The notes beneath the pieces were generated by a model that was given only the letters and a program-made list of their open reading frames with translations, did not search any database and was not told where the DNA came from. Shown piece by piece: positions 1-64,000 of a stretch of DNA of 64,000 nt. A program made the position numbers and the translations under genes. The stretch lies in assembly GCA_002105175.1 (NCBI GenBank), contig MCGE01000049.1, forward strand, positions 1-64,000, read 5' to 3'. Position 1 is the first letter of the stretch. The number at the start of each line of letters is the position of its first letter. Source of the stretch: Absidia repens (lineage: Eukaryota > Mucoromycota > Mucoromycetes > Mucorales > Cunninghamellaceae).

Positions 1-3000
1 TGTTGAGATTGTTGGTTCTATTGCATTTGCTGGAGAAAGAGCCATATTTGATATATGCTTGCGTGTCAGGCTTTGAGTAGAAGTGTCCATCCCAAGGCGT
101 TGCCAATTTGCCATAGTCTATTATATGTAATAATAATTATAATTAATATTCACAGATTCAACACGTGTTCAAATAATAAAGAAAAACGACACTTTGACTT
201 ACCTGAACTGTCTGCACAATCCCAGATACATAATATAACTCCCCATCTTCCAGTGTTATCTCTTTCCCATGAGCGGCTGCATTGATGGTATACGGAATTT
301 TCAAGAGAAGGAGGCTATGTAAGGCCATAAAGAAGATCCGACTGTCTATAATACCATGAAAAAAAACAGCATTGGATCATTTAATTTTTTGTTTTTCATG
401 TATGTTTATTTATCTTACGTTCAGTGGTCAGGAGTTTCACAAGATGGGCAGTATTCGGATCATCGTATTGATAGAGTCGCAGCACATCATCGTTTCCATG
501 TAAATCGTAAAGTCGACCAAGGAAATGAATCAGGAGTAATTTGTATTCGTAATAGGCAGCGGTGGTGAAGAAAGGATGGAGGTTTCGAGCCAGTTGTTCA
601 TGAAATGCGAAGGATTCATAAGGATGTTTCCAAAAAGAACCTGTGTCATAAATCCTAGTGTTGGCATGCTATATTCGAGGACGAGGAGAAGAATGATGAG
701 GATGTGAGTCAGTCATTTATATATATACATATATTTCTGTCCAAAGGACTGACATCATTTGTATGCACTTACGTTGAATAGTTCATCCGTGAAAAGCATA
801 GATGATCGGCAACCACCAAGTATCATTGTCCATTGTTGATCACTATCCGAAATCGTATTGGTTCCTTGATCGTCGATAGGCAGCCATATAGAATTCCCAT
901 TTTCTCCGATAGATGAATCAGTGATGGTTTGCAGGAGAGTAAAAATAGCACGAGGTACATAAAGAGGTGACTTTTCATTGTCGATCATATGTCTGTATCC
1001 TTCTTGCCAAAACAATCGAGTCTGCCAGTCTAAAGAAGAAGAAAAAAAAAGTAGGGTATATAAATGAGGTGAGAAAAAAAAAAAAAGGTCAAGGTCATAA
1101 TTTGCATATTACCAAAATCATCCATGTCATCGTAAAATCGCAATAATTTCAACTTGGTATCAGCCAGGAGTTCGGGTGTATTCTTAAATAGTGTAAATAC
1201 GTGCTGAATCGTCATTGTCAGCTTGCGACCAAGATCAAGAGCAATCGATAAACCGGATGTACCACTTGTCTGTGCATCTTGCGGCGTACTGTCGTCTATA
1301 TTGTATCGGTCATCCATGACGTGAGCCAGAGCCTTCATCAGAATATCCACATCCATGTCTAATAAGATCGGGATATGAGAAACATGCTGATCCAATTGTT
1401 GTCTCCATTTTTCGGAAGCGGATGATGTGTCTTCAGTCAGTGCATAAAGAAGGGCCAGTATATCATTCACGAGCGCAAGATCTTCATATTGTTGTAAAGC
1501 CGGTAATAAGTAATCGTCGAGTAGCTCTTTTGGGTGAATGATGATTTGGTTGTTGCTAGTGCTGCAGGCTATGGAGGCATAGGAATCCAATAATATTGAT
1601 GTCGATGGATTTTGAGTCTTTCGAATAAATAAAAACGGTTAGTAAAAATAGCTTTTTTTTTTTTCATAGAGATTATCCACGTCAATCCACTTACATTTTT
1701 CCAACAAGAAAGGAGCAACGGAGCTAGTATGTCTAACCCAGGGTAATGCCAATGGTTTGATAGTATAAAGTCAAGGACGTGCGCAAATAATGTATTGTCC
1801 TCAGGAAATCTTCGTAGCATACACAGATCACCCAATTGCCTAAGAATAGATACCACTAGATCATGCTGCCCTTTGTTTTCAATGCCTTGGTGGACCAATG
1901 TTGAAACAGTTTCATATGGGGACAGAACTGCAAGCTAATATGATAATAATACATACAGATGAGCAGGGGAGGCGTTTTTTTTTCCTTTTCTTTTTTTGAG
2001 TTACCATTGCCAGTTGATGAAGTATATTTGATTCCTCTTGATTTTGTTCACCAGAGCCACCGTATGACTTCCCATCCTCTTGTTCAGTATGGACAAATTG
2101 ATTACAGCATTTTTGCAGGGTAGCCATATCGTCGAATAGATCATGTTTGATTGTAATGTTGTCGGCTGGTAAAGATCTAAATGCATGAAATAGAAGATCA
2201 GTGCCCTGTTCTGCATTTTTTAATATAAGTGGATGTTTTACCTATCACTATATGTGTCATAAATGAGTTCCAACAAGACATTTGTTTCCAGTTGTTCGAT
2301 CACCATACGGACTAATGCACAGAGAGCGAGCTACCAAACAAAATAGGGGTTGTGAGGATGTGTCTATATATATTCTATAGTTATTGTGAAGGTGATGGGG
2401 ATTGGTTGATTACCTTTTCTGCCTTGGTGACGATTTCAGGATACCTTTCTTCGCAAGGATAATTGATGATATTGATGACAAACTGATATAAATACGTCCA
2501 AGTTCCAGCTAAAACGATCAGATCAGCAAAAGCCATTAAGCATTCATTGTTGGGTAGAATTCTACAGAAGAAAAAAAAGCACATTGTCAATCAATAGACT
2601 GGTTTCATTTTTGAGATATGGCTTACCTAACCCAAATATCCGCGAATTGAGTCATAGCCTTCATGATTGATTTCCATGACCCCGATAAATTTGTTAGTGT
2701 TTCCAGGCAAGATGTCATACAAGAATAGAGACGAGAACCCATTTCCACCTTGTTTTCTATAGAGAGTAAATGGGTTGAAAGAACATCACAGGCAGAAGAC
2801 CATTTTACAAAAAACGGAGGCGGGTTGGCTTCAGATCGATCGGGCGTCATTGGTTGTTGGTAGCCAGAGACGGTCATTGTCGTCATCATGTCTCGACTGG
2901 GTACTGCATTTTTCCATATTCCCATACATATCAAGTCGAATGCATACTCATGTCGTCGCTGCGGTGTTGTTGCTAAGGAGCTATTCCATAATTCGACTAT

Positions 3001-4337
3001 GTTCGGATCAGCACTATTGCTTCCATATCAAATAAAAAAGTAGAATGTCAGTAAACAAATATTTATGTGTGTGTGTGTGTGTGTGTGTTCCTGTATATCA
3101 AATAAACAAAACTTACCAAAGCTCAATGGCATCCTTATTGATAAGAATATCTCGATTAGCCGTCTTGTTATCTGGTCCGGTGCCGCTAAGAGGAGGTATT
3201 GTCATTTCCGCCGGGAATGCACAGTATTTTCCATCCATCAATTTCAACAGCCTATTCCAAGAGTATTGTAAGTCTTTCTTGATGATGTCCTGTGAAGTTG
3301 AGTATAAAAGTACGACAAGGCGATGATAGGTATAGCAATGGTGTGGCGATAATTCAATGCCCGACGCATAGATGGAAGACAGAGTTGATAGTAGTTGTTG
3401 TATCGATTGTGTGTCTACCAAATTCAAAAGTTTAAAGTAAAAATCGGATTAGCGGTTTAGATAAAAAGGAACTTCCTCCCTCTCACGTGTTGTGTCTTAC
3501 CAGTATGATGGCAAAGAATTTCGCATAGGCACTCGATGGCAGTAAAAATTGACACTTCGGTGCTGAGACTTTGAACCACACGCAAATAGGAAGACAAGTA
3601 GTCATAAAGTCGGCAAGTTTGTATATGGGGTAAAAGTTCTTGCATGGCCGTCCCCGCCGCCTTGATAGAAACGAAAAAGAAGCAAGTTAGTAAAACAAAT
3701 CTAAAGAAACTAGACAAAATCTGCTCCCTTTCTTTATTTTTTTTCTTTACCTCTGGAGACAATGCATATATGGACGCTTTGAAGTGACTTGTAAGTTGAA
3801 GAGCTTCAATAATTTGATAGTATTCGTTTGGCAAGACTCCACGACGGTATCGAGATACAGAGAAGGATGTCAGCGCGTCTGAAATACATAGCGAAGTTTT
3901 AGTTTAAAGGAGTATCATAAGTGACCATTTCATTGACTGTTACCTGTTCTTCCAATCCAGGCTTTAAATAGCACGGCATGACAAGCATCAATGGGATCTT
4001 GTAGTTCATCAGTTTGATTTCCAGGTAGTTGAAGATAGGTGGTAGAATCTTGTTCGGCTTCAAGACTTTCAAGTGTCGACTTTAAAGAGCAAAGGATGAT
4101 TTCAGTGGAAGATCTAGTTACAAAAATGTATGTTAGAATTGGACAATAAGTGGGTGCCTCTTTTTCATATGAATTACCTGTGATCTGCAGGTTCGTGACC
4201 ATTTTCGATTCTGTCTAGTCTTTCGAGTGCTCCATTGATGTCTGCCTATTATTCATTAAAAACAAATTTTAGTCAAATATCAAGCACAGAAGCGTTCTTT
4301 TTGCTTTTTCTTTCTTTACTTGAAACAAATATTCCAT
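1..4337 (-). CDS. Large alpha-solenoid-like protein, N-terminal part (gene runs off left edge)
   Basis: Partial gene of at least 16 exons. It starts at the ATG at 4335-4337 (MEYLFQ, then an intron) and exits the window at base 1. Exons I can splice: 4320-4337, 4178-4245, 3944-4113, 3751-3878, 3501-3660, 3117-3414, 2627-about 3019, 2414-2561, 2242-2330, 2005-2176, 1695-1934, 1113-1617, 773-1029, 419-654, 203-345, and below 117. The protein is over 1,000 residues, almost wholly predicted helical, rich in Leu with paired-helix spacing, and has no signal peptide or evident membrane segment. This looks like a HEAT/ARM-type solenoid, as in karyopherins, exportins or scaffold nucleoporins. I could not match it to one family, so no function is assigned. 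It shares a 165-bp divergent promoter with the neighbouring plus-strand membrane-protein gene. The reading frame is open across all junctions, so the gene model is more certain than the identity. Confidence 0.7.
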
Positions 4338-4502
4338 GAATCAGGGTACAGTGTGTATTTCTTTTTCTTTTTTTTTTTTTTTTGGAAAAGGAAGAAATAA
4401 ATAAATCGCGGGATTGGAGGAGCCATGCTCCTCTCCCCCAAAGAAGCGCATTGGCGGAGACTGAAAATGTATATAAAAAAAGGGTCCATCAAATCAATTT
4501 GA

Positions 4503-5758
4503 ATGCTTGTTTGCTTTCTTTTCCTCTTTTTTATTGTGTGTGTGTCTTTCTGGCATATGGATATAATACTTGTATATTGAAGAATGTAAGAACTAGTATC
4601 AAATTAAAAACAGTATTACAGTATATATATGATATCATACTAATGGAATCATCTGCTCTTTTTGTATCTAGATAAAACTCGACTCCTACTTACTTTTGTC
4701 AGGACCCAATTCATTCCGTATGAATCAACCATTGTACAAGGTAAGGACGAAAAATTTACACAAGTTGTCTTGAAAAGAGAGAAAAAATTATATAGTGTTT
4801 CTTTTTATTCATTTTTTTTTTCTTTCTCAATGACCATGGATTTACTTTTAGATACGATCTCTATATATAGCACCACTTGTTATTTTTACTATATTTGACT
4901 TGACGCCATTCTTCTTCTGTTTTGGACAGCATTTACAAACGAAAACACTCATCAATGATTCTCAAAGTGATGCACCCAGATTAGTATCATCATCGTCATC
5001 AAGGAAGGCTGTCAATAGCAATGATAAAGATCCTGAGGCTTTGCAACAACTGCACAAATTATACATCTTGACATTGACATCCGACTATGTTGTAACACAA
5101 ACGGCCACCTCCTATTCCTACTCATCATCAACAACCACCATCATACCATCATCATCATCAACAACGTCGCCGGGTCATTCAAACGAATCTACACCACCAT
5201 CATCCACTTCTTTTGCTCCAAACGATACTGCAGTATTAGTTGGAGCTTTGGTGGGGGGATTGTGCGGCCTTGTTCTTATTGGTAAGGAAAAGAAAAAATG
5301 GTGGGGGACATAAAAAAAGTGTTTGTGTGTGTGTGTGTGTGTGCCTTGTTCTCATTCCTCTTTTTATAGGCATAGGCCTATTTTTAATTTTTGGAAGGCG
5401 AAGAAACAGCAAGACAGATCTTCCAATGGCCTCGTCATCCTCCTTTTACATAGACAATGATGGTGATGATGGATTGAATAGCAAATCTCATGTTCGTCGT
5501 GCCTTTGTCCCTCCTCTTTCAAGTGATCCCGCTTTATCAACCCCGGCCATTTCTATAGAAGCCTCCTCGTCTTCTTCCCAGCAGCAACAACAACAACATC
5601 ATCAACTGCACGGTCATCCCTACAATACTTCGGATGCCCTTATTCATGCTTATTACCAACAACAACACCAGCATGATACTGACTTGGATCGGCATGTTCC
5701 GGATGAAAATGATCAAGCGGCTGTTTCTGAGCGGCATGTTCCTCATTTGGTAGACTAG
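4503..5758 (+). CDS. Single-pass type I membrane protein, Ser/Thr-rich ectodomain and Gln/His-rich tail
   Basis: Four exons (4503-4571, 4672-4740, 4930-5281, 5370-5758) give 292 residues in frame. The chosen ATG opens a strongly hydrophobic stretch (MLVCFLFLFFIVCVSFW) that would serve as a signal peptide. A short ectodomain follows, becoming very rich in Ser, Thr and Pro (likely O-mannosylated). A membrane span is built across the last splice junction (VLVGALVGGLCGLVLIGIGL), followed at once by a basic stop-transfer RRR. The cytosolic tail of about 120 residues has a poly-Gln/His run. This layout resembles fungal Mid2/Wsc-type wall-stress sensors, but no cysteine-rich WSC domain is present, so that is only an architectural analogy. 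The first two short exons are the least certain part; the TM and tail exons are secure. Divergent from the solenoid gene to its left. Confidence 0.65.
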
Positions 5759-5955
5759 TTTATTATTCCCCTCTCCGCCCTTCCCCCCCCTTGTTTATGT
5801 ATATATAATATATATTTATATCATATGTTATTATTTTTTTATTTATCTTCATGTGGGAACACAATCCAAACAATAAAAACAAAATAATTATCTATTCAGT
5901 AGCATTGTTGATTATTTTTTTTTTTTAATTGTTCCCTTTTTTGTTTTTGTGGTCT

Positions 5956-7439
5956 TCATCGTAGATTACGGAAAAATAGAAAACCAATAAGGTAGCATAG
6001 GAATAAAGAGGTGGAGGTGAGATGAAACATGGTAGCTGCGGAAGAAGTCATTGCATCGTCACTATTGGAAAATGGGCTTCCAATGGGTGGTGCCATGCCC
6101 ATGCCAATGCGAATCTCAGAGTCTTGATGATTGTTGTTGCTGTTTCCATGGATATAAACGGTGGTAGTATCAGCAGCCCGAGTGATGACAGTGAAAATGG
6201 CAGGCGAAGGAGTTGGTTGCTGCTGCTGCTGTGCTGGGTAATCATCATCATAGTCATAATAATAATAATCGTTGCTATTATTATTATTCGCATCCACATT
6301 GGGTTGGCTAGTTTCTGATGGGCTGATAATGCTATTTGCAGAAGATGCAGATGGTATGATTGTTTGTTGAGGCTGAGACAGTGAGGATAAGACGGATGGG
6401 GATGGGGATGCATTCAATGATGACGGTGGCGCCGGTAGTAACCCAGGGGATGACGACTGATGGTCTTGGTGTTTTTTTCTTTTTAATTCTCGATCCAATC
6501 GTCTTTGTGCCTCGGTTTTCTTTGTCTTTTTCTTCTTCTTTTTTTTCCTTTCCTTCTTCGAGTCCCTATTTTCTTTCTCCTCCTCCTCCTCATCATCGTC
6601 ATCTATATAACATACAGAAAAAGGATCAGCCATTTTTAAATAGCGCTCCTTGTAATAATAGTATGACCAATCTCTTCTTACCATGATGTTTGGCTGGTCG
6701 GTTACTGCTGCCTCTATAAACCCCATCACGTTCATCTGATGCTATTTAAAAAAAATCAGTTTTTTATTCGATCTGATATTCAAAAAAAACAAACTTACTA
6801 TTGGAAGACGCTGGCTCATGTTCATGCGAAACGGAACCAACACTTGATTGGTCAATTATCTGATTGCTGCTTTGATCTAAAAAAAAAAAAAGTAAATCAG
6901 ATTGCGTGTGTATCGAGTACCAATAGCAAAAAAAAAAAACCTTTGACAGTCGGAGTTTCTGATTCCTGCAAACTTGGGCCGTCATATAATTGATCAATTA
7001 CTATTTTGGTAAATGATAATATATGTCGATAAAGTGAATCTACCAGATAACAACAACAACGATAATATTAATAGCTTACGTACCTGATACGTCTTGTGGT
7101 AAAGCTTCTATTCTATCTGGTTGGGCTAATCTGTTGACTATATTTTCTTCTGGAAAGCCAACGATATGCTCTGGCTCGGGGGAAGCTAAATCTGGCGAAG
7201 CTGCGGTCAAGTCCATCTGTTGTATTGAGTCATTACTACTATTAATATCAGGATTAGTAGCTTCGTTTATAGGTGCTGACCACGGGGAATCGACCATTTG
7301 TTCTATAGTAAAGAAACATGATGGTGGTCATCATCATCAGTTTTAGAAATGGAGAACACACATTTATACCTATATCTAAATTTGATTTAGTAGTACCTCG
7401 ACCCCGACGATTGAATTTGTGAACGTTCTGGTCAATCAT
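5956..7439 (-). CDS. Charged low-complexity protein with hydrophobic C-terminal end
   Basis: Six exons (7397-7439, 7084-7302, 6941-7000, 6799-6876, 6682-6741, 5956-6602) splice to 368 residues with consistent phase. The N-terminal half is acidic and Ser/Pro-rich. The last exon opens with an Asp/Glu block, then a Lys-rich block (KKERKKKKKKKTKK), then Ser/Pro, Asn, Tyr/Asp and Gln low-complexity stretches. The final 20 or so residues are hydrophobic (TSLFLCYLIGFLFF) and end in a basic RNLR, which could be a C-terminal membrane anchor or a GPI-type signal. With no N-terminal signal peptide visible, a tail anchor fits better. No family is recognised. The start at 7437-7439 lies just inside a long poly-T tract on the coding strand, so a further upstream exon cannot be excluded. 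Convergent with the membrane-protein gene to its left (197 bp between stops). Confidence 0.6.
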
Positions 7440-7451
7440 TGATTTCAAACC

Positions 7452-7483
<32 letters not shown>

Positions 7484-8259
7484 TATATAGAGATGAAAAT
7501 GAGACTTTTGATAAAAAATGAAATGTTAAAAAGCAAACATATTTTTATTATTATTATTTCCATATAACGATAAATTTGTTAGACTCGGAGACAATTTAAC
7601 GAATGGAATCAAACGCTATCTACGACAAAATGTATGTCTAAACTACCGGGACAACATTGCTTTCCATTCCGCATGTACATCACCGGACATCAACACTTCC
7701 TGCTCTAGCTTATTTATTTGTGTAGTTTATATTTTGATAAACCTGATTGTGTCTGCCCTATGTATCTATATTTTCGCCATTCGAGTTTTCAATGACAGAT
7801 CGGCGTATATATATGTACATGGTGTATGTATCGAAGTTCTTTTTGTACTAGAACAAAAGAAAAGAGCAGTGACTCTTGAAAAAGTAAAATGAAGGAGCAA
7901 TTTTCATTCAAAATATTCCCGATTTCTTCTACCTTCATCATGGTAGTGCAGTCTAGTGGACGCTATACTATCTTATACAAAAAAACTAAAAACGCTAGCG
8001 GTACGACCCTAGATTGATGAATATGAATGCTTTTTGAGCAGCAAGAATAGAACTACATTTTCATGTCCAGTTACCTAGAAAACTCGCAAAACCAGTCGCG
8101 GAGACTCTGGGAGGCAAAATAGTTAGTCATAGAAGCAAATGGGGGAGGGATGCGCTGTAGCCTAGTTCTGGATAGACTCACGGCACAGTCCAAGTTCATT
8201 AATATATGAATGGTTGGATAGGTAGACGACTAATTTTGACATGAAATGACCTAGAACGA
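7440..8259. other. Intergenic, no gene seen
   Basis: AT-rich sequence with a poly-A run of about 29 at 7450-7480 just upstream of the preceding minus-strand gene. No ORF of convincing composition and no RNA gene was seen. It probably contains the promoter of the minus-strand gene and sequence of unknown nature up to the dispersed repeat. Confidence 0.5.
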
Positions 8260-9110
8260 CTAACACTGGGCTAGAGAAAAATCAGTCAAAAGTGTGTCAA
8301 CTGAAAAGCTGTTGATAGTAATACTGGAAACAATAACGGGGCATTGACCACTGTTTATTGAGATAGAGAATAGTTGATAAGAATGATATATTTTATTGAT
8401 GTAATATTGTATTGGACAAAGGGGTGCGTGATTCATTGTAACAAGGAATCTAAAAAGTGGTAGCATGAGGGAGACTACAAGATCTAAAGAATGGCAAACG
8501 CTAATCTAAAAGGTATAATGGTAAAGGGGATCTAAGGTACTATATACAGTAGTAAAAGGTATGTGAAAGACCGAAAGGATATATTTTTATTGTAACATAA
8601 CACTAGATCTTGAATGGCGATGGTAAAAAAAGGTTCTATTGTACGGATAGAGCTATACAGCACAAGGCTTGAGAAAGGCTAATGGTTTTGAGCGGCACAG
8701 TACAAGACAAGAGAAAGACTAATGGGAAGGTTTTTTTTTTTTGGTTGAAGCATGCAAAAAAAAGGCATATTTTATTCAGATTAGACACAAACTATGGACA
8801 AACGAATACTAAAGGTAAGCTAATGAAGGCTCCAAAAAACCAAACTAATGGTGGTGCTAAATCCTAGATCCAAAATGAAAGGGTTTCCCCATGCATCTTG
8901 TAATCCCTGTTCTGAAAACCCTTCTAAACTAGTCCTGACACTAATCTAAGTTCAACACAACCCCATTGAAGTTGAATGATGGAGGAAAAAAAGAAAGGAA
9001 AAAAAAATTGGGGGAAAGTGGGAAAATAAAAAGTCCACGTGGGGGGAGGTTAAAAAGGCTTGGTGTGAATTGGTTGGTGGGGGTGGGGTTTTCGCGCCGA
9101 TTCTTAATGC
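8260..9110 (-). repeat. Dispersed repeat family, copy A
   Basis: Non-coding element with three more copies in the window (about 23440-24110, 61260-61850, 62740-63740). The segment around 8870-8945 is almost identical to the reverse complement of about 23590-23680: I count about three mismatches in roughly 84 bases, covering AATGAAAGGGTTTCCCCATG and CTAAACTAGTCCTGACACTA. Read on the minus strand it begins near a CCACGTG motif (about 9037) and carries an AATAAAATATGCC-type polyadenylation signal. Boundaries are approximate. The type (solo LTR, MITE or non-coding transcript unit) is undetermined. Confidence 0.75.
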
Positions 9111-10217
9111 ATACAAAAACGAACCTCTTTTTTTTTTTTTTTTTTTTTTATTTTACTTCTCTTCATTTTACAAATCTATAACATACAGAATAGTCAGCGT
9201 GGTAGTTTTTATTTTCATAAAAACATTTGCCATCATGCAAAAATGGTGGCAGGGTGGGTTTCTCTTCTTTTTTTGACATTACACCGCCATTTGGCACCGC
9301 CAACATTGATGGTTTACGGTTCATTATGCCGTGAAGTCAACGTGAAGCGACTCCGCGTAGTCTAGTTCATCCCCACTCCCCTCTCGTTGTAGAATAGTTT
9401 GTCACCCATCATAAAATTACGAATCTTTAAGGCTATGCTTAGTCTACAACTAAGGCACCCACCACCCACTCCCACACACGCTTTCTGTCTCTCTTCCTCT
9501 AATAGCCTTATACTACGATTGGTGGCTATCGAAACCGTCCTTAGAATAGCTTTGTGCCAATATGTCATCATTTATACTTATAACTGAATAAAATATGTAT
9601 TATCTTTTTACCATTATCCCCCTCTCGCATGTTTAATTGTCATCTCCGCCGGAATTTCAATTCACATACTTCAGTTAGGCCGCATAATGCGTAAAATGGA
9701 AGAGTATCATTTCAAGCACTTTCTTTGAATGTAGGTACCTGGTGGCCCTGAATTGACTGTTATAGTGTCTTCTTATAAACCATGAAGCGGGTTGTTAGCT
9801 CTAAATTTGACTTTTCTATGCATCATTAATGTGAAGTGCAGTCATTGTCATGATAAGTATGAGAGGTCATTTCTGAGAGAATCATCCCACTTGCGAGTTT
9901 GTCAATGACAATTCATACAATTTCCTGTTACTATTTTACACGAATACCACTGTAAAATACAACAAAAACCAAAAAATATGAAATAGGAAGGTATATTTAT
10001 ATATACAGTGAGTTTTATTAAAATAATAATTTGTAATGCATGCCTGATTCGTCTGCTATTGCATCATCACGAACAACATATGGATCATAGAGTAAAATCA
10101 TAAATATTAATCTATTCAAATCTAATCTATAAAATTCCAATTCTAATATAATCTAAGGTCATCCATTCTATTTCTTTTTGTTTCCGGTCACTAAATTTTT
10201 GTATCAAAAAATAAACA
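9111..10217. other. Intergenic, no gene seen
   Basis: Contains a long poly-T run near 9128-9150 next to the repeat, then mixed sequence without a credible ORF or RNA gene. The right end is the 3' flank of the minus-strand YchF-type ATPase gene. Confidence 0.45.
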
Positions 10218-10976
10218 TCACATCAGAACAATTGTCACAAGAGAATGAATATGCACAGTTGATTTTCTTTTTTTGTTTTTCTTACCATTGAACTACATAT
10301 GACGAAATAAAACGAAAAAGATTGAAGAATCAGTAAAAAAAAAAAAGGACAAGCCAAGTTGTTGTTTTTTTGAAATGCAAATATATTGATTTTTTACCTT
10401 GAAATGGGCAATATCGCCATCTTCCATCACATAGTCCTTGCCTTTTTGTAAGAATTTTCCAGCAGCTCGCACTGCAGCTTCGGACCCCAATTCATGTAAA
10501 TCGGTGTATTTCATAATATCGGCTGAAATGAATCCACGTTCAAAATCAGTACTATTTGGTGAAAAATAAAAATAAAATTCGTAACAGAACATGAGTCGTT
10601 CATATGGATACTTAATTTTTTCTTTTTTTCTGCTTACTGGATCACACCAGCAGCTTGAGGTGCCTTGGAGTAATTCTGTTTATACACACACATATACATA
10701 TGATCAAATAAAAGAAGAAATGGTCAGTTCACCCGCATTCAACCCGGGAGAAGCCTCTTTTCTATACTTTACCCTCACCGACCAGGCGCGAACTTCTTCG
10801 GGTCCACAAGTAAAGTAATGAAGTAAATCAAGTGCTTTGTATCCTGCCAAAATCACCTTTGGTAATTGTGATTCCACACCCACCGAGGCTAAATAGTCCA
10901 TTCTTTCATCCGCCGCCATTTCAGATATCTAACACAGTTGCAGTCATTGGGTTAAAACATTTTGTTTCCAAGTACG

Positions 10977-11011
<35 letters not shown>

Positions 11012-12271
11012 TCCTTACCTTTGATTCAAATGCCACAGATAATGGAATGATGATATCTCCTGGATTGTTTTCATTCACCCATTTTTGAATTTCAGAGATC
11101 CTAAATTCAATAATAATAAAAATATTAGAAAAACTACTCTCCTTCACCTCTAAACATCCTCCCTTGCTTTTTTTTTTTTTTTTTTTTTGTATTTTTACCG
11201 CTGGTTATCCTTATTGGTCACACCGGAAAGGTAATCGGCCATACTGACATTACACAAATAGACCATGGGTTTGGCAGTCAAGAGATGTAACGAGTTGATG
11301 ATATGCGCTTGATGGGCATCCCATTGGCCTTTGCGTACATCACGGGTGCCACTCGCTAAGAAATTGGCAACCTGTTCAATCCCCTGGGCATGTTCCTTGA
11401 TCGTATGGCGTCCGTTGGGTACCAAGTTGTTCGCCGATGCCGGTTTACTGGCCAGTCGTACCCATTCACCCAATTGGCGTTCGACACTTTCTTCATCCTT
11501 TAATCGTAGTTCGTCCTGAATAATGCCGAGATCTCGCACAGAATCCACAGTGTTTTCCACATGCGTCACATCGTCATTGTCAAAGGCACGCACAAGATGA
11601 TAGAGTCCATCCACCGACGCAACGTTCGATAAAAACGCATTGCCCAGTCCCGCCCCGGAAGAGGCCCCTCGTACCAATCCTGCAATGTCTAGTACCGTTA
11701 ACTTACATTAAAAAAAAAAAACAGGTGTGGATGTTAGCCTAAGCTGAAACCATCTCCTGCTCCACCTTCCGTTTTTTAGATATTGCTGCCTTACATGAGC
11801 CGCGGTGATTTTTTTGGGTTGATATGTTTCACACAGCCAGTCAAATCTTACATCAGGGACTTGTACAATGGCTTCAGAAGGGTCTAACAAAGAAGGGAGA
11901 TCAGTGAGTGGTTCAAACTTTTGGCAAGATCTTTTTGTCGATTGACATTACCTATAGTACAGAATGGATAGTTTTCGGCAGGAACACTGCTATTGGTCAA
12001 GGCATTGAACAGAGATGATTTTCTATTGGGGTTATATTGTAAAATATTTTGTCAGTGAGTTTTCCCGTTCCTGGAGCATATGTGTATATTATCTGTTTTA
12101 CCCAATATTTGGCAAGCCCACGACACCCATCTTGAGATGATTCGAAGGTCGGCCTAGTAAGACAGGTGCACCATCCACAGCGTCTTTTTTAGCGGCTTTC
12201 TTACTCTTCTTTGCCAATGCTGTTGAAGAGGATGAGAATGGTCGAATGCATCGAGAAAGGGATTTTATCAT
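10218..12271 (-). CDS. YLF2-like: YchF/OLA1-family ATPase with mitochondrial-type presequence
   Basis: Nine exons (12102-12271, 11952-12022, 11795-11883, 11199-11701, 11019-11100, 10773-10928, 10638-10675, 10398-10551, 10218-10292) splice to 445 residues with exact phase. Visible family features: P-loop GLPNIGKSS near residue 50, YPFCTIDP, the G3 motif [17 protein letters not shown], the coiled-coil insertion, KPMVYLCN (G4 region), [11 protein letters not shown], and a TGS-like C-terminus ([17 protein letters not shown], then [11 protein letters not shown]). YchF/OLA1 proteins are ribosome- and stress-associated TRAFAC NTPases that favour ATP. The N-terminus ([16 protein letters not shown]) is basic, Ser-rich and without acidic residues, like a mitochondrial targeting peptide, so this looks like the organellar paralogue (yeast Ylf2 type) rather than cytosolic Ola1. 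The G4 position usually NxxE reads NVSM. The last exon is inferred from splice sites and is less certain. Confidence 0.9.
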
Positions 12272-13112
12272 GTTGGGTGGGGAATAAGTCTAAAAAATCA
12301 AAAAAAAAAGAACAAAAAAAAATATGCAGAAAAAAGATAGGGAAATCTCTATGGTGGCTGATGATTATCGAAAACACTCAGGGGCCAAAAAAAAAAAAAA
12401 AAAAAAGGAACTTCAAATCCCGGCGAGTGCTTATTTCAATATCAAAAGTATCAATGTTGCTTATAATCCGGCGAACGTTTTCCCATAATATAACCTTCTG
12501 GGCCAACGTTCTAACCGCAGGCATGTGCCATTGCTTTCAAATCCATTGTCACAGCATAATCACTGTGGCAGAAACCACGCAATAAAACTTCATATGGTTA
12601 AAATATAATGAGACGTTGGACTTGTGGCACAAAATCTTAACTTTGAAATAAAATAAAATAAAAAAAAAAACTTGGCGGCAATGAATGAGCTAGAAAACAT
12701 TGACAGGAGGAAATGACGGGGTGTATAAATTTATTTTAATGGCAAAGAAACAATCTTTTGCCCCCCTTTTCATCAACCACTTGACAGAGACAAAGTTCTC
12801 CCATTTAATATATATAATATATAGAAGCTTGGATTTTCTCTTTGAAAAAAACAAGGACAAAAGCGAAAAAAAAAGAGTTGTTCATCAAAGTGTGATACTC
12901 TCACACTATTACTATTATTGATTAAAAAAAGGTGGGGAAATGACAGTATCGAGAAAATTGCATCTCAGCAACATTTTGGTGTCACCACGGCATTTATTAC
13001 TATTTTACTTTTCCCCTCGTCCCCCTTTTTTTTTTTTTTTTTTTTCTCGCTTTCTTTCTCTCTCTATTTTTTTTTTTTTTCCCTTTCTTTCTCCACTTTC
13101 CACTTTCATATC
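12272..13112. promoter_or_regulatory. Divergent intergenic region between YchF-type ATPase and IML2-like gene
   Basis: About 840 bp between two genes transcribed away from each other. It contains an AATATATATAATATATAG stretch near 12807 that could serve as a TATA element, and an extended pyrimidine tract (13021-13105) just before the IML2-like ATG. No other gene seen. Confidence 0.4.
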
Positions 13113-15614
13113 ATGTCCAAACCTAAACCGGGAATGTTGCCAACGGGAAGACAATCCAAGTCCACTGGCAACATGTTATCCAAGTCCTCATCACCCTCCA
13201 TTCGGTCCATTACTCGTCTTGGGTCGCTGTCTAGTTTACCTACACCAAGTTCATCATCCACTTCCACCACATCGTCCGGGTCGTTTTCTTTCGGCTTGAA
13301 GAAAACGAACAACAACAATGGCAACAACCAAGAAGCCAATGCCACTCTTTATACCGATATTGCTCAAGTCAGACAAGCCATGGATCTCTTTTTGAATTCT
13401 CGAATTCCGGAATGTGAAGCCATCTTGAATCCTCGAAAGGACAGTTCCCTGTATCATTCGCTGGGGCATGCGTTTGTGTTATTTTTGAAGGCCTGTATGA
13501 CGTTTCAAAAGGAGGATATTGAAGCCGGGTTGGAAGCCATGAAGCAAGCCTATCAAATGGCCGACAAACTACGCAAACGGGATAGCTCATGGAAAAACTT
13601 GAGTGCTTGGGTCAAGTCGCACTCTGTTCAAGATATTCAAGACATGACTCCTTTACAACGACATGCAGTAAGGCTTTGCAAAAAAAAAAAAAGAGGATCA
13701 TCCAATCAGCAAAAAAGGTTTCTTGTATATACTAAAAAAAACTTGTTTTTTTTTTTTTTTGTTTACAACCAACCTTTTTTTTATTTTATTTAGGAATTGG
13801 TCTATGCTGAAACGTATCTTTTGAAAGCCATGTTACAGATCATTTACGATGAAAGTTTTGTTGGATTTTTACGGGAAGGGCTGAAAATGCGGACGTCTCA
13901 TGGGATCTACAAGGTGCTTGAGAAATACATGCTCCATGTGCAGTCGGAGGCCAGTCTGGGGAAGGATGTGACCGAGTATGGATTGGATGAACATTTTGCG
14001 TCTGGGATTGCGTTTGGGATGGGCTGCTTCAATCTGGTCTTATCGATGCTGCCGAACATTGTATTGAAGCTGGCGGAATTTGTGGGCTTTACAGGGGACC
14101 GTGATGTGGCGATGTTTTATTTCCGATCGGTGGGTGGCTGGGATGATATGGAACCAGATGCCCTCCTTCGAGGTGAATCTCCGGAAATGCAAGGCCCCGA
14201 AGAAGGACTTCGACGTCAATTCTGTGATATGATGCTTCTTTTGTACAATATTGTGTTATCCAAACTGGCTCCCCTCTCCCATGTGGATGAACCCCTGGCA
14301 GATGCTGTGCTCAAATACAACTTGACCCTTTACCCTGATGGCATCTTCTTCCTCTATTTCTCCGGGCGTCAACTGTCTGCAAAGAAACAATTGGATTTGG
14401 CCAAGGATCAATACCACCGTGCCATTGCCATGGAATCTTCTTGGAAACAATTGCATCATATCTGTTATTGGGAACTCGGACTCATTGCTTTGCTACAACA
14501 AGATTGGAAACTCGCGCAAGAACATTACAAGCTGCTCAACTCCGAAAGTAATTGGTCCAAGGCCGTCTACACGTATGTCCAAGCCTTGTCGCTCTACATG
14601 TTTGCTCTGGATATGATGCCTGGTGAAAAACGGAATCAATTGTTGGTCAAAGTCAATGAAATGATGGCACGTGTGACAAAGTCGAAACAGAAAATTGCGG
14701 GCAAATCTATCTTCGTCGAGGTAAGTTATTCATCTATTTATTTTTAAAAAACAAGGACGGACTGGGCAAGGGTTGATGGATTTTGGGGTGTTGAGACTAC
14801 GGTATGTAACTGACACAACCTTTTTTTTTTTTTTTTATAGAAATTTGTTGCCAGAAAATCAAGAAAATTCGATCTTCAAGGTGGCCGTTTATTATTCCCT
14901 GATTTGGAAGTGCTGAATGCGTTCAGTGCGTTTGAACTGATGCCGATGGATTTAGCGCGCAAGAACCTGGCACGCATTGATGCTACGCTTGTACGATTAC
15001 AAAACAACAACTCCTTCTATGTCTATGACGATTTGTGTTTGTGCCATTTCCTCAAAGTCATGTTGATCCGTATGCTTCTTCCCGATACACCTTTAAAAGA
15101 GCAAGCGGCCCTGAAAACAGCCCATCAAGCGTCGGTCGATGCCGTGTTGACCTATGCCCCCAAGGTACAATTGGACCATTACACCTATTACTTTACCATC
15201 TATGAAAAGGCACGCATGATGATTATCAACAATCAGTGGGAAGCCGCTCAAAAGGAAATCAACTACTTGATTCGATGCTCGGAAAAGAACGAATTCAATG
15301 TCGGTGCAGGCGCTCGCGCAAAGAACAAGTACTCGTTGGAAAACTCGCTCATTCTCAAGTGCCACAACTGTCTGGAAATGATCGCGGAAATGCAGCAAAA
15401 CGTGGATGGTGACTTGACGGACTCGTTTACACAGCAGGTACAACTGGACGACAACAACGAGACCCAACAACATCAAAAAGGACAACAGCTGGCTGTGGAT
15501 ATTCCTTCCTCTTCCCTTGGCTCGGACAACCATCCTTCAACAAATGGTGGCAGTGACAAAAAGGACGATGCCGCGGACTCGGATGATGAATTTGAAGACG
15601 CAAAGGAAGACTAG
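13113..15614 (+). CDS. IML2: IML2/TTC39-family TPR protein (DUF3808)
   Basis: Three exons (13113-13667, 13794-14720, 14841-15614) give 751 residues. After a Ser-rich, presumably disordered N-terminus (about residues 1-80) come helical repeats with family hallmarks: an early block around AMDLFLNSRIPECEAIL, the conserved LLKAMLQIIYDESFVGF segment, then GCFNLVLSMLP and GFTGDRDVAMFYF, and a C-terminal TPR region. The last 70 or so residues are Gln/Asp/Glu-rich and disordered. Fungal Iml2 is needed for clearing misfolded-protein inclusions with lipid droplets; animal TTC39 proteins are its relatives. The start codon follows a long pyrimidine tract and opens MSKPKPGML. An AATAAA lies about 100 bases after the stop (15713). 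It is head-to-tail with ALG9, with 477 bp between. Confidence 0.9.
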
Positions 15615-16091
15615 TAGATACTTCTTTATTATTATTATTACTATTATATTCCCCTTTCTCTATCTCTGTCTCTCCACCTTCTTCTTTTTTAATTTTGATG
15701 TGATAATATTTTGAATAAAACTTGAACTTGTTTTTTAATAAGAAATGACGTCTTTTTTTTGGTTTTTTATTTTGTTATGTTATGATGATGATGATGAGGG
15801 CGTAAGGGGTGTGTGCGGGGGGGGGGTGGCATCCGTGATGGATGGGCGTTTTTTTTATTTTATTTTATTTTATTTTATTTTGGCAAGCGGGGACATGGTG
15901 AACAGTGTGGAGCAAGAACATAGAGCCGGATTCAAGCTCCGGAGAAGGTGTGATTGGCTAGGATTGGGGTGGCCACGTTCTTCCCAAAACCACGCTATAA
16001 AGACATAAGACTGGAAAATTTTTGTTTTTCTCTTTTTTTTTTTTTTCCCTACTCAAACCATCAACTCTCCCCCCTCCTCACTCCACATCAA
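15615..16091 (+). promoter_or_regulatory. Intergenic with ALG9 promoter elements
   Basis: Holds the 3' end of the IML2-like gene (AATAAAA at about 15713), a (TTTTA)n stretch near 15855-15880, then an inverted CCAAT box (GATTGGCTAGG, about 15953) and a TATAAAG at about 15995, roughly 95 bases before the ALG9 start codon. Spacing and order fit a fungal core promoter. Confidence 0.5.
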
Positions 16092-18677
16092 ATGTCTGGA
16101 TCGTCCTCATCAGACGTTAGGCAGCGGTCCAACAAGAAAACAAGTAAAGGACAGTCCAAAAAACCAGATGCGCCTCTTCCATCACTACCACCTCAAGTCA
16201 GTGCAAAGTAAGTCCTACTCACCCTTCCAACGAATCCAATAAAGAGAGACGCGTACCATGGTCAACTCATCAATTTTTTTTTTGTCTGTCTGTGTGTGTG
16301 TGATTTTATTGGTTTTTATCGATTGCTAGGGCGGCGCATGATCTTATTACGGAATCCAATACATTCTCTTTCTCCTTGAAAACGGCGTTCCGGTTATTCT
16401 TGATTATTCGATGTGCATCTGGGCTCTATAGTGTGATTCAAGATTGCGATGAAGTCTACAATTATTGGGAACCCGTCCATTATCTGTTAGAAGGCTATGG
16501 ATTCCAAACGTGGGAATATTCACCTCGTTATAGTATTCGTAGCTGGGCTTATATCTTTATTTATGCATTCTTTGGTTTCTTTGCGCAACTGATCTCTTCT
16601 ACCAAGGTAAAAAGCCGCGGAAAGGCTGTGCGCGAAGGGGGGGGTCTCTCGTTTGATTCATGTGTGACTCACCTTTCTTTCTCTCTCGCTCTCTCTTTAT
16701 GATTTTTAGCTTCAAATCTTTTATCTGCTTCGATTATTGATGGCGGCCTTTTGCTCGTTTGCTGAAGCCAAGTTTTATCGTACGGTTGTCGAAGAAATCA
16801 ATCCTCATGTAGGTCGTTATGTGATGGTGGCCCTTTTCTTCAGTGCTGGGATGTTCCATGCTTCCACAGGTACAAAAAAAAAAAAAAAAAAAAAGGATGT
16901 TGAAGCGGGGAGGGGGAGGCTGGGTGGGCTACGGATAAAATGGGTAAATAAATCTTAACATATACTTACACTCTCTTCTTTTTTTATTATTATTATTTTG
17001 GTCACAAAAAAAGCCATGCTTCCATCGACATTTTCCATGTATACGACAATGATGGCCTTTTCTTTTATTTTGAAACCTCCTACACAAATGGAACGCAAAC
17101 GAACGTATCTCAGTGTGTTCTGGCTTGTGATGGGTGGTTTGGCATGGCCTTTCAGTGGTGCCATTGGGATCCCTTTTGCTATTGAGGAATTGGTGGTATT
17201 TGGTCGTGATACGCAAACGAGCAAGGATGGACAATTACAAGTGGCAGTGCGATCGGAACATTGGCGTTGGGCCCGTCTGCTTCGTTTGGTGGAAGCAGTG
17301 GTGATTTCAACCGTGGGCTTGGGTGGTCTTATGTGCTTCGTCGACTCGACCATTTATCAACAATGGACTTTTGTACCTTGGCATATTGTCAGCTATAATG
17401 TCTTCCCTCGTCTTCTGTCTGGCGGCGCTGATACTGGCCCAGCCATCTTTGGCACTGAACCTTGGTATTTTTATATCTTGAATGGATTGTTGAATTTTAA
17501 CGTGCTTTTCATTTTGGCTTTGGCATCTGGATTGATCATGGTATGAAAAAAAAAGAGACATAGATGAAGAGTAACGTGTGTGTATTTGATGATTTTCTCA
17601 TGTTTTATGATGTTGATATATATATATTATAGTTGCTGACTGCTTATGTCGATCGCAAACGTGTACCTGGAACCACATGGGTGGACGCTGTCTGGCCTTA
17701 CCTTTTGATGAGCTTTAAACTGGCTCCTTTGTATTTGTGGCTTTTGATCTTCACTTTGCAACCTCATAAAGAAGAACGATTCTTATATGTCGCCTATCCT
17801 TTGATTGCATTGAATGCCGCTATTGCCATTTACTTGGTCCGAAGTCTAGTGAGCCGTGGTGCTGGTTACTTGGGTGCCGATGTAAGTTTTGGGGTTTCTT
17901 GTGGGGCGGCAAAGAACAAACATCAAGACTCATCCGCAACTCGTTTTTTTTTTTTCTTTGTTTCCATAGGTCAATGTCCGTGTCTATATTCTTCGATACA
18001 CATCGTTAGCGATTTTGGTAGTGTATGGATTGATTTCCATGTCCCGGATTTTGGCGCTCCTGACACGCTATCACGGCCCATTGACGGTGTACAATGCATT
18101 ATGGAAGGAACGACAAGAACCCTTGGTACACAGCAACTACATCCAAGAAGCCTATGCAGACACCATGACGACCCCTGAACTCCAATTGTGTGTGGGCAAG
18201 GAATGGTTCCGGTATCCATCCAGCTTCTTTTTACCCAACGATGTGCGATTGCGTTTTATTCCTAGTCATTTCGAAGGGTTACTGCCCAACGCCTTCCCTG
18301 AAGACCTCACCACGGCTACGATTAGTGATCATCGTGACGAAAACAACAAGGTGCATTACCGTACGCGACATTACGACATTTTGAAGGGGATGCGTTACCA
18401 TCATGGAGAAGGTACCAACAATCGAAACCAACCGGATCCCTCCACTATTTTGACAGATGTGGGTCAATGCGATTATATGGTCGACAGCTATTTCCCCTTA
18501 CATACACCTACCACCAAGGAGCCATCGTATGTCTTAGATACAACCACTTGGGAACGACTGTACTGTGAACCTTATCTGGATGCCGCTCATTCAAAATCAT
18601 TGGCTCGTGCTTTTTGGGTTCCTGGCAGTCAAGGTTTGGCTTGGGGTGAATATTGTTTATTGAAGCGGAAAGTGTAG
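16092..18677 (+). CDS. ALG9: ALG9 alpha-1,2-mannosyltransferase
   Basis: Six exons (16092-16207, 16330-16606, 16710-16869, 17014-17540, 17633-17881, 17970-18677) give 678 residues in frame. It is a GT22 enzyme of the ER membrane that adds alpha-1,2-linked mannoses from dolichyl-phosphate mannose to the lumenal lipid-linked N-glycan precursor (the Man6 and Man8 steps). Diagnostic motifs: the acidic first-loop motif DCDEVYNYWEP (residues about 77-87), where the Asp/Glu pair is essential in GT-C enzymes, and HKEERF (about 405-410), typical of the GT22 family. Many hydrophobic helices are visible between them, followed by a long C-terminal lumenal region (about residues 480-678). A TATA-like element lies about 95 bases upstream and AATAAA at about 18718 follows the stop. 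Identity is secure. Confidence 0.95.
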
Positions 18678-19059
18678 AATAGATGCATTAGGTTAATTTA
18701 TGTTGTTGTGTTTTTAAATAAAGTCACTCCTTTACTATTGTTTTTATTATGATCATTCTTGTTGTTGCTGTTGTCCCCCCTTTTTTATCTATATATGTAC
18801 ATATCTACTCCCTCCTTTTTTTTTTGTCCCCTGGGTCTCCTTCGTGTATGGTATTGGTGGTGATGGTAAAAAAATGGTTTTCATTTGATCAATGAATGAG
18901 TGAGTGTTTTTTTTGTTTATTTCTAATGAAGAATAGAAGAACGAAGGATAAACAATGAATCAATAATACAAAAACGATGATGAATGAATGGAATTGTCAA
19001 AAAAAAAAAAAAAAGCTGATTTTATTTTATGTACACAATAAATAACAATTTCAATATAT
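18678..19059. other. Convergent intergenic region
   Basis: 3' flanks of ALG9 (+) and the PA-TM-RING gene (-). It contains AATAAAG for ALG9 near 18718 and several short poly-T/A runs. No gene seen. Confidence 0.5.
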
Positions 19060-20187
19060 CTAAACTACAATTGAATGAATAAGGGGAGTGATTTCATTCT
19101 GACTATTATTATGATGAGTGTGGAATGTGATATTGACTTTACAGAGTGGGCACTACAGTGTTTTTTTTTTATTAAAAAAAAAAGGGAAAGGTTTAGTTGA
19201 TGGACGAGGAGCAGTATCTGATTAAAAGAAAAAAAAACTTACGTATTTCTTTTGCGTAGTGAGCCATGCATCTACGCACATGGGATGGAAATCATGTTTG
19301 CACGGCAACACACGGAGTTCTTCACCATGACCATAATCCTCCAAGCAAATCGCACACGTTTCGGCTTCATTTTCCAACCTTTTTTCTTCATGAAAGGTTT
19401 TGATTGTCAAACGAGATACCACATTCATAGGAGCAATGTCTTGCAATTTGCGTTGCCTTGATCGGATTTTGTAAGAGAAATAAATAAAACCCATCATAAT
19501 ACTAGGGGAAACAAAAATAATTAAAAGCATATCCATGAAAGGCCTAAAAATACAAAAAAAGGAAAAAATAAAATAAAAAGAGTTAATTGATCACATTCAC
19601 GCTGTTAGACAGACACAAAACGTCTACACTTCCTACTTACCAGGTCATAAAATCGTCTAATTTCATTAAAATCAGCATTGGTGAATCCACCATGCGGGAG
19701 AGAGATAACAGCGCCCTGTATTCCTGTTGTGGCAAAAACATGCTGGGAATGACAATATCTGAGGTATCACCAGGTGCGTACATGGTCACCCATTTTTGCT
19801 GATCCATATCACCAATCACGACTCCCATCGCTCCCGATTGTTGCATTGTTCTGACCTTGGTGAGAAACGAGCACCCTCCGCGACGTACTAGAGCAATCCA
19901 CTTGTCCATCGGTGCTTCTACCCATTGACATCCCGTCGGATCCAACGGCTCCATCAAGTATCCCAACTGACCGTGCTTTGTTAACTTGGGTCCAAACATC
20001 GCCGCTCTATCTATAAACGTATCATTGGTCGTCTAATTGGTGGAGAAAGAAGAAGAAAAAAACGAGTCAATCATACATAGTTCTTCCAGTATATATAAAC
20101 CTAAAGTCTTACTATCACAACAAGAGACGCCTGAGTGAACGAAAAGGCGGTGGGAAGGAGGCAAACCAAGATCCATATTAGCCTCAT
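19060..20187 (-). CDS. PA-TM-RING ubiquitin ligase (RNF13/RNF167/Goliath type)
   Basis: Four exons (20113-20187, 19641-20032, 19243-19543, 19060-19152) splice to 286 residues. Signal peptide [17 protein letters not shown], then a lumenal protease-associated domain (about residues 30-155, with [20 protein letters not shown] and AMGVVIGD as its typical core), a membrane span ([19 protein letters not shown]), and a cytosolic RING-H2 finger. The RING reads [17 protein letters not shown], so all eight zinc ligands (C3H2C3) are present; the final Cys pair is supplied by the short last exon, which validates that splice. Members are endosomal/vacuolar/Golgi E3 ligases that mark membrane proteins for turnover. 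The tail after the RING is short (about 25 residues). Convergent with ALG9 and divergent from the kinase gene. Confidence 0.92.
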
Positions 20188-21208
20188 TGTGTTATTGTTA
20201 GTATATTGTTGTTGTTATGTTGTTGTTCGTGGTGGTGATAGTGGTGGTCGTTGGTGATTATAAGAAAAAGGCGGATGGTGAGAGCATAAAAAGAGGGAAA
20301 GAAGAGCAAAAAAACACAAAAAAAAATAGCAAATACTAATAAAATGAATAATAATAATAATATTAAAAAACGGATAGGAGTGGAAAAAGCCAAAAGTAGA
20401 GTAAGGGAAAAAACATTAAACTCGGCCAACAGAAAAAAAAAAAAAACCTCCCGCGGCCGATATTTTAATATACACTTTTTTAAATAATGATTTTTTTTTT
20501 TTATTATTCACGCAACACAACCAGTCATGCATAGTGTTGATAGACTAAGAACAACATGGCTATCTTTTTTTTTTTTCCCAGTTCATGCATCTATTTTTCT
20601 ATTTTATAGATCCGACTTTGAACTTGACTGGTAAAGTTTTGTCTGACCTTTTTTTGTTGCTTGCCCCCCCCCCCTAGTAAAGTCATGTGATAGGTGGTTC
20701 GTTTGTTTGAAACACAACCGAAAAAAAAAGGGTGTGCCGGGACCCCGCCAGTCCAAGCAAAAGTCGGCACCCGAACAAAAGCAGCAAACAGCAGTAGCAG
20801 CTAGCAGCCAGCAGCCAGCAACTTGGCAGCAGCAGAAGCAACACGATATCGGGGTTTCAACACAATGGGGGACAAGGACAAAAAGTTGAACATGACGCCG
20901 ATTGCCTATTTTAGGGGGAGAGGGGTAGGGTTGAGGCACGCGAGGAAGAAAAAGAACCCATCTCGTCGTTTTCTTCCCTTTTCCCTTTTTTTTTTTTCTT
21001 TCTTTTTTATTACTACTTTGCTTTTTTAGGGACTTTTTGTATAAATAGATCTTTTCTCTCTCACTCTCTCCTCCTCCTCCTCCCCCCTTTTTATCTATGT
21101 ATTGAAGTCTTTTTTTTTTTTTTTTTAACGAACGAAACGAACGAAACGAAAATACCCAGTCTTTCCCCTACCTTCTTTTTTTTTTTTTCTTTTTAATATA
21201 TCCTCATT
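20188..21208. promoter_or_regulatory. Divergent promoter region between PA-TM-RING and kinase genes
   Basis: About 1 kb of intergenic DNA. Near the kinase gene there is TATAAATA at about 21040 followed by long pyrimidine tracts (CTCTCTCACTCTCTCC, then poly-T) up to the ATG at 21209. A CAG-rich stretch at about 20770-20840 has no supported ORF. No other gene seen. Confidence 0.45.
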
Positions 21209-23030
21209 ATGCTACCCTTACCTTCTTCTTCCTCTTCTTCTACTTCCACTACCATCTTCACATCAACATTGGAAAAAACATATGATACCGAAACTGGACA
21301 CAAATACATCAATCAATATGAAATGTTGAATGAGATTGGTCGTGGTGTTCATGGTAAAGTCAAACTGGCCCAGCACGTGGACTCTCATACTTTGGTGGTA
21401 AGTTGGGTTGGCGTTATGTATATATAATAAATATTATACAGTAGATATAAAACTCAAGTGTCTTTTTATTTTTTCACATAGGCAATCAAAATCATTGACA
21501 AGCATAAAAAGAAACGACATTATAGTTTATTACGGGCATCCTCGTCAGATCAGCACCCTTTCCATCAAGATCATGACCTAAGCGTGCGACGGGAAATGAT
21601 GATCTTACAAAAATGTCATCATCCAAATATCATTCAATTATTAGAAATCATTGATGATCATCACTCAAGAAAATTATATATGGGTAAACCTGCTCCCCCT
21701 AATTTTTTTTTCTTTTTTCTTTTTTTTTTTACATTTATCAATACCAACCCCCTCCTTTTTTTGGAATCAGTGCTTGAATATACCGAAGGTGGAGCCATTG
21801 CATGGCGTGATGACCAAGACCAGCCAGTATTATCAAAAAAGGAATCAAGGCGGATGTTTAAGGATATAGTCAATGGATTGGATTATTGTAAGTGTGATCT
21901 TGGAAAAATCAAAAAAAATAAAAACGCACATCACAAAATCTGACCATTGTCGTTTTCTTTTTTTTTTTTTTTTCCCTGAAAAATGACTTTTTTTAGTACA
22001 TGAGCGGGGCATCATTCATCGAGATATCAAACCAGCGAATTTATTGTTAACCAAGAACAAGGTGGTGAAAATCAGCGATTTCGGCGTCAGTTTCGACCTA
22101 TCTCGTGATGATCCCAGAGGCTTGATGGAAACCGTGGGCACACCGGCTTTTTTCGCTCCTGAACTTTGTCGTGCCTCACCAATCCCTCCAACACATGCCA
22201 TGGATGTCTGGTCTCTTGGCGTCACCTTGTATTGCTTCATCTTTGGCCTCTGTCCCTTTATGGCCCCCACTGAATTTGAATTGTTTGAATTGATCCCCAC
22301 GGTGCTTGTCACCTTCCCACCAACCTCCGATGACCAACAGCAAGACCCGGCACTCGTAGAGCTGATCCTTGCTCTTCTCACGAAAGACCCTGAAGATCGT
22401 ATCACGTTGAAACAAGTCCAGGTAAGATAAAGAATGAAGGAGAGAGAGAGGCGGAGGGGGGGATGTTAAGGAACGGATGGGGAGACTGACTTCTTTATAT
22501 AGGTTCATCCATGGGTACTGATCAAAGAAGACAATGAATCGCCATCAACACAACATCAACATCACAACGAATCATCATCAACACAGCAACAACATCACAA
22601 CGAATCATCATCAACACAGCAACAACATCACAACGAATCATCATCAACACAACAAACCCAGGACGTATCTTTACTATCGCCTTTACCAGACCAACCCCAC
22701 CGTGAAACTTCATCGTCCATACCATCACATCGATCTCCATCACCGTCTCCTTTATCCTCGTCCTCCTCATTATCATCATCGTCATCATCCCCATCCTCTT
22801 CTGCGCCTCCTCCTCCTCCTCCATTATCATCATCCAAACCCACATTAGCGGAAAGAGTCCGTACCACCATGGCGCGATGGATCCGACGAAAACCCTCCTC
22901 ATCAAAAACCCTGACACAACAACCTCAACAACAACAACAACAGCAACAACAGCAACCAAACTCACCCAAGAAAAAAGAATTTAGTCATAGATTACGTCCC
23001 TTGTCTTGTTTTTCCGATTTGTCTTATTAG
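21209..23030 (+). CDS. CaMKK / SNF1-activating-kinase-like Ser/Thr kinase
   Basis: Five exons (21209-21397, 21482-21683, 21771-21887, 21997-22421, 22503-23030) give 486 residues. The kinase domain runs from about residue 36 to 315: INQYEMLNEIGRGVHGKVKL (Gly loop G44-G46-G49), AIK lysine K66, catalytic HRDIKPAN (D179), DFG (D197), and a GTPAFFAPE activation segment and APE. The YEMLNEIGRGVHGKVKL and ISDFGVSF signatures are those of the CaMKK family, whose fungal members (yeast Sak1/Tos3/Elm1, fission yeast Ssp1) phosphorylate the AMPK/Snf1 activation loop. A short insertion follows the VAIK lysine (about residues 75-97). The C-terminal 170 residues are disordered, with a 33-nt in-frame minisatellite, Ser/Pro stretches and a poly-Gln run. 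TATAAATA lies about 165 bases upstream of the ATG; AATAAA follows the stop within 10 bases. Confidence 0.88.
22557..22655 (+). repeat. In-frame 33-nt minisatellite in kinase tail
   Basis: Three head-to-tail copies of a 33-base unit (CAACATCACAACGAATCATC...) coding for an 11-residue unit QHHNESSSTQQ. Copies one and two look identical and the third differs by one base, so the array is young and probably length-polymorphic. Confidence 0.85.
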
Positions 23031-23439
23031 CATCAAATAAAAATAGTATCCATATATCCACTTCCTTTGTGTGTGTGTGTGTGTGTGTGTATGTGTGTGT
23101 TTCACAATCAGGATAGTAATAGGGCCGGGACGTGCTGATTTTACGGTACCATCATCAACAATGAGAGGGGGGAGGAGGAAGGAATAGGTTAAGGTAGGCT
23201 GAGTGTGAGGAAGATGGGGAAACTTGGAAAGACAGAGTTCGATAGAAAACTCGCTTCCCCCCCACATCACCTCCGACTGATCTGCTGGGAGTGAAGAATT
23301 GGGGAAGAGTTTCGAGATTTAGCCCCATCATTTGTGGGTCGAAACAATCAAAACACAATGCAGCTAGGAAGAGATATGATTGGGGACTGGGTATGGTGCA
23401 GTTTAGTGAAAACTTGGACCTCACGAAGAGGTTTGGACA
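23031..23439. other. Intergenic, 3' flank of kinase gene
   Basis: Begins with the kinase polyadenylation signal (AATAAAAATAG), then a (GT)n microsatellite at about 23067-23101. No gene seen before the dispersed repeat. Confidence 0.45.
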
Positions 23440-24110
23440 TCACAGAAACATTTCAAATGCCGCCCACGTGAATACTTATTTATTTTTTCTCTCCTGGAAT
23501 TTTTTTCTTTCTTTCTTTCCCTCACTATCTTTTCATTTCCTTTTTTTTTTTTTTTTTTTATTCGACTTTTTTGAGGCCATGTTGGACTTAGATTAGTGTC
23601 AGGACTAGTTTAGAAGCGTTTTCAGAACAGGGATGACAACATGCATGGGGAAACCCTTTCATTTTGGATCTGGGATTTAGAGCTATCATTAGTTGGCCGT
23701 TTGGAGCCTTCATTAGTTTAGTTTGGTGTTAGTCTGTTCCATAGTTTGTATCTACATCTCAATAAAATATGTCCTCTTTGTATATATTCCAATAAAAAAT
23801 GATCCTCTCATGTCGTATACGTACCTTTAAGTTTGAATGGATCAACATTATACTTTAAAAAAAAATGTCGCTTCTGTATTTCATACGCTTTGTACAAGAT
23901 ATTCAATCCGTTTTTGACAGTGATCTCTTTAGACTAGTATTGATCATTGCTTGAAATATCCATGTCATTTCCCTTTCATGCTTCTTCCAATAGATAAATC
24001 CTTCCTTCACTTGTTACAATGAACCCTTCAATTTTCGTTTTTAGTATCTATCAATATGCTTTCAATAAATTATGTCCTTTTTTTTTTTTTTTTTTTTTTT
24101 TTATGGGCCA
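23440..24110 (+). repeat. Dispersed repeat family, copy B
   Basis: Opposite orientation to copy A and nearly identical over its core (about 23590-23700). Read on the plus strand it has CCGCCCACGTG at about 23461, an AT-rich TTATTTATTTTT, pyrimidine tracts, the conserved core, then repeated polyadenylation-like signals: CAATAAAATATGTCC (about 23760), CCAATAAAAAATG (about 23790) and CAATAAATTATGTCC (about 24065). This order resembles a promoter-to-terminator unit. Confidence 0.75.
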
Positions 24111-24297
24111 TCCTCTGATTTCCCCCATTGAAGAATAAACAATGAGGCTGTTGTAGCTGTTTGATGCGTACCCTATCAATCATTTTTGCCTCTTTCTAAG
24201 TTTAACCCGGTCATGTTCAATGATGACTCTAGCGTTGCGTGCTATGCGTGTCGATGCTCACCCCCCCCCCTGTATAACCTCCGCTAGACTGGGCATC

Positions 24298-24340
<43 letters not shown>

Positions 24341-25268
24341 GTTTGGCTTGTGGTGTAATAAAATTAATCCTCCCTGCCCTCAAACTGAAAAATGGTACAA
24401 AGCGGGTGAGTATATCTAGTTTTCATCCCAATCCCCCCCCCGAACAACCCCACATTCCTGTCCTGACATACCCCGGTAGATCCATGTTTTTTTTGAACAA
24501 CAACAACAAAAAAGAGGGCAACAACAATTAAGGTTTACTTTTGTGATCAAAAGTGAACCATATCGATGGACCTGATGCAGCGCGACAGCATCATGTTATT
24601 GACTGACTTGGAATAGAAACTACTCGCGCACCTTTTTTTTTGTTGTTTTTTTTTACAGAAAAAAAAAAGAAGCAACAACAACATGCATATTGGGTGTCGA
24701 TCATCCTTACCAATGAAATGTCTGCAACGTCCTCCGCTTCTCCCTATGTTAAGATGGCGAAGGGCAAGTCACTGTCATGTAGTGTACTCTTTTTTTTTTT
24801 TTTTTTTTTTCATAAGAGAATCATCCATCTGTCACTTGTTTATTATGCCCCTATCCATTTGACCAAAAAAAAAAAAAAAAAAAAGACAGCGACCACCATT
24901 TGGTATCTTCAAACATAGACAAATGTAAAATAAATAAAAAAAAAGAATCATATTTTATTTGTTGAGATATTTGTATATATATATATATATATATATGATA
25001 TGTAATTTTGTGTGTCTTGAGGAAGGGGTCAGGGAAGAATAGATATAAATATATATATAAAAACTGTATACACTAAATGGATCAAAAAAAAAAAAAAAAG
25101 AGAGAGAGATGCTATGAAACTAAACCAAAAAAAAAAATAAAAAAAATAATAAGAGGGGGTGGGGGTAAGTAGAGAGAGAAAGGATAACAGATGAAGGAGA
25201 TCGGGGGGAATATAATGATACCAATAATAATAATAAAGAATAAAACTCAGAGGCAAAGGATATGATGT
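24111..25268. other. Intergenic with TA microsatellites
   Basis: Contains a (TA)n microsatellite at about 24300-24339, a second one at about 24975-24995, and poly-T/poly-A runs near 24788, 24865 and 25085. No credible ORF. The right end is the 3' flank of the NVJ2-like gene. Confidence 0.5.
24300..24339. repeat. (TA)n microsatellite
   Basis: About 19-20 uninterrupted TA units in intergenic DNA. Confidence 0.9.
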
Positions 25269-27716
25269 TCATGTAGGTTGCTGCTGCTGCTGCTGCTGCT
25301 GCTGGTGTTGTTGTTGTTGTTGTTTTCCTGCAAAGAAGCCAGCAGCGGTATTGACTTGAGACACAGCGGTCGATGCGGAGGTTTTTTGTCCCAAGTTGGC
25401 AAATGAGCGACGAGGTCGTAAGGCAGGAGGAGAAGAGGAATACGGATCATTGGAAGGAGGAGGAGGAAGCGGTTGAGTATGACTTGTAGTGGTGGTGTTT
25501 GTTGTTGTAGTGGAAGACGAAGAAGATGAGAAATAAAGTCCAGGCTGGGGTAATGGATCGGGAGGCGAGAACCGATGGACGGGCGGAAGCATAGGGTCTT
25601 GGTTGGTGGTGGTATTGGGTGAGATTGATAATCCTGGGACTTGAGAAGACGAGCCAGATGACGAAGTGGTGGAGGATGTGGATGACGAGGACACGAGAAT
25701 CGGTTGTTGTAGTTGTTGTTGTTGCTGAATCGGTACTTCTGCGGCTCCTGTTGCGGTTGCATGAGGTGCAGTTGTCGTCGTACTATTGTTGTGCGCAGAT
25801 ATCAGTTCGGGAAAAGAGCGTGCCGTCGAAAGCAATTTCATATCTTCTTGTCGTTTCGTTTTTTTCCCATTGGATTGTTTCTTTTTGTTGTTGCTGGCGA
25901 CAATGGGGACAGGGTCTGACGTTACCGACGTTGACTGGCGCTTGCTTTTCTTTCGTGTGTCGGCTACCTTTTTATTCGCATCCTTTCCCGTTCGACCTTT
26001 TTGACGTTGTTTTTGTTGGAGGGATTGGTGATAAGAGAGTGGTGAAGAGGTAAGTAATGATGTGGGAGATTGCGTCACGTTGGCTTTCTGATTTGATAGG
26101 ATCGGTGCCTGTCGCTTGTCCAATCCATTGGTGTGTCGAGCTGTTGTCCCACTGAGCCCCTTTCCCATGTGATGTTGATGCTGGTCTGATGTCGTCCTTC
26201 TTCGCCGCTTTTCGTTCAACAATCCATCGTCGTTGTCACTATTGTAGATTTTCCCATCATCTTGTTCATCGTTGCTGTTGTCCCTGTGATCATCATTCTG
26301 TTGATTGTCGTCGTCGGCGTCGTCATCATCATGGTATTCTTCTTGGTAGATACCACCCAGTCCATCAGCGTCAAAGAAGGTAATGTCGTCCATATGAGGC
26401 ATCACCATGGTATCCCGAAAGACTTCTTCCAAATGTTTGATGATCGCCTTCACAACCATGGAATGCCCGACTTTTGTTTCCCACACCAACGGAGCAATAT
26501 GCCATTTCATTGCCGGCAAGCCATCAAAGCCATACCAAATTCGATTGCAAGGCGGAGGTTTGATCAAGACGTTGACTTTGCCTTTGAGTGATTGCAACGT
26601 GACGCGAAGCACAATGTCCATGGTGAGCGGTGGGAGGCGATCTGAGTAAGACCATTGAAGTACGGTTGCAATTTCGATATGAAGATCGGCACCTTGATAA
26701 TCGACCATGGCTTCCAATCGGCATTCCCCTTGCGGCGTCAAATTCACCAACCTGGGTCGAGTCAATAGCGGTAAATTGCCACCAATGTCCACAGCACGCA
26801 CCTGGATCTCACCCAAAAACGGCGGACGCCGAGCATTGATCTTGTCCACCTTGGTCATCACCTTGGTCCACACCGATTGACGAAACCGTTCGCTTTGATG
26901 GATCCCCAAAAACAGCCGTCCCAATAATGCATTAAACCATTGCAGTTCCAATTGATCGCCATCACAATGTACCCGTTGAATCAGGGGCTGGAGTGACCCC
27001 ATGGTAACCGGTGTTCGTGGTCGCCCGCTCGCTTGCATCAACAGCTGATACCAATCTTCCTTTTCCGTGCACAGGTGACAATGGAGGTAGAGTGTCGACA
27101 TGGGTCCCGTTGTTTTGCTGCTAGAATGATAACTATCGCTGTCGCTATCGGTATCGCTTCCATTGTCGGCTAATAATGATGGTTGTTCCAGTTGTTGTTG
27201 TTGTTGTTGTTGTAGCTGTTGTGGCTGGTCATCGTCGAGTAAAGACGTCAGTTGGATCCAATAAGGACGAGAAAAGAGTTCGGCATCTTGAATGTCCGGA
27301 GGATACATTTCAACCTTATAGTTTTGTAAAGCAAGGACTTGTTGACAATCCAGCTGTTCATCGGAATCGTATAGGTATAAGGTGTGGTATTTGAGTACAG
27401 CAAAGTAGGGTCGTTGAGACGGTTTTTTCAAACTAATGGTAGGTGCTTTTCCTTGAGTCATACGTAGCCAGCCGACCTTGTAAAGCGGAGAAGTACCCTT
27501 TGTTGTAGAATTGTGTTTGTCATCGAATGCTGTAGATCCTGCCGAAGTTGTTGTTGATGCTGGGTTGTATATGATTTTCACACAGCGTCTATAAGATTGT
27601 TCCAGACAAGCGATAAGATAAGTGGTGGGTAAATAGACATAGATTGCCAATAATACTGGAAACAAAGTCAATCCACCTAAAAGGTATCCTATCATAAAGG
27701 TGCTGATGAGTGCCAT
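25269..27716 (-). CDS. NVJ2: NVJ2/TEX2-like SMP-domain lipid-transfer protein
   Basis: Single uninterrupted exon of 815 residues. Residues about 5-38 form a hydrophobic N-terminal segment (TFMIGYLLGGLTLFPVLLAIY) that anchors the protein in the ER. A PH-like region follows at about 75-235 (KVGWLRMTQ..., PYFAVLKYHTLYLYDS, EKEDWYQLL) with a poly-Gln insertion. An SMP domain follows at about 255-440 (WFNALLGRLFLGIHQSERF, FLGEIQVRAVDIGGNLPLL, PPCNRIWYGF, KVGHSMVVKAII). Anchor-PH-SMP is the architecture of yeast Nvj2 and animal TEX2, which move ceramide and other lipids at ER contact sites with the vacuole or Golgi. The remaining 375 residues are acidic, basic and Gln/Ser-rich low complexity ending in poly-Gln. 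It is unusual here in lacking introns. The ATG at 27714-27716 gives MALISTF directly before the anchor. Confidence 0.9.
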   Translation of the reverse strand: MALISTFMIGYLLGGLTLFPVLLAIYVYLPTTYLIACLEQSYRRCVKIIYNPASTTTSAGSTAFDDKHNSTTKGTSPLYKVGWLRMTQGKAPTISLKKPSQRPYFAVLKYHTLYLYDSDEQLDCQQVLALQNYKVEMYPPDIQDAELFSRPYWIQLTSLLDDDQPQQLQQQQQQQLEQPSLLADNGSDTDSDSDSYHSSSKTTGPMSTLYLHCHLCTEKEDWYQLLMQASGRPRTPVTMGSLQPLIQRVHCDGDQLELQWFNALLGRLFLGIHQSERFRQSVWTKVMTKVDKINARRPPFLGEIQVRAVDIGGNLPLLTRPRLVNLTPQGECRLEAMVDYQGADLHIEIATVLQWSYSDRLPPLTMDIVLRVTLQSLKGKVNVLIKPPPCNRIWYGFDGLPAMKWHIAPLVWETKVGHSMVVKAIIKHLEEVFRDTMVMPHMDDITFFDADGLGGIYQEEYHDDDDADDDNQQNDDHRDNSNDEQDDGKIYNSDNDDGLLNEKRRRRTTSDQHQHHMGKGLSGTTARHTNGLDKRQAPILSNQKANVTQSPTSLLTSSPLSYHQSLQQKQRQKGRTGKDANKKVADTRKKSKRQSTSVTSDPVPIVASNNKKKQSNGKKTKRQEDMKLLSTARSFPELISAHNNSTTTTAPHATATGAAEVPIQQQQQLQQPILVSSSSTSSTTSSSGSSSQVPGLSISPNTTTNQDPMLPPVHRFSPPDPLPQPGLYFSSSSSSTTTTNTTTTSHTQPLPPPPSNDPYSSSPPALRPRRSFANLGQKTSASTAVSQVNTAAGFFAGKQQQQQHQQQQQQQQQPT

Positions 27717-28866
27717 TAGAGGTGACTATGTTCATGTATATACAAAAAAGAGATCGAGAGAGAGACAAAAAAAAAAAAAAAAAAAAAAAAAAAAGAAAGA
27801 GCAGGGAAAAAGGGAAAAAGGGAAAAAAAAAGAGGTAATTTTTTTTTTTTTTTTTTTTTTGGGCGGACTGGGGAAGTATAAGGGTTCTTTCTTTCATGTG
27901 TGGTAAAGAAAAGGAGGAGCTTGAAAAAAAGGGGAGGTATTTTGTTATAAATGCTAGGAATCCACGTGCTATTATTATGTTTGATCGAGAATGATGGTAA
28001 CAAACGCTGATGATGGTAGTACCTCTCATTACCAACATCTCGATACAATGTATATGTTTGGAAGAAGATGGCGGGATTTGTAAATTTTTTAATATTACTT
28101 TTTTGTATGCCCATGCCATGCCCTTCCCCCACCTATAACAATGATGCAGCCTAAGAAAGCGAAAGACTACACTACAGGTTTTTCGGTATTTCAATATGTA
28201 TGAGAAAGTTATTTTTAGTCGCATGACCACGATAAAAAAAAAAAAAACCTGCTCTCTCTTTTAGTCAAAAAAAAAGCCAGACCCGATATCTTTTTTGACT
28301 TTTATGACTGGATGAAGCCATGATAGTAAGGAGTGGGTGGGACTAAAAAGAACGTCATTTATCGAAAAAAAGAAGGAGATTTTTATTTTTAATTGACACT
28401 CGTTTTTTTTTTTTTTTTTTTTTTTTTACGGTAAAGTGAATTTCAACCCTTTTTTAATCTGCTGACGATGTCAAGCAAACACACACACTAAAAAAAAAAA
28501 AACGGGTGTTGTTTGTTTAAAAGGTGTACAGGTTTCAGTGTTGATTGTTGATATTTTTCCAAATAGTTGTTTGAAAGTTTATGTGTGTGTGTGTGTGTGA
28601 GTGTGGGTTAATCTTCATGGAATCAAATACAACTTCTAAAACTGGTAAGATCGCGTGGCTAATCGAGTATTCCAATAGGAGGGCAGGAAAGAAACGTGGC
28701 ACATGGTTGTACAGCGTCTAGTTCCTTTACCCGCTTTTTCTTTTTTTTTTTTTGATATAAATAAACCCACATTGCCCACTTTTTTTTCAATTCTTTTTTT
28801 CTTTTCTTTTATTATTTCTTTATCTTTCTTCATATCAAAAATCTATATTTACACATATTATTCATT
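27717..28866. other. Divergent intergenic region
   Basis: Promoter DNA for the NVJ2-like gene (-) and the small ORF (+). It includes long poly-A/T runs (about 27768-27794, 27840-27860, 28405-28428), a (GT)n microsatellite at about 28581-28600 and TATAAATAAA at about 28755, about 110 bases before the small ORF. No further gene seen. Confidence 0.45.
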
Positions 28867-29097
28867 ATGTCTGCTGCTACTTTATCCATGCCCATGTACT
28901 CACTTCAAGATGGTGATCATGTATTAACTTCTACCGTCAATTATCTATCAGCTGCCTGTGTTGCGCAATATCTTCAACAAAGTCCTACCATCAAGGCTAC
29001 ACTGACAATGGATGGTGATTCTATTCGATTACCCATTTACGCTCTTCGAAGACGAAATGCGGTGGTAGCCAATTTGCCCGATGCACCCACTTTATGA
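28867..29097 (+). CDS. 76-residue orphan small protein
   Basis: Intact 76-codon ORF beginning MSAATLSMPMYSLQDGDHV and ending NLPDAPTL. Support for a real gene: a TATAAATA element about 110 bases upstream, a pyrimidine-rich leader, ordinary codon usage, and an AATAAAAAT polyadenylation signal at about 29366. The composition is soluble and mixed alpha/beta-like, with no signal peptide, membrane segment or known motif. I do not recognise a family. A spliced C-terminal extension is possible but no clear donor/acceptor pair improves the model. Confidence 0.5.
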   Translation: MSAATLSMPMYSLQDGDHVLTSTVNYLSAACVAQYLQQSPTIKATLTMDGDSIRLPIYALRRRNAVVANLPDAPTL

Positions 29098-29474
29098 AAA
29101 GATCATCCACTTTGTCATACACACAGACTCTTTCCCCCAAAAAAAGCATCTTCCCCTATTTCCTTTTTTTTTTTTTGTACAAATCCAATTCAAACCCCTA
29201 TATCCTTTATCATCATCATTTGATAAAGAACATCCTCTATTTTTTGCATACTCTTTCATTCTCTATTACACAACCAACTAGATATTTTTATTTTCCCCAT
29301 TGCACCCCCTATCGTCAAATACCCCCTTTTTTATCACCTCCTTTTTTTTATATTTTCATTCAATCAATAAAAATCATAGAACATATTCATCATCATTATC
29401 ATCAAAAAGACACAAAGTTCCATAATCAATTTTTTATTTATTTAAATCATACAAGCAAATCTATAAACTATAAA
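29098..29474. other. Convergent intergenic region
   Basis: 3' flanks of the small ORF (+) and MED19 (-), strongly C/T-rich on the plus strand with the small ORF's AATAAA at about 29366. No gene seen. Confidence 0.45.
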
Positions 29475-30234
29475 TCAGTCTACAATCACACTAGCACCCT
29501 CGTTTTCGTCTTTTCGAGAAGAATGATCTCGTTCCTAATTAAAAAAAAAAAAAAGAAATGGTCGGCATAAGTGAATAAACAGGTGATTTTTTTTTTTAGT
29601 TCCATATACATTCCACTTACCTTTTTTCGTTTCCTTTTCTTCTTGTGATCCCCGTGGCTTCCATCTTCGTCGTGATGGTCATGACTATGCTTATGCTTCT
29701 TCTTCTATTGTAAAAATAAACATCCATTGAGGGTTAGTAATCTCTGTTAATCGAGGAGCGGATGGGTTGAGTATCTAAATTTACCTTTTTCCTATGTTTA
29801 CGTTCACTGTCCGATCCACTGCCTTGTTTTTCCATAGCTCTATCTTGCCCTAAACCGTCGTCTGTACCTAATAAAGAGGCATCAAACTAAAAAAAAAAAA
29901 AAAAGGTCAACGAAAAAATGACCAAGCATGTTGTATATACCCCTTTTGTTTGATTTTCACTTACCCCAGGTACTGGGCCTTCTTTTAGTTGATAAGCATC
30001 TTTCAAAGTGATAGAGTCTAATGGTTGAATACTGTTGCCCGAATCCTGTTCAATATGAGGATCACGTAGAAGATGTAGCATATATCCGTCGGCTTCTACT
30101 GTTGTTTTTCCAGGAAGATCGGCGACAAACGAAGACAACGTAGGATCAATGGTTTGATTAATATATTTCTTATAACACGACACCAAATCATAATACGTCA
30201 GTAAGTCGGTGCCACCCGTCAAGTGCGTCGCCAT
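29475..30234 (-). CDS. MED19: Mediator subunit MED19
   Basis: Four exons (29965-30234, 29785-29886, 29621-29704, 29475-29534) splice to 171 residues with phase 0 at every junction. The N-terminal region carries the MED19 core: HLTGGTDLLTYYDL (like the metazoan LTGSTNLI..Y.L), then SFVADLPGK, and a Pro/Leu-rich PLDSITLKDAYQLKEGPVPG. The C-terminus is a Lys/His-rich disordered tail (RKKRKKKHKHSHDHHDEDG, KKKRKRKK) as in animal MED19. The protein is a head/middle subunit of Mediator linking activators to RNA polymerase II. It is closer in pattern to animal MED19 than to yeast Rox3. The start is the ATG giving MATHLTGG; a weaker in-frame TTG lies four codons upstream. Confidence 0.9.
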
Positions 30235-32096
30235 CAGTAGTATCAAGTGATGGTGGAAATAATTGAAATGGAGATGAGCAGAAGATGAGTACCGTCGTAA
30301 ATGATGATTGATAAGTTAAATTTGTATATACAGAAAACTAAAAAAAAAAAAAAAAAAAAAAAAAAAAGACAAGGAAAAGGAAAAAAAAAAAAAGAATGGG
30401 AAAGAAAAGAGAAACCACTGTGCTCCCAGAAAACAAAAAATCGTGGAGGATTTAATCCCCGATAGACACATTATACCAATTCAATGTCAAAAAAATAAGG
30501 CCAAAAAGTTCACGCCCAACATACACATACACACACACAAAAAAAAAAACTTATATTCGACAGAAGCCTAAAGTATAATAAAAAATAAATTCACTGTCGA
30601 AATTTAATTCCCAAAACAATCATGGGAAAGGCAATATGCTTAGGGCGTGGTATTTTGAACGCGTTAAAATTTTTAATGTATCAAACCCAATCAGGGGCAC
30701 CAACAACCATCTAATAGTAAACCACACACAGAAAAAAAAAAAGGGATGCAAAGATCTTATCAGTATAAAATAATAATGGTCAAAAAAAGTGATACTTTAT
30801 TCCATAAACGATAAAAATGGGATATATATATATATATACTAGAAGTGGGCGAACTATACGAGGATGAAAGGGATAGAAATAAAGGAATAAAGGAGAGAGA
30901 TAGGTTCACTAAGGCTACACTATTTTCTTTTACTACTGCACGACGAGTCAAGGTGGAGAGAGGGAAGGGGGGGGACAGCGGAAGCAATAAGTAGTGATAG
31001 ATGGTCAAAAGCTTTCCATTTTTGTTGTGTGAGGGGGGGGGCAAGCCAACCGAGGTTAAGAATGGATAGGAGTGTCTTCCCTCCCACCCATTATTTTGGC
31101 ATGACCACTTTTTTTGAGGGGGTGGGCATGGCGGGCGGAGGGTGCGGGAGAGAGTCAGTGTATGTGTATGAAAAGCCACCTAATAAATACAAAACATTTG
31201 TTGAGTTCACTTGTTGAAACATACTGATTACTGTTGTTACCATGAAAAACGAATGTCATCCATGAGAAGACACCACTTGTCGCCATTTCAAAACAGGAAA
31301 GAAAATATATTGTAGCTGGCTTGCGAGTTTGAGCCAGTGGTCCTAAAGTGGCCAAAAAAAAAAAAAAAAAAAAAAAAAAGACTCAGTATACTGCTCGTTT
31401 AACGTTGTGTTGAGTTCATATATCATACCAAACAGACGTCCATCAGTATGCCGACGTGAGGACCGTAGTAGCGCCTTTTCACCGTGGTGTTGTGACCAAG
31501 GCGAATGGACATTACATCTTCACCAGAGAGAACCCGGGTCTTCTCTTCCCCCAACCCTCTCCCCTCTCCCCTTTCCCCTGTCCCCTGTCCCCCCCCCCCT
31601 CCAAAAAAAAAAAAAAAAAGAGAGAAAAGAAAAGAAGACAAGAAGGGAAAAAAAAAGGATATCAGAAAGCCACTTGGTTGACAGGGTGACACAGATTGGC
31701 GGAAAAGGGAGGGAGGACCCACGCCATAGTCAATCTGATATGCTATTGCTTCTAGAAATCATAACCTAGATGGTTGCTCATAGCTTTGCGTGAATTTTTT
31801 TTTTCTGGTATCGTCCGAATTTACACCGACAATGCTCGACCGAATTTTTTTATTGTGACGCTAAAAACGACAAAGCATGAAAATGATGTATACTAGCTTC
31901 TATGTAAACAATACTGAGGTTGAGGTTTCTACAACTAGCCAAAAAAAAAAAAAAAAAAAAAAAAAAAAGACGACATATTTTCAATATAATGAATTTCGAA
32001 TTTTATTGTTGATCAAAAAAAAAAAAGTTGAGGATCAAAATAGCCCACAAGAAAATAAAAACTAAACTAATAAAAAACTAATACTAAATGACCTGT
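30235..32096. other. Intergenic, no gene seen
   Basis: About 1.9 kb between the MED19 start and the giant gene's stop. It has poly-A runs (about 30341-30367, 31353-31379, 31941-31968) and a C-rich tract at 31550-31605. ORFs here are low-complexity and unconvincing. AATAAA on the minus strand at about 31999-32004 is the likely polyadenylation signal of the giant gene. Confidence 0.45.
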
Positions 32097-32870
32097 TCAA
32101 AGGTAGCTTGATGCAGTGTCCACTACACGTTGGAACCAACCACGAGAAGGTTGGGCTTTCTTTTCAGAGGCTTGGTGATCGACAAAAGATTGGAAGCTTT
32201 CGGCCAATACATCCAAACCATCAAAGGTGAGATCGAATGAATCGTTGACACGATCTTCTTCACGACTAATCAATACAGTGTGGGCGCCTTGTTTCTTGGC
32301 AGCTTCCAAAGTGGCATGGTTAGAGGAGACCACTGCCAATTCGTTGACATTGTCCAAAGCCAAAAGTTCCGGTACATTTTCAACCACGGAGGCGGAAGAC
32401 GAGGCAGCAGCATCAGAGGAGAATTGAGAGTGCCAGCAGAGACAGCCATAGCGAGCAAGAGACATCATGGTACGAGTCGACAAAGCAGGGGCAACGGCAA
32501 CAGCATACATGTTTGCATTCTTCTTCAATTGACGTACACTAGATACAGCATCACCATAAACATCCAAACGTTCCCAAACAGAGGATAATCCTTGCAATTC
32601 TTCGTGAGTAAATTGGCAGTCCACATGGTGTTCTTTGAGGAGACGGACAAGCACAAGACGGAAGAGTTCCATGTCAGTAGTACGAGATCCAGAGGATTTT
32701 TGCTTTTCACCAATAAATTCAATGTACCAGCGTTCAATTAGTTTACGGCCATCAAGAGCAGCAACAGCACCTTGCTTCTTTTCCACCAATTGGGTCCAAG
32801 CAGTCAATAAAGTACCACGGTAGTCCACAATAGTATCCAAAAGGTCAAATGCAAAAATCTTGACCGAGCC
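32097..32870 (-). other. HAD-like domain at the C-terminus of the giant protein
   Basis: About 240 residues with the order of a haloacid-dehalogenase-like fold: motif I FAFDLLDTIVDY (nucleophile Asp present, +2 residue Leu as in non-phosphatase HADs), a helical cap, a motif-II strand MYAVAVAPALS (usual Ser/Thr replaced by Ala-Pro), and a motif-IV region LAVVSSNHATLEAAKKQG that resembles the VSSN..D of L-2-haloacid dehalogenases but has Thr where the Asp should be. Probably a degenerate or repurposed HAD domain. Confidence 0.6.
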
Positions 32871-35800
32871 AAATGATTCAGGAACCTCGGCAGTTTCAAC
32901 CCAAGCAACAGTCTTTCCTTCAAATGCAATAGATACAGCAGATTCGGTTGTATGTTCGAGAGTCTTTTCAGAATGTTGTCTTGCACGAGTCAAAATCCAG
33001 GAGAGGCGTTCATCCAATGCATGAAGGTCACGGTTTTCGTTGAGGACAGAGATCACTACAGTGAGCTGAGCAATAATCAAAGCACCAACACTATCAAAGC
33101 TATCAAGGGCATGTTTTTGAGCATTGGCAGCGAGGGTCACCAGTTTGGCATCAGCTTGACGAGAATAGACGGTTGTCGAAGTTCGAATGGCTACTTGGCG
33201 TTTAGCATCTTGAATGATCACAGCGCTTTCTTGTTGTGCAGATTCGATAAGACGTTGAATATCTTGATGAGCAGAGGTATCACCACGGGCAATAATAACA
33301 CGGACCTTGGAGAGTAAACCATCAATCCAGCCAGAGATTTGCACCTTGTTTTCTTCCACAGCAGAGGCCAAAGTCTTGGTAGTACAGCTTTGAATTTGTT
33401 CCTTGGTTTCCACGACAGATATTGTTTGTTGCGTCTTTTCAGTAGTAGCAATGTGGATAGCCAGAGTCTTGTTCACTTGTTGTTCAGATACCAATGCGAG
33501 GTTGTCCAATTGGGTCTTGATGTCAACCTTGTTCTTACTAGATGAAGACACACCTTGAGAGACAATGTGGCGAATTTGGTTGGTTTGAGTCTTTGAGAAA
33601 GAGAGAATCCATCCCAAGGATAAAGCTAATGTGGCTGCGTTCTTTGTCGTAGTATCAACTTGAGTAGATTGGGTCTTGTAATTGGTAACTTGAGCTTCCA
33701 GATCCTTGTGAGCTTCAGTAATAATCACATCGATATCAGCAGATACATTGTCACCACCTTGTTGGGCACGCTTGGTAGTCTTTTCGATCAAAGTAGCAAA
33801 CCAGGTATTGATAGTAACCTTGATATTGTTCACCTTGTCTTCTTCAATAGTTTCCACCACTTGTAAAGATTGTTCATGTTCCTTTTGCTTCTTGTCATGG
33901 TGATGTTCCAGAGCAACGCCAGCACCAACGCCAGCAACCACAGCGGCAGAACCCAAAACAACCTTGCCAATATTCGACAAATGATGATGGTCTTGAGTCT
34001 TTTTCTTGTCGGCACCAGAGGACGATTCCTTAACAGTAGCAGCTTCAGCGTGAGAAACAACGACCTTGTTGAAGTCATTCACACTAGCAATCAGAGTGGC
34101 TTGTTGAGATTGTTTGTTTTCCGTGGTAGTTTCGGACACAGTAGTCTTGACAACTTCAATCTGAGTAGCAGCAGTTTTTCGCAACTTTCCAAGTAAAACT
34201 TCGAGTTCTTGAGGGGAGGCATTCGTGGAGTTCTTGATTTCTTCAATCTTCACGGCGATTTCCTTTTCAGCATCAGCAATGACAATCTTGGCATCCGATT
34301 CAACATTGGTACAATCTTCGACTTCCAGGAGGGAGTTGACTTTGTCCACGAGTTTTCCAAACCAGTTTTGCATGGTCACACTTGCATCTTGAGCAGATTT
34401 TGCAACAGCAACGCTAGCAACTAAATATATAAAGATAAAAATAAAATAAAAGATTTGATGAGTACAGAGATCTTTTTATACCAATACATTCATCATTTCA
34501 ATCTTATTACCAATTGCACCAGTCTTCGCAGCAGATACTTTGTCGGAGACTTCGACGAAGGATAAATGAACTTGTTCCTTTCCAGAATCACAGATAGCCA
34601 GCAAGTCCTTGTCTAATTCAACATTCGAAACACCAACTTCATATCGATCCACGGATTTCTTGATTTCGTCCAATTGCAGACCAATAGACGTACGAACAGG
34701 AGCAAGTACGTTTTCCACTTCAACAACAGATACATTGGCAGTAGACGTTGATTTACCGAGCACAATTTCAAGTTCATCTTCAGCTTCCTTCACAGCAGTA
34801 GTAATCTTGGCCTTGGTATCAACACCACCTTCAGTCAACAAGCTCTTGATTCGGACAATAAGACGGCCGTACCAATCAGATGTAGCATTGCGAGTATCTT
34901 CAACAACCTTCACAACGGTAACCTTTTCCACTTCAGTGACAACTGGCTTCGTAGTTACGATTTCGGTATCAACAATGACATCACCCTATATATATAACAA
35001 ACACATAGATCAGTACCAAAAAAATAAAAAAATAAAAAAAGAGTGATCGTGAATGGTAGATCCGTTACTTACTTCAATCTTCTTTTCGGCTTCCTTATGG
35101 TCGTGATGTTTCTTGGCAATAAGAGTTCCAGCAATCGCAACACCAGCAGCAGCAGTTCCAGCCGCAATAGCACCAATGTGAGACTTGTGCTTTTCGACGT
35201 GTTCGTGGATAGTACCAGTAGATTCATCGAGATGGACGTCAATGGAGGTCTTGGCCTTTTCAGTAGCGGCAGTGAGCTTCTTGTTGATCACATCCACTTC
35301 GGTGGTGGTCTTGACAACAGTTTCAACTTCAGTGACTTGTTCCAATACGGAGGTTTGTACCTTTCCAAGAGCGATTTCGAGTTCAGCGTTAGCCTTTTCA
35401 TTGGCAGCCCATCCCTTGTTGGCCTTGTCCTTGGAATCCTTGATAATCACAGTCAATTCTTCACGAGCTTCCTTGGTAATACGTTCGACATCAGTCTTGG
35501 CATCGGCACCACCTTGTTGTAAGCGAGCAGCAATACGGTCGTTCAATGACTTGTACCAACCAAATACGGTCACCTTGACAGTTTCAACCACAGTAGTAGC
35601 ATCCACTATGTCATCATGGTGAACAATTTCCTATTAAAAAAATTCAGAAAATAATGAGTTTTGTATCAAAATATCAGCATGCACACAATTGACTTACTTC
35701 AGCCTTCTTTTCAGCTTCCTTATGGTCGTGATGTTTCTTGGCAACGATAGCGGCACCAACAGCAGCAGCTCCAGCAGCAGCTCCGGCAATAGCACGGACG

Positions 35801-38800
35801 TGAGACTTGTGCTTTTCGACGTGTTCGTGGATAGTACCAGTAGATTCATCGAGATGGACGTCAATGGAGGTCTTGGCCTTTTCAGTAGCGGCAGTGAGCT
35901 TCTTGTTGATCACATCGACTTCGGTGGTGGTCTTGACAACAGTTTCAACTTCAGTGACTTGTTCCAATACGGAGGTTTGCACCTTTCCAAGAGCGATTTC
36001 GAGTTCAGCATTGGCCTTTTCGTTGGCAGCCCATCCCTTGTTGGCCTTGTCCTTGGAATCCTTGATAATCACAGTCAATTCTTCACGAGCTTCCTTGGTA
36101 ATACGTTCGACATCAGTCTTGGCATCGGCACCACCTTGTTGTAAGCGAGCAGCAATACGGTCGTTCAATGACTTGTACCAACCAAATACGGTCACCTTGA
36201 CAGTTTCAACCACAGTAGTAGCATCTACTATGTCATCATGATGAACAATTTCCTAAAAAAAAAAAAATTCAGAAAATGGTGAGTATTCTATCAAAATATC
36301 AGCATGCACACAATTGACTTACTTCAGCCTTCTTTTCAGCTTCCTTGTGGTCATGATGTTTCTTGGCAACGATAGCGGCACCAACAGCAGCAGCTCCAGC
36401 AGCAGCTCCGGCAATAGCACGGACGTGAGACTTGTGCTTTTCAACATGTTCGTGGATAGGTTTAGTGGATTCATCGAGATGGACGTCAATGGAGGTCTTG
36501 GCCTTTTCAGTAGCGGCAGTGAGCTTCTTGTTGATCACATCCACTTCGGTGGTGGTCTTGACAACGGTTTCCACTTCAGTGACTTGTTCCAATACGGAGG
36601 TTTGCACCTTTCCAAGAGCGATTTCGAGTTCAGCATTGGCCTTTTCGTTGGCAGCCCATCCCTTGTTGGCCTTGTCCTTGGAATCCTTGATAATCACAGT
36701 CAATTCTTCACGAGCTTCCTTGGTAATACGTTCGACATCAGTCTTGGCATCGGCACCACCTTGTTGTAAGCGAGCAGCAATACGGTCGTTCAATGACTTG
36801 TACCAACCAAATACGGTTACCTTGACAGTTTCAACCACAGTAGCAGCATCCACTATGTCATCATGGTGAACAATTTCCTATTAAAAAAAATTCAGAAAAT
36901 AATGAGCTTTGTATCAAAATATCAGCATGCACACAATTGACTTACTTCAGCCTTCTTTTCAGCTTCCTTATGGTCGTGATGTTTCTTGGCAACGATAGCG
37001 GCACCAACAGCAGCAGCTCCAGCAGCAGCTCCGGCAATAGCACGGACGTGAGACTTGTGCTTTTCAACATGTTCGTGGATTGGTGCAGTGGATTCATCGA
37101 GATGGACGTCAATGGAGGCCTTGGCCTTTTCAGTAGCAGCAGTGAGTTTCTTGTTGATCACATCGACTTCGGTGGTGGTCTTGACAACAGTTTCAACTTC
37201 AGTGACTTGTTCCAATACGGAGGTTTGCACCTTTCCAAGAGCAACTTCGAGTTCAGCGTTAGCCTTTTCGTTGGCAGCCCATCCCTTGTTGGCCTTGTCC
37301 TTGGAATCCTTGATAATCACAGTCAATTCTTCACGAGCTTCCTTGGTAATACGTTCAACATCAGTCTTGGCATCGGCACCACCTTGTTGTAAGCGAGCAG
37401 CAATACGATCGTTCAATGACTTGTACCATCCAAATACGGTCACCTTGACAGTTTCAACCACAGTGGTAGCATCCACTATGTCATCATGATGAACAATTTC
37501 CTAAAAAAATTTCAGAAAATAATGAGTATTATATATAAATATCAGTAGGCGCACAATTGACTTACTTCAGCCTTCTTTTCGGCTTCCTTGTGGTCGTGAT
37601 GTTTCTTGGCAACAATAGCGGCACCAACAGCAGCAGTACCAGCGGCAATAGCACCAATGTGAGACTTGTGCTTTTCAACATGTTCGTGGATTGGTGCAGT
37701 GGATTCATCAAGATGGACGTCAATGGAGGTCTTGGCCTTTTCAGTGGCAGCAGTAAGCTTCTTGTTGATCACATCGACTTCGGTGGTGGTCTTGACAACA
37801 GTTTCAACTTCAGTGACTTGTTCCAATACAGACGTTTGTACCTTTCCAAGAGCGATTTCAAGTTCAGCGTTCGCCTTTTCGTTGGCAGCCCATCCCTTGT
37901 GTGCCTTGTCCTTGGAATCCTTGATAATCACAGTCAATTCTTCACGAGCTTCCTTGGTAATGCGTTCGACATCAGTCTTGGCATCGGCACCACCTTGTTG
38001 TAAGCGAGCAGCAATACGGTCGTTCAATGACTTGTACCATCCAAATACGGTCACCTTGACTTCTTCAATCACGGTAGTAGCACTGGACACCTTGTCGGCT
38101 TCAACAACCTTGGATTCTTCGGCCTTCTTGGCTTCATCATGCTTGTGTTTGTGTTCCAAAGCAGCGGCCCCAGCAACAATAGCGCCAACGGCAACAGCAC
38201 CAGCGGCAATAGCAGATCCGTGATGATGGTCCTTCTTTTCTTGATCATGATGTTCAACAGTCTTGCCGGATTCAGTTTCAATCACCTTGGTCACCTTTTC
38301 TTGAGTTACGGTCACCTTGAGCTTTTCTTCAGTGTCCTTGGTCAAATGATGAAGCTTGTCAGCAGCAGTCTTCTTGTCAGAGGCAGTGATCACTTGGACA
38401 CCAATGGCATGAGCTTCAACAGTTTGTTCAGTGATGAGAGTCTTGGACTTTTCAACAGCCACAGCAAGTTCTTGGGCAACCTTCTTGTCAGAGGAATTCT
38501 TGATAGCTTGATCCAATTGAGCAAAGATGGTTTCCTTTTCCTTGGTAATGATGACGTTGATTTCTTCAGCAGAGGCACCTTCTTGTTGAGCACGAGCGGC
38601 AATAGAACCAGACAACTTCAACCACCAGGTACGGACAGTTTCGCGGACTTGTTCAACGGTGACAATAGTGACAACGGCTTGAGTCTTGTGGTCATGTTCG
38701 TGTTCATGGGACTTGACGACAGTGGATTCCTATTGTGTGAAAGAAAGAAAGAAAGAAGAAAGAAAGAAAGACGTTGAGATCACTTTCTTGTAATAAAGAT

Positions 38801-41800
38801 TCGATATTTCACTTACGGTTTCCTTCTTTGCCTTTTGGTCGTGATCATGCTTAATGGCAACGCCAGCAGCTACACCAGCGGCGATACCAGCAGCAACTTC
38901 AGTGGCAACCTTAGCAGTGTGGTGATCATGTTTCTTTTCAACGTCGGCTGCAACCTTGTCGACATGAGTGGATTCCTAAATCATATTTTTGAAGAAGAAG
39001 AAAAAATGGTGTGAATATTCAAACGCCGTCATTTTTAAAATAATACAATTGCCTTACCTTAGTATCGCCCTTCACAACCAAACCTTGAGCAACTTCTTCA
39101 GTGACAGTGACTGTAGATTTGATGGTCTTGTCGCATTGGTCGAGAGTAACATGAATTTGTTGTTCGGTAGCCTTGGCTTGAGCCTTCATAGTAGCAGCTC
39201 CACCAGTAGAATCCTTGGCAGCCGCAGCTTGAATACCAATAGCTTGAATTTGAGTGGATTGTTGAGAAACCAAACCCTTTGCCCAGGTCAAAGACGAAGT
39301 GAGTTGTTGAGCGGTAGTGCTTGATCCAGATTTCTTCGCAGTTTCTTCCAACAGGAGGGTGATTTCAGCATTGGACTTAGCGGTGATGGCTTCAATATCC
39401 TTGGCAGCATCGTTTCCACCTTGCTTAGCACGAGCAGACACTTGTTCAATGAGACGAGCAAACCAAGAGGTAACAGTAACCTTCACATAATCAACCACAA
39501 CAACTTCCTTGGTCACGTTGGCAACTTCAGTGGTAGATTTTCCTTGGTCAACAACAACAACACCAGCATGATGTTTGTCGGATTCCTAAATTAAATAGTC
39601 CAAAAAAAATATCAATACCTAAACTTCGAACAGTACCATGGTGTGTATTTTTTTTTTCATACCTTCTTAGCAGCTTCCTTATCATCATGATGTTTCTTAG
39701 CGATACCAGCACCAACAACGGCAGCTCCAGCGACAATCGTACCAGCAATAGCACCAGCATGCGACTTGTGCTTTTCAACATGTTCATGAATAGCACCAGT
39801 AGATTCATCAAGATGAACATCAATGGACGTCTTGGCCTTTTCAGTAGCGGCAGTGAGTTTCTTGTTGATCACATCGACTTCGGTGGTGGTCTTGACAACA
39901 GTTTCAACTTCAGTAACTTGTTCCAATACGGAGGTTTGCACCTTTCCAAGAGCGACTTCGAGTTCAGCGTTAGCCTTTTCGTTGGCAGCCCATCCCTTGT
40001 TGGCCTTGTCCTTGGAATCCTTGATAATCACAGTCAATTCTTCACGAGCTTCCTTGGTAATACGTTCAACATCAGTCTTAGCATCGGCACCGCCTTGTTG
40101 TAAGCGAGCAGCAATACGATCGTTCAATGACTTGTACCATCCAAATACGGTCAACTTGACAGTTTCAACCACAGTAGTAGCATCTACTATGTCATCATGA
40201 TGAACAATTTCCTAAAAAAAAAAAAATTCAGAAAATGATGAGTATTCTATCAAAATACCAGCATGCACACAATTGACTTACTTCAGCCTTCTTTTCGGCT
40301 TCCTTGTGGTCGTGATGTTTCTTGGCAACAATAGCGGCACCAACAGCAGCAGTACCAGCGGCAATAGCACCAATGTGGGACTTGTGCTTTTCAACATGTT
40401 CATGGATTGGTGCAGTGGATTCATCGAGATGGACATCAATGGACGTCTTGGCTTTTTCAGTTGCAGCAGTAAGCTTCTTGTTGATCACATCGACTTCGGT
40501 GGTGGTCTTGACAACAGTTTCAACTTCAGTGACTTGTTCCAATACAGATGTTTGTACCTTTCCAAGAGCGATTTCAAGTTCAGCGTTCGCCTTTTCGTTG
40601 GCAGCCCATCCCTTGTGTGCCTTGTCCTTGGAATCCTTGATAATCACAGTCAATTCTTCACGAGCTTCCTTGGTAATGCGTTCGACATCAGTCTTGGCAT
40701 CGGCACCACCTTGTTGTAAGCGAGCAGCAATACGGTCGTTCAATGACTTGTACCATCCAAATACGGTCACCTTGACTTCTTCAATCACGGTAGTAGCACT
40801 GGACACCTTGTCGGCTTCAACAACCTTGGATTCTTCGGCCTTCTTGGCTTCATCATGCTTGTGTTTGTGTTCCAAAGCAGCGGCTCCAGCAACAATAGTA
40901 CCAACGGCAACAGCACCAGCGGCAATAGCAGATGCGTGATGATGGTCCTTCTTTTCTTGATCATGATGTTCAACAGTCTTGCCGGATTCAGTTTCAATCA
41001 CCTTGGTCACCTTTTCTTGAGTAACGGTCACCGTGAGCTTTTCTTCAGTATCCTTGGTCAAATGATGGAGCTTGTCAGCAGCAGTCTTCTTGTCAGAGGC
41101 AGTGATCACTTGGACACCAATGGCATGAGCTTCAACAGTTTGTTCAGTGATGAGAGTCTTGGACTTTTCAACAGCCACAGCAAGTTCTTGGGCAACCTTC
41201 TTGTCAGAGGAATTCTTGATAGCTTGATCCAATTGAGCAAAGATGGTTTCCTTTTCCTTGGTAATGATGACGTTGATTTCTTCAGCGGAAGCACCTTCTT
41301 GTTGAGCACGAGCGGCAATAGAACCAGACAACTTCAACCACCAGGTACGAACAGTTTCGCGGACTTGTTCAACAGTGACAATAGTGACAACGGCTTGAGT
41401 CTTGTGGTCATGTTCGTGTTCGTGGGACTTGACGACAGTGGATTCCTATTTTATGAAAGAGAATACATGTTAGAGGTGGTCATACCCAGGACAAGACTTG
41501 GTATTATGACTTACGGTTTCCTTCTTTGCCTTTTGGTCGTGATCATGCTTAATGGCAACACCAGCAGCTATACCAGCAGCGACACCAGCAGCAACCTCAG
41601 TGGCAACCTTAGCAGTGTGGTGATCATGTTTCTTTTCAACTTCGGCTGCAACCTTTCCGACATGAGTGGATTCCTAAATGATATTTTTGAGGAAAAAGAA
41701 AAAATGGTGTGAATATTCAAACGCCGTCATTTTTAAAAACTATACAATTGCCTTACCTCAGTATCACCCTTGACAATCAAATCTTCCACAACATCTTCGG

Positions 41801-44800
41801 TAACAGTAACAGTGGACTTGATGGTTTTGTCGCATTGGTCAAGAGTAACATGGATTTGTTGTTCAGTAGCCTTGGCTTGAGCCTTCATAGTAGCAACTCC
41901 ACCAGTAGAATCCTTGGCAGCCACAGCTTGAATACCAATGGCTTGAATTTGAGTGGATTGTTGAGAAATCAAGCCCTTAGCCCAAGTCAAAGAGGAAGTC
42001 AGTTGTTGAGCAGAAGTGTTTGATCCAGATTTCTTCGCAGTTTCTTCCAACAGGAGGGTGATTTCAGCATTGGACTTAGCGGTGATGGCTTCAATATCCT
42101 TGGCAGCATCGTTTCCACCTTGCTTAGCACGAGCAGACACTTGTTCAATGAGACGAGCAAACCAAGAGGTAACAGTAACCTTCACATAATCAACCACAAC
42201 AACTTCCTTGGTCACGTTGGCAACTTCAGTGGTAGATTTTCCTTGGTCAACAACAACAACACCAGCATGATGTTTGTCGGATTCCTAAATTAAATAGTCC
42301 AAAAAAAATATCAATACCTAAACTTCGAACAGTATCATGGTGTGTATTTTTTTTTCATACCTTCTTAGCAGCTTCCTTATCATCATGATGTTTCTTAGCG
42401 ATACCAGCACCAACAACGGCAGCTCCAGCGACAATCGTACCAGCAATAACACCAGCATGGGACTTGTGCTTTTCAACATGTTCATGGATTGGTGCAGTGG
42501 ATTCATCGAGATGGACATCAATGGACGTCTTGGCTTTTTCAGTAGCAGCAGTGAGCTTCTTGTTGATCACATCGACTTCCGTGGTGGTCTTGACAACAGT
42601 TTCCACTTCAGTGACTTGTTCCAATACAGACGTTTGTACCTTTCCAAGAGCGATTTCAAGTTCAGCGTTCGCCTTTTCGTTGGCAGCCCATCCCTTGTGT
42701 GCCTTGTCCTTGGAATCATTGATAATCACAGTCAATTCTTCACGAGCTTCCTTGGTAATACGTTCGACATCAGTCTTGGCATCGGCACCACCTTGTTGTA
42801 AGCGAGCAGCAATACGGTCGTTCAATGACTTGTACCATCCAAATACGGTCACCTTGACTTCTTCAATCACGGTAGTAGCACTGGACACCTTGTCGGCTTC
42901 AACAACCTTGGATTCTTCGGCCTTCTTGGCTTCATTATGCTTGTGTTTGTGTTCCAAAGCAGCGGCCCCAGCAACAATAGTACCAACGGCAACAGCACCA
43001 GCGGCAATAGCAGATCCGTGATGATGGTCCTTCTTGTCTTGATCATGATGTTCAACAGTCTTGCCGGATTCAGTTTCAATCACCTTGGTCACCTTTTCTT
43101 GAGTAACGGTCACCTTGAGCTTTTCTTCAGTATCCTTGGTCAAATGATGGAGCTTGTCAGCAGCAGTCTTCTTGTCAGAGGCAGTGATCACTTGGACACC
43201 AATGGCATGAGCTTCAACAGTTTGTTCAGTGATGAGAGTCTTGGACTTTTCAACAGCCACAGCAAGTTCTTGGGCAACCTTCTTGTCAGAGGAATTCTTG
43301 ATAGCTTGATCCAATTGAGCAAAGATGGTTTCCTTTTCCTTGGTAATGATGACGTTGATTTCTTCAGCAGAGGCACCTTCTTGTTGAGCACGAGCGGCAA
43401 TAGAACCAGACAACTTCAACCACCAGGTACGGACAGTTTCGCGGACTTGTTCAACGGTGACAATAGTGACAACGGCTTGAGTCTTGTGGTCATGTTCATG
43501 TTCCTGGGACTTGACAACAGTAGATTCCTATTTTATAAAAGAGAATACATGTTAGAGGTGGCCATACCCAGGAGCAGACAGTATTTTGACTTACGGTTTC
43601 CGTCTTTGCTTTTTCATCGTGATCATGCTTAATGGCGACACCAGCAGCTACACCAGCGGCGACACCAGCAGCAACTTCGGTAGCAACCTTAGCAGTGTGG
43701 TGATCGTGTTTCTTTTCCACATGGGTAGATTCCTAGTTGATATGATACAAAAAAAAAAAAAAAAAAGAATGAGTGGATGGAAGGTTATTCGAAGACCGAC
43801 TGCTATTTATTTTGTTGAAATAAATGGATCCTTACCTTAGCATCGCCCTTGACAACCAAACCTTGAGCAACTTCTTCAGTGACAGTGACTGTAGATTTGA
43901 TGGTCTTGTCGCATTGGTCAAGAGTAACATGGATTTGTTGTTCAGTAGCCTTGGCTTGAGCCTTCATAGTAGCAACTCCACCAGTAGAATCCTTGGCAGC
44001 CACAGCTTGAATACCAATGGCTTGAATTTGAGTGGATTGTTGAGAAATCAAGCCCTTAGCCCAAGTCAAAGAGGAAGTCAGTTGTTGAGCAGAAGTGTTT
44101 GATCCAGATTTCTTCGCAGTTTCTTCCAACAGGAGAGTGATTTCAGCATTGGACTTAGCAGTAATGGCTTCAATATCCTTAGCAGCATCGTTTCCACCTT
44201 GTTTGGCACGAGCAGACACTTGTTCAATGAGACGAGCAAACCAAGAGGTAACAGTAACCTTCACATAATCAACCACAACAACTTCCTTGGTCACGTTGGC
44301 AACTTCAGTGGTAGATTTTCCTTGGTCAACAACGACAACACCAGCATGATGTTTGTCGGATTCCTAAATTAAAGTCCATAAAAATATCAATACCTAAAAT
44401 TCCAACAGTACAATGGTGTGTATTTTTTTTTCATACCTTCTTAGCAGCTTCCTTATCATCATGATGTTTCTTAGCGATACCAGCACCAACAACGGCAGCT
44501 CCAGCGACAATCGTACCAGCAATAGCACCAGCATGCGACTTGTGTTTTTCAACATGTTCATGAATAGCACCAGTAGATTCATCAAGATGGACATCAATGG
44601 ACGTCTTGGCCTTTTCAGTAGCAGCAGCGAGCTTCTTGTTGATCACATCGACTTCGGTGGTGGTCTTGACAACAGTTTCAACTTCAGTGACTTGTTCCAA
44701 TACAGATGTTTCCACCTTTCCAAGAGCGATTTCAAGTTCAGCGTTCGCCTTTTCATTGGCAGCCCATCCCTTGTGTGCCTTGTCCTTGGAATCCTTGATA

Positions 44801-46228
44801 ATCACAGTCAATTCTTCACGAGCTTCCTTGGTAATACGTTCGACATCAGTCTTTGCATCGGCACCACCTTGTTGTAAGCGAGCAGCAATACGGTCGTTCA
44901 ATGACTTGTACCATCCAAATACGGTCACCTTGACAGTTTCAACCACAGTAGTAGCATCTACTATGTCATCATGATGAACAATTTCCTAAAAAAAAAAAAT
45001 TCAGAAAATGATGAGTATTCTATCAAAATATCAGCACATGCACAATTGACTTACTTCAGCCTTCTTTTCAGCTTCCTTGTGGTCGTGATGTTTCTTGGCA
45101 ACAATAGCGGCACCAACAGCAGCAGTACCAGCGGCAATAGCACCAATGTGAGACTTGTGCTTTTCAACATGTTCGTGGATTGGTGCAGTGGATTCATCAA
45201 GATGGACGTCAATGGACGTCTTGGCCTTTTCAGTGGCAGCAGTAAGCTTCTTGTTGATCACATCGACTTCGGTGGTGGTCTTGACAACAGTTTCAACTTC
45301 AGTGACTTGTTCCAATACAGACGTTTGTACCTTTCCAAGAGCGATTTCAAGTTCAGCGTTCGCCTTTTCATTGGCAGCCCATCCCTTGTGTGCCTTGTCC
45401 TTGGAGTCCTTGATAATCACAGTCAATTCTTCACGAGCTTCCTTGGTAATGCGTTCGACATCAGTCTTGGCATCGGCACCACCTTGTTGTAAGCGAGCAG
45501 CAATACGGTCGTTCAATGACTTGTACCATCCAAATACGGTCACCTTGACTTCTTCAATCACGGTAGTAGCACTGGACACCTTGTCGGCTTCAACAACCTT
45601 GGATTCTTCGGCCTTCTTGGCTTCATCATGCTTGTGTTTGTGTTCCAAAGCAGCGGCTCCAGCAACAATAGTACCAACGGCAACAGCACCAGCGGCAATA
45701 GCAGATCCGTGATGATGGTCCTTCTTGTCTTGATCATGATGTTCAACAGTCTTGCCGATTCAGTTTCAATCACCTTGGTCACCTTTTCTTGAGTAACGGT
45801 CACCTTGAGCTTTTCTTCAGTGTCCTTGGTCAAATGATGGAGCTTGTCAGCAGCAGTCTTCTTGTCAGAGGCAGTGATCACTTGGACACCAATGGCATGA
45901 GCTTCAACAGTTTGTTCAGTGATGAGAGTCTTCGACTTTTCGACAGCCACAGCAAGTTCTTGAGCAACCTTCTTGTCAGAGGAGTTCTTGATAGCTTGAT
46001 CCAATTGAGCAAAGATGGTTTCCTTTTCCTTGGTAATGATGACGTTGATTTCTTCAGCAGAGGCACCTTCTTGTTGAGCACGAGCGGCAATAGAACCAGA
46101 CAACTTCAACCACCAGGTACGGACAGTTTCGCGGACTTGTTCAACGGTGACAATAGTGACAACGGCTTGAGTCTTGTGGTCATGTTCGTGTTCATGGGAC
46201 TTGACGACAGTGGATTCCTATTGTGTGA

Positions 46229-46264
<36 letters not shown>

Positions 46265-49200
46265 CGTTGAGATCACTTTCTTGTAATAAAGATTCGATAT
46301 TTCACTTACGGTTTCCTTCTTTGCCTTTTGGTCGTGATCATGCTTAATGGCAACGCCAGCAGCTACACCAGCGGCGATACCAGCAGCAACTTCAGTGGCA
46401 ACCTTAGCAGTGTGGTGATCATGTTTCTTTTCAACGTTGGCTGCAACCTTGTCGACATGAGTGGATTCCTAAATGATATTTTTGAAGAAAAAGAAAAAAT
46501 GGTGTGAAAATTGAAACGCCGTCATTTTTAAAAACTTTACAATTGCCTTACCTTAGTATCGCCCTTGACAACCAAACCTTGAGCAACTTCTTCAGTGACA
46601 GTGACTGTAGATTTGATGGTCTTGTCGCATTGGTCAAGAGTAACATGGATTTGTTGTTCGGTAGCCTTGGCTTGAGCCTTCATAGTAGCAGCTCCACCAG
46701 TAGAATCCTTCGCAGCTACAGCTTGAATACCAATGGCTTGAATTTGAGTGGATTGTTGAGAAATCAAGCCCTTAGCCCAGGTCAAAGACGAAGTGAGTTG
46801 TTGAGCGGTAGTGCTTGATCCAGATTTCTTCGCAGTATCTTCCAACAGGAGGGTGATTTCAGCATTGGACTTAGCGGTGATGGCTTCAATATCCTTGGCA
46901 GCATCGTTTCCACCTTGCTTAGCACGAGCAGACACTTGTTCAATGAGACGAGCGAACCAAGAGGTAACAGTAACCTTCACATAATCAACCACAACAACTT
47001 CCTTGGTCACGTTGGCAACTTCAGTGGTAGATTTTCCTTGGTCAACAACAACAACACCAGCATGATGCTTGTCGGATTCCTAAATTAAAGTCCATAAAAA
47101 TATCAATACCTAAAATTCCAACAGTACCATGGTGTGTATTTTTTTTTTCATACCTTCTTAGCAGCTTCCTTATCATCATGATGTTTCTTAGCGAGACCAG
47201 CACCGACAATGGCAGCTCCAGCGACAATCGTACCAGCAATAGCACCAGCATGGGACTTGTGCTTTTCAACATGTTCATGAATAGCACCAGTAGATTCATC
47301 AAGATGGACATCAATGGACGTCTTGGCCTTTTCAGTAGCAGCAGCGAGCTTCTTGTTGATCACATCGACTTCGGTGGTGGTCTTGACAACAGTTTCAACT
47401 TCAGTGACTTGTTCCAATACAGACGTTTGTACCTTTCCAAGAGCGATTTCAAGTTCAGCGTTCGCCTTTTCATTGGCAGCCCATCCCTTGTGTGCCTTGT
47501 CCTTGGAATCCTTGATAATCACAGTCAATTCTTCACGAGCTTCCTTGGTAATGCGTTCGACATCGGTCTTAGCATCGGCACCACCTTGTTGTAAGCGAGC
47601 AGCAATACGGTCGTTCAAAGACTTGTACCATCCAAATACGGTCACCTTGACTTCTTCAATCACGGTAGTAGCACTGGACACCTTGTCGGCTTCAACAACC
47701 TTGGATTCTTCGGCCTTCTTGGCTTCATCATGCTTGTGTTTGTGTTCCAAAGCAGCGGCTCCAGCAACAATAGTACCAACGGCAACAGCACCAGCGGCAA
47801 TAGCAGATCCGTGATGATGGTCCTTCTTGTCTTGATCATGATGTTCAACAGTCTTGCCGGATTCAGTTTCAATCACCTTGGTCACCTTTTCTTGAGTAAC
47901 GGTCACCTTGAGCTTTTCTTCAGTATCCTTGGTCAAATGATGGAGCTTGTCAGCAGCAGTCTTCTTGTCAGAGGCAGTGATCACTTGGACACCAATGGCA
48001 TGAGCTTCAACAGTTTGTTCAGTGATGAGAGTCTTGGACTTTTCAACAGCCACAGCAAGTTCTTGGGCAACCTTCTTGTCAGAGGAATTCTTGATAGCTT
48101 GATCCAATTGAGCAAAGATGGTTTCCTTTTCCTTGGTAATGATGACGTTGATTTCTTCAGCGGAAGCACCTTCTTGTTGAGCACGAGCGGCAATAGAACC
48201 AGACAACTTCAACCACCAGGTACGGACAGTTTCGCGGACTTGTTCAACGGTGACAATAGTGACAACGGCTTGAGTCTTGTGGTCATGTTCGTGTTCGTGG
48301 GACTTGACAACAGTAGATTCCTATTTTATGAAAGAGAATACATGTTAGAGGTGGTCAAACCCAGGACAAGACTTGGTATTATGACTTACGGTTTCCTTCT
48401 TTGCCTTTTGGTCGTGATCATGCTTAATGGCAACACCAGCAGCTATACCAGCAGCGACACCAGCAGCAACCTCAGTGGCAACCTTAGCAGTGTGGTGATC
48501 ATGTTTCTTTTCAACTTCGGCAGCAACCTTGTCGACATGAGTGGATTCCTAAATGACATTTTTGAGGAAGAAAAAATGGAATGAATATTCAAACGCCGTC
48601 ATTTTTAAAAAATGTACAATTGCCTTACCTTAGTATCGCCCTTGATGACCAAACCTTGAGCAATTTCTTCAGTGACAGTGACAGTAGATTTGATGGTCTT
48701 GTCGCATTGGTCAAGAGTAACATGAATTTGTTGTTCGGTAGCCTTGGCTTGAGCCTTCATAGTAGCAGCTCCACCAGTAGAATCCTTGGCAGCCGCAGCT
48801 TGAATACCAATGGCTTGAATTTGAGTGGATTGTTGAGAAACCAAACCCTTTGCCCAGGTCAAAGACGAAGTGAGTTGTTGAGAGGTAGTGCTTGATCCTG
48901 ACTTCTTCGCAGTTTCTTCCAACATAAGAGTGATTTCAGCACTTGATTTAGCGGTGATGGTTTCAATATCCTTGGCAGCATCACTTCCACCTTGCTTAGC
49001 ACGAGCAGACACTTGTTCAATGAGACGAGCAAACCACGAAGTAATGGTGACCTTGACGTAATCAACCACAACGACTTCCTTGGTCACATTGGCGACTTCA
49101 GTTGTAGATTTACCTTGGTCGACAATGACAAGACCGGTGTGATGCTTGTCAGATTCCTAGAATATAAAAAAAAAAAAAAAAAAAAAAAAAAAGTTCAATA

Positions 49201-50408
49201 AAATTATCCTTGGGACTTATCGCTTTACAACTATTATTTTTTTCATACCTGGTTAGCGGCTTTTTTGTCATCATGATGTTTCTTAGCGAGACCAGCACCG
49301 ACAATGGCAGTTCCAGCGGCAATCGTACCAGCAATAACACCAGCATGGGACTTGTGCTTTTCAACATGTTCATGAATAGCACCAGTAGATTCATCAAGAT
49401 GGACACCAATGGAGGTCTTGGCCTTTTCAGTAGCAGCAGCGAGCTTCTTGTTGATCACATCGACTTCGGTGGTGGTCTTGACAACGGTTTCAACTTCAGT
49501 GACTTGTTCCAATACAGATGTTTGTACCTTTCCAAGAGCGATTTCAAGTTCAGCGTTCGCCTTTTCATTGGCAGCCCATCCCTTGTGTGCCTTGTCCTTG
49601 GAATCCTTGATAATCACAGTCAATTCTTCACGAGCTTCCTTGGTAATACGTTCAACATCGGTCTTGGCATCGGCACCACCTTGTTGTAAGCGAGCAGCAA
49701 TACGTTCATTCAAAGACTTGTACCATCCAAATACGGTCACCTTGACTTCTTCAATCACGGTAGTAGCACTGGACACCTTACCGGCTTCAACAACCTTGGA
49801 TTCTTCGGCCTTCTTGACTTCATCGTGCTTGTGTTTGTGTTCAGCAGCAGCTTCCAAAGCAGCAGCACCAGCAACGATAGCGCCAACGGCAACAGCACCA
49901 GCGGCAATAGCAGATCCGTGATGATGGTCCTTCTTTTCTTCATCATGATGGTCTACAATCTTGCCGGATTCATTATCAACAATCTTGGTCACCTTTTCGT
50001 GAGTAATGGTCACCTTGAGCTTTTCTTCGGTTTCCTTGGTCAAATGATGGAGCTTGTCAGCGGCAGTCTTCTTGTCGGATGCAGTGATCACTTGGACACC
50101 AATGGCATGAGCTTCAATCGTTTGTTCAGTGATGAGAGTCTTGGATTTTTCAACAGCCACAGAAAGTTCTTGGGCAACCTTCTTGTCAGTGGTGTTCTTG
50201 ATAGATTGATCCAATTCGGCAAAGAGGGTTTCCTTTTCCTTGGTAATGATCACGTTGATTTCTTCAGCAGAAGCACCTTCTTGTTGGGCGCGAGTAGCAA
50301 TGGTACCAGTCAATTTCAACCACCAGGTACGAACAGTTTCGCGGACTTGTTCGGAAGAACTAATAGTGACGATATGTTCTTGTTTCTTAACAGAGGAATC
50401 CTATAGTG

Positions 50409-50441
<33 letters not shown>

Positions 50442-53400
50442 GAAGTTTAATAAATGATCTGTCGAGATATGCACAATAATATGAATGGCTTTCAATTTTA
50501 CCTTCTTATCTTCATGTTCATGGACAGCAATGGCTCCAGCGGCGATGGTTCCAGCGGCGATGGCACCAGTATGATGATGATGGCCTTCACCCTTGGAGGA
50601 ACCATGATGGGAGTGGATCACGCCAGTGGATGCATCAATATGGGTGTGGATAGAGGACTTGGCCTTATCAGCAATACCAGTGAGCTTCTTGTGAATCACA
50701 TCGACATCAGTAGTGGTCTTGACAACGGTTTCAACTTCAGTGACTTGTTCCAAAACCGAGGTTTGCACCTTGCCGAGAGCCAGATCGAGTTCAGCGTGAG
50801 CCTTTTCGTTGGCAGCCCAGCCCTTATGAGCCTTGTCCTTGGAGTCCTTGATCACTACAACCAATTCCTCACGAGCTTCCTTGGAGAGTCGTTCGATATC
50901 AGTCTTGACGTTATCGCCACCTTGTTGCAAACGAGCGGAGACACGGCCGTTGAAGCGGAGGTACCAGTGGTAGATAGTGGTCTTGATTTCTTCAATAGTA
51001 ACCGTGACGACAGTGGTAGAGTGATGGTCTTGTTGTTGAGTGGTGGTCACACCAGTGGATTGTTTATCAGCATCATGATGTTGATGGTGCGCAACAGCGG
51101 CGACGGCAGCACCAGCAGCAGCGATAGCAGCAGTACCGGCAGCGACCTTAAGACCAGTATGGTGATCGTGATGTTGTTCAGCAGCATGGTCGACCTTGAT
51201 TGCTTCAACAGCATCGATAGTGGCGCCTTGTTCAATGGAAGCAGTGATGCTTGCGTGAGTTTGTTCCTTGGTGTCAGTTGTAGTATTGGCAGTAGTGGAA
51301 GAGGCACGTTTACCAAAGACAGGTGTGGAGAAGCTCCATTGGATGAGGGTGTATTTGGATTGATGTTCCTTGGCGGATACGAGCTCGACAGTGGTGTTGT
51401 GCTGCAATTCGTTTCCGGCATAACCCAAAACCAAAAGATCCTGATCAATTTCTTCACTGTGGATATGTCCATCGACGTTCAAGTTCCATGCGTATCCTTC
51501 GGTGGCAGAAACCAAAACCAAAGAAGTGCCTGTTCAAAAAGGAAAAAAAAATTAGTATTTTAAGGACCCTCCCGGTATGAATTTTTTTAAAAGAAAAAAA
51601 GTACCTGAGATGCCAATAGCTTGAGAAGATCCGTAATTTACCAAGCGTTGATCGCGCCATGTCCACAATTGCTGCTTGAAGTGAGTGAATGAAATCTTCT
51701 TGATGACGAGAGCAGATTTCTTTTCATCTTGAGCCAATACATATTCTTCACCATTTACAACAATCTTGATAAAGAACCAAGGGGAAGTAGGGAAGTAAGC
51801 ACGGCGGCGAGTAATGGTCCAAGACTTGGTGGTGGTGGTGGTAGTAGTCGTGGTGTGTTGTTCACGAATCCAGGTATGGGCCTTGGTACGAGCTTGAGTG
51901 GCTTCGATAGCGGAATGTTCGTCAGACAATTCAGGGGTATGCAATTGCCAATGTTGACCGGCTTGAGAGACATCCCGAGTAGTTTCCAAAAGATGAGCAC
52001 CAGAGGAAGAGCGGACAAAGCGAAGATAGTAGACAACAGTGAGAATATGTAAAGTGATCACACCAGAAGAATCGATAGCAAAGACTTGGTCCTTTTCTTC
52101 ATTAGTGTCCACAAGAATCCAGCGTTGAGCTATTGAAAAAGAAAAGGTGAGTTTGCTTGTTCTATATATAAATCTGCCTCTTTTTTTTTTCTTTTTTTTT
52201 TGTACTCTCTTCACTTACTCTTTTGACAAAGCACCAAACGCAACATGTAGCGGTAGTTGATCAATTGACCATCTACAAAGGTCCACAAGAATCGCTTATG
52301 ATCATCATGTTCGCCAAGTTCTTGAATACCAACAGAGTGATTCTTTTCAGTACCAGCAGCCAAGAACAAGTTGTCTTCCCCGTAGCTAATCATAAACCAG
52401 TTGTCGGCCCATTCAGAGGTAATAGTAGTGTGACGATGCAACTTGTGGAACCACTTATAAGACAAGGCAGCAATGGCAGTAGTAGCAACAGCAGCAGTGG
52501 CAGCTCCAGCGACGATGGTAGAAGTGGAGTGACCAGCAGGAGGAGTAACGATCTTGGCGCCACCAGAGGAGGATTCGGGTGACACGGGGATCATACTAGG
52601 AATGATGATTTCCCAACGTTGTTCAGGACGAGGATACTTGGACTTGAGGTGAGTCTTTTCTTCTTGCACGTAAACATCGATATAGGTGTGCTTTTGAGAG
52701 CGTTCCAGTTCCTTCACAGAAAGTACAAGAGAGCGGCGCGTCTTGAGATAGAGATAACCTTCCAAACCCCAGGCCCATTGTTGATCATCGGCGGAGCTGG
52801 CGTCGGGCTTTTGCTTGGACAAGTGGACACGATCACCGGCAGTGGTAACTTCATCAGAGGAGCCATCCAGGACTAAGGAATCACCCTTTAAATTCACAAG
52901 GAATCCGTCACGGAAGGACCAGAGTTGGCTAGCAAAGTCGGTGGATCGAATACGAGCGAGACTGACCTTGGCGTCTTCCTTAATACCATCGCCTTCAATA
53001 TCCAAAACATAACCGTGGAGATCACTCTTGATGAAGAAGTAGCCAGTTTCAGGGAAGGTGGCAGCTTGATGAGTCTTGAATCGAACAATCTTTTCAAATC
53101 CAGAAGGAACATAACCAGCAGCAAGTACAAAGGAGTCTTTCTTGGCTTCACGACGAGAGCGGCGCTTAGAGCTAGTGGCACTTGTACTAGAGAGACCAGA
53201 GTCAGAAGCTGACGCATCAGTCAAAGACTGTAAAATTCCAAAAAAAAAAAAAAAAAAAAAAAAGTGAATAATGTAGTTCAAATAAAATGTATTGCCAATA
53301 TTATATTTACCTTATCATCATCTTCTGTTTCCAAAAGCTCATCATCACTGTCGCTTTCAGAGTCATCATCAGTAGTGTCGGCTTCAGAATCGGATTCGTC

Positions 53401-56400
53401 GGCAGATTCATCTTGCTGTTGGACATCCAACTTGTGATCTTCGCAGCTTTCCAATTCACCGTCAATAATAGCGCCAGCAACGGCACCAGCAGCCACAGCA
53501 GCAGCAGCTCCAGTAGCCACAGAGGAAGAAGTGGTGGTGGTGGTGGTTTTGCGGTAGACAGGGGTAGAGAAAGCCCAGCGCATCCATTCTTCAGATACCA
53601 AGCTAGCAACTTGCTTGTTTTCAGAGACGGCACGACTGACCTTGATGGACTTGAGACCAATTTGGGCACCTTCGACGGAAAGTCGTTCCTTGTTAGCCAC
53701 AGTGACGATCATACGAGCATTGGATTGCGAATGAATTTCACCATGAACACCGAGAGCAAAGAATTGGCTATCGTCCATAGACACTTCACGGACACACGCA
53801 GGTGCTTGCAAACCTTCTTCGATCAAAACATTCTTTCCATGCTGTTGAATGTCCAAAGCCAAACCAGTTTCAGCATTGATCAAATGATCATCACGGAAGA
53901 TCCACAATTGCCACTTGTGAGCCTTGAAGTTCATGGGTCGGAGGGTGACTTGATGTTCCTTGACATTTTCAGCAATAGGCTTGGATTCCACAGTCAAAGC
54001 GTAGCGTTCAGAACCAGCGCCCATACGAATAAAGAAGGGATCTTTAGGGAAGAGACCCCAGCGACGTACAACGGTTTTCTTGACAGTGCGTTCGTAGGTT
54101 TGACGGTCAGAGTGAGTTTGGGTGGCTTCACCAACACCATCCACAACAATATCAGTGGTAGACTTGTTCGCGGTAAGACCAATGGAAATGACAGAACCGC
54201 TACGGTTACGGAAGACAGGAGTGGCAAAGGTCCATTGTTGTTCAAGATGATCCAAACTTCCACGAGCCACAAGAGACAATTCCACACCATCGTGAGCCTT
54301 GGTGGTCTTCTTGGGAGCAAGGACCAAACCAGATCGAGAATCAGGGTGAATATGACCATCCACAGATAATCCCCACATTTGGTTCTTACGTTGACGACGC
54401 AAGAATTTTTCGTTCCATTGGATAATGTTAGACCCTTGGGAAAGTTGACCACCAGCAACATCGATCACGAAATCGGTAGCGAAGTTCACCAAACACTGAT
54501 CATCACGAGTGTGCCAAAGTTGTTGTTTGTAGTTCTTGAAGTCGAGTTTGGCAAGGACCAATTTGGCACCCTTCTTCGAGTTGGAGGCAGTAAGCACAAG
54601 GCTGGAATCTTGCTTTGAGCGAATGAAGATCCATTTCTTGGGGAAGACACCATAGGTTTTGGTAACCAATTGGTGTTGAGACAAGCCTAGAAAAGAAAGA
54701 CAAGAAATTAGCTTTTTTTAATCCTATCATCGTTTTTCCCATAATTTGTAATAAATAACTATAAAAAAACTTACTTCGTTGAGAGGCCATGGACAAAATA
54801 TAACGACGGAATCGGGTAAGAACGTCCTTTTCATAATGACCATAGAACACAGACCAAGAGATATGTTGACGAGATTTCTTAGTATCGACCAATTCAATGA
54901 CATCGCGACCACCTAAGCCAAGAGAACTGTTGGTACCAGAAACAATAGATCCATCAGTCTTGATTGTCCATTGTTGACGTTCATCAGCACGACCATCTTT
55001 TCCGACATGTTGAGATCGGATTTCCAAGCGAGTTCCATCAGCCAAATCTATTAAACAAAACAAAAAAAAAATCAGAACCCAATAAAGAATTGTTGGCCCT
55101 TTTTTTTTTTTTTTTTACCTTGAGAATGCAAGACAAGGCCAGTAGCCACATGAACAAGATACCCGTTCTTGAAACACCATTGGAAAGCAGAGTGTTCTTC
55201 AACAGTCAAGGTACGTACAGTAAGGCCAGATAAAGCTTCGGACTTAGAGGGGACCAAAGCATCACCGTTGGGACCAGTGATGAAGAAGGTTTCTTGAGGC
55301 CAGATCGCAACAGCAGAAGAGAGTTTTTGGACACGGGAGGAGGTAGCAGAGCCAGCGCTGATATTGCGCCATTCTTTCAAAACAGCCATCTTCCAAGAAA
55401 CCAACACTTGCACGCGATGTTGGACGGTGAATTCAGGAATCAAGAAGCCCCATCGAGAATTTTGCACTTGATCGACATGTGAGAGTACTAGTTTGTTGTC
55501 CTTTGGTACCAAAGCAAGCGTGGGTTCACTAATATGGATAAAGTGACCATCCACAGTCAATGACCAAAGTTGTTGCTTATGCTGATTTTGTTGGTTGGCT
55601 TGTTTCACAGTTTCACCCGCAGACAAACCTAAAATTATACACATATAAAAAAAAAGTGGGTTCAGTTAATTCATCCTTGATTCATCCATGTGTTTCATAA
55701 TAAATAATTAAGGTTTTGTCCACTAATAAAATAAACATTCTTCCTTACCATTCACGTCAATAGCGAGTTGAGTTTCATAATTGACGATAGTTCCACCAAC
55801 ATAGGTCCATAATTGAGCATGCCAGTTTTCACGATCCAAAGTAGCCATATGGATGCTTTGTCTGTCTTCATGAGCGGTCAATACTTGAGGAGATTCCAAA
55901 GTGGCTCCAGGCAAGGAGCGAATAAAGAACCAACCACGAGGATATTGGGCATATCGATGAACCACGGTTTTCTTGATAGTAGTAGTTGTGGCAGCTTTGG
56001 AGGCTGGTTAAATAAACAAAAGCATACGATGAGTTTCTATCGTTCCGATAAAGGGTTTATTTTTCCCTCACTTTTTTTTTTGTTCCACTTACATTGTTTC
56101 TTTTTGAAGACGGGCAAAACAAAGTTCCAGCGTTGTTCCTTGGCACCATTGGAGTGTTGTTCAGACAAAAAGACACGGGATCGCACCTTTTCATTTTCTT
56201 GCACAGTCAAAACAAACTTGTTTTTGGCCTTCACGTAGATGCTGCCATCCATGTTCAAAGCCCATTGTTGGTTGTCGTTGTCCTTTTTCTTTTCCTTGTA
56301 TTGGCAAAGAAGAGCACCATTGACAATAGAACCTGAAAAAAAAATGAGGGGAAAAAATCAGTATCATTGAGAATAGTAACATAAATTCGGCCTTTTTCTT

Positions 56401-57956
56401 TTTGGTGTCTTACCGCCTTTGATATCCAAAACCATGCCGGAGGCCTTGTTCACCAAAAATCCATCCTTGTATTTCCATAATTGACGAGAGTAGTTGGCAG
56501 TATCCAGACGAAGAGCAGTGACTTGAGCGGCCAAAGCACCAGATTCTAAGACGGACAAGACCAAACCTTGAGATTGACTTTTGACAAAGAACCAGCCTTC
56601 AGGGAATTGACCTTTGGAGGTATCGGCCACGTTGCTGGTAGTGGTACGTTTCTTGAAGACAGGCAAAACGACTTGGAAGTTTTGATGTTGGTGTTGTTTG
56701 TTGCTTGTTTTTTGGACGTAAATATGAGCGCCTTCACGATTGAGACTAAACCAGCTGTCCTTGAAACCAAGCACCCAGGTAGAGTCGTTTTTCAAACACA
56801 ATTGCCCGCCCTTGGTCCATTGCCATTCTTGGTGTGCAGAGCTGGAAGGAGAGGCTTGGCATACATGAGTGTCATCCTTGAGATCTTCCACAGTGAGCAA
56901 TAAACCAGATTTTTTGTTGATGATATGATGAGTAGATTCATTGAAGGACCAAAGTTGACTTTCATAACCAACTTTACGGAAGGAATCAATGGTCAAACGA
57001 GTGCCGGATTTGGAAGGTGTGTTGGCTTCAGTACCCACATAGTAGCCGGTTGTCACCGATTTCAAAAAGAAATCACCAGTAGGGAAAGAACCCGTCACCA
57101 CAGACTTGGTACCTTCATCTTGATCATCCACACTTGAAGATACAGAAGCGGTGTCTAAATGAAGAAACGGTAATAATAGTAATAAATTGGAATTAGTATT
57201 TTTTGATAGTACCATGCATATTAATAATAGCAACAATAAAAACGCCAATTTGTGTATAAATAATAAATAATAATAAAATAAAAGAAGATTTCTTACCATC
57301 AAGACTTCCAATAGTACTGGCACTAGCACTATGCTTGAGGCTACCAACGGAGCTAATGCTATTGCTCTTTTTCAAACTTGCCACAGAGCTATGAATGGAG
57401 GAAGATTGCTTGACCACAGGTAATACGAAATCCCACCGTTGTTCCTTTCTGTCCAAATGTTTCTTGTCAGCCAATTGCAAATGGACATGAAGACCTTCAC
57501 GACGAGAGAAGAAAGATTCCTTGATACCCAACACCAAAGTTTCATGAGTTTTGACATAAATATGGCCATGTTCAGATAAACCAAAGGATTGATGATGATC
57601 CTTAGTAGTAGCAGCAATTTGTTGGACAACATCACTGCCCGTTTTGACCTTGCCTATAATATTATTAAAAAAAAAAAAGAGTCAATTATCTCCCTTCGAT
57701 TTTCCCCTCTTTTTTCCTCCCTTTATGTTTGTTTACCATGAGCGATATCCATCACTTGGCCAGTCTTCTTGTTCACAAGGCGTTGCTGATCATCTGTACG
57801 CCAAAGTTGAGCATCCGCCTCCTTTGCACGCAAAGAAGATAAAACGACGGGAGACCCAGCAGAGTGAGAGCCATCTTCAATAGATAAAACATAACCATTT
57901 TGTTGGTTTTTGATAAAGAACCACCCATCAGGGAAAGATTCAACCTTTTCAAACAT
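32097..57956 (-). CDS. Giant 35-exon modular protein: beta-trefoil array, helical-module array, HAD-like C-terminus
   Basis: One gene of about 25.9 kb. Exons: 57737-57956, 57297-57653, 56414-57154, 56093-56332, 55749-56003, 55119-55628, 54775-55047, 53311-54686, 52219-53227, 51605-52129, 50502-51529, 49249-50400, 48629-49156, 48390-48548, 47154-48320, 46552-47079, 46310-46468, 45055-46217, 44437-44985, 43836-44363, 43595-43732, 42361-43527, 41757-42284, 41515-41673, 40282-41445, 39663-40211, 39058-39585, 38817-38975, 37566-38729, 36946-37500, 36323-36877, 35698-36252, 35073-35630, 34511-34985, 32097-34420. They total 23,045 nt, one short of 7,682 codons because of a one-base deletion in exon 18. 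Order: ten QxW beta-trefoils, about 28 Trp-headed helical modules with Gly/Ala-His linkers, then a HAD-like domain. There is no signal peptide, so it is probably intracellular. A TATATA lies about 115 bases upstream. Function is unknown; a structural or scaffold role is only an inference. It could in principle be expressed as several transcripts. Confidence 0.8.
32920..34985 (-). repeat. Divergent terminal helical modules (D, E1-E3)
   Basis: Four further Trp-headed modules with the same spacing but low identity: SDWYGRLIVRIKSLLTEGG, QNWFGKLVDKVNSLL, NTWFATLIEKTTKRAQQGG, SGWIDGLLSKVRVIIARGD. A His-rich/Gly-Ala segment (KVVLGSAAVVAGVGAGVAL) sits between E1 and E2. These old copies probably reflect the ancestral module set before the A/B/C expansion. 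Confidence 0.7.
35073..38729 (-). repeat. Supra-unit 6: modules B5-A8-A9-A10-A11-A12
   Basis: Exons 29-33. One B-A exon followed by four single A exons (555, 555, 555, 558 nt) that are almost identical at nucleotide level, with introns that also match (ATTTTCTGAA...GTAAGTCAATTG). This is a recent expansion of the A exon alone at the 3' end of the array. Confidence 0.8.
38735..38771. repeat. (GAAA)n microsatellite in intron
   Basis: Tetranucleotide GAAA tract in the intron between the last linker exon and module B5. A related, longer tract sits in the equivalent intron at 46226-46264. Confidence 0.85.
38817..41445 (-). repeat. Supra-unit 5: modules B4-A6-A7-C5-linker
   Basis: Exons 25-28 (1164, 549, 528, 159 nt), matching supra-unit 3 including the additional A exon. 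The intron after the linker has the GAAA microsatellite type. Confidence 0.78.
41515..43527 (-). repeat. Supra-unit 4: modules B3-A5-C4-linker
   Basis: Exons 22-24 (1167, 528, 159 nt), the same composition as supra-unit 2 and near-identical in both exons and introns. B3 starts about 4.79 kb from B1, showing a higher-order period of two supra-units. Confidence 0.78.
43595..46217 (-). repeat. Supra-unit 3: modules B2-A3-A4-C3-linker (with frameshift)
   Basis: Exons 18-21, about 2.7 kb because of an extra A exon. Exon 18 is 1163 nt where its counterparts are 1164 or 1167, owing to a one-base deletion near 45756. The linker exon is shortened to 138 nt. A3 ends in the HHDHKEAEKK type, which precedes another A. 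Confidence 0.78.
45750..45762 (-). other. One-base deletion breaking the giant gene's frame
   Basis: Here the plus strand reads CTTGCCGATTCAG; the five other B modules read CTTGCCGGATTCAG or a close variant with GG. The missing G shifts the frame and leads to a stop at about 45558. Either an assembly/sequencing indel in a near-identical array or a real disabling change. Confidence 0.85.
46226..46264. repeat. (GAAA)n microsatellite in intron
   Basis: Eight to nine GAAA units in the intron before module B2, paralogous to the tract at 38735-38771; the other three equivalent introns lack it. Confidence 0.85.
46310..48320 (-). repeat. Supra-unit 2: modules B1-A2-C2-linker
   Basis: Exons 15-17, offset about 2.1 kb from supra-unit 1. 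Exon sizes 1167, 528 and 159 nt, all multiples of three with phase-0 ends. A2 ends in the HHDDKEAAKK type, which always precedes a C module. Confidence 0.78.
48390..50400 (-). repeat. Supra-unit 1: modules B0-A1-C1-linker
   Basis: Exons 12-14. B0 (WWLKLTGTIATRAQQEG) and A1 (GWYKSLNERIAARLQQGG) share one exon; C1 (SWFARLIEQVSARAKQGG) and the His-rich linker are separate exons. B0 is the most divergent B copy, as expected for an array edge. The intron after A1 has a poly-A/T run of about 27. Confidence 0.75.
50502..51529 (-). repeat. Last trefoil lobe plus first helical module (A0)
   Basis: This exon carries the end of the tenth beta-trefoil, then a Gly/Ala-rich segment (AAGTAAIAAAGAAVAAVA) between His-rich flanks, then the most divergent A-type module (IYHWYLRFNGRVSARLQQGG). 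It ties the lectin-like half to the helical half in a single exon, which is the main evidence that 32-58 kb is one gene. Confidence 0.75.
51310..57956 (-). repeat. Array of ten ricin-B-fold (QxW) beta-trefoil units in the giant protein
   Basis: Ten units of about 150-200 residues, each opening with a [FWY]P..WFFI[KR]-like strand (FPDGWFFIK, FPTGDFFLK, FPEGWFFVK, YPRGWFFIR, WPQETFFIT, FPKKWIFIR, FPKDPFFIR, FPETGYFFIK, WADNWFMIS, FPTSPWFFIK). Most then show up to three QxW motifs: QLW before a DG.LVN..TGLVLDI strand, QQW before a DG.I strand, and QRW/QQW before a [FL]..PVF end. Three QxW motifs per unit is the ricin-B/beta-trefoil signature, a carbohydrate- or protein-binding fold. No catalytic toxin chain is present. 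The units are divergent from each other, so they are much older than the downstream repeats. Confidence 0.75.
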
Positions 57957-58065
57957 GATAGATATAAAAATGAGGACGCGGGGTAAAAATTACAATAAAT
58001 AATGGGGCGGGGAATGTACTATTTTTTTGAATGGGTTTTTTTGTTGGTTTTCAAAAAAAGGGAAA

Positions 58066-58082
58066 AGGTATATATAAAAAAA
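58066..58082 (-). promoter_or_regulatory. Putative TATA element of the giant gene
   Basis: TTTTTTATATATACC on the minus strand about 115 bases upstream of the ATG, similar in spacing to TATA-like elements of ALG9, the kinase and the small ORF. Confidence 0.45.
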
Positions 58083-59283
58083 AGAAGAAAGGGTAAGAGT
58101 CAATGAGAAGGTGGGTAAAGATCTCTACTTTCTAATTCTTTATGAATGAAGAAAAGAATTGAGTCAAGAAGAAGGGAAAAGGGGAGAAAAAAAAAAGGAA
58201 ACGCTGAAAAATAGTTTGTGCGCGCCATCGGCGTTTTAAAAATAAACTCTCGATTTTTATTGGAAGACATTTCTAACCATAAAAAAAAGCCCTATGCAGG
58301 AAAAAAAAAATTGGGGGGAGCCACAGCGAAAAGAACAAAGCACATCAACTGCCATGGGATCGAAAAGTAAACCAAACTGCCTTGTCAAGACTAAAACCCG
58401 AAATGTCAATGGTATCACCAACCCTTATTTAAACACTTTGTGCTTCATAGGGTGTGCAAAGGTTAAAAGGGACTAGGTGGGCTGGCTACTTTTTATTTTT
58501 GGTGACACTGGTTACCACCTTTTATATCCATTGTCATCGTCGTTCTCTTTCTCTTTTTCCACCACAAAAAAAAAAAAAAAAAGCTCGTCATTTATAAATA
58601 ATATGTGTATATACGATAACAAGCGATCACAATAATATATACAAAAGAAGATTAGTTTAAATAAAATTGGCCACCTCACACACTTGTACATTCGAACTAA
58701 AACAATCTTCTACATGAACTTTATTGAGATGGTCAAAAAAAAAAAAAAAAAGTGCCTCAAAAAATAGTCGGTGTGTGTGTGTGTGTGTGTCGCCATAGAT
58801 ATTTGGTCATACAACATGTACCAAAAAAAATACCACGGGCGAAAATGCACAAAAGGCTCTGGGCTAAAAGCGTGGCGGAGGAAAACCCAGAAAAAAAAAG
58901 AGACGATCTTCGATCCAGAGTCATTCATTTTTTCAAAAAATAGCATGATCCTATTCAAAACTGTAATAAGGGTACGTATCCAGAAAAACCAAAACCGAAA
59001 AGAAAGTAGGAGGGATCATGATCAATCAAGATGATGGGTCAAAAACAAAAAAAAAATCTGGTTTTCCAAAAGTGAAAATGTGATTGAAATTATGCAATTA
59101 ACAATTCAGCTTTCATCTTTTTACTATATTTAAGCGCAAGGCGACCTAGACTCATTTGTTTAGTATTGTTTGTGTTTACGTTTAAGGTTTTGTTTTGTGC
59201 AATGCTTTCACACAAACACACATACACACATACACGTACATACATACAAGGGAATGAATGAATTAGGGATGAACAAATTTAGA

Positions 59284-59303
59284 CTTCGGATTGTCTTCCG
59301 AAG
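59284..59303. other. Perfect 7-bp hairpin
   Basis: CTTCGGA / TCCGAAG stem with a 6-base loop. A TTCAAAC follows about 30 bases later but no tRNA stems can be formed, so it is recorded only as an inverted repeat. Confidence 0.5.
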
Positions 59304-60227
59304 GCTATGAGAGATGGTAATTCAAACCCCGCTGTCATATCTTTAGTAACCAGTACCTACATCGTTTATCAGCCAAAAAGAACAAGGGGGTGAGGTAATG
59401 TATATATTAAAAGAACAGACATAGTTCGTTTTTTTTTTTTTGATTGTTATGAATTCTTTACGTTTGAGTAACCAAGCTACTACATTTGCGACTGTTTACT
59501 TCTTGCATTGCACTGTTATCGCTCGACTGTGTTGTTGTTGTTTGTTTGTATTTACTTTTTGCAAATCGGAAGAACCCAAAAAAGATTTAAGATGTTTGAA
59601 AGATGAGGTGATAATAATCAAAAGAGGGTGAGAATTATATACGTATAAAAATTAAACTGATGGATCGGTAAAAAAAAAAAAAAAAAAATTAGGCCCTAAT
59701 CGTTTACTGATCATCGTTCCTATTTTTTTTTTTTAGCCTGGAATATGATGGTGAGATACAAACTTTTTTTTTACGGATATCGTAATAAAATGGAAGATCA
59801 AAAAGGATTGAAACTCCAGATCAAAATCCAGGTTTCATAAGTTCAAGGAAGATCACGGTTGCATATCATTAAAGAATTTTATTTATTTATTTATTTATTT
59901 TGGGGGGAGCAGAGGCAAAAAATTTTGAAAGTGATACGTTCTCTCTGTTTTCGCGCACCGAATAAAGTTCTAATTCAAGGATACTATATTTTTTCAGTAC
60001 TACGTTTCCTGTCACACTTGAAAAAACTTTGTTTCTTTTTTATCTTTCCTTTTTTTAAAACCTTACCATTTTTAAGCACAAGGATAGTAAGAATGAACCA
60101 TGATAATGACGAAGACAATGTTTCTTTTTTTCATATACAAAAAAAAAAAAAAGTTGTGTAGAAACGCAACAGAGTCTCAATACTTTTTTGTTTGTGTCAC
60201 TCAAGGGATGGGGTTAAGTCGGAGTTG

Positions 60228-60249
60228 CTGCATGAATACCTTCATGCAG
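60228..60249. other. Perfect 9-bp hairpin
   Basis: CTGCATGAA / TTCATGCAG stem with a TACC loop, in non-coding DNA. Function unknown. Confidence 0.55.
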
Positions 60250-61259
60250 TCGGTAGAGCCTTTCTTATAGTAAATTCATCCCTGGTGGCGTTTTTCTTCT
60301 CTCACGTGCGTTTACGTTCAGCCCCACTTGACTTGATAGTTTTGCAGCACCTCATCGGTTGACAGATTTCTCTCGGATAGCAGAGGAAATAAAAACAAAA
60401 ACCCACCACCATCCTCGTTTTTTTTTTTTTTTTTATCTTAAAATTTTTGATATGATGTAAGAAAGAACAAGGGGAAGATCCGAGAAACCCAGAGATTATG
60501 TACTGTCATCCATCGATCCGATTATGTCGTTCCAGGGGCACATATTAATCCCCCCCCTTCGCTTTTTTACGCCAGAGTTAAATGTCAAGCTACTGTATAA
60601 ATAAAAATGCTTACATATCATATGGATTGAAAAGTGTTACAAATTTAGTTTCTGACATATTCTACTCGCAGATATCTATTGGATGTTAAAAAAGCTAAAA
60701 AAACATGCTGATATCAAACGGGAGCCATGGCGTTGACTAAAAAAGGCAATTTGTCTTTTATATATATGCGTCATAAACTTTCATAGTGTGTCCAAGATGA
60801 TAATTATTACTATAAGTTTTTGAGTTGATTGCTATCAACGTAGGAGAAAATTTTTATTAATAGAATCGCACTACATAAAATGTGATCACTACAGTGTTGG
60901 TCTGTATGGTATCATATCATATCATTGCCCAACGCGTTTATTTGTCACTTTGACAGTGTAACCGATTTATCGAAAGCTTATATAATATGTTGAACCACGA
61001 TGAAAACTTTATATATAATACAATGCACTCAACTATGCCTTGGTTGCTGTTAGTGATGATAGTATTATTGTATGTCTTTAATAAAATAAAACAAAAAAAA
61101 AAAAAAAGCTGGAGGGGTCTTGTGCCCTACTTACCCGAATAATGGGGATATGCTAATTTTTGAGGCACCGAAACTGCCAAATAGAATTCAAAACAATTTT
61201 TTTTTTTTTGGGAAATGCTGGCAACTCATAGCCTACCTATCCCAAATATGGGCGAACTC

Positions 61260-61850
61260 AAATATTCCTACTCCGGCTCGTGATATTTTCTATTTCTGTG
61301 TATTTTTTTTCTCCCCGCTTTCTTTCTTTTTCTTTCCCCTTTCGTTCTTTTTTTCTTTTCTTTAAAGCTTCCATGTGGTTTTGGTGATCCTGGATTAGTA
61401 TTTAGAATGTGAATTAGGGGCATTTATAAAATGCAATACAAATATACATTGGGAAACCCTTTCATTTTGGAACTGGGATTTGGAACCACTCATTAGATTA
61501 GTTTTCATCTTGAGGACTAGTGTCGAAGGGCCCTTTCTTATATTAGCTTAGTGTTCGTTGTCCTAGGTTACATCTATTTTTTGAATAAAATATATTTTGT
61601 CTTCCCGCCATTAGTATGGTACCTCATACCATTTACATGAATCACTTTTTTTTTTTGACAATCACATCGCTCCCCGCTTTTCCTCATCCTCATCCTTTAG
61701 AATAGTGTTGCCCATCCTAGTTGATGGTTATACTTTGTATGATTCAATGAAATCTACCTTCCTTTTTTTTATGTCCCTCCATTGTTTATATCTATTATGT
61801 ATTCTTGTATCATTTGAATAAATAGTAGTACATCGTTGCTGAAACGATGT
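61260..61850 (+). repeat. Dispersed repeat family, copy C
   Basis: Same orientation as copy B but more divergent. It shares GGGAAACCCTTTCATTTTGG (about 61450), the TTAGTTTTCATC...GACTAGTGTCGA region and polyadenylation-like signals GAATAAAATATA (about 61583) and TGAATAAATAG (about 61818). Boundaries approximate. Confidence 0.65.
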
Positions 61851-62739
61851 CAGTTTGTCTATTTGAATTTCAAGTAAAAATTGCGCTTTATATTCGCAAT
61901 TTTGTTGTTCTTCTTTGCAGCATTTTTTCAGTAAGGTTGGTACAGTGGAATAGGGTATGTGATTGAGGGGGTGGGATAATGAGTTGTGGGGAGGGGAGCA
62001 TAATACAATTCTTTATTCTTCTGCAAAACTTGCAAGATATCAATATACCCTTGCTTCATCAGCTTTAACATAGTCAGGTAGATATTTCGTCTGATTATTT
62101 ATGCGCTGTTGATCGTGATGGTCAAAGAACACACACACACACATATATATATATATTATTACTATTTTTGGTATATTCCCCACACAGAACTAGTTATGAG
62201 ATAGATATAACCTTGATTTTGCTTCTGGTTGTATATGATGGGTTCCATATATTTGTCACAGGTGTAGGCAGACTGAGAGAGAGATCATCCTTCGTAAGGA
62301 CCCAGTTTTTCAAACATGATCCAAACAAATCAACAGCAAGTTCGGAGTCAGTTGTAGTGGTTCGGGCATTGATACATATGTAGGGTGCTATTCAGCAGGA
62401 AGCTAAAGTAAGCCTTATGAAGGAGTTGTGCACCTTTTTATGATATGTTCACTTTTGAACTGTTCTCGCTCTTGCAAAACATTGATCTACTAATACTGTG
62501 CAGTACAGTAACAGGAGACAGGTGATGAGGTAAAGTAGTCATAGATAAGCTAGACAGCAATGCAAAAAATATCCTATAGCGGGCAACTACTCGCGCGGCA
62601 CAGGCTTAGCTTCATTTACATATATATATGATTGGTCAAATAGTAAAACGGCCATCTTTTGACGGCAAATGTTTTATGACTGTCAGCAAGCAACTCATGA
62701 TATACGACGAGAAAAAGTAGTCATGTCATAATGGGTGAA
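61851..62739. other. Spacer between two facing repeat copies
   Basis: About 0.9 kb separating repeat copies C and D, with a (CA)n/(TA)n microsatellite at about 62130-62158. No gene seen. Confidence 0.45.
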
Positions 62740-63740
62740 TTAGAGAGCAAGTGCATGGCAGGATATTTTTTAAAAAAAAACAGTTACAAGAACGACATTG
62801 TCTACTAATCGATAGGTTAGAGGACTGTGAATCAAAAAAGCATATTTTATTAAAGCATATTGGTTATGCTAAAGCTAAAAGGGGAAGGAAAAGTTTATTG
62901 TTATACATAAGGAAAGATCTATTGCATGAAGTTGTGAGACTAATGTCTGATTTGAATAATGGTCAACACTAATCTAAAGGGATAATTGCAAAAACGGATT
63001 ATCTAATATACTGTACATGGTAGACTAGGCATGGGAAGAATATCATTTATAAAAGTATAATAACTATCATCACTAATCTAAAAGAGATGCAATGGTGAAA
63101 AGGAAGGAATCAACTGTATAAGACATGAGGGAGATTAGCGGGTCATTTTTTATTCATGTATGCGAAAAACGAGACACGTTTTATTCAGAAGTAGGTAAAA
63201 ATTATGGACAAATTAAAAACCCACTGTAAAAGGAATCTTAAATACAAGACATTACAGACAAAACATGAGAAAGGATTGAATGAGGATATCTTTTATTAAA
63301 ACATGACAAGTGCCAACACTAATCTAAAGGGACGATGGTAAAAAAAACAAAGGGAGGGGATGTGAGTCTATTGCATAAGACATGTGAGAGATTAATGAGA
63401 TTTTTTTCGTTGAAGCATGTAAAAGAGGCATATTTTATATAGATGTAAAGACAAACTATGGACAAAAGAATATTAAGCTAAACTACTTGGGAGTTTCAAA
63501 AAGCCATTTCATTGCGTCCTCAAATCCTGAATCCAAATTGAAAGGATTTTCCCCATGCATATTGTCATCCCTGATCTGAAACCCGTTCTAAACTAGTACT
63601 GATACTAATCCAAGATCATTAAATCCTCAAATAAGTTGAATGGCGAAGAAAAAAGAAAACCAAAAGAGAGACGAAAAAATAAAGGGTGCGTATAAATAAA
63701 TATACACGTGGGCGGTATTTGAAATATCTCAAGTGGCCCA
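62740..63740 (-). repeat. Dispersed repeat family, copy D (longest, with internal tandem units)
   Basis: Same orientation as copy A. A sub-unit opening with CACTAATCTAAAGGGA recurs at about 62967, 63073 and 63314, each followed by CATATTTTATT-like and AAACTATGGACAAA-like segments, so the element is built of degenerate tandem units of about 100-350 bases. The right end carries ACACGTGGGCGGTATTTGAA (about 63704), matching the reverse complement of copy B near 23445-23475. Confidence 0.7.
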
Positions 63741-64000
63741 ATCGCCGGACTGCAGTTCTGAGTGATTTTTTTTTCTTGCTAGATATAGAAGGGCTGCATA
63801 TATCAGATATTACCTACCATAACAAAACAATGTCGATTTCCCACCAATTGATATCGTTATTGAGGGTCCCTATTGAATGATGGAAGCATTTTTGATTTTA
63901 ATAGATAAAGTATCAAGTTGATAATTGATGTCAAATAAAGGGGAGGGGGAGGGGAGAATCACCTTGAAGAAAAAAAAATCATCTACATGGAAACTTCGGC

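Follow-up and report, generated by a model that had tools for sequence, protein, structure and literature searches.

Results

Gene model of the locus

The window (the whole stretch of DNA analysed, 64,000 nt) carries a giant gene whose predicted product joins ten ricin-type beta-trefoils to 28 helical modules, 26 hydrophobic linkers with histidine-rich flanks and a HAD-like C-terminal domain (Table 1). We modelled its splicing by dynamic programming and finished both ends by hand; the model was built without the exon list of a preliminary description of this DNA but with its end coordinates, and is thus not fully independent of it. The model recovered the single giant gene that had been proposed, placing 35 exons on the minus strand that sum to 23,045 nt, a multiple of three minus one and the very total given before. 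The 34 introns measure 65-142 nt (median 82), and their GT..AG borders, imposed by the model on all 34, are hence not evidence. With an X at the frame break the model protein comprises 7,681 residues, where about 7,680 had been estimated. The single deletion invoked to explain the frame was located in exon 18, which proved one base shorter than a sister exon in alignment, with three more sister exons in agreement. The domain inventory given in that description (ten beta-trefoils, about 28 helical modules, a HAD-like end) was likewise recovered.

Exon 18 is one copy of a near-identical repeat, and its frame break may be a sequencing error or a real lesion. Elsewhere in the window, at 12846-18674 and 25272-27725, the neighbours of the giant gene include a TPR39/Iml2-type gene, an Alg9-like mannosyltransferase and an MMM1-domain protein.

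Table 1. Coordinates of the giant gene, its domains and the related clusters elsewhere in the genome. Positions without a contig name are those of the window; trefoil intervals T1-T10 include introns.
Feature	Position	Strand	Remarks
Giant gene, likely of Gellin type	32097..57956	-	35 exons, ~7,681 codons; splice model
Start ATG and stop of giant gene	57956 (start), 32097 (stop)	-	Splice model
Ten ricin-type beta-trefoils (Gll-like)	51297..57938	-	aa 7-1913; local profile, Pfam, PDB 6LCI, AF2 model of exon 8
T1	57938-57400	-	
T2	57089-56643	-	
T3	56609-55999	-	
T4	55947-55414	-	
T5	55302-54821	-	
T6	54645-54202	-	
T7	54051-53545	-	
T8	53056-52595	-	
T9	52414-51909	-	
T10	51794-51297	-	
T7-T8 interval	53311..53547 (approximate)	-	Hydrophobic Ala/Gly stretch aa 1246-1273, then acidic Asp/Glu/Ser tract
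Exon 11	50502..51529	-	End of trefoil 10 and first helical module; same junction in P0007
Exon 18	45055..46217	-	Frame broken by one base near 45,760, where sister exons are intact
Exon 35	32097..34420	-	Three divergent helical modules and HAD domain in one exon
28 helical modules	32862..51041	-	1 first, 12 type A, 5 type B, 6 type C, 4 divergent; motif list
26 hydrophobic Ala/Gly linkers, His-rich flanks	33909..51146	-	First at 51146, last ends at 33909
HAD-like (haloacid dehalogenase type II) C-terminal domain	32097..32870	-	TIGR01428, PDB
Clear Gellin-segment clusters	C33 330-335 kb; C33 339-345 kb; C26 435-437 kb; C26 448-449 kb		
Weak Gellin-segment clusters	C33 358 kb; C26 441 kb; C26 453-454 kb		31-37% identity; pieces 46-59%; mainly linker region, respectively
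Chimera models C33a and C33b	C33:330076-337682; C33:338965-347038		Neighbouring, open-frame
C26 HET genes	C26:437166-432735; C26:442228-438690; C26:449151-448500; C26:454628-453184		Behind Gellin helical modules, exon 10-11 or linker-like pieces

The trefoil half resembles Gellins

A local profile counted ten trefoils at i-E 2.6e-35 or better, the next match falling at i-E 1; having been built from the same ten domains, this profile counts rather than proves them, and separate backing came from Pfam and the PDB. Among the four exons scanned (3, 8, 9 and 11), Pfam Ricin_B matched exons 3 and 8 above the gathering cut-off and exon 9 below it, with no match in exon 11. PDB entry 6LCI ("mdaA-1") matched T1 at E 1.2e-65 (111/176 residues identical overall; next PDB chain 5.4e-07) and was also matched by exon 3 (E 1.6e-18) and exon 8 (E 6.3e-18). 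Over the first 160 columns, T1 and 6LCI are identical at 103 of 156 residues (66%), aligned from a common start methionine. Within the interval between T7 and T8, the acidic tract starts near aa 1292 (base 53409) and continues until exon 8 ends.

Gellins are Mucorales proteins that gel the protoplasm at wounds and have ten trefoils as their hallmark. Under flow, some of these trefoils lose their fold and assemble into sheets, hydrophobic motifs grip membranes, and loss of Gellin results in wound bleeding. Nguyen et al., writing in Current Biology in 2021, are said to have described the Gellins of Mucorales with ten related trefoils, and we take 6LCI (mdaA-1) to be a Gellin domain. Based on the match of T1 to 6LCI from the shared start methionine, together with the ten trefoils, we consider it likely that the giant gene encodes a Gellin, enlarged by a helical array with linkers that we propose tie membranes into the clot. 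In a review, which also cites Nguyen et al., protoplasmic gelation is ascribed to the Gellins of Mucorales (PMC12712441).

The preliminary description had assigned the protein to no named family, a view that the mdaA/Gellin match of the trefoil half overturns. Our search of the genome with two trefoil queries, in which the best candidates were scored, returned no second full trefoil gene, leaving the giant gene as the only Gellin candidate seen. Literature searches found no publication discussing 6LCI and none on a trefoil giant protein. Set beside the Gellins and mdaA-1, the gene shares the number of related trefoils, the first trefoil with its start (66% identity to mdaA-1) and the presence of hydrophobic stretches in the trefoil half, whereas the 28-module array, the 26 His-flanked linkers and the HAD-like end may set it apart.

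P0010, a trefoil protein of 802 aa recorded under a Paenibacillus MAG, is 48-49% identical to exon 8. It is probably a fungal contaminant; no relatives of it were confirmed in the prokaryote genomes (GTDB contigs) scanned or in viral contigs.

Helical modules

The helical modules follow the super-repeat order C-A-(A)-B, and in six unit pairs (matches over 1,500 nt) the DNA is 90-96% identical, which suggests recent growth of the array. When 25 of the 28 modules are aligned, a Trp in helix 1 is the sole invariant residue. An AF2 model of one type-A module formed a four-helix bundle (pLDDT 82.8, pTM 0.74) whose fourth helix extends into the linker, where confidence drops. By sequence the module matched no clear Pfam or PDB family, giving weak matches to apolipoprotein (E 0.0012) and sieve-element-occlusion (E 0.0096) proteins and a best E of 0.044 in the PDB profile search; we do not read the sieve-element-occlusion match as kinship. 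A structure search with the module model returned generic bundles only, and the general bundle shape is shared with the four-helix bundles of talin, vinculin and apolipoprotein.

Such near-identity among units is also what would be expected if the array were partly an artefact of assembly, and a one-base break in a single exon whose sisters are intact would fit an allele that is genuinely shorter or broken. We regard either outcome as unlikely: the units differ at 4-10% of sites, above the usual sequencing error, and exon 12, which holds two modules, is matched along 85-98% of its length at 63-86% identity by the database relatives P0002-P0005. These relatives show that the module pair is real, but neither argument fixes the number of units.

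Hydrophobic linkers and their histidine-rich flanks

Linkers were defined as runs of at least 15 consecutive A/G/V/I/T/S/L/M residues, and two further linker-like Ala/Gly stretches occur in the trefoil half. Hydrophobic peaks (19-residue mean of at least 1.6) number 29 in the protein, compared with a mean of 6.2 and a maximum of 12 when the protein was shuffled 200 times. The helical/HAD half contains 26 of them, of which 25 coincide with linkers and the other belongs to the last helical module, and the trefoil half contains three, including one within trefoil 9; one of the 26 linkers has no hydrophobic peak. Linker flanks contain 6.1 His per 20 residues, about 20 times the 0.29 found away from linkers (1.0 over the whole half), a concentration from which we infer a pH or metal switch. 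Linkers and flanks together would perhaps grip membranes at many points, under the control of pH or metal. The protein had been described as apparently cytosolic, a label that overlooked the linkers and the two stretches of the trefoil half, which may point to membrane contact.

The HAD-like end

The last 257 residues matched TIGR01428 at 48.3 bits (E 1.2e-12), below the equivalog cut-off of 125.4, and the database relative P0001 scored 53.7 bits. Twelve distinct PDB sequences matched the domain (best E 1.7e-07), carrying the names epoxide hydrolase, cis-epoxysuccinic hydrolase and haloacid dehalogenase. HAD enzymes rely on three catalytic motifs, with Asp in motif I, Thr/Ser in motif II and Lys in motif III. 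The C-terminal 200 residues align with haloacid dehalogenase type II/epoxide hydrolase proteins (TIGR01428, PDB 8WBM) and keep the motif I Asp, whereas the Thr/Ser of motif II and the Lys of motif III are replaced in alignments to two near-identical PDB targets. No catalysis is expected with these residues replaced, and the HAD end is probably inactive.

Function and continuity of the giant gene

The structural or scaffolding role envisaged in the preliminary description stands in spirit, but its proposed sites at septa, the cell cortex or organelle surfaces give way here to protoplasm gelation at wounds. A giant scaffold with another function altogether would owe its trefoils to common ancestry and might use its helical/HAD half to, for example, tether organelles in undamaged hyphae. 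No match pointing to a function was obtained for the helical array, which makes up about 70% of the protein, and tandem four-helix bundles do occur in tethers, talin and vinculin being found here at Foldseek E 0.37 or worse. However, all ten trefoils are kept, T1 retains its 66% identity to mdaA-1 from the same methionine, and no other Gellin candidate emerged from the best candidates of the two trefoil queries, so that we judge such a scaffold improbable and prefer the Gellin assignment.

It is more improbable still that a trefoil gene, a helical gene and a HAD gene lying side by side were mistaken for one, a reading that can draw on the one frame break and on a gene known here from DNA rather than transcripts. 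We rejected it because exon 11 and exon 35, each in a single open frame, join parts that would belong to different genes, and the bridges are retained in relatives, the trefoil/helical junction within a single ORF of P0007 and the helical/HAD junction within a single ORF of P0001 (78% identical to exon 35 across 99% of its length).

Gellin segments lie upstream of HET-domain genes

We searched the genome itself (47.4 Mb, 79 contigs) with six queries and scored the best candidates, so that the counts are lower bounds. Outside the contig of the window, at least seven clusters of Gellin copies were identified, all on contigs C33 and C26, and every one of the seven lies upstream of a HET place on the same strand. 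These clusters are related copies and thus do not represent seven independent events. DNA identity to the giant gene reaches 86.9% over 4,978 columns in the first C33 copy and 84.7% over 4,515 in the second, and about 80% in a helical piece on C26.

Chimera models were obtained for four of the seven clusters with 0.25 per codon added to the coding score so that the HET region is traversed; the program avoids stops by design, and in that region the splice details carry less certainty than the open frames themselves. The models C33a (2,291 aa) and C33b (2,347 aa) each consist of seven trefoils followed by HET, and most exons of their Gellin parts are near the exon lengths of the giant gene. Model C26a (1,405 aa), which lacks a leader exon and starts from an internal Met, places type A, B and C modules before HET, with the junction within one 949-aa open frame, and C26b (1,021 aa) places degenerate helical pieces (35% identity) there. 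Pfam confirmed the HET domain in three ORFs, namely those of C33a, C26a and one beside the C33 358 kb cluster.

Between C33a and C33b, dS is 0.175 in the Gellin part and 0.172 in the HET part, and this equality indicates that fusion probably preceded their duplication. A simple Nei-Gojobori count gave dN/dS of 0.46 (0.38-0.57) for the Gellin part and 0.37 for the HET part. The reading frame of the Gellin part is kept: from T4 on, the two copies show 366 differences and no stops, where 14.3 would be expected at random. Their introns are alike at 0.898 (432 columns) and their exons at 0.885 (3,751 columns), while the corresponding exon/intron values against the giant gene are 0.902/0.841 for C33a and 0.883/0.845 for C33b. 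Since the introns of C33a and C33b are no less alike than the exons, amino-acid constraint since the fusion has been at most moderate.

HET-domain (PF06985) places number at least 150 in the genome and are crowded on contigs such as C29, C33, C49, C50, C26 and C14; of 171 candidates, 150 were scored, and every one of these exceeded the Pfam cut-off. None of the 150 scored places lies on C44, the contig of the giant gene; segments of that gene precede HET on C33 and C26, whereas the giant protein itself shows no HET domain among the scored places. A telomere repeat pattern had no match in the genome. The ORFs of four further HET loci (L035-L038) show no Gellin trefoil or helical segment within their first 330 residues. 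The HET ORF of L038 (C14:428769-431288) carries His-flanked Ala/Gly linkers, with no other Gellin segment seen, and the His/Ala-Gly linker is present at eight places in the genome.

Passages of an earlier paper describe an expansion of HET genes in Lichtheimia corymbifera, a species of the Mucorales, and their absence from all other zygomycete genomes then sequenced (PMC4133162), and those of a later one record HET copies in Apophysomyces (PMC5604411). In these passages HET genes of early-diverging fungi are counted and their role is called unclear (PMC4133162, PMC5604411). The at least 150 places found here fit both the Lichtheimia expansion and the multiple copies in Apophysomyces.

Discussion

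We propose that, when a hypha is cut, the Gellin would set the escaping protoplasm into a gel. Its linkers, Ala/Gly-zipper-like and flanked by histidines, would be masked at rest and could be unmasked by pulling on the protein or by a change in histidine charge brought about by wound-released acid or metal. Once unmasked, they may enter vesicles and organelles, and a single molecule would thereby bind numerous membranes into the clot. The C-terminal HAD domain would probably act as an inactive binding or capping domain.

The segments upstream of HET allow a more tentative proposal, possible though rather doubtful, in which wound clotting is wired into cell-death immunity. Gellin segments (seven trefoils, or three helical modules and linkers) would have been captured upstream of the TIR-related HET domain, with the linkers serving as a switch for wound pH or metal. 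Chimeras carried into the wound gel might have their HET domains crowded by sheet formation, triggering local cell death; alternatively, they may be integrated decoys that watch for attack on the Gellin. In passages of a paper that contains both "integrated decoy" and "HET domain", decoys are treated only for plant and fungal NLRs generally. No report of Gellin-HET fusions was found in the literature searched, which does not establish that none exists.

Flow-driven clotting of cytoplasm is recent and little-explored biology, and repeated His-flanked hydrophobic linkers would give a clotting protein a specific, testable way to grip membranes. Passages of PMC10197012 pose as an open question the role of unannotated regions next to HET domains, on which the Gellin-HET chimeras bear. 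For early-diverging fungi, the chimeras also raise the idea, open to testing, that wounding is linked to programmed cell death.
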